Virus record (IMG/VR): IMGVR_UViG_3300032088_000079 | Span: 1 to 24,503 of that record | Strand: one strand, 5' to 3' | Length of the DNA stretch: 24,503 bases | Source: a virus | Shown: piece by piece, positions 1-24,503 of the stretch | Position numbering within the stretch: the first letter of the stretch is position 1 | How the letters are laid out: every line of letters begins with the position of its first letter | Notes under the pieces: model-generated | The model's database searches: none | The model's input: the letters and a program-made list of their open reading frames with translations, nothing else | What the model was told of the DNA's origin: nothing | Program-made: the position numbers and the translations under genes

Positions 1-1805
1 GGAGGTGTTGGAGGTGAGAAGTTGTTATTCCAAAATTCTTTTATACCATCTAGTAATTTTCTCGTTACATCTGCTCCCTTCTTTCTAGCCTCATCTTTCT
101 CTTCATCAGTAAGTCCCTCTTCTTCCGTAGGCTTCGTTGGAAGCATTGTCCGCCCGTCTCTCCCCGGCACAAAGCCCTCCTCCATTTCCTCCATTTGACC
201 ATCGCCACCGATATCTAGATCGTCAAATCGTGGTGCGCTTCCAGGCAAGGGTCCCGGTAGGGAATCCAAATAACCTCTTGGTGGTACAACGTACCCATCG
301 TCTAGAAAACGAACAGCTTTTATCTCATTTCGGTAAGATCCATTTTCGAATTTATGTTTTACTTCTATAACAAACCACAATTCTCTTGCAGGTGTAGGAC
401 ACAAATCACCCTTAATTGAGATAAACTTACCTGGCTTCCTGTACATTTTACCTTTGACATTAAGCACAATGGTTTCATTTAAAAAAATAAAGCTTTTGCA
501 TATTACATTTTGAAATTTAGCCAATGTAAGATTAGTACTTATATCACTCCGCACAAGGTTTTCTATCTTGAAGGTTTTCGATTCTCCAAATGGGATCATA
601 GGTAGGTTAGACTTATGTCCCCCTAATAAAGACACTTCAAAATCCGTAACTACTTTATTAAATCTTATTTTATTGGTAGTTTGTTGGTCAGGATCAGATG
701 TAATTATCTCGTAGTTTCCCCATATTGTTTGTCTTAAATTGTTAATATCTGGTTGTACTAAATCATATTGCTCAACAACATTATGCATTCCGGAATCTGC
801 AGAAACTTCTCCTGAGCTATCAGTCGCGTCAGACGGGGCTAAAGCAAATTCTTCCATATAAACACTAGAAAAATCGGGCTTATTTTTGCTTGTCTTATCT
901 TTATTAGTAGCTCGCTTATAAAAAGTTATAAACTCGATATGCTTCTTAGTTAACAACTCACTTAATATTACCTTACGAATTGATGGCGTGTCTGGGCTAT
1001 AGCCTTGTTCAAGAGCTCTCTCCACTTCACGAGTTTTTAATAAGGGTAAGGAATAATTATAAGAACCAGCATCAGACTCAATGTCCTTCACAAATCCATC
1101 AATTAGTGTATGAAAAATAAGATGGTTATAACCATCCTGTATAACGGCATACAAGCTTTTACTCGACCCACCTTGAGAACCGCCAAAAATATTAAGATTT
1201 CCGCAGGGTGTAGATGGGCCACCCAAATTTAAGGCATCAGCCTCCTCAGTCAACTGCGCAGTATCTGGATGGATTGTATTTATTACCGATATTAGGTTGT
1301 CAGCAAGATTTGTCGCGCGAATTTTTGCATAGTCTGTTTTTCTTGTTTCTAGAAAATCCTCCCAACTTATTTTTTTAAGTAATGATGTTACATCTTCTTC
1401 AAAATCCACCGTTTGCTTGACATTTACAGCGCTGTTTAGTAGGGAAGAGCTTGATTTAGCGCTAGCTAGAAAGTGATAACCATTATCATCATAATCAGCG
1501 GCTTCAGTATCGTCTATATCTTTATCCTTAATACTAATAGTTATAAAGTTTTCTGTATTTCCGGTATGTGTTTCCTTACCCTTTTTCCCAACAGCGGGTA
1601 ATTTGTCTAATAACTGGCCCCAGTTAGGAAAGGTAAGATTGCCTGTTAGTCCAAAATTTATTAAATCATCTCTTATTTCAAAAAATGTAACTGAAGATAA
1701 ATCTATAGGTAAGTATGTACTGTTTCCGGTATCTCTGTCTACCGATAAAAAATTTATCTCTACATAAAAATTAGTATCTTGTAAAGTTGTTATCTTATCG
1801 CTCAT
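1..1805 (-). CDS. Baseplate hub protein, gp27-like (partial, continues past left edge)
   Basis: This frame is open from an ATG at 1805 to the left edge, over 600 codons with no stop, so the C-terminus is missing. The N-terminus (SVTFFEIRDDLINFGLTG, about residues 32-49) reads like the first barrel of gp27/gpD-type hub proteins. Around residues 450-490 there is a second hub signature: a glycine-rich strand with YRKPGKFISIKG, then ELWFVIEVKHKF and SYRNEI. A Pro/Gly/acidic linker follows (about residues 500-590). The start codon overlaps the stop of the gp53-like gene (ATGA, 1802-1805), indicating translational coupling. In T4, gp27 is the trimeric hub that joins the tail tube to the gp5 needle. 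The piece seen here is already much longer than T4 gp27 (391 residues), so a fused C-terminal module may lie outside the window. The family call rests on motif reading only. Confidence 0.6.
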   Translation of the reverse strand, partial: MSDKITTLQDTNFYVEINFLSVDRDTGNSTYLPIDLSSVTFFEIRDDLINFGLTGNLTFPNWGQLLDKLPAVGKKGKETHTGNTENFITISIKDKDIDDTEAADYDDNGYHFLASAKSSSSLLNSAVNVKQTVDFEEDVTSLLKKISWEDFLETRKTDYAKIRATNLADNLISVINTIHPDTAQLTEEADALNLGGPSTPCGNLNIFGGSQGGSSKSLYAVIQDGYNHLIFHTLIDGFVKDIESDAGSYNYSLPLLKTREVERALEQGYSPDTPSIRKVILSELLTKKHIEFITFYKRATNKDKTSKNKPDFSSVYMEEFALAPSDATDSSGEVSADSGMHNVVEQYDLVQPDINNLRQTIWGNYEIITSDPDQQTTNKIRFNKVVTDFEVSLLGGHKSNLPMIPFGESKTFKIENLVRSDISTNLTLAKFQNVICKSFIFLNETIVLNVKGKMYRKPGKFISIKGDLCPTPARELWFVIEVKHKFENGSYRNEIKAVRFLDDGYVVPPRGYLDSLPGPLPGSAPRFDDLDIGGDGQMEEMEEGFVPGRDGRTMLPTKPTEEEGLTDEEKDEARKKGADVTRKLLDGIKEFWNNNFSPPTP

Positions 1806-2170
1806 TTCATACTATTTAAAATTGAAGTTATAGCACTTGGAGTAATGTACTTTACTGTAGTACCACCTTTTGCTAGAAAAATATATTTAGGCTTATTAAT
1901 TAAATAAACAATCCACCATAAATTTATAGTACCGTATAAATCAAACGATAACGTAGTCCATGGAGTATCAGCCTGAACAGTTGCCTCTTCATATATACTA
2001 CTACTTAAATTGTCAGGAAATACTACCTTATTAAGAGTGTTATAAAAGAAAAAGTTTTTATCTTTATTGTTTAATAAATTAACTTTAAAAATATTTTCAT
2101 ATAATTCAGAACTTATATTCTCTAAATCTTCTATGTTATTTCTTTTTATACCTGTAATTATACTACTCAT
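1802..2170 (-). CDS. 53: Baseplate wedge protein, gp53-like
   Basis: A 122-residue protein. Its central part (TPWTTLSFDLYGTINLWWIV, about residues 69-88) fits the LysM-like core of T4 gp53, where a Trp, a Leu-Tyr-Gly turn and a Trp-Trp pair are typical. T4 gp53 clamps neighbouring wedges and the hub in the baseplate. The protein is shorter than T4 gp53 (196 residues) but keeps the core. The start ATG overlaps the stop of the upstream gp48-like gene (TAATG), and its own stop overlaps the start of the hub gene, so the three genes form a coupled run. No Shine-Dalgarno sequence is seen. The call is inferred from the core motif plus position among baseplate genes. Confidence 0.65.
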   Translation of the reverse strand: MSSIITGIKRNNIEDLENISSELYENIFKVNLLNNKDKNFFFYNTLNKVVFPDNLSSSIYEEATVQADTPWTTLSFDLYGTINLWWIVYLINKPKYIFLAKGGTTVKYITPSAITSILNSMK

Positions 2171-3255
2171 TATCTTAAATTAAATTTTGCTTTATTTTGT
2201 GATATACTACTTGTAAATCCGCCACCTATCATAGTATTAGCAAACTCTGTCAAAAGGCCTGTAAAGGTTATGCTTACTACGTAAGCTTCAGGGATAGGCG
2301 CTTCGAAGCTATCACCATTTATTTCAACTTCTAGCTGTCTAACTGTACCTCTAAAATCAACTCTCATATCACTTATATATGCATAAGGCATACTAGTTAT
2401 ACCAGGAATCTCTACTGTATAAATCTTACCTGGCGTGGTCCGCGCAAACGATGTTTTAAATGGTTTATTTTGATATGTAAGCAGCCATATTAACTCATAA
2501 TTACTTTTATAATTAAAATTTTTATTTGGTATTGTGTTAAATAAAGGAAATCTAAATGTAACGCTCTTACCCTCTTGATCAAAACTAAAATATTTAGGTT
2601 TTTGGATATAAACTCCTGGCTGAGATACATTTACTACTCTAGAAATTTCGTCTATTACTCCCATACCCTTATTAACAAGACCAGCTATAGTGCCTTCACC
2701 TTCACTACCCCAGGATGTATTTAATTCAGCCGGTCCTTCTAGGTATGGAAAGGCATATTTAAATCCAGTCTCTTCAGTAAGATATATACCAAAAAGAGAC
2801 ATTAATTTATTCTTCTTTAAAAGCTGACCATCCTTTTCTAAGGATTGTTGAAAACTATCTTTCATATTTTGAAACCCAGCTATAGCATTTTTTGGTAATA
2901 CTGTAGTAACTTTACTTAAAAGCGATCCTACACTCTTTGGAGTGAGTGCTTCTGCAGCATTTAATACGGTTCCTAAATAATATATCGCTCCAGAAAGTAA
3001 AGAATTCAATTTCTGTCTTCTTTCTATTATAAAACCTCTAGGTATTTTACTTAAACGTTTTGGATCTACCGTTTTACCAGCATACCAAGGCATCTGTAAA
3101 ACGTCTATGGTTTGCGCTTTCGGCTCTGGCTCAAATAACGGATCAGTTTCTGCTAAAGCACCTTTATCACCATCTTTTTCATCTGGATCTTTTCTAGTTG
3201 CAATAGTGTTTAAGTTAGCAGTTTGCCGCTCTGTAAATGATTTTATAAATTTCAT
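2170..3255 (-). CDS. 48: Baseplate tail-tube cap, gp48-like
   Basis: 361 residues, close to T4 gp48 (364). The N-terminal ~45 residues are charged and probably flexible. The middle is helical. The C-terminal third (about residues 215-350) is beta-rich and resembles a tube-fold domain: YFSFDQEGKSVTFRFPLFNT, then VRQLEVEINGDSFEAPIPEA and VVSITFTGLLTEFANT near the end. In T4, gp48 caps the hub and forms the platform on which gp54 and then the gp19 tube polymerise. The start is one base downstream of the tape-measure stop and the end overlaps the gp53-like start, so it is internal to an operon. No promoter octamer or Shine-Dalgarno sequence is seen at its start. The assignment rests on size, order and C-terminal fold signature; gp54 is the main alternative. 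Confidence 0.6.
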   Translation of the reverse strand: MKFIKSFTERQTANLNTIATRKDPDEKDGDKGALAETDPLFEPEPKAQTIDVLQMPWYAGKTVDPKRLSKIPRGFIIERRQKLNSLLSGAIYYLGTVLNAAEALTPKSVGSLLSKVTTVLPKNAIAGFQNMKDSFQQSLEKDGQLLKKNKLMSLFGIYLTEETGFKYAFPYLEGPAELNTSWGSEGEGTIAGLVNKGMGVIDEISRVVNVSQPGVYIQKPKYFSFDQEGKSVTFRFPLFNTIPNKNFNYKSNYELIWLLTYQNKPFKTSFARTTPGKIYTVEIPGITSMPYAYISDMRVDFRGTVRQLEVEINGDSFEAPIPEAYVVSITFTGLLTEFANTMIGGGFTSSISQNKAKFNLR

Positions 3256-3256
3256 A

Positions 3257-4855
3257 TTATTGTATTATATCTGATATTCCCATACTCTTGTTAAAGTCTT
3301 GTGTGGTCTCTAGCTCCTGTACTCCATCACTTTTTTCCATCCTTACTGAAGCACCAGATCCAGCTGGCTTATCTATAAGCATCATAATACCATCTTTGAT
3401 TTGAGAAAGTAAGCTTACTTGCTGTTTATTAACATCTACAAGCTCTTTATCCATTTTGAATGTATTGTTTATATCAGCAGCACCAGATTTTCTAAATTCA
3501 TCAGTTGAATCGTTTATTTGCTTAAAAAGACCAACTACTTTTTGCTGCGATGTTGCTAGCTTATTCATACTACCTGTTAAGTTGTTAACTCCAACAGCTG
3601 CTAAGTTAAAATCTCCTTCAAGATCTATATCACTAAAGCTAAAGTCTGCTATTGTGTCAAAAGCATCGCCTAACTTAATTATATCAGGGGCGGCTTTACC
3701 TAACTCAGCTAGCTTCTCTATTGGACCTTTATCGTTAAGAAAGAATGAGCCAAATTTATCCATCGCAGCTCCAATTAAATTACCACCACTCATAGCAACT
3801 AGACCAATGCCAATGGCGGCAAGCGCTGGACCTATAGCCAGTAAATTTGATACCGGTACATCGGCTAGTTTGTCTAGAACATTAGCAGTAGCATTTATAG
3901 GCCCGGATAGAGCTTCTATAGCTGGTGCGGCTATTCGAGCAGCAATTGCCATAGGCAATAAAGCTACACCTAAAGCAGCGAGAGCTAATGAGCCCATAAA
4001 TATGAGCGGTGCCGCAAATCCTGCTGCAGCGCCTATTACCCCTATTGCTAACAATGCGACAAACGCTTTACCGATTGTAGACCATTCTACTTCTTGTAAT
4101 GGAATTAATGCTTTGTGTACAAGTAACGCTAGTACAAGAGTTACAGCACCGATAGCAGCAGCCCCTAGTATCATGTTAGGTTTAGCAAATTTACCTATAA
4201 CTACGAGCCCGAGTAGTGCTGCTCCTGCTTTACCTAGCGTTTCCCAGTTAACGTTCTGAAAAGGTATTAGCACTTTCTCTAAAAGTAAGTAAAGAACTCC
4301 AACCATTGCTGCAATTCCTATAGCGCCGCGTATCAACCCTTTCTTAGCTAGTTTCGCAATAATAACTAGACCAAGTAACGCGCCCCCTGCTTTAAATAAT
4401 GTCTCCGCTTCTATACCGGCAAACATATTTAATACAATCGCTAATGCTCCTAAAGCTAATATCATAGCACCGAGCCCAATAGCACCTTTTAATATACCTC
4501 CAAACAACCCACCTAATATACCTCCTCCTTTACCGTCTGGCTGACCAGCTTTTTTTGCATCTTCACTATCATTTACTTTTTCAGCAATCGGGCCCGCGAC
4601 GGTACCCTTTAAGGCTTCTGCTTCTGGTCCAGATTTAGCATACTTACCTATAAGCAGCGTTTGACCAAGTATCTCAAATATAGATTTATACCGTTTTGAT
4701 TCTGCTCCGTTAAGATCTTTAACTTTAAAGAATTTACTAAGATCTAGACCTCTACCGCCCCTTACTCCTTTAGGGTTAGACTTAGGCACACCCTTATCGC
4801 CCCCTAAGCTGCCTATGAGGTTTAGAACTTTTTTAAAGCCGCTATCTTCTTCCAC
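3257..4855 (-). CDS. Tape-measure-like hydrophobic tail protein
   Basis: 532 residues starting at GTG. Residues 1-110 are polar. Residues about 112-360 form a long Ala/Gly/Leu/Ile-rich stretch of likely membrane-active helices, and the rest is polar and helical. Three copies of a 54-residue unit are visible, beginning near residues 150, 204 and 258 and marked by ETLFKA, ETLGKA and STIGKA. Such a hydrophobic core is typical of tail tape-measure proteins, which set tail length and can insert in the host membrane during DNA entry. In T4 this role belongs to gp29 (590 residues). The gene sits between the hub-assembly genes and gp48-like, as expected. GTG is chosen because a late octamer lies exactly 5 bases upstream; an ATG two bases earlier is out of frame. 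A channel or immunity-type membrane protein is a less likely alternative. Confidence 0.6.
   Translation of the reverse strand: MEEDSGFKKVLNLIGSLGGDKGVPKSNPKGVRGGRGLDLSKFFKVKDLNGAESKRYKSIFEILGQTLLIGKYAKSGPEAEALKGTVAGPIAEKVNDSEDAKKAGQPDGKGGGILGGLFGGILKGAIGLGAMILALGALAIVLNMFAGIEAETLFKAGGALLGLVIIAKLAKKGLIRGAIGIAAMVGVLYLLLEKVLIPFQNVNWETLGKAGAALLGLVVIGKFAKPNMILGAAAIGAVTLVLALLVHKALIPLQEVEWSTIGKAFVALLAIGVIGAAAGFAAPLIFMGSLALAALGVALLPMAIAARIAAPAIEALSGPINATANVLDKLADVPVSNLLAIGPALAAIGIGLVAMSGGNLIGAAMDKFGSFFLNDKGPIEKLAELGKAAPDIIKLGDAFDTIADFSFSDIDLEGDFNLAAVGVNNLTGSMNKLATSQQKVVGLFKQINDSTDEFRKSGAADINNTFKMDKELVDVNKQQVSLLSQIKDGIMMLIDKPAGSGASVRMEKSDGVQELETTQDFNKSMGISDIIQ
3923..4408 (-). repeat. Three 54-residue internal repeats in the tape-measure-like protein
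   Basis: Units start near residues 150, 204 and 258, each with a (E/S)T(L/I)xKA turn followed by a hydrophobic helix pair. Copies 1 and 2 are the most alike; copy 3 has drifted. Confidence 0.7.
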
Positions 4856-4860
4856 ATAGA

Positions 4861-4868
4861 TATTTATT
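4861..4868 (-). promoter_or_regulatory. Late promoter octamer of the tape-measure gene
   Basis: AATAAATA, 5 bases before the GTG; contains the stop codon of the upstream gp26-like gene. Decides the GTG start. Confidence 0.6.
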
Positions 4869-5601
4869 CGCGGGTCAAGAATCCAGCGTCAAATTCTACA
4901 ACTGTATTATCTTTAAATGTAGCATATTGATTGCTATACTCAGTAACTGAACCGATAAATTCTATAATCTTATTGTTAACTTTAAGAGGTAAATTTTCAA
5001 CTACTCGCTTTTTTTCATACACTGTTAACTCATTTAAGTCAAAATCACTATCATCTCCCTTAATACTATCTAAATACTTAACTATTTCATAAGTAAGCAG
5101 GATATCAACTGATTCTGACTTCTTTTTTTCCTCGTTAAGTTTACTAATATCTAGTAAAGCCTTCTCTGTTATAGTTTTGTCAAGTTTTAAGCTAGGTATT
5201 TTTAAACATAACTCAAAGTCACTAAATTTAATTTTTTTAGTCTGATTTTTAAATTTTGGTAATTTGGTAGGGAGATTATCAAGATTATATGCTATACCAT
5301 CAATAGTAATATCACTGCTAATAGATGCTTTACGAAGTGCTATAAGAATAGCATTCTTATCTTCATATGAAAATTCAATATCTTCTTGACAATTAGTAGT
5401 TATAATTTCATTATAAATAACACCGCACTTTATAGCTCCTACTATACCAGTAAGTGCTGTCCGGATTAAATCTTTCTGTTGACCTACGCTAAATAATTTA
5501 AAAGATACTTCCTTTTGAATAGAAGGTACAAAAATCTCAACAAGCTCAGATGTATTAAGAGAGTCGAGTTTTGATATGAAGGAGTCTAGTTTTTTACCCA
5601 T
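4864..5601 (-). CDS. Baseplate hub subunit or assembly protein, gp26-like
   Basis: 245 residues. The N-terminal half has the look of the T4 gp26-type baseplate family: FVPSIQKEVSFKLFSVGQQK (about 24-43), a helical stretch, a Cys/Ile region and an LRKA segment around 109-112. The C-terminus contains YEKKRVVENLPLKV, then IIEFIGSV, closely paralleled in the next upstream gene, so the two look like paralogues. In T4, gp26 and gp51 help assemble the central hub. Many lysines and asparagines follow the AT-rich base composition. The stop codon lies inside the promoter octamer of the downstream tape-measure gene. Only 12 bases separate it from the upstream gene. A weak octamer (GATATATA) precedes the ATG by 5 bases. 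Confidence 0.55.
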   Translation of the reverse strand: MGKKLDSFISKLDSLNTSELVEIFVPSIQKEVSFKLFSVGQQKDLIRTALTGIVGAIKCGVIYNEIITTNCQEDIEFSYEDKNAILIALRKASISSDITIDGIAYNLDNLPTKLPKFKNQTKKIKFSDFELCLKIPSLKLDKTITEKALLDISKLNEEKKKSESVDILLTYEIVKYLDSIKGDDSDFDLNELTVYEKKRVVENLPLKVNNKIIEFIGSVTEYSNQYATFKDNTVVEFDAGFLTRE

Positions 5602-5613
5602 ATTAATATATAT

Positions 5614-6435
5614 CTACTTCTGCTGTCTTTTCAACTCTTCGTTCTGTTTCTTTATATGCTTATTATGTATATTAAGCATGATTTTTGTCTCCATAGGTGA
5701 CATAGTAGAGAATAAATTAGATCCGTTTAGAATAGTATTGTAAAAAGCGTACATTAATTCATAATAGGATTTTAGATCAATACCGTAGATAGCTGAAATA
5801 AATTCTATAACCCCGTTACTAATAAGATTAAGATTAATTTCTTGTATATTAAGACGCTTGTTTTCACTTAAAAGCGTCATGTTGAAAGCATTACTAGAAA
5901 GATCTGCTAGATATTGTTGTAGCCCATCAAACAAGTTAACCGGTAGTTTATTTAATATATTAATACGATCCTCTGTATTAAGAGAAGCAAAATCTATGAC
6001 TTCATTATCAAATATTATCTCTTTAATTATGTTATTATATAAATCATCTATATCCTTAAAGTATAAAGCAGTTGGAATACCTAACTTAATATCGATATCA
6101 TCATGAGTAATAGTCTTATTAAATATAGAGTAAGATATACTTTCTAACTTCTCTAATACTATGCTCAAACTTACATCAACGTTGCGCTGTTCTTTAGTTG
6201 TAAATGTAAGACTTTCTTCTACAAATACCATTCTCGCATATATAAGCAGGTAAAATCTATCAACAATATCTAAGTCGTCATCTAAAATAATGGTATTAAA
6301 GTATTCACTTAGCCCAAAAAAATCTTTATTCTCGCAAAACTTTATGATAACTAAATACTGCTTATTATTAAGTTCATTGATACGTCTAGACTTACCACTC
6401 GGTAATATCACCTCAACGTTAAAGTTATCACTCAC
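5614..6435 (-). CDS. Baseplate hub assembly protein, gp26/gp51-like
   Basis: 273 residues, GTG start. The N-terminus (VEVILPSGKSRRINELNNKQ, 7-26) followed by YLVIIKF and a helical region with RMVFVEESLTF resembles gp26-type proteins. The C-terminal half (RINILNKLPVNL, then long helices and a Lys/Gln-rich tail) aligns by eye with the neighbouring 245-residue protein and resembles T4 gp51, a hub assembly factor. I infer a gp26/gp51 pair that arose by duplication, as suspected for other T4-like phages. The predicted start has no Shine-Dalgarno sequence; the sequence 5 bases upstream (ACTAAGTT) is only a weak match to the late octamer. A 55-base gap separates it from the upstream tube-like gene. 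Confidence 0.5.
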   Translation of the reverse strand: MSDNFNVEVILPSGKSRRINELNNKQYLVIIKFCENKDFFGLSEYFNTIILDDDLDIVDRFYLLIYARMVFVEESLTFTTKEQRNVDVSLSIVLEKLESISYSIFNKTITHDDIDIKLGIPTALYFKDIDDLYNNIIKEIIFDNEVIDFASLNTEDRINILNKLPVNLFDGLQQYLADLSSNAFNMTLLSENKRLNIQEINLNLISNGVIEFISAIYGIDLKSYYELMYAFYNTILNGSNLFSTMSPMETKIMLNIHNKHIKKQNEELKRQQK

Positions 6436-6490
6436 TTAATAACTTAGTCTGCTACTATAAATCTTCAACCTAATTTTAGTCTATTACTTA

Positions 6491-7225
6491 TTACCTCGAA
6501 GGGTCTACGACGGTGTTGGTGATGTCTCGAACTTGATAGTGAGAAAAAGCAAATGAAATTGTTTTTGTTAGTTCACTCAATGCTAACTCGTTATTATAGC
6601 TTAGTTGACCTCCTTCAATATTAAAAGGAGCACTATCATAAAAAGTATATATCTTTCTAGCGCTATATTCTACTAGCGGTCTATTAAAGTCTTGTGATGA
6701 TTCAAACTTACTACTTTTGTAATATTCATCTGATCTAGTATATAAAACTAAATCAATATAACATTTTATATCATCTTCCTCATCTTCAATAAGACCTTTA
6801 TAACTAGTAGCTACAACCCATGGCTTTAAAAAATAATCCATTAAATCGACATTAGTCTCTAAAAAGGTAAGATCTAGCTTATTTTCAGCTCCGTAGTTAG
6901 CTCTTCTATCTGCAAAGTATCCAGCTCTGAAACCACCAGTTTTGGCTATATTTTCAGTTCCTATTGTTATTTGTTCATTAGGTAGAGAAGCATTCTGCGC
7001 TAATAGTAACCCAAGTTCATTGTGAGAGTAATCATCTATTAAAGATGGCTTTATAGGTAGACTATTACCTTCGGTTGCAGCAATAATATTTCTTACATTA
7101 GAGCCAACATCAGTCATGGAGGCACCGTCTCTACCATACAAATTTACTCCCCATAAAAATTTTAAGGGTAGGTCACTAGCCCATTTTTGTTGTAGGCTAA
7201 GTCTAGGTAGTATAGTTTGAGGCAC
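6491..7225 (-). CDS. Tube-like protein, possible gp54-type tube initiator
   Basis: 244 residues, GTG start. After a leading segment (SDLPLKFLWGVNLYG, 18-32) it shows features of tube-fold proteins: ENIAKTGGFRAGYFADRRAN and KLDLTFLETNVDLMDYFLKP (strand, aspartate, then helix), and a late strand AFSHYQVRD. T4 builds its tube on gp48 and gp54, which share the gp19 fold, so gp54 is the best analogue by position next to gp19. A second gp19-type paralogue is the alternative. The GTG start is supported by the octamer ATTAAATA exactly 5 bases upstream, overlapping the stop of the tube gene. The gene is leftward and probably co-expressed with gp19. Confidence 0.5.
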   Translation of the reverse strand: MPQTILPRLSLQQKWASDLPLKFLWGVNLYGRDGASMTDVGSNVRNIIAATEGNSLPIKPSLIDDYSHNELGLLLAQNASLPNEQITIGTENIAKTGGFRAGYFADRRANYGAENKLDLTFLETNVDLMDYFLKPWVVATSYKGLIEDEEDDIKCYIDLVLYTRSDEYYKSSKFESSQDFNRPLVEYSARKIYTFYDSAPFNIEGGQLSYNNELALSELTKTISFAFSHYQVRDITNTVVDPSR

Positions 7226-7230
7226 TTAAT

Positions 7231-7238
7231 TATTTAAT
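7231..7238 (-). promoter_or_regulatory. Late promoter octamer of the 244-residue tube-like gene
   Basis: ATTAAATA, 5 bases before the GTG, touching the stop codon of gp19. Decides the GTG start. Confidence 0.6.
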
Positions 7239-7777
7239 CACCTAGTCTTATTATAGTAGTGGTAGGCTATAGTAGTTGATATTTCTACAGTCTCACCAGT
7301 ACCATCAGCCATTTTATATTCAATGTCCTCGATGTTGCGTAATGAAGCTCCAACGAGCTTATACTCTGCAATAGGCTCAAGGTCTTTATCAAGTTGTGCT
7401 AACTGAATAAAGAAATCATCATCAGGTGTACCATACTCGCCAGTAGATGTTTGATCGTTAAATAATGCTCTAGAAGCTGCTTCAAAATAGTTTCTAAGGT
7501 CACTATCTGCATCTAAGTAAAAACTAAGACTATAACCATCAGAGTTAGTATACTCAACACCACCAGGAACGTTTAAGTTAAGTCCCATATAAGGTACTGC
7601 TGTGTTCTTAATATTACGCCCAGGTAGGTTAGCAGCTTTAGCATAAACTAACTGAGTATCAGTTAAAGCAGGAACTCCTTGTAACTGCAATTGAGTTACT
7701 CTAAAAAGAAAATCTCTCGAAAAGTCTCTATCCGCTGCAACTCTATAGAAATTTTGAATATTTTGGTTTACGGGCAT
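7238..7777 (-). CDS. 19: Tail tube protein, gp19-like
   Basis: 179 residues, near T4 gp19 (163). Visible tube-fold elements: FLFRVTQLQLQGVP (25-38), the AKAANLPGRN loop, VPYMGLNLNVPGG, then SLSFYLDADSDLRNYFEAAS, where strand, aspartate and helix match the hexameric tube family. The C-terminal strand pair is AEYKLVGASLRNIEDIEYKM and VEISTTIAYHYY. The tube is polymerised on the baseplate inside the sheath and conducts DNA. Position directly after the sheath gene is as in T4. A terminator hairpin separates it from gp18, and it has its own late octamer, TATAAATA, 5 bases before the ATG, the only perfect T4 consensus in the window. That suggests separate and strong expression. Three tube-like proteins occur here; this is the best gp19 candidate. 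Confidence 0.75.
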   Translation of the reverse strand: MPVNQNIQNFYRVAADRDFSRDFLFRVTQLQLQGVPALTDTQLVYAKAANLPGRNIKNTAVPYMGLNLNVPGGVEYTNSDGYSLSFYLDADSDLRNYFEAASRALFNDQTSTGEYGTPDDDFFIQLAQLDKDLEPIAEYKLVGASLRNIEDIEYKMADGTGETVEISTTIAYHYYNKTR

Positions 7778-7782
7778 ACTAA

Positions 7783-7790
7783 TATTTATA
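7783..7790 (-). promoter_or_regulatory. Late promoter octamer of gp19
   Basis: TATAAATA, the exact T4 late consensus, 5 bases before the ATG. With normal T4 geometry (-13 to -6) transcription would begin at the A of ATG. Confidence 0.75.
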
Positions 7791-7808
7791 GCTTGAAAGC
7801 TAATTATA

Positions 7809-7846
7809 TAAAAAAAGAGCTGTGAAATGTTACTTTCACAGCTCTT
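7809..7846 (-). terminator. Rho-independent terminator after gp18
   Basis: A 13-bp perfect stem (7815-7827 with 7834-7846), 6-base loop, and on the minus strand a run of T directly after. It ends sheath transcription before the tube gene promoter. Confidence 0.9.
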
Positions 7847-7864
7847 AAATTAAGTTAATTAATG

Positions 7865-10231
7865 TTAACCGCCGATTAGCTCTTCGAAGTTAGCATCTGT
7901 GCGTGTAGCATAGAAGTTAACTAAGATAAACTCAGCAGTCTTAACTGGCTTAAGGTATATATCAACTACAAGTTCGTTCTGATCAATAACCTCACCAGTG
8001 TTATTTCTCTCATCACAAACAATAAGGTAATCATACAATCCATCATCTGCCTTTACTCTTTCAAAGAATGGTGTTAATGTATTAACAACTCTTGTTCTAG
8101 TAAACAATGTGTTGTTCTCAAAGAGGAAGAACTGCATTGTAGCCTTTGTAATCTTCTCAAGATATAAGAAGGTTCTACGTACATTAATTCTATCGAATGC
8201 ACTTGGCTTCTTAAGCAATGTCTTCTGTCCGAAGAACACGTTACCTTGATCAGAGAAACTAGCTATTGGATTAAGATTAACTGTATAAAGATCATCTCGT
8301 TGACGTTGGTTAGGAGATAATGCAATATCAACGGCATCGGTTATAACACCGCGATTGAATCCCGCTGGCGCGCCCCATGGTCCGATTGCTGCATCTGTAG
8401 AAGCCATTTTAGCTGCTGCAAATCCAGAAGATGGTACGTAGGTGAATAGACCAGAATAGTTGTCATATACTTTCATCCAGTTAGCAAACACTGTTGCGTA
8501 TGATGTATTAGCATTTTCAAACTGATGTCTTAACGCCCAGTAAATATCGGTACTGAAGTTCTTTGACTTATCTGCTTGTACCTTGTTATCCTTACCGGTT
8601 ACAAGTAACTGTCTAATTGGATCAGCAACGAATAGAATATCACCTCTACCACCATCCTTGACTGGACCTGCAAATGTTGCAAACTTATTAAAGATAGTTG
8701 AATAATTGTCTCTAGCATCACTACTAGGAAGATCACTAGATGTTCTTAACTCTTCAATTTTAGCAGTTGTTCTTAAATCATCAAATCCAAGAGCGCTTAA
8801 CGGGGTTTCAGCTGATGTTTGATTATATGTAAATATAGTACCTAAACCAGCTTCTGCAATAATATCGATGTTAAACTTACGATCGTTACGAATACGATCA
8901 AGAGCTCTATCAAGCTTCTGTGGAATATTACCAGCAAGCTTTGTCTCTAAGTTAGTCTCACCATATGCACCTAGTGGAAAGAGTGAGTCAGCTGTAGGTA
9001 ATGAAGAAATACCTTCGATAAACGCTTTTGTAGCTCCAACCCTCGATGGGGATATATTACCATTAACTACATTATCGATTAAGGACTGTGTAAGTACTCT
9101 TATCTTCTTATTAGGGTTACCATCATCTGATAAATTTAACCCAGATATTTGATCTGCTAAGTATGGATTAACTAACATCTCAATATTACGAGAATCTTCT
9201 TCGACAGTTCCAAGTGAGAAGTTTATTGGAGCGCCTCCATTTTCAGAATTAATCTGTCTGTAATGTCCGATAGAACCATTATAACCTTCTTCTAACAAGT
9301 AATCCATCTTATTAGCATCCTTAGAGAACACTGACTGACGTAATTTAAATACACCAATGTTTAATGTATCATCAAACTCCGTTGTAGATGTATCGTAATT
9401 AGTTATACTCTCTTCCATAACTTGTGATATGGAATTTTGAATATTAGAACCTTTTGCAGCATCTACACTAAATTCAAATCTCGATGTTGGTATAGTAGTA
9501 AATGTTTTTCTACCTGTCTTTGCTGCTGATCCTGTTGTAGTTTGTACTGACTGTATCGCATCAAATGCACTTGCAGGGTTAATGTTCGTGTTATCAGATA
9601 TACCTAAATAGTAACCGTTAAATTGACCATCAATAGTTGTTTGAGCTTTGTTAATAACGATTATAGCAGCTCCAGATAAAGCTGGAAGACTACTTAATTG
9701 GTTTGATTTAGAAGCAGATAAATTCCAACCTTCACTAAATGTCTCACCATTAGTAAGACTAATATACTCATCATTAGTTATATCAAATTGAGTTGGTGCA
9801 CCTAAAACCCAAGTAGAAGATAATGTAGTAAAGTCATTAGTAGGCGCGCCGCTCAACGTACCGCTCAACGGGTGACCGTTCGAATAAACTCCTGTCCTTT
9901 CAAAACCAGAAGCTGGGTAAGCAAGAACAGAGATCTTAGATCCAAATCCCTGACCAGCGTCTGCACCATAAGGCAATCTATTTACCATTAATTTACCGGT
10001 TGAATTTAAAGCAGCACGAGCAGAATGATAGAAGTATCTTTCAGCCGGCGTTCTTGGTTGCCCGTAAATTTGTTCAAACTCAGTGATGTTTCCTACGCCC
10101 ACCACTTCATCAGTGGGACCTTCGTTAGCGAAACCTGCCATATATGTTGTTGTACCCTGAGAAACTGTTCTAAGTGATAGATCAGCTTCACGAATCTCAA
10201 CCCCAGGAGATTGTATTGTCCTATTAGCCAT
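7865..10231 (-). CDS. 18: Contractile tail sheath protein, gp18-like
   Basis: 788 residues, longer than T4 gp18 (659). The N-terminus (TIQSPGVEIREADLS, 5-19), followed by TTTYMAGFANEGPTDE and FEQIYGQPRTP, is the classic sheath start. The C-terminal 170 residues are the conserved domain: INVRRTFLYLEKITKATMQF, FFERVKADDGLYDYLIVCDE, and a final strand rich in aromatic residues. The middle section (about 100-400) is variable and probably forms surface domains that account for the extra length. The sheath contracts to drive the tube through the envelope. The gene is leftward, preceded by AATAAATA 5 bases upstream of the ATG, and followed by a strong rho-independent hairpin, so it is probably transcribed as its own unit. 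Confidence 0.95.
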   Translation of the reverse strand: MANRTIQSPGVEIREADLSLRTVSQGTTTYMAGFANEGPTDEVVGVGNITEFEQIYGQPRTPAERYFYHSARAALNSTGKLMVNRLPYGADAGQGFGSKISVLAYPASGFERTGVYSNGHPLSGTLSGAPTNDFTTLSSTWVLGAPTQFDITNDEYISLTNGETFSEGWNLSASKSNQLSSLPALSGAAIIVINKAQTTIDGQFNGYYLGISDNTNINPASAFDAIQSVQTTTGSAAKTGRKTFTTIPTSRFEFSVDAAKGSNIQNSISQVMEESITNYDTSTTEFDDTLNIGVFKLRQSVFSKDANKMDYLLEEGYNGSIGHYRQINSENGGAPINFSLGTVEEDSRNIEMLVNPYLADQISGLNLSDDGNPNKKIRVLTQSLIDNVVNGNISPSRVGATKAFIEGISSLPTADSLFPLGAYGETNLETKLAGNIPQKLDRALDRIRNDRKFNIDIIAEAGLGTIFTYNQTSAETPLSALGFDDLRTTAKIEELRTSSDLPSSDARDNYSTIFNKFATFAGPVKDGGRGDILFVADPIRQLLVTGKDNKVQADKSKNFSTDIYWALRHQFENANTSYATVFANWMKVYDNYSGLFTYVPSSGFAAAKMASTDAAIGPWGAPAGFNRGVITDAVDIALSPNQRQRDDLYTVNLNPIASFSDQGNVFFGQKTLLKKPSAFDRINVRRTFLYLEKITKATMQFFLFENNTLFTRTRVVNTLTPFFERVKADDGLYDYLIVCDERNNTGEVIDQNELVVDIYLKPVKTAEFILVNFYATRTDANFEELIGG

Positions 10232-10236
10232 AAAAT

Positions 10237-10244
10237 TATTTATT
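10237..10244 (-). promoter_or_regulatory. Late promoter octamer of gp18
   Basis: AATAAATA, 5 bases before the ATG, no Shine-Dalgarno sequence. Confidence 0.65.
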
Positions 10245-10267
10245 CTTTTTGAATAAATATTTTCTTA

Positions 10268-10849
10268 TTAATTCAATAATTTAGTGTGTAACTGTGAGTA
10301 AACAAACGTAAAGGATGATTCTATTTCCTCAGACGTTCTATAGTTATATTCTAAATTACCTAAAGTTACAGGAAAAGCTTTGGTATAAGTAAACTCTATG
10401 CGTTTATTTTCGTATTCATCCAAACCATATAAAGTCATATCAGTCTGGTAATTATTAAATTGATTTTCAGGATCTAAATCAGCATCATCATATATACCAG
10501 TCTTTTGATCATGCATCAAATTTAACCATTTGTATATAACCCAGTAGTTGTTGAACTCATTGTCAGCTGTAAAGTTAACCGTCACAGGAGGGTAAGCCTC
10601 TCTTGCATGAGCAGATTGATATAAATTACTACCTCCATATGGCACCTGGATTGATGGGACAGTAAGTTCTGGTACAACTGCACCGTAGACAGACAATTGA
10701 AGTTTGTCTTCAATTACATTATTACTATTACGCGCACTATTTTCTCGTACATTTATTTCTCTTAATGCAGGAGGTAAAGAAAAAATAAGTACAAACTTAT
10801 CAAGCCGGCTCTTGTTTAAGATAGATTGATTATTTTGGTTTACTGCCAT
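10268..10849 (-). CDS. Tail-tube-like protein between terminase and sheath
   Basis: 193 residues. It shares the opening pattern M-x-V-N-Q-N with the gp19-like protein. It has a tube-type core: SVYGAVVPELTVPSIQVPYG (53-72), PPVTVNFTADNEFNNYWVIY (87-106) and a late strand ESSFTFVYSQ. The Trp/Tyr-rich helix and the NYQTDMTLYG strand fit the gp19 superfamily. T4 has no tube paralogue between genes 17 and 18. Possible roles are a tail terminator or completion protein, a second tube subunit, or a baseplate tube component. AATAAATA lies 6 bases before the ATG and is superimposed on the terminase stop codon. The fold call is moderate and the exact role is unknown. Confidence 0.55.
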   Translation of the reverse strand: MAVNQNNQSILNKSRLDKFVLIFSLPPALREINVRENSARNSNNVIEDKLQLSVYGAVVPELTVPSIQVPYGGSNLYQSAHAREAYPPVTVNFTADNEFNNYWVIYKWLNLMHDQKTGIYDDADLDPENQFNNYQTDMTLYGLDEYENKRIEFTYTKAFPVTLGNLEYNYRTSEEIESSFTFVYSQLHTKLLN

Positions 10850-10855
10850 CGTAAA

Positions 10856-10863
10856 TATTTATT
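10856..10863 (-). promoter_or_regulatory. Late promoter octamer of the 193-residue tube-like gene
   Basis: AATAAATA, 6 bases before the ATG; the TAA inside is the terminase stop codon. Confidence 0.6.
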
Positions 10864-12553
10864 CTAGAGGTTGAAAGCCATGCATTTCCAATTCATCCAT
10901 TTCTTCTTCTGCTTGATTATCACCCATACCAAACACAATAGGGGGTAACATATTATTAGCACCGACCACTTCATTGTCAGCATATAGTGAGGTAGCGTCT
11001 TCAAAGAACTTTAATCCAAAGTCCATGGCCTCAATAACCATAGGCTTACCTCTATCATCTAATTCAAGTATCTCAAAAAAGCGTTCAGTAATTTCTTTCT
11101 CTAATATAAAGAGAGAATAAAGAGTAGCCATGACCCTATCATCATGATGACTTTGTCTAGCTTTCCATGTACCGTTAGGATAACGTACGAATGATCGCAA
11201 CTCCTTTAATGTATCTTCATCTCGAATTGTAACCGAGCGCGCTTCATTAATATAATATCTCATATTAAGAACACCTTTGTACTTAGTATTAGTATGCGCG
11301 ATCATCCCTTGCATTATGTTTCGTCTGTGACCTGCTTTGTTCCCGTAGGATACTATCTTTTCATAACCAAAATCGTTAGCAAGCCTATCAACGATTTGAG
11401 CACCAGGACCGTTACGCTCAATAAGAGCTAAAGGTGACCCGTAGTTTCTTAATATAGAATAGACTTTGTTAGTATAGTCCGCGGGAGGTATTTTGTTATT
11501 AGTATAGCATGCTACTTGTCGTATATCTTTAAGATCAGTTATATCAAATATCTGTACTACAGACGAATCAACTCCAACGCCTTCTGCTGTATCCACTCCT
11601 GCAGCGTATACTCTTGACGGGTCTGCTTCTTCCCAAATTTTATAATGTCCATCATCTAAAACTATTTTAGGTTCGCATAACTGTGATTGCATCTTCTCAA
11701 ATAAATCATCATCGATAGAAGATTCACCTGAGTTAATAAACTGGCAGCAAAACTCTTGAAGCCACGCATCATGAGAGCCAATAGCTTGTCTAGTATTGTT
11801 AGCCCATATCTCATCTCTACCTGGAACTTCATCCCATAATATCTTATCATACGCCCAACCATTCTCACCAGTCTCAGCTCCAGTATATAACTTATAAAAC
11901 AAATTATCAGTACCGTTAGCAGTGGAACAAACAAATACTTTAGACTTTTTAGAAGAGGTAATAACAGGAAAGACAGACTTCCAAAACTCTTCTACCAAGT
12001 GAGGTTCAATAAATGCCATCTCATCAATAACTAGACAGTTAACAGATTGACCACGAGCAGCTGTACCAGTAGTAGTTGTAATACCTATACGTGATCCATT
12101 CTCCAACGTCATAGATGTCTTAGCATATTCTTTAACCGGTGACTTCAACCAGTTAGGTAATTCTTCATAAGCCATCCTTACACGTTGAAAGATCTCAATC
12201 GCGGTAGCCTCTTTGTTAGCTACTAACAATATACGTTGATCTTTATTAAAGATAGCTTGCCAAAGAATATAGATCGTCATCATTGTCGATTTACCAATCT
12301 GTCTAGAGGCTAGTTGTATAAAGAAACGATTGTCTCTCATCTTACGTAGAGCTCTTTTTTGCGCTTTATAAAGTTGGATCTTTTCTCTACCTCTATCCAG
12401 GTTAACAATATAAAAGAAATTTTCAGCAAAGTATAAAATGTTTTTATGCGCTTTCGTTAAAGCTTTTACTTGTTCTTTTGTGTATTCACCCTTCCAATTT
12501 ACGTTGGGTAAATTTTTATTACCCATATAGTACATATTATCTTGCTGAGCCAT
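10859..12553 (-). CDS. 17: Terminase large subunit, gp17-like DNA packaging motor
   Basis: 564 residues (T4 gp17 is 610). ATPase domain: Walker A SRQIGKST at 83-90, Walker B LVIDE at 174-178 with catalytic Glu178, and coupling motif STANGTDN at 210-217. RNase H-like nuclease domain: Asp321 in AAGVDTAEG, Glu379 in LALIERNGPG, and Asp471/472 in HHDDRV. All key residues of a working motor are present. The protein cuts concatemeric DNA and pumps it into the prohead with ATP. A short acidic tail ends the protein. The gene is the first of the leftward block, divergent from the acidic repeat protein. AATAAATA lies 6 bases upstream of the ATG; there is no Shine-Dalgarno sequence. Confidence 0.95.
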   Translation of the reverse strand: MAQQDNMYYMGNKNLPNVNWKGEYTKEQVKALTKAHKNILYFAENFFYIVNLDRGREKIQLYKAQKRALRKMRDNRFFIQLASRQIGKSTMMTIYILWQAIFNKDQRILLVANKEATAIEIFQRVRMAYEELPNWLKSPVKEYAKTSMTLENGSRIGITTTTGTAARGQSVNCLVIDEMAFIEPHLVEEFWKSVFPVITSSKKSKVFVCSTANGTDNLFYKLYTGAETGENGWAYDKILWDEVPGRDEIWANNTRQAIGSHDAWLQEFCCQFINSGESSIDDDLFEKMQSQLCEPKIVLDDGHYKIWEEADPSRVYAAGVDTAEGVGVDSSVVQIFDITDLKDIRQVACYTNNKIPPADYTNKVYSILRNYGSPLALIERNGPGAQIVDRLANDFGYEKIVSYGNKAGHRRNIMQGMIAHTNTKYKGVLNMRYYINEARSVTIRDEDTLKELRSFVRYPNGTWKARQSHHDDRVMATLYSLFILEKEITERFFEILELDDRGKPMVIEAMDFGLKFFEDATSLYADNEVVGANNMLPPIVFGMGDNQAEEEMDELEMHGFQPLE

Positions 12554-12559
12554 TGAAAA

Positions 12560-12567
12560 TATTTATT
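12560..12567 (-). promoter_or_regulatory. Late promoter octamer of gp17
   Basis: AATAAATA, 6 bases before the ATG. Only six bases from the divergent octamer at 12574. Confidence 0.6.
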
Positions 12568-12573
12568 ACTTAC

Positions 12574-12581
12574 CATAAATA
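12574..12581 (+). promoter_or_regulatory. Late promoter octamer of the acidic gene
   Basis: CATAAATA, 5 bases before the ATG, divergent from the gp17 octamer. Confidence 0.65.
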
Positions 12582-12586
12582 AATAT

Positions 12587-13672
12587 ATGGCTAAAAAGAA
12601 AGACCTTCAAAGTTTAGGTGAAGCATATGGTGCTATTTTAGATAAAGTAGTAGTCAGTGAGAATGTTCCAGCAGGAACTATTGGTGAGGCTCCTCTCGAA
12701 AAGGGTGGTCCAACCGAGCGAGGTGGATTTAAAGAGTCCGATGTTGACATTAATAAAGTAGGCGATAAAGAAAACGCTTATAATATAAAAGGCTTATCAT
12801 ACGGCGATGGAAATGATCCTGGTACAAATTGCGATCGTCCTCTACCAACTTCAGATGATATAGCAGCGCGTTATGGCATCGTTGGAAAAGAAGAAGACGA
12901 AGAGGATGAGACAGAAGAAGATGATGTCAATAAAGTCGAAGCAGATATAGCTGAAGATGAAGAAAGTAAAGCTAAAAAAGATTACGATGGAGATGGAAAG
13001 GTTGAATCTAGTACTGCAGAGTATATGGGGTCAAGAGATAAAGCTATTAAGAAAGCGAGAGGTAAGAAACCAGAGGAAGAGGAAGAAGATACTGTAGATG
13101 AAGATGAGCTTCCTGTAGATCCTGAAGAAAGTGAAGAAAGTTCAGAAGAAATAGAGAAAATTGCTGAGGAAGGACTAAATATTTTTATGAAGCGTAAATC
13201 AGTTTTTGATAAACTCTATGATAAGGTCATGGTCAATGAAGACTTTGGCGGTGGTGAACATGAAGAAGCAGATCTCGACGCACTCGGTCTTGATGATGCA
13301 GAGGCCGATGCCGAAGCAGGTGATGAAGTGACCGTTACTTTAGACAGAGAAATGGCGCAGCATCTATGTGACGTTCTTAAAGCTGCATGTGGAGATGAAG
13401 ATGAAGTCGAAGCAGAAGTCGAACTCGATGATGAAGATGAGCAATTCCCTGCCCAATTCGAAGAAGATGAAGAAGGAGAGCCTACTGCAATGAATACCCA
13501 CTATAACGACGGTAAGCAGAACAAAGTAGGTAGTCTTAAAAATGCTGGTGGAGCTGCTAGTACTGGTGCAACTGGAAAAGTTGATGCTGGTTCTAACATG
13601 AATACTCACTATAACGACGGAAAGCAGAACAAAGTTGGCAATCTTAAGCCAGGTTCAAGTGCTTTTGAATAA
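12587..13672 (+). CDS. Acidic, repeat-bearing putative structural or core protein
   Basis: 361 residues, not recognised as a named family. The N-terminus (about 1-70) looks folded (LQSLGEAYGAILDKVVV). Very acidic Glu/Asp tracts follow at about 101-127, 162-192 and 270-300. Between them DYDGDGKVES (132-141) resembles the calcium loop of EF-hand or dockerin motifs, though the twelfth position is Thr rather than Glu. The C-terminus carries two near-identical 17-residue repeats starting MNTHYNDGKQNKVG at residues 302 and 338, joined by a Gly/Ala linker. High acidity and position opposite terminase suggest a head-core, scaffold or accessory virion protein; this is inference. CATAAATA lies 5 bases before the ATG and a rho-independent terminator follows the stop. 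Confidence 0.6.
   Translation: MAKKKDLQSLGEAYGAILDKVVVSENVPAGTIGEAPLEKGGPTERGGFKESDVDINKVGDKENAYNIKGLSYGDGNDPGTNCDRPLPTSDDIAARYGIVGKEEDEEDETEEDDVNKVEADIAEDEESKAKKDYDGDGKVESSTAEYMGSRDKAIKKARGKKPEEEEEDTVDEDELPVDPEESEESSEEIEKIAEEGLNIFMKRKSVFDKLYDKVMVNEDFGGGEHEEADLDALGLDDAEADAEAGDEVTVTLDREMAQHLCDVLKAACGDEDEVEAEVELDDEDEQFPAQFEEDEEGEPTAMNTHYNDGKQNKVGSLKNAGGAASTGATGKVDAGSNMNTHYNDGKQNKVGNLKPGSSAFE
13490..13648 (+). repeat. Two 51-base direct repeats in the acidic gene
   Basis: Copies at 13490-13540 and 13598-13648, 108 bases apart, encode MNTHYNDGKQNKVG plus three residues. They differ at a few bases, mostly third codon positions, so the protein sequence is being kept. Confidence 0.85.
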
Positions 13673-13696
13673 TTAAAACTAAAACGCAATAATATT

Positions 13697-13727
13697 AAAG
13701 CCTATCGTTAAATCGGTAGGCTTTTTT
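13697..13727 (+). terminator. Rho-independent terminator after the acidic gene
   Basis: An 11-bp stem with one G-T pair (13697-13707 with 13714-13724), 6-base loop and a run of T. Confidence 0.9.
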
Positions 13728-13735
13728 ATTAAGTA
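13728..13735 (+). promoter_or_regulatory. Late-type octamer (one base off) of the 113-residue gene
   Basis: ATTAAGTA, 5 bases before the ATG; G replaces A in the core. Confidence 0.4.
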
Positions 13736-13740
13736 TATAT

Positions 13741-14082
13741 ATGAAGACCTTTAAAGAGTACTATCAAGGAGATAAGTACATGCATGCTGCAATGAGGACT
13801 GGTAAAAATTTATACGGTGGTACAGATAGAAAGCATCAAAATAATGTTCGAAAGGATTATAATTCTAAATGCCCACACGTTAGAAATTTAATAAAAGGTG
13901 GAGCACAACAAATTAAGCTGATGGGTCAACCTTTAATGGGTACACTTAATGTTTATGGCTTAGATTACGAGCCTGGAGTAACAAAAGGTCTTGGTAACTC
14001 AGGTGCAGAGGTAAAAATGTTTGAAGATGAGGAAGGTAATCAGTGTGGGATGCTTATGAAGAAGCCGATGAAGACTAAATAA
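13741..14082 (+). CDS. Small basic protein with capsid-targeting-like N-terminus
   Basis: 113 residues, unknown family. The N-terminus MKTFKEYYQGD resembles the capsid-targeting leader of T4 internal proteins (which begin MKTYQEF), and the 121-residue protein at 17735 begins in a similar way. The rest is Lys/Asn/Gly-rich with HVRNLIKGG and a C-terminal KKPMKTK. If the leader is real, the protein would be packed in the prohead, and a gp21-type protease site should follow; none is obvious. The gene is preceded by the terminator of the acidic gene and by ATTAAGTA 5 bases upstream, one base off the late core. It runs into the gp14-like gene with a 4-base gap, so both are probably co-transcribed. 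Confidence 0.6.
   Translation: MKTFKEYYQGDKYMHAAMRTGKNLYGGTDRKHQNNVRKDYNSKCPHVRNLIKGGAQQIKLMGQPLMGTLNVYGLDYEPGVTKGLGNSGAEVKMFEDEEGNQCGMLMKKPMKTK
14074..14081 (+). promoter_or_regulatory. Late promoter octamer of the gp14-like gene
   Basis: ACTAAATA, 5 bases before the ATG, overlapping the stop codon of the previous gene. Confidence 0.6.
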
Positions 14083-14086
14083 CTAT

Positions 14087-14863
14087 ATGGGTTGTAATCC
14101 AAATACTATTAACTGCACACCGGAAGAAGTTTTAGCAGCTACAGCTATTCCATCTTGCGGTAAGTTTGTAAATGCTACGAACATGCAAGCAGAGCAGTTA
14201 GTATTTGATCAAGCTTACAACGACCTAATTAACAACTTCGGTATTGATGTTAAATACTATTTTAACCCGTTTAATTTATCAGCAGCTAATTTGTTGTATG
14301 GCGAGGAGCCAACTAAAACGTTCCAAGGTCCTCTCTCTCTTCAAATGTATGTCGAGCTTAACAATGAGGCTATTTCATTGCAAAGTTTCGGGTTTGATGC
14401 TGCTGATGAGTTTACCGGTTATTTACATATAGACACCTTTTATAACGCTGCTTCAGCAAAGTTTGATTATGCTAGTGTTGGTCAGTCTATAGAGCCTAAG
14501 TCTGGTGATCTTGTAGTTATAGATGCATTAAGCTGTATGCGAACAAACGGTAGAGGAGCTAAGGTATATGAGATTACAGAGCGAATGGATCAAGATGTTT
14601 CAGCAATGAACCCTCTACTTGGAACGTATGTATATAGAGTGAGAGCTAAACGATACGAATATTCATTCGAGCCTGGTGCGCCTATTGAGCCAGTTAATGA
14701 TCAGGTATTTGAGAACTCGTTTAGTGGTGTTCTATCTACTAACATACCTGGAGATAGTGTTTCTGCTGATAAGTCCTTTGATTGGAATATTAACGAGGAC
14801 TCGAAAGATAACGTGTATGATATGGATGTCAATGATAATGATATCTATGGCAATTATTACTAA
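14087..14863 (+). CDS. 14: Neck protein, gp14-like
   Basis: 258 residues, nearly the length of T4 gp14 (256). Matching features: FGIDVKYYFNPFNLSAANLL (51-70) followed by YGEEPT, a beta-rich middle with EPKSGDLVVIDA (136-147), a strand ending VYEITERMDQDV, and YVYRVRAKRYEYSFEPG, where T4-like gp14 has the same strand plus Tyr-Ser pattern. The C-terminal 40 residues are Asp/Asn-rich. gp14 joins gp13 to form the neck that seals the packed head and binds the tail. ACTAAATA lies 5 bases before the ATG and overlaps the stop of the previous gene. The stop codon abuts the run of A that forms the T-tract of the leftward terminator. Confidence 0.75.
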   Translation: MGCNPNTINCTPEEVLAATAIPSCGKFVNATNMQAEQLVFDQAYNDLINNFGIDVKYYFNPFNLSAANLLYGEEPTKTFQGPLSLQMYVELNNEAISLQSFGFDAADEFTGYLHIDTFYNAASAKFDYASVGQSIEPKSGDLVVIDALSCMRTNGRGAKVYEITERMDQDVSAMNPLLGTYVYRVRAKRYEYSFEPGAPIEPVNDQVFENSFSGVLSTNIPGDSVSADKSFDWNINEDSKDNVYDMDVNDNDIYGNYY

Positions 14864-14891
14864 AAAACCTTCACGCCGCTAGACGTGAAGG
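14862..14891 (-). terminator. Rho-independent terminator after the glycosyltransferase
   Basis: An 8-bp stem (14868-14875 with 14884-14891), 8-base loop. On the minus strand it is followed by six T, which overlap the gp14-like stop codon. No T-run on the plus side. Confidence 0.8.
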
Positions 14892-14911
14892 CTCTTATAA
14901 CACTAACGAAG

Positions 14912-15877
14912 TTAAACTAGACTATTTGCAATCTTATTAGCGTCAAATATTTGACTAGGATTCTCATATTGACATTCATGAAGAGCTCCTGTAAAGCTGT
15001 AATCATATAGATATGAATCAACAGTACCTTCTAGAAACTCTTGTGAAGGTTTAATGTTGTTATGTAAATCATAGCCGAAAGTTTCTGGTTGAGTAGCTAC
15101 CCACACGACAGTAGAGGGTAGGTTCATTGCTGCGGCAGCATGCTGAAGAGAAGAATCAATTAAGAGTCTTTTTGTAGAGTAGAGTAAAAGACCAAAGAGA
15201 ACTTTTTTAGGCATAGCAGCATCAACGCGCTGTACGTTCTCTAACTGAGGGTGTAAGTCGTAGCAAACGTGTACAATATGATACCTATCATGTAGAGCGT
15301 TGACAATGTTTTGAGCGACAGTAGGGTGAATATCCCTAGTCCACGAATACGGAGTCTCTTGATGCTCTTTACCCGGCCCTCCAAATGGTTGAATAAGGAG
15401 CACTGGTTTGTTGGTTGGATTCTGGATAATCCTCCCAGCTTCTTCTTTCTCTCTGAAGTTTAATAGCAACTCTGGGCTAGTACCTGCTCTAGGTACATTA
15501 ATTAAATCACACCAAGAATCAATAAGATGCTTCTTCTTTGTAATATGATCCGTTGTTTTATATGGTTCTTGCGAATGAATCTCAACATCCTGTTTATAAA
15601 TGTAATCTTTATAAAAGTGCGGAGTGTTACCAATTCTATAAACTCTATCAACATGAGGGTTGTTTAGAAATACTTCCGGCCAAGCACAAACTATAATAAT
15701 TTTATTTTTTGGGTTAGCTTTCTTATAAGAAGCTATAACTGCTGAAGCTGCGACGTGCTTACCAACACCACCCTCCATATGAAAGATAGCTTTCTTACCT
15801 ACTAGAGTAGGCTTTACCTCCTCAGCTTCTACTTCAACCTTATCTACCCGTTTCTTTGTACTATTACGCTTGCTCAT
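14912..15877 (-). CDS. GT9-type glycosyltransferase (heptosyltransferase-like)
   Basis: 321 residues, GT-B fold. After a basic leader (1-30) comes KAIFHMEGGVGKHVAASAVI (29-48), the N-terminal nucleotide-fold turn of the GT9 family. The second domain opens with LLIQPFGGPGKEHQETPYSW (about 160-179). The donor-site motif IDSSLQHAAAAMNLPS and WVATQPETFGYDL (about 240-272) matches ADP-heptose:LPS heptosyltransferases. GT9 enzymes add heptose or related sugars from nucleotide donors. In a phage it could modify host LPS or virion glycans; acceptor and donor are unknown. It is leftward, convergent with gp14, and ends in a clear terminator. The upstream fibre-like gene is 51 bases away, so a sugar-decorated fibre is an attractive guess. 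No late octamer at its start. Confidence 0.8.
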   Translation of the reverse strand: MSKRNSTKKRVDKVEVEAEEVKPTLVGKKAIFHMEGGVGKHVAASAVIASYKKANPKNKIIIVCAWPEVFLNNPHVDRVYRIGNTPHFYKDYIYKQDVEIHSQEPYKTTDHITKKKHLIDSWCDLINVPRAGTSPELLLNFREKEEAGRIIQNPTNKPVLLIQPFGGPGKEHQETPYSWTRDIHPTVAQNIVNALHDRYHIVHVCYDLHPQLENVQRVDAAMPKKVLFGLLLYSTKRLLIDSSLQHAAAAMNLPSTVVWVATQPETFGYDLHNNIKPSQEFLEGTVDSYLYDYSFTGALHECQYENPSQIFDANKIANSLV

Positions 15878-15928
15878 GTCTAATTAACTATACTATAATT
15901 TACTTACAATATAGCAATATTCAAGAGG

Positions 15929-16729
15929 CTAAGTTACAATTTTTAAATCAGTACCGGATCTATATACTGCTCCTGTGGGTAATCCTGAACTAGATGTAGG
16001 AATATCAGTTATTACAAGCCGCTGCGTAAAAGCCGTATCATCTAGACACGCATTAATACCACTACCAGCTAATATTGCTGCAGCAGAAACTGTGTTAGAG
16101 ATAGTATTACATGTGCCAGCTAAGATAGAACTATTGTCACCGCATGCACTATTACAACATCCGTTTACTACAGCGCTATAGCAAGCGAATGTTTTATTGT
16201 TATTACCACCTCCAACAAATGAACCTGTACCACACGCACAACCATAAAAGCCTCCTACTATAGAAGAGTAACTACAACCACCAGCTACTGTAGTCTGATA
16301 ACCACTCTTAATATTGCTACTAGAAACAGTACCGCAAGCATTTATATCTTGAAACCCAGGCGAGCAAGTAGGATGTAACCCTGTCACTTCTATAGTAGCT
16401 ACAGTTCCATTTACATTAGTAGATCTAATTGTACCTTGAGATGCACCTGATGAAATACAATTTAACACGTAACATCCATTTGCCGTGCACCAAGCTGCTG
16501 CATTACTCCAACTCGTACAATTTGTCGATACAGTTTGTCTAGTACTTTCCCATCCACCTGAAAGAGTAGAGAGCTCAGTTCTTGCTAGCATTCCTCCTAC
16601 CCCTGTTAAAGGCACTGCAAAAGATGAAAGTGGTGTTTGACTAGTAATAGAGTCTTGCACAACTGCTACTAGCTCGTTACCAGTAAGAGGAGAGGAAAAT
16701 GTTGGTAATTCTGAAATCTTTACACCCAT
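15929..16729 (-). CDS. Cysteine-rich fibre-like protein with beta-roll repeats
   Basis: 266 residues. The N-terminus MGVKISELPTFSSPLTGNEL with VVQDSITSQTPLSSF is typical of baseplate-attached fibre leaders in marine phages. The C-terminus TGAVYRSGTDLKIVT is a common fibre ending. Between residues about 140 and 225 lie ~15-residue repeats of the type SSIVGGFYG, GSFVGGGNNN, SAVVNG and SSILAGTCN, resembling the left-handed beta-roll of YadA heads. Fifteen cysteines occur, mostly at repeat turns, where related fibres usually show Ala or Ser. ACTAAATA lies 5 bases upstream of the ATG. It is divergent from the nuclease gene and followed by the glycosyltransferase. A virion fibre that binds the host or carries sugars is likely. 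Confidence 0.65.
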   Translation of the reverse strand: MGVKISELPTFSSPLTGNELVAVVQDSITSQTPLSSFAVPLTGVGGMLARTELSTLSGGWESTRQTVSTNCTSWSNAAAWCTANGCYVLNCISSGASQGTIRSTNVNGTVATIEVTGLHPTCSPGFQDINACGTVSSSNIKSGYQTTVAGGCSYSSIVGGFYGCACGTGSFVGGGNNNKTFACYSAVVNGCCNSACGDNSSILAGTCNTISNTVSAAAILAGSGINACLDDTAFTQRLVITDIPTSSSGLPTGAVYRSGTDLKIVT

Positions 16730-16734
16730 ACCAT

Positions 16735-16742
16735 TATTTAGT
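16735..16742 (-). promoter_or_regulatory. Late promoter octamer of the fibre-like gene
   Basis: ACTAAATA, 5 bases before the ATG. Confidence 0.6.
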
Positions 16743-16762
16743 TGATAGTCGTGAGTTTTATA

Positions 16763-16770
16763 TTAAAATA
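16763..16770 (+). promoter_or_regulatory. Weak late-type octamer of the nuclease gene
   Basis: TTAAAATA, 5 bases before the ATG at 16776; six of eight positions match the T4 consensus. Confidence 0.35.
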
Positions 16771-16775
16771 TGTTA

Positions 16776-17483
16776 ATGTCTGCAAAAATTGTCAATTTCG
16801 ATGAAGCGTCACATACTTACACGCATAAAGATAAAGGTAAGTTTATCTCTGTAACTACTCTACTCGGTCAATATAAGAAGAAGTTTGATAAGCACTTCCA
16901 CGCATCGAGAGTAGCTGAACGAGAAGGTGTGTCGAAAGAGATGGTTCTAGAGATGTGGGAGAAAGAAAAGAATAAAGCTTGTGATAGAGGTACAAATATT
17001 CATAAACTACTAGAAGATTATATTAGTTATGGAGATATGGAAGATAACTACAGCTGGCTCTATAAAACCTACAACAGGGCAGTAGATAGACATATCGATA
17101 GACATGATAAGATCCATTGCGAGAGTTTATTATACAATGAGGACTATAACGTAGCTGGAATGGCCGATCTTATATTCGAGCATAAGAAGGGTGAGTTTAC
17201 AGTAGGAGATTTTAAGACTAATAAGAAGTTTAGGTTCAGCTCACCGTTCGGCGAACGAATGCTCGATCCTGTTGATCACTTACATACTTGTGAGTTTAAT
17301 ACATATGCTCTACAATTGTCGATGTATGCTTATATGCATGAGCAAATGACCGGTCAACGATGTCGTAAATGTGTCATCTTCTACCTACAAGAAGATAGGT
17401 TTGTACCATATCACATTAACTATCTCAAAGCAGATATTATTAATATCTTAAATGATTATAGAAAAACATCGTTGCTATCTTAA
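16776..17483 (+). CDS. PD-(D/E)XK nuclease, Cas4/RecB-like
   Basis: 235 residues from the ATG at 16776; an alternative ATG at 16770 adds two residues. I prefer 16776 because the octamer-like TTAAAATA then lies exactly 5 bases upstream. Numbering from 16776, the motifs are RGTNIHKLLEDY (71-82) with the conserved His, an acidic residue in HCESLLY, GMADLIF (Asp131), GDFKTNKK (Asp145 and Lys147, the D/E-x-K pair), and the ALQLSMYAY Gln-Tyr motif of the RecB subgroup. A CRKC pair (196-199) exists but not a full Cas4 four-cysteine cluster. Such nucleases process DNA ends in recombination, packaging or host-DNA degradation. The gene is divergent from the fibre gene. Function beyond nuclease is unknown. 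Confidence 0.8.
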   Translation: MSAKIVNFDEASHTYTHKDKGKFISVTTLLGQYKKKFDKHFHASRVAEREGVSKEMVLEMWEKEKNKACDRGTNIHKLLEDYISYGDMEDNYSWLYKTYNRAVDRHIDRHDKIHCESLLYNEDYNVAGMADLIFEHKKGEFTVGDFKTNKKFRFSSPFGERMLDPVDHLHTCEFNTYALQLSMYAYMHEQMTGQRCRKCVIFYLQEDRFVPYHINYLKADIINILNDYRKTSLLS

Positions 17484-17490
17484 CTACAAC

Positions 17491-17498
17491 AATAAATA
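17491..17498 (+). promoter_or_regulatory. Late-type octamer of the 72-residue gene
   Basis: AATAAATA, 9 bases before the ATG, predicting a leader of about four bases. Confidence 0.45.
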
Positions 17499-17507
17499 GC
17501 TTTAAAT

Positions 17508-17726
17508 ATGAAAAAGTCTAAGCTTATTAATAATTTAGATAAATCAATTGATGCTTTATATGACAGTCTATATGCAGTAAGAGATGCATTAGAGAAAGTT
17601 GAAGATGAAGAGATGGATTTTCTAGCTAATAGTTTCGTAGATCAAATAGAACTTAGCGTCGTTGAGGGTGAGTATAGCTATGAAAGAATTAAAGAGTATA
17701 TTGAGAAACTTTATGTGGAAGAGTAA
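17508..17726 (+). CDS. Small acidic helical protein, unknown
   Basis: 72 residues, not recognised. It is mostly predicted helix with Leu/Ile heptad-like spacing (LINNLDKSIDALYDSLYAV) and an acidic middle (KVEDEEMDFL), so a short coiled-coil or helical bundle is likely. AATAAATA lies 9 bases before the ATG, which would leave a leader of about four bases. The stop TAA is inside the promoter octamer of the next gene. Confidence 0.5.
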   Translation: MKKSKLINNLDKSIDALYDSLYAVRDALEKVEDEEMDFLANSFVDQIELSVVEGEYSYERIKEYIEKLYVEE

Positions 17727-17729
17727 ATA
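17722..17729 (+). promoter_or_regulatory. Late promoter octamer of the basic 121-residue gene
   Basis: AGTAAATA, 5 bases before the GTG; contains the stop codon of the previous gene. Confidence 0.55.
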
Positions 17730-17734
17730 TTTAC

Positions 17735-18100
17735 GTGAAAGATTTTAAGTCATTCTATCTTGAGAACTTTGCTGACGGTAAGAAGAAGGGTAAGAGTCGC
17801 CCTGGTCGCGTAAAGAAGTCAGGGGCTAGTTGTAATGGTTCAGTGACAGAACTTCGTAAGAGAGCAAAAAACGCTAGCGGGGAGAAGGCAAAGATGTATC
17901 ACTGGTGTGCAAACATGAAGGGTGGTAAGAGAAAGAAGTCTGAGTCTGAAGAGGTACCTGAAGAAGATGCTGAAAAGAAAGTATCTAAGACTCGTGCTAA
18001 ATGTCAAGCAAAAGCTAAGCGTAAGTATGATGTATGGCCTTCTGCTTATGCATCAGGTTATGTTCAGAAATGTGTAAACAGAGGTGGTAACATAAAATGA
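17735..18100 (+). CDS. Lysine-rich cysteine-bearing protein, possible packaged DNA-binding protein
   Basis: 121 residues, GTG start. The N-terminus MKDFKSFYLENF resembles T4 capsid-targeting leaders. Two basic modules follow: ASCNGSVTELRKRAKNASGE with KMYHWCANMKGG (31-64), and, after an acidic linker (69-80), KCQAKAKRKYDVWPSAYASG with KCVNRGG (89-118). Cys33, Cys58, Cys90 and Cys113 could form disulphides or bind metal. I recall similar modules in marine phage and large-virus proteins of unknown function. High Lys content suggests nucleic-acid binding. GTG is chosen because AGTAAATA lies exactly 5 bases upstream. The stop overlaps the start of the next basic gene (ATGA), so the two are co-translated. 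Confidence 0.65.
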   Translation: MKDFKSFYLENFADGKKKGKSRPGRVKKSGASCNGSVTELRKRAKNASGEKAKMYHWCANMKGGKRKKSESEEVPEEDAEKKVSKTRAKCQAKAKRKYDVWPSAYASGYVQKCVNRGGNIK

Positions 18101-18348
18101 CACAAAAAGAATTATTAGAGAACTTACGAGACTGGTTTAAGACTCGTACAGATAAGAAGACTGGTAAAAAGTTCAAAGGATGGGTCAACTGTAAAACAGG
18201 TGGGCCTTGTGGTAGAAAGAAAGCAGGTAAGAAAGGCTCTTCATACCCTGCTTGTAGACCAACACACGCTGCGTGTAAGAAGATAAAGAACAAAAAATAT
18301 AAAAAGCGCGGTCCGAAAAGACAGCAATGGAAGAAGAAAAGCAGTTGA
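18097..18348 (+). CDS. Small lysine-rich cysteine protein, unknown
   Basis: 83 residues, very basic. A helix (QKELLENLRDWFKT) is followed by KGWVNCKTGGPCGRK, SSYPACRPTHAAC and a Lys/Arg tail. Four cysteines (32, 38, 53, 60) with Gly and Pro suggest a small metal or disulphide knuckle. It overlaps the preceding gene by ATGA and is likely its partner. Together they look like histone-like or internal head proteins; this is inference from composition and coupling only. A host-type promoter begins directly after its end, so it probably closes the operon. Confidence 0.6.
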   Translation: MTQKELLENLRDWFKTRTDKKTGKKFKGWVNCKTGGPCGRKKAGKKGSSYPACRPTHAACKKIKNKKYKKRGPKRQQWKKKSS

Positions 18349-18373
18349 TTATACTACCGTTCCATGTTAATAT
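18345..18373 (+). promoter_or_regulatory. Host-type promoter of the sugar cassette
   Basis: TTGATT, 17-base spacer, TAATAT; the -10 box ends 6 bases before the ATG. Confidence 0.55.
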
Positions 18374-18379
18374 TTATAT

Positions 18380-19225
18380 ATGAATATTTGCATCTTGGGT
18401 GGCGGTTACGTAGGAACTCATTTAAGTAATAGTTTAAAGAGTGATCACAACGTTACAGTCTTACGTCGAGCTGATCTAGATTACAACAAGCAGTATAAGT
18501 TACTAGCCTTCTTATCCAAAAGTAATATTGACTATGTTATTAACTGCTCAGGATTTACAGGTCGTCCTAATGTTGATCAAGCAGAAGATAAAAAGAAAGA
18601 GTGTTGGGATCTAAATGTACTTGGCCCTGTAAATGTAAACAGAGTCTGTAAAGCAGCACAAATACCGTACATTCATATTTCATCTGGTTGTATCTTTACA
18701 GGGTATGAAAAGGAATGGTTAGAAGAAGATGAACCTAACTATGGATTGTTCGATGTCGAGTCATCTTTCTACTCTAAGTCAAAGCATGCTTATGAATTAG
18801 CGGCTGGTGATTACGGCTTAACTATACGAATCCGGATGCCGTTTGATAATGATATTACATCGGAAAGATCTGTCTTGTCGAAGCTTCGTAAGTATGATAA
18901 CTTAGTCAATTTTAAGAACTCTAAAACGTATATACCTGATTTATGTAGATTTATTAAAAAGTATATTGAGGAAGAAAGAAAGGATAATGATGTACTTCAT
19001 CTCGTTAATCCAGATGCTCTAGATACGGCTGGTGTTATAGCGTTTATGAAAGCAGCAGATAAAGGTAATCCTGATTGGAAGTTTGTAGACTTCGCTGCTC
19101 TTAATACTAAAGCCAATAGATCTAATTGTACATTAGATGTCACAAAGCTTAAAGAAAAGTATGATTATGAACCAATGACTGAGTCAGAAGCACTCGCGCT
19201 AATATATGAAAAGTCCTTTGTATAA
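18380..19225 (+). CDS. NAD(P)-dependent sugar reductase, RmlD-like
   Basis: 281 residues, Rossmann fold of the short-chain dehydrogenase type. The nucleotide-binding loop LGGGYVGTHL (6-15) is at the N-terminus. VINCSGFTGRPNVDQAE (53-69) resembles the AAyTaVDkAE motif of RmlD. Catalytic residues are Ser101/Ser102 in HISSGCIFTGYE and Tyr131/Lys135 in FYSKSKHAYE. RmlD enzymes reduce dTDP-4-dehydro sugars, and a similar 4-keto product could come from the RmlB-like enzyme two genes on. It is first gene of a rightward cassette whose members overlap (20 and 8 bases). A -35/-10 promoter sits right upstream with its -10 box six bases before the ATG. The substrate is unknown. Confidence 0.8.
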   Translation: MNICILGGGYVGTHLSNSLKSDHNVTVLRRADLDYNKQYKLLAFLSKSNIDYVINCSGFTGRPNVDQAEDKKKECWDLNVLGPVNVNRVCKAAQIPYIHISSGCIFTGYEKEWLEEDEPNYGLFDVESSFYSKSKHAYELAAGDYGLTIRIRMPFDNDITSERSVLSKLRKYDNLVNFKNSKTYIPDLCRFIKKYIEEERKDNDVLHLVNPDALDTAGVIAFMKAADKGNPDWKFVDFAALNTKANRSNCTLDVTKLKEKYDYEPMTESEALALIYEKSFV

Positions 19226-19685
19226 TAAGATTAAGAATAATTCCCCTGGTAAAATAATTACAAGTTTTACTGCAGGTAACTTCGATTTACTCCATCCAGG
19301 TTATATCTACACCTTTGAAGAAGCTAAAAGGCATAGTGATAAGTTCATTGTATTCTTACAACGGGATCCTTCATCGACTCGATATACAAAATATAAACCA
19401 GTCATACCTTACTATGAGAGGTATAAGACATTAATGGCTATCAAGTATGTTGATGAGGTATATATGTATCAAACAGAAGATGAACTTGTAGACTTAATTA
19501 AGTTCTTTAAACCAGACGTTCGTATATTAGGAGAAGATTATATTGGTAAACCTTTTACAGGTGACGATCTTCCCCCAGAGGTAGTGTATACAACCAGATC
19601 ACATGAATGGTCTACGACAAAGATAAAGGATCTTATTACCTTGCAAACTATCAAACAGAATCCAAAATTATTAGAGAATGAGTAA
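19206..19685 (+). CDS. Cytidylyltransferase-like nucleotidyltransferase with variant HxGH
   Basis: 159 residues of the TagD/HldE-type nucleotidyltransferase fold. FTAGNFDLLHPGYIYTFEEA (21-40) corresponds to the HxGH signature, but the second His is Tyr33. The second signature, RSHEWSTTKIKDL (131-143), matches the ISTT-K-I type and is intact. KPDVRILGEDYIGKP (102-116) is the typical middle strand. Normal members transfer CMP or AMP to a phosphorylated alcohol or sugar. Loss of the second His may weaken catalysis or change specificity. It overlaps both neighbours, so it is translationally coupled in the sugar cassette. No separate promoter is seen. Confidence 0.75.
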   Translation: MKSPLYNKIKNNSPGKIITSFTAGNFDLLHPGYIYTFEEAKRHSDKFIVFLQRDPSSTRYTKYKPVIPYYERYKTLMAIKYVDEVYMYQTEDELVDLIKFFKPDVRILGEDYIGKPFTGDDLPPEVVYTTRSHEWSTTKIKDLITLQTIKQNPKLLENE

Positions 19686-20667
19686 GACGTATTTAGTTAC
19701 TGGAGGATGCGGCTTTATTGGCTCGTATGTTATAGAAGAGCTCTTAAGAGATAAAGACGCTGATATAAAGGTTATATGTCTCGATAAGATGGGAGTAGGG
19801 TCCGATCTTAAGCATATACCATTGAACGATAATAGATTAAAGCATGTAGTGCGAGATATATCAAGACCTGGGTTTAAAGATTTTTTAGGGAAAGTAGATT
19901 ATATTTTACATTTAGCGGCTGAATCTCATGTAGATAGATCCATTACTAACCCATTAGCGTTTATTGATAGTAATGTTGTAGGTACAGCGAATGTACTTGA
20001 ATTATGCAAGCAGGACGGTGCTAGAATGGTCCACGTCTCAACTGATGAAGTGTACGGGCATCTGCAGCTACATGAAGAGCCCTTTACTGAAGAGCATCCT
20101 CTTAAGCCTCGATCACCTTACTCCGCATCTAAAGCTAGCTCTGATCTACTAGTACAGTCATACGTTACTACTTACGGGCTTAATGCCTCTATAACAAGAT
20201 GCTGTAATAACTATGGACCTAGACAACATAACGAAAAACTGATACCAACAGTTATAAGATCTTTAGCTCAGGGTCAATACATTCCTGTTTATGGTAAAGG
20301 AGATAACATTCGCGAATGGATACACGCACGTGATCACGCTAAAGCCATCATAGAAGTACTTCATAAGGAAGATGCTGCAGAACTTTATAACATACCGGGT
20401 GATGCAGAGTTTACTAATTTAGAGTTAATTGATCAGATTATTGAAACTGTAGTAGACAAAGCGCCTCAGTATAAAAGACAAGAGTATATTAAGTTTGTAG
20501 AAGATAGGGCAGGGCATGATTTCAAGTATGCTATATCTACAAAGCATAATTTAGAAGCTGTAGCTAATCAGCAAAAGTTTGATTTATCTGAGACGGTTGA
20601 TTACTACTTAAACAAATATTTCAAGTACGAAGATGGCATGCCTAAGTGGTTTAGAATAGATACTTAA
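19678..20667 (+). CDS. rmlB: dTDP-glucose 4,6-dehydratase-like enzyme, RmlB family
   Basis: 329 residues. NAD-binding loop VTGGCGFIG (7-15), AAESHVDRS (80-88), catalytic STDEVYG (121-127, Asp123/Glu124) and YSASK (148-152), NNYGPRQ (177-183) and the C-terminal DRAGHDFKYAI (276-286) all match RmlB. The usual DRPGHD reads DRAGHD here. The enzyme converts a nucleoside-diphospho-glucose to a 4-keto-6-deoxy sugar, feeding rhamnose-type or amino-deoxy sugars. As last gene of the cassette it ends convergently with the leftward gene beyond, sharing 17 bases at the 3' ends. All catalytic residues are present, so activity is likely; the exact sugar is unknown. Confidence 0.9.
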   Translation: MSKTYLVTGGCGFIGSYVIEELLRDKDADIKVICLDKMGVGSDLKHIPLNDNRLKHVVRDISRPGFKDFLGKVDYILHLAAESHVDRSITNPLAFIDSNVVGTANVLELCKQDGARMVHVSTDEVYGHLQLHEEPFTEEHPLKPRSPYSASKASSDLLVQSYVTTYGLNASITRCCNNYGPRQHNEKLIPTVIRSLAQGQYIPVYGKGDNIREWIHARDHAKAIIEVLHKEDAAELYNIPGDAEFTNLELIDQIIETVVDKAPQYKRQEYIKFVEDRAGHDFKYAISTKHNLEAVANQQKFDLSETVDYYLNKYFKYEDGMPKWFRIDT

Positions 20668-21142
20668 GAATTAATTGATCATCTGAAAGAGCCTCTTCCT
20701 CATTATCATCTGTTTCAGTTGAATCATCTAAACCCTCTTCATACTCTTCATAGTAAGAATATATGTCATCAGCATCTGCTTCGTAACTAACAGCTGTCGT
20801 TCCTGTTGATATATGAACTACTTCATATTTTTCTCTTATATCTGCAAGGATTAACTTCTTTAAAAGTTTAGCTTCAGTATCTGTTTCTGCTCGTTTTAAA
20901 AAGCTCTTTACTTCATTGCTAGTAAACTTACCTTTAAGGTCAAGAATAGGATCATCAAATAGACCCCATACGTGTATAGAAAGATACTTTCTCGTAATAC
21001 CTGCACAATCTCTAATAACATAATATGCAGCTTTCTTTTTTATCTCGACACCAGTATCAGGCTTATCAGCTGCACGAGCTGCAGGTCCATAGAGCTTCGC
21101 GATCCGCTCAGTTGAGTTTTCTAGTATAACTTCTTCGAACAT
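20651..21142 (-). CDS. Acidic-tail protein, unknown
   Basis: 163 residues, not recognised. Residues 1-100 look folded (RIAKLYGPAARAADKPDTGV, then KYLSIHVWGLFDDP). The last ~40 residues are rich in Asp, Glu and Tyr and end LILKYLF. ACTAAATA lies exactly 5 bases before the ATG, the late-type arrangement seen for tail genes, so late expression is likely. It stands alone on the minus strand between rightward genes and overlaps the end of the dehydratase gene by 17 bases. Confidence 0.55.
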   Translation of the reverse strand: MFEEVILENSTERIAKLYGPAARAADKPDTGVEIKKKAAYYVIRDCAGITRKYLSIHVWGLFDDPILDLKGKFTSNEVKSFLKRAETDTEAKLLKKLILADIREKYEVVHISTGTTAVSYEADADDIYSYYEEYEEGLDDSTETDDNEEEALSDDQLILKYLF

Positions 21143-21147
21143 ATATT

Positions 21148-21155
21148 TATTTAGT
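21148..21155 (-). promoter_or_regulatory. Late promoter octamer of the acidic-tail gene
   Basis: ACTAAATA, 5 bases before the ATG. Confidence 0.6.
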
Positions 21156-21191
21156 TGATTTTATTAATATACACTATAAAATAGTATTATA

Positions 21192-21650
21192 ATGAAAAAG
21201 TTGGGTTTAATAGTTGGTGTGCTTGTTGTTGTATTTTTAGGAGCACCACTTGTATTTGATATTGGCGCGCCGGTATTTACAGGTAAACAATATAAAGGTG
21301 AAGATCTAACATGCAATATGTTTGTTCACCCTCCAACTTTTCGCGATAAGGATGGTAAACTAGTTACAGGTCACACAATTAGGCTTCATCCAAATGGTGA
21401 AGTTTACTCCAAAGCTCAAATTAAAGATGGAGTTATGCATGGTCCATTTATATCTTTCTGGGACAATGGTCAAGTACAGATGTCTCTAATATGGGATGAA
21501 GGTGTCCGTTACAAGAAAATGCGCTCTTGGGATCGTGATGGTAAACGTTTAAAAGGAACAGGAGAAGAGCAGATGCAACAAATTTATAAGCTTGATGCAA
21601 CACTTAATATGCAACTGGAGAGTCTCAATTTAAAGGAGCTTCCTTTTTAA
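21192..21650 (+). CDS. Membrane-anchored MORN-type repeat protein
   Basis: 152 residues. The N-terminus (4-22) is a hydrophobic anchor or uncleaved signal, with GVLVVVFLGAPLV. The body (about 62-122) has the YwqK/MORN-2 pattern: IRLHPNGEVYSKAQIKDG, MHGPFISFWDNGQVQM and RSWDRDGKRLKG, each a strand, a Gly and an aromatic. Such repeats form short beta-hairpins. A role at the inner membrane, perhaps in host takeover or exclusion, is only a guess. It is divergent from the acidic gene, and its own promoter is not clear. The last part (130-152) is helical. Confidence 0.6.
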   Translation: MKKLGLIVGVLVVVFLGAPLVFDIGAPVFTGKQYKGEDLTCNMFVHPPTFRDKDGKLVTGHTIRLHPNGEVYSKAQIKDGVMHGPFISFWDNGQVQMSLIWDEGVRYKKMRSWDRDGKRLKGTGEEQMQQIYKLDATLNMQLESLNLKELPF

Positions 21651-21653
21651 CAG

Positions 21654-21681
21654 TTGCCATCGAAAGGAACTGTGATATAAT
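21654..21681 (+). promoter_or_regulatory. Host-type promoter of the small operon with the HExxH gene
   Basis: TTGCCA, 16-base spacer, TATAAT with extended -10 (TGA before it); the -10 ends 6 bases before the ATG. Confidence 0.75.
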
Positions 21682-21687
21682 AATAGT

Positions 21688-21873
21688 ATGAAGAAGAGGT
21701 TTCCAAAAAAGCCCTTTGATTTTGGTAAGTTTGTTATTGAATACCGAGATAATAAAGGCGGTATATTACGATTCCTAAAGGAACATATTGATAATATAGA
21801 TGATGCCAATGCAGCTCAAAAGAAGCTTCTTCAAGAAGGCTATTACAAACCAGTTATTAAGAAAATAGGATGA
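21688..21873 (+). CDS. Small basic protein, unknown
   Basis: 61 residues, not recognised. Lys-rich N-terminus (MKKRFPKKPFDFGKF), then a helical segment. A clear -35/-10 promoter with an extended -10 lies just upstream, with the -10 box six bases before the ATG. The stop overlaps the start of the HExxH gene (ATGA), so the two form a small operon. Confidence 0.55.
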   Translation: MKKRFPKKPFDFGKFVIEYRDNKGGILRFLKEHIDNIDDANAAQKKLLQEGYYKPVIKKIG

Positions 21874-22319
21874 TATTATTACAACCGTCAGCTAGCGTTA
21901 AAAAAGATACAGGAATTAACTTTAATGTTTTCGAAACGCTACTAACTAATATGCTAGAATACAACCATAAAAAATATCTAAATTTATCCGTATCTATTCA
22001 TAAAAGTAGAGTAAGGGGTACTTCATTTTGCACTCCTATCTCTATAAAAGATTATAAAATAGAACTAGATACAGCAAAACCTAATAGGCGTTATATATTT
22101 GGATCCCTTTTACATGAGATTAGACATTGTATTCAGAACAATTTATTTAACTTCTGGAGTACATCTAATCTTAAAACTTGGAAGGCTTATTACTTCTCTA
22201 AAGAAGAGATAGATGCTCGTAAAATGGAGAGACTTACTACTCAGTTTATGAAATATTACGACTCGTTTATGAAGATGGAAGAGCAATTTAAGGAGCTAAA
22301 ACTCAGCAAGATTTGTTAG
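21870..22319 (+). CDS. Putative HExxH metallopeptidase-like protein
   Basis: 149 residues. LLHEIRHCIQN (80-90) is an HExxH zinc-peptidase motif (His82, Glu83, His86). Downstream EEIDARKMERL (112-122) carries a Glu that could be the third ligand, as in several small gluzincin-type peptidases. The N-terminal 60 residues look like a small beta-alpha domain. There is no signal peptide or membrane segment, so a cytoplasmic place is likely. It is coupled to the preceding small gene by ATGA. Processing of a phage or host protein is possible; a role as endolysin is not supported. Confidence 0.6.
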   Translation: MILLQPSASVKKDTGINFNVFETLLTNMLEYNHKKYLNLSVSIHKSRVRGTSFCTPISIKDYKIELDTAKPNRRYIFGSLLHEIRHCIQNNLFNFWSTSNLKTWKAYYFSKEEIDARKMERLTTQFMKYYDSFMKMEEQFKELKLSKIC

Positions 22320-22327
22320 CATGAGTC

Positions 22328-22558
22328 GTGAGATATATATTACATTATATAGATACCTACCCAACAGATAACGGTAAAGATGGTATATTTGTTCATATTG
22401 AATATAAATTCAATCGATACGATGAACCATATGTTGAATATTTTAAGCTTTGTAATATAATAAATGGAGAAATAGGTCAGAAAGTAGATGTTAACTCTGT
22501 GTTAAAAATGTCTATAGTAATGAAGCTATTACCATTAATGGTTAAATATAATAAATAA
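22328..22558 (+). CDS. Small protein, unknown
   Basis: 76 residues, not recognised. GTG is the first possible start, because an in-frame stop lies just before it. The sequence is rich in Tyr, Ile and Lys (HYIDTYPTDNGKDGIF, 6-21) and ends LLPLMVKYNK. It starts 9 bases after the HExxH gene, so it is probably in the same transcript. Its stop lies in the late octamer of the next gene. Confidence 0.45.
   Translation: MRYILHYIDTYPTDNGKDGIFVHIEYKFNRYDEPYVEYFKLCNIINGEIGQKVDVNSVLKMSIVMKLLPLMVKYNK
22550..22557 (+). promoter_or_regulatory. Late-type octamer of the 59-residue gene
   Basis: AATAAATA, 7 bases before the ATG, overlapping the stop codon of the upstream gene. Confidence 0.4.
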
Positions 22559-22564
22559 AAAAAA

Positions 22565-22744
22565 ATGAGAGGTAAAATAGATAATTTCGATTTTGTACTG
22601 GAAGAAGAAACCAACAGGATATTTGTTTATCAACAGAATAATGATACACCTGTAGGCTATATTAACGTTAACGATAATATTAGCGAGAAAGACTTCCACT
22701 ATGAGATTATGGACTTTGTTGCTAAAAAAAGTAAAAATAACTAA
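22565..22744 (+). CDS. Small protein, unknown
   Basis: 59 residues from ATG at 22565 to TAA at 22742-22744. Reads MRGKIDNFDFVLEEE, then IFVYQQNNDTPVGYINVND and a Lys-rich tail, so probably a small alpha/beta protein. AATAAATA lies 7 bases before the ATG. No family recognised. Confidence 0.45.
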   Translation: MRGKIDNFDFVLEEETNRIFVYQQNNDTPVGYINVNDNISEKDFHYEIMDFVAKKSKNN

Positions 22745-22772
22745 GATACTTTCATAGACCTTAACTAATACG

Positions 22773-22780
22773 CATAAATA
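22773..22780 (+). promoter_or_regulatory. Late promoter octamer of the holin candidate
   Basis: CATAAATA, 16 bases before the ATG, giving a leader of about 11 bases. The exception to the 5-base rule. Confidence 0.5.
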
Positions 22781-22796
22781 TTAGTACGTTTGTCTT

Positions 22797-23117
22797 ATGG
22801 AACCAGAAAAATCGATCCTAAAAGAGTTTTTAGCAGGAGGATGGATTATCGTTCTTCTTGGAACGGCAACTATGTTCGCGCGTATATTAGTAGATGAAGA
22901 AAAGAATACTTTATGTACTGCGCTTAAGAAAATAGTATCCGCTGCTATATTAACTACAGTTGTATGGTCCTTTATACGAGACATGCCTATGGTAGACCTA
23001 CATAAAGCTTTAATATATGGTGTAGTAGGTGCTATTTCTCCTGAGATACTTCAAGGGGTTGTTAAATTAGGTAAAGCCTTCGCGAAGAATCCTTTTAGAT
23101 TCCTAAAGAAAAAGTAA
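22797..23117 (+). CDS. Holin candidate (small three-helix membrane protein)
   Basis: 106 residues. Three hydrophobic segments at about 12-31 (GGWIIVLLGTATMFARILV), 46-60 and 70-90, with an acidic N-terminus and a Lys-rich C-terminus ending FRFLKKK. Size, topology and the Gly-rich first helix resemble LydA-type (superfamily III) holins, which form the lysis hole in the inner membrane. CATAAATA lies 16 bases upstream of the ATG, so the late promoter is present but with a short leader, unlike the 5-base arrangement elsewhere. No endolysin is recognised in the window. Confidence 0.65.
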   Translation: MEPEKSILKEFLAGGWIIVLLGTATMFARILVDEEKNTLCTALKKIVSAAILTTVVWSFIRDMPMVDLHKALIYGVVGAISPEILQGVVKLGKAFAKNPFRFLKKK

Positions 23118-23126
23118 TTTTTAAAT

Positions 23127-23201
23127 TCCGAAGTAGCTCAGCGGTAGAGCGGGTGGCTGTTAACCACTAGGTCGTAGGTTCGAACCCTACCTTCGGAGCC
23201 A
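23127..23201 (+). tRNA. tRNA-Asn (anticodon GUU)
   Basis: A full cloverleaf is visible. The acceptor stem pairs 23127-23133 with 23191-23197. The D arm is GCTC/GAGC. The anticodon stem 23152-23156 pairs with 23164-23168, with loop CTGTTAA and anticodon GTT at 23159-23161. The T arm is GTAGG-TTCGAAC-CCTAC. Discriminator G is at 23198, and CCA is encoded at 23199-23201. It reads AAC and AAU codons. Phage tRNAs often supplement host supply; Asn is common in the proteins here. Confidence 0.95.
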
Positions 23202-23208
23202 TTTTAAG

Positions 23209-23236
23209 TTGCATAAGAGACTTTATATGGTATAAT
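23209..23236 (+). promoter_or_regulatory. Host-type promoter of the barrel protein
   Basis: TTGCAT, 16-base spacer, TATAAT with extended -10 (TGG before it); the -10 ends 9 bases before the ATG. Confidence 0.7.
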
Positions 23237-23245
23237 AACGGCGAT

Positions 23246-24028
23246 ATGTTAAAAACTATATTATTAACTACGTTGGCCGCAGTTGGTTTTGCATCTGCGG
23301 ATGTTGAATCAGAAATCGGTGTAAGAGAATTAGGAGAGGTTACAGTTACGGCTAGCCCGTTAAGTAATATTCCTCCCATTGAATTGTTTTCTACTTATAG
23401 AAGTACTGATGTTTGGAGAGGAGCTAAATTTGGAGAAAATGATAAAGTTACCGGATTGGCTACTGGTTATGATTTTGACTTCGCACGTTTAGAAGCTTCA
23501 TTCTCATATGCTGATAACTCTGAACTGAATAACACCAACTTATCTGTTGGTTTAGTTCGTAATTTCTCTCTAGAAGGAGTAGGAGAGTTTACAGCTGGAG
23601 TTGCCTATAAGCGCTATACAGGTGGAACAGATCTAGCTGGTGATGTGACTAGTGAAATTGGTGTTTCATTAGCTAAGGAGTTCTCTTTTGCTGATGTTGT
23701 AGCTACTCAGTACTTTGCTACTGAAGGTAACGGTTTAGGTTACTTTGAGCTTACAGCTAGACGCTCCGTTAATCCTTTCTTTTATGTAGAGGACAATGCA
23801 GTGTTAGTAGATGTAACTGCTACTGTTGGTTATAGCTTTGAAGAGTCGGAATTTACACATACACAGATTACTGTAAGTAAAGATTATGATTTCAATAGCT
23901 ACCTCGGTGAAGTAACTCTCACACCATTTGTCTCCTTTGTTGATGTTGCATCGGATACGGCTGGTACTATTTATGCAGGTTCTGATAACGAGACCCTTGC
24001 TGGAATTTCTTTTAGTAAGTTCTTTTAA
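23246..24028 (+). CDS. Secreted outer-membrane beta-barrel protein
   Basis: 260 residues. Signal peptide MLKTILLTTLAAVGFASA (1-18) with likely cleavage after ASA. Then GVRELGEVTVTASPLS (25-40) resembles the start of TonB-dependent receptors, but no plug domain follows. The rest alternates polar and hydrophobic residues in strands (ARLEASFSYAD, LSVGLVRNFSL, GEFTAGVAYKRY) and ends GISFSKFF with terminal Phe, the usual outer-membrane assembly signal. It resembles small porin-like barrels such as the TorF type. Phage-encoded surface barrels can change host adsorption or block superinfection; this is inference. An extended -10 promoter lies upstream and a rho-independent terminator follows, so it is a one-gene unit. 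Confidence 0.75.
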   Translation: MLKTILLTTLAAVGFASADVESEIGVRELGEVTVTASPLSNIPPIELFSTYRSTDVWRGAKFGENDKVTGLATGYDFDFARLEASFSYADNSELNNTNLSVGLVRNFSLEGVGEFTAGVAYKRYTGGTDLAGDVTSEIGVSLAKEFSFADVVATQYFATEGNGLGYFELTARRSVNPFFYVEDNAVLVDVTATVGYSFEESEFTHTQITVSKDYDFNSYLGEVTLTPFVSFVDVASDTAGTIYAGSDNETLAGISFSKFF

Positions 24029-24046
24029 ATTAAACTAATATAACTC

Positions 24047-24080
24047 AACCCTCTGTGGATTATTCTGCAGAGGGTTTTTT
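24047..24080 (+). terminator. Rho-independent terminator after the barrel protein
   Basis: A 9-bp stem (24047-24055 with 24068-24076), 12-base loop, T-run at 24075-24080. Confidence 0.85.
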
Positions 24081-24083
24081 ATG

Positions 24084-24111
24084 TTGCCTCTATTAGTTTA
24101 GATATTATAAT
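24084..24111 (+). promoter_or_regulatory. Host-type promoter of the two-helix membrane protein
   Basis: TTGCCT, 16-base spacer, TATAAT; the -10 ends 6 bases before the ATG. Follows the terminator of the barrel gene. Confidence 0.75.
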
Positions 24112-24117
24112 TAGAGT

Positions 24118-24285
24118 ATGAATAGTAAGAAATCACAATTGCTCTATGTCGCATCATTAGTATCTGTACTGGCCTCTATCTATCTGTATACTACAAATAC
24201 TGACAAGTCATTAGGTATTTTTGTGGGTCTATGGGCCCCTACGCTTATGGCTATGTCTAATAGGTATAGCATCAAAGGTAGTTAA
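24118..24285 (+). CDS. Two-helix small membrane protein
   Basis: 55 residues: a short basic N-terminus MNSKKSQ, a helix at about 8-24, a polar turn (NTDKS), and a second helix at about 31-46 with IFVGLWAPTLMAM. Both ends are probably cytoplasmic. It has its own TTGCCT-16-TATAAT promoter six bases upstream of the ATG. No family recognised; a small holin-like or inhibitor peptide is possible. Confidence 0.6.
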   Translation: MNSKKSQLLYVASLVSVLASIYLYTTNTDKSLGIFVGLWAPTLMAMSNRYSIKGS

Positions 24286-24320
24286 AAAGAGAAAAGGAAC
24301 TCTCTTACAATAAAGAGGTA

Positions 24321-24503
24321 ATGAATATTGTATATTGTGCCTGTGGTTGTCTTGTTAGACCTGCTCGTGTAGAAGCAGGCTTTAGTAATTGTATTAGATG
24401 CGCTCATGAGAATCCTGTAGAGCCTCCTAAGGGTCGTATGGTTTATACCGGTAAGGTTGGTGCAGAGATTGAGATTATGTCTGCTGAGACTTGGCGAGAA
24501 AAT
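24321..24503 (+). CDS. Zinc-ribbon protein (partial, continues past right edge)
   Basis: 61 codons are open to the edge. YCACGCLVRPARVE (5-18) and FSNCIRCAHE (21-30) give two cysteine knuckles (CxC and CxxC), typical of a small zinc ribbon related to DksA-type fingers. GKVGAEIEIMSAETW follows. A purine-rich AAAGAGG lies 2 bases before the ATG, too close for a normal ribosome site. The C-terminus is outside the window. Confidence 0.55.
   Translation, partial: MNIVYCACGCLVRPARVEAGFSNCIRCAHENPVEPPKGRMVYTGKVGAEIEIMSAETWREN

Follow-up and report, generated by a model that had tools for sequence, protein, structure and literature searches.

Late-promoter octamers placed 5-6 bases before start codons point to leaderless late mRNAs in an uncultured branch of T4-like viruses

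The window analysed here is a complete IMG/VR record of 24,503 bases with 30 genes, all of them mechanical open reading frame calls. Its recognised products, among them the gp17 terminase, the gp18 tail sheath, a head-closure protein and a baseplate wedge protein, mark its origin as a divergent T4-like myovirus. Two tail-tube-family genes (7238-7777 and 10268-10849, both phrog_45) lie on either side of the sheath gene. A search of 50,697 phage records returned no close isolate, the top terminase match being 37.5% identical, and relatives of the phage are many in IMG/VR; the branch that carries the layout described below is a widespread group of uncultured T4-like viruses.

Ahead of 11 of the 30 genes stands an octamer with the core TAAATA, which ends 5 bases (nine genes) or 6 bases (gp17 and the second tail-tube-family gene) before the start codon, distances referred to here as gap 5 and gap 6 (Table 1). 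A sequence-only reading of the window had named these spacings, and all 11 proved exact; its description of the first octamer letter as T, A or C is also borne out at the sites in the window. It had further claimed that these genes lack a Shine-Dalgarno (SD) sequence and that three GTG starts obey the same spacing. We find an SD-like tetramer at −20 to −5 in none of the 11 octamer genes, and the three GTG genes all have gap 5. The gp18 layout is kept in 56 distinct homologues, and the promoter of the acidic-protein gene is divergent from that of gp17. Two further genes carry a degenerate octamer in the window, and TAAATA at gap 5 or 6 is found in 31 homologues of one (4864-5601) and 17 homologues of the other (13741-14082). 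The TAA of the octamer before the tape-measure-like gene doubles as the stop codon of gene 4864-5601.

Table 1. Promoter-like elements and the genes they precede (window coordinates)
Element	Position	Strand	Placement
AATAAATA late octamer	4861..4868	-	gap 5 to GTG of 3257-4855 (tape-measure-like)
GATATATA degenerate octamer, one mismatch	5607..5614	-	gap 5 to ATG of 4864-5601
ATTAAATA late octamer	7231..7238	-	gap 5 to GTG of 6491-7225
TATAAATA late octamer	7783..7790	-	gap 5 to ATG of 7238-7777 (tail tube, phrog_45)
AATAAATA late octamer	10237..10244	-	gap 5 to ATG of 7865-10231 (tail sheath gp18)
AATAAATA late octamer	10856..10863	-	gap 6 to ATG of 10268-10849 (second tail-tube-family gene)
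AATAAATA late octamer	12560..12567	-	gap 6 to ATG of 10859-12553 (terminase large subunit gp17)
CATAAATA late octamer	12574..12581	+	gap 5 to ATG of 12587-13672 (acidic protein)
ATTAAGTA degenerate octamer (TAAGTA, one mismatch)	13728..13735	+	gap 5 to ATG of 13741-14082
ACTAAATA late octamer	14074..14081	+	gap 5 to ATG of 14087-14863 (gp14-like head closure)
ACTAAATA late octamer	16735..16742	-	gap 5 to ATG of 15929-16729 (fibre-like)
AGTAAATA late octamer	17722..17729	+	gap 5 to GTG of 17735-18100
ACTAAATA late octamer	21148..21155	-	gap 5 to ATG of 20651-21142
TATAAT, candidate leaderless early (sigma-70-type) promoter	21676..21681	+	gap 6 to ATG of 21688-21873

Against the 11 genes observed, 1000 dinucleotide shuffles of the 60-nt upstream regions gave a mean of 0.18 and a maximum of 3, and shuffling the last 20 nt alone gave a mean of 0.33 and a maximum of 5. 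TAAATA is not over-represented across the window (53 sites, with 52.8 expected from shuffles); its position relative to starts alone is non-random. The comparison of spacing with shuffled sequence had been proposed as a check on the original claim; the window passes it, and so do relatives under a control of anagram hexamers, which peak solely where they overlap TAAATA or its near variants. When 1145 distinct starts from 152 IMG/VR records were pooled (related loci, so that the counts are not independent), gap 5 accounted for 324 and gap 6 for 92, with at most 24 at every other gap. The gap-5 peak is still present in relatives whose sheath identity is just 38-45%. Longest-ORF calling is biased towards gap 6, because the TAA of the motif then forms an in-frame stop; at gap 5 this TAA falls out of frame, and the main peak thus did not arise in this manner. 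Gap 9, which is biased in the same way as gap 6, yields 24 cases against 92, and we therefore reject the in-frame stop as the cause of the layout, since it accounts for part of gap 6 only.

Which genes carry the octamer indicates what it does. Among near-complete relatives, 40 of 69 structural-gene homologues have TAAATA at gap 5 or 6, as against none of 32 homologues of replication and recombination genes and gp55 (P = 1.4e-9). In the large relatives, the octamer genes are those for sheath, tubes, gp21, gp13-15-like proteins and other structural products, and the motif is absent at these gaps before gp41, gp43, gp44, gp46, gp47, UvsX, UvsW and gp55. A gp55-like late sigma factor is encoded by all five leaderless relatives of at least 100 kb (contigs of 108-202 kb), and gp55 does not occur on the window contig itself. 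Upstream of −15, a base profile drawn from 418 gap-5 sites contains no strongly conserved block that would represent a −35 element, and Pfam models for gp33 and gp45 gave no match in the relatives, being equally silent in the controls. In its core TAAATA, its lack of a −35 partner, its late structural genes, its gp55 homologue and its gp17-gp18-gp19 neighbourhood, the system resembles the late promoters of T4 and the cyanophages (TATAAATA, NATAAATA). Given the structural-only placement and the gp55 of the relatives, the octamers fit gp55-type (T4-type) late promoters rather than a translation signal, and on these grounds the earlier identification of the octamer as a late promoter is supported.

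The rule is not universal. Exact TAAATA at gap 5 or 6 is missing from 29 of the 69 structural homologues, and in four relatives (G001, G003, G004 and G008) the gene for gp23, the major capsid protein, has no octamer and seems to keep a long structured leader. This leader, of about 80 bases with small hairpins and a shared AGGT-containing element, is perhaps a regulated leader RNA. Two further observations concern other genes of these relatives: an ORF of 4204 residues in G001 (124996-137610) has a late octamer at gap 6, and gp17 of G003 (6997-11482, locus L196) is divided between two overlapping ORFs of 565 and 947 aa, which suggests an intein or intron insertion.

The T4 late octamer occupies −13 to −6 (PMC1524935). 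With the same geometry, a gap of 5 makes the first base of the start codon +1, and at gap 6 transcription would begin one base earlier. Three features of the sequences agree with such a placement. Pooled octamer genes (n=544) start with ATG in 454 cases, GTG in 90 and TTG in none; it is the zero itself that counts, as TTG is inflated by start miscalls in the comparison class of genes without an octamer. At gap-5 sites, base −1 is a pyrimidine in 90% (T 79%, C 11%), against 57% in motif-less genes. Reference phages, for their part, have a purine as sixth base after the octamer in 71% of cases. The proposal that the late mRNAs would be leaderless, with their 5′ end at the start codon, or nearly so, is in our view well supported by this analysis. 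T4 itself is different, as had been claimed: its motif lies 14-39 bases before starts (peak at 27-28, cluster at 24-28) and SD sequences are present, in 64% of its genes. S-PM2 and S-TIM4 also differ, with the motif some 12-45 bases before starts and with SD.

SD-like tetramers precede 8-12% of genes in five relatives, compared with 9-14% in a control window, and 0-5% of the octamer genes of the clade; the share is 50% in HTVC008M and 23% in S-PM2. Promoter-less genes overlap or abut the gene upstream in 226 of 371 cases, as against 1 of 98 octamer genes, which suggests leaderless first genes with coupled followers.

Among genes that have no octamer, G001, G004 and G008 show as their strongest positional signal a TATAAT that ends 5-7 bases ahead of the start, accompanied by TTGA(a/t) about 27 bases before it. 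TATAAT at gaps of 5-7 is found before 43 of 643 genes, compared with 0-4 per position beyond gap 12, and the window holds a single case of this early type. With such a spacing, early transcription appears to be leaderless too. In G002 (L174-L180, ~36-137 kb), AAACACTA stands ahead of about 40 genes, most of them small, and is followed a few bases on by a TATAAT-like box some 6 bases before the ATG; judged from sequence, this arrangement is a candidate for an unusual early or middle promoter type.

The mechanism that we propose is as follows. RNA polymerase with the phage late sigma factor would melt the TAAATA element, and the fixed distance from element to active site would make transcription begin, at gap 5, with the A or G that opens the start codon and, at gap 6, either with it or one base earlier. 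Late mRNAs would then begin with AUG or GUG, with neither a 5′ leader nor an SD site, and be translated by direct recognition of the 5′-terminal start codon. Most promoter-less genes, which overlap or abut the gene before, would probably be translated by coupling, and early genes would share the layout with TATAAT as the −10 element. We consider this explanation as a whole, from gp55 late promoters at start codons and leaderless late mRNAs to coupled followers and a like arrangement of early TATAAT, to be highly probable; within it, we infer the actual 5′ ends, leaderless translation and limited reliance of the host on SD.

Several other explanations need to be weighed. Chance alignment in AT-rich intergenic DNA gains what plausibility it has from a GC content of 36%, at which TAAATA is frequent, yet the shuffles, the anagram hexamers and the lack of the layout in reference phages of similar GC (T4, HTVC008M) have already refuted it, and its probability is negligible. 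Alternatively, TAAATA might be a translation-initiation signal that takes the place of SD in an SD-poor host, with transcription coming from far upstream. In its favour, SD signal is lacking in the clade, and some hosts, such as Bacteroidota, rely on upstream signals of another kind (PMC10783764). Nevertheless, all 32 replication, recombination and gp55 homologues also need to be translated and lack the motif, as do most coupled genes; the motif is identical to the gp55 octamer, and sister lineages have it upstream of SD leaders. We regard a translation signal as very unlikely.

It might also be argued that the late promoters are real but that the start codons, which are predictions, are misassigned, so that translation begins downstream of genuine leaders. 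The next in-frame ATG, however, is a median of 65 codons downstream (at least 20 codons in 84%), and homologues of a gene vary between gap 5 and gap 6, and between ATG and GTG, at one and the same place; the starts are thus not misplaced. Homologous proteins align from residue 1 (gp18 and others), and a genome without SD offers no SD logic for a downstream start. Such misassignment is extremely improbable. The remaining possibility is that late promoters do abut the genes but that most protein comes from longer read-through transcripts, the AU-rich junction acting as a weak non-SD start and leaderless RNAs being a minority. Read-through mRNAs must exist, given that for 75 of 98 same-strand octamer genes the preceding gene ends 4-30 nt away. 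Their predominance would nevertheless leave the zero TTG and the pyrimidine at −1 unexplained, and read-through has no upstream transcript to draw on at divergent first genes such as 10859 and 12587; we think it unlikely that read-through is the main source of protein.

In a tree of gp18, the layout falls in one subclade (support 92), in which all 38 rows have gap 5 or 6, mostly with little SD. This confinement to one subclade and the shared layout of early genes both take the leaderless reading beyond the sequence-only reading. Outside the subclade are L065, L066 and L151, with SD at 30-78%. These, with L259-L265 and the contigs G016 and G017, are SD-using sisters: they are nearest in the gp18 tree and have the same octamer, and G016 and G017 (236 kb and 111 kb) both encode gp55. 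The sister fragments differ from the clade in that SD is mostly at 30-80% and octamers lie at leader distances; across the genomes of G016 and G017, 46-47% of genes have SD, and the octamers are likewise found over a range of leader distances. About ten sites in the SD-using G016 are also at gap 5, which means that the clade is not defined by the layout alone; G016 is perhaps an intermediate state. The gp17 tree nests the sister lines differently (support 85-93), so that the trees would accommodate either one gain or a gain with reversal.

The clade would be expected to infect an SD-poor host. Ribosomes of Bacteroidota ignore SD and use upstream adenines instead (PMC10783764), but we reject promoters of the Bacteroidota type (TAnnTTTG), which occur as 4-10 scattered sites per large relative and 2 in the window, at no fixed distance to starts. 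A gp17 profile search of GTDB genomes gave one match, contig L207 of a Verrucomicrobia MAG. Its first 3 kb are related phage at GC 0.4 and the remainder has a GC of ~0.6, so that L207 may be chimeric, misassembled or misbinned. The MAG that carries it is SD-poor (5%, against 21% in the control) and has no TATAAT near starts; we do not count it as evidence for the host.

Far-T4 viruses (Rhodothermus phage RM378 and Lake Pavin contigs) are likewise an uncultivated aquatic T4-like lineage outside the T4 and cyanophage groups, and their relatives have been linked to SD-poor Bacteroidota (PMC7198788, PMC13037479). Identity with Far-T4 by way of RM378 is not upheld: the gp17 and gp23 trees place RM378, a long branch, with Flavobacterium phage immuto outside the clade, and RM378 has no TAAATA gap-5 peak. 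In the literature that we searched, cyanophage transcriptomes in subscription journals excepted, no paper describes leaderless late mRNAs for T4-like phages; the AR9 paper remarks in passing that phage transcripts are often leaderless. In the Pelagibacter phage HTVC008M (L152), which lies outside the clade and uses SD, TAAATA is at gap 5 in 2 of 46 genes, scattered.

Leaderless mRNAs in bacteria are usually seen as a minor, poorly translated class. The layout described here resembles theirs in its −10-type element 5-7 bases before AUG or GUG, its lack of SD and its purine as first base, but differs in that a lytic myovirus uses it for a late sigma-factor regulon and for early genes. If it is true that a lytic phage makes abundant tail proteins from leaderless mRNAs, then strong translation of such mRNAs during infection must follow. 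We think it somewhat more probable than its opposite that this whole T4-like branch rebuilt its entire transcription programme after the loss of SD, leaving most first genes leaderless, with sigma-70-type early promoters, AAACACTA-TATAAT early or middle promoters in the G002/G003 branch and gp55 late promoters, probably as an adaptation to hosts whose ribosomes ignore SD. The SD-using sisters provide a contrast by which the switch from leadered to leaderless is open to direct test. The layout also provides a strong rule, based on fixed spacing, by which starts and late genes can be called across a large uncultured group, and a clue to the hosts of the clade.
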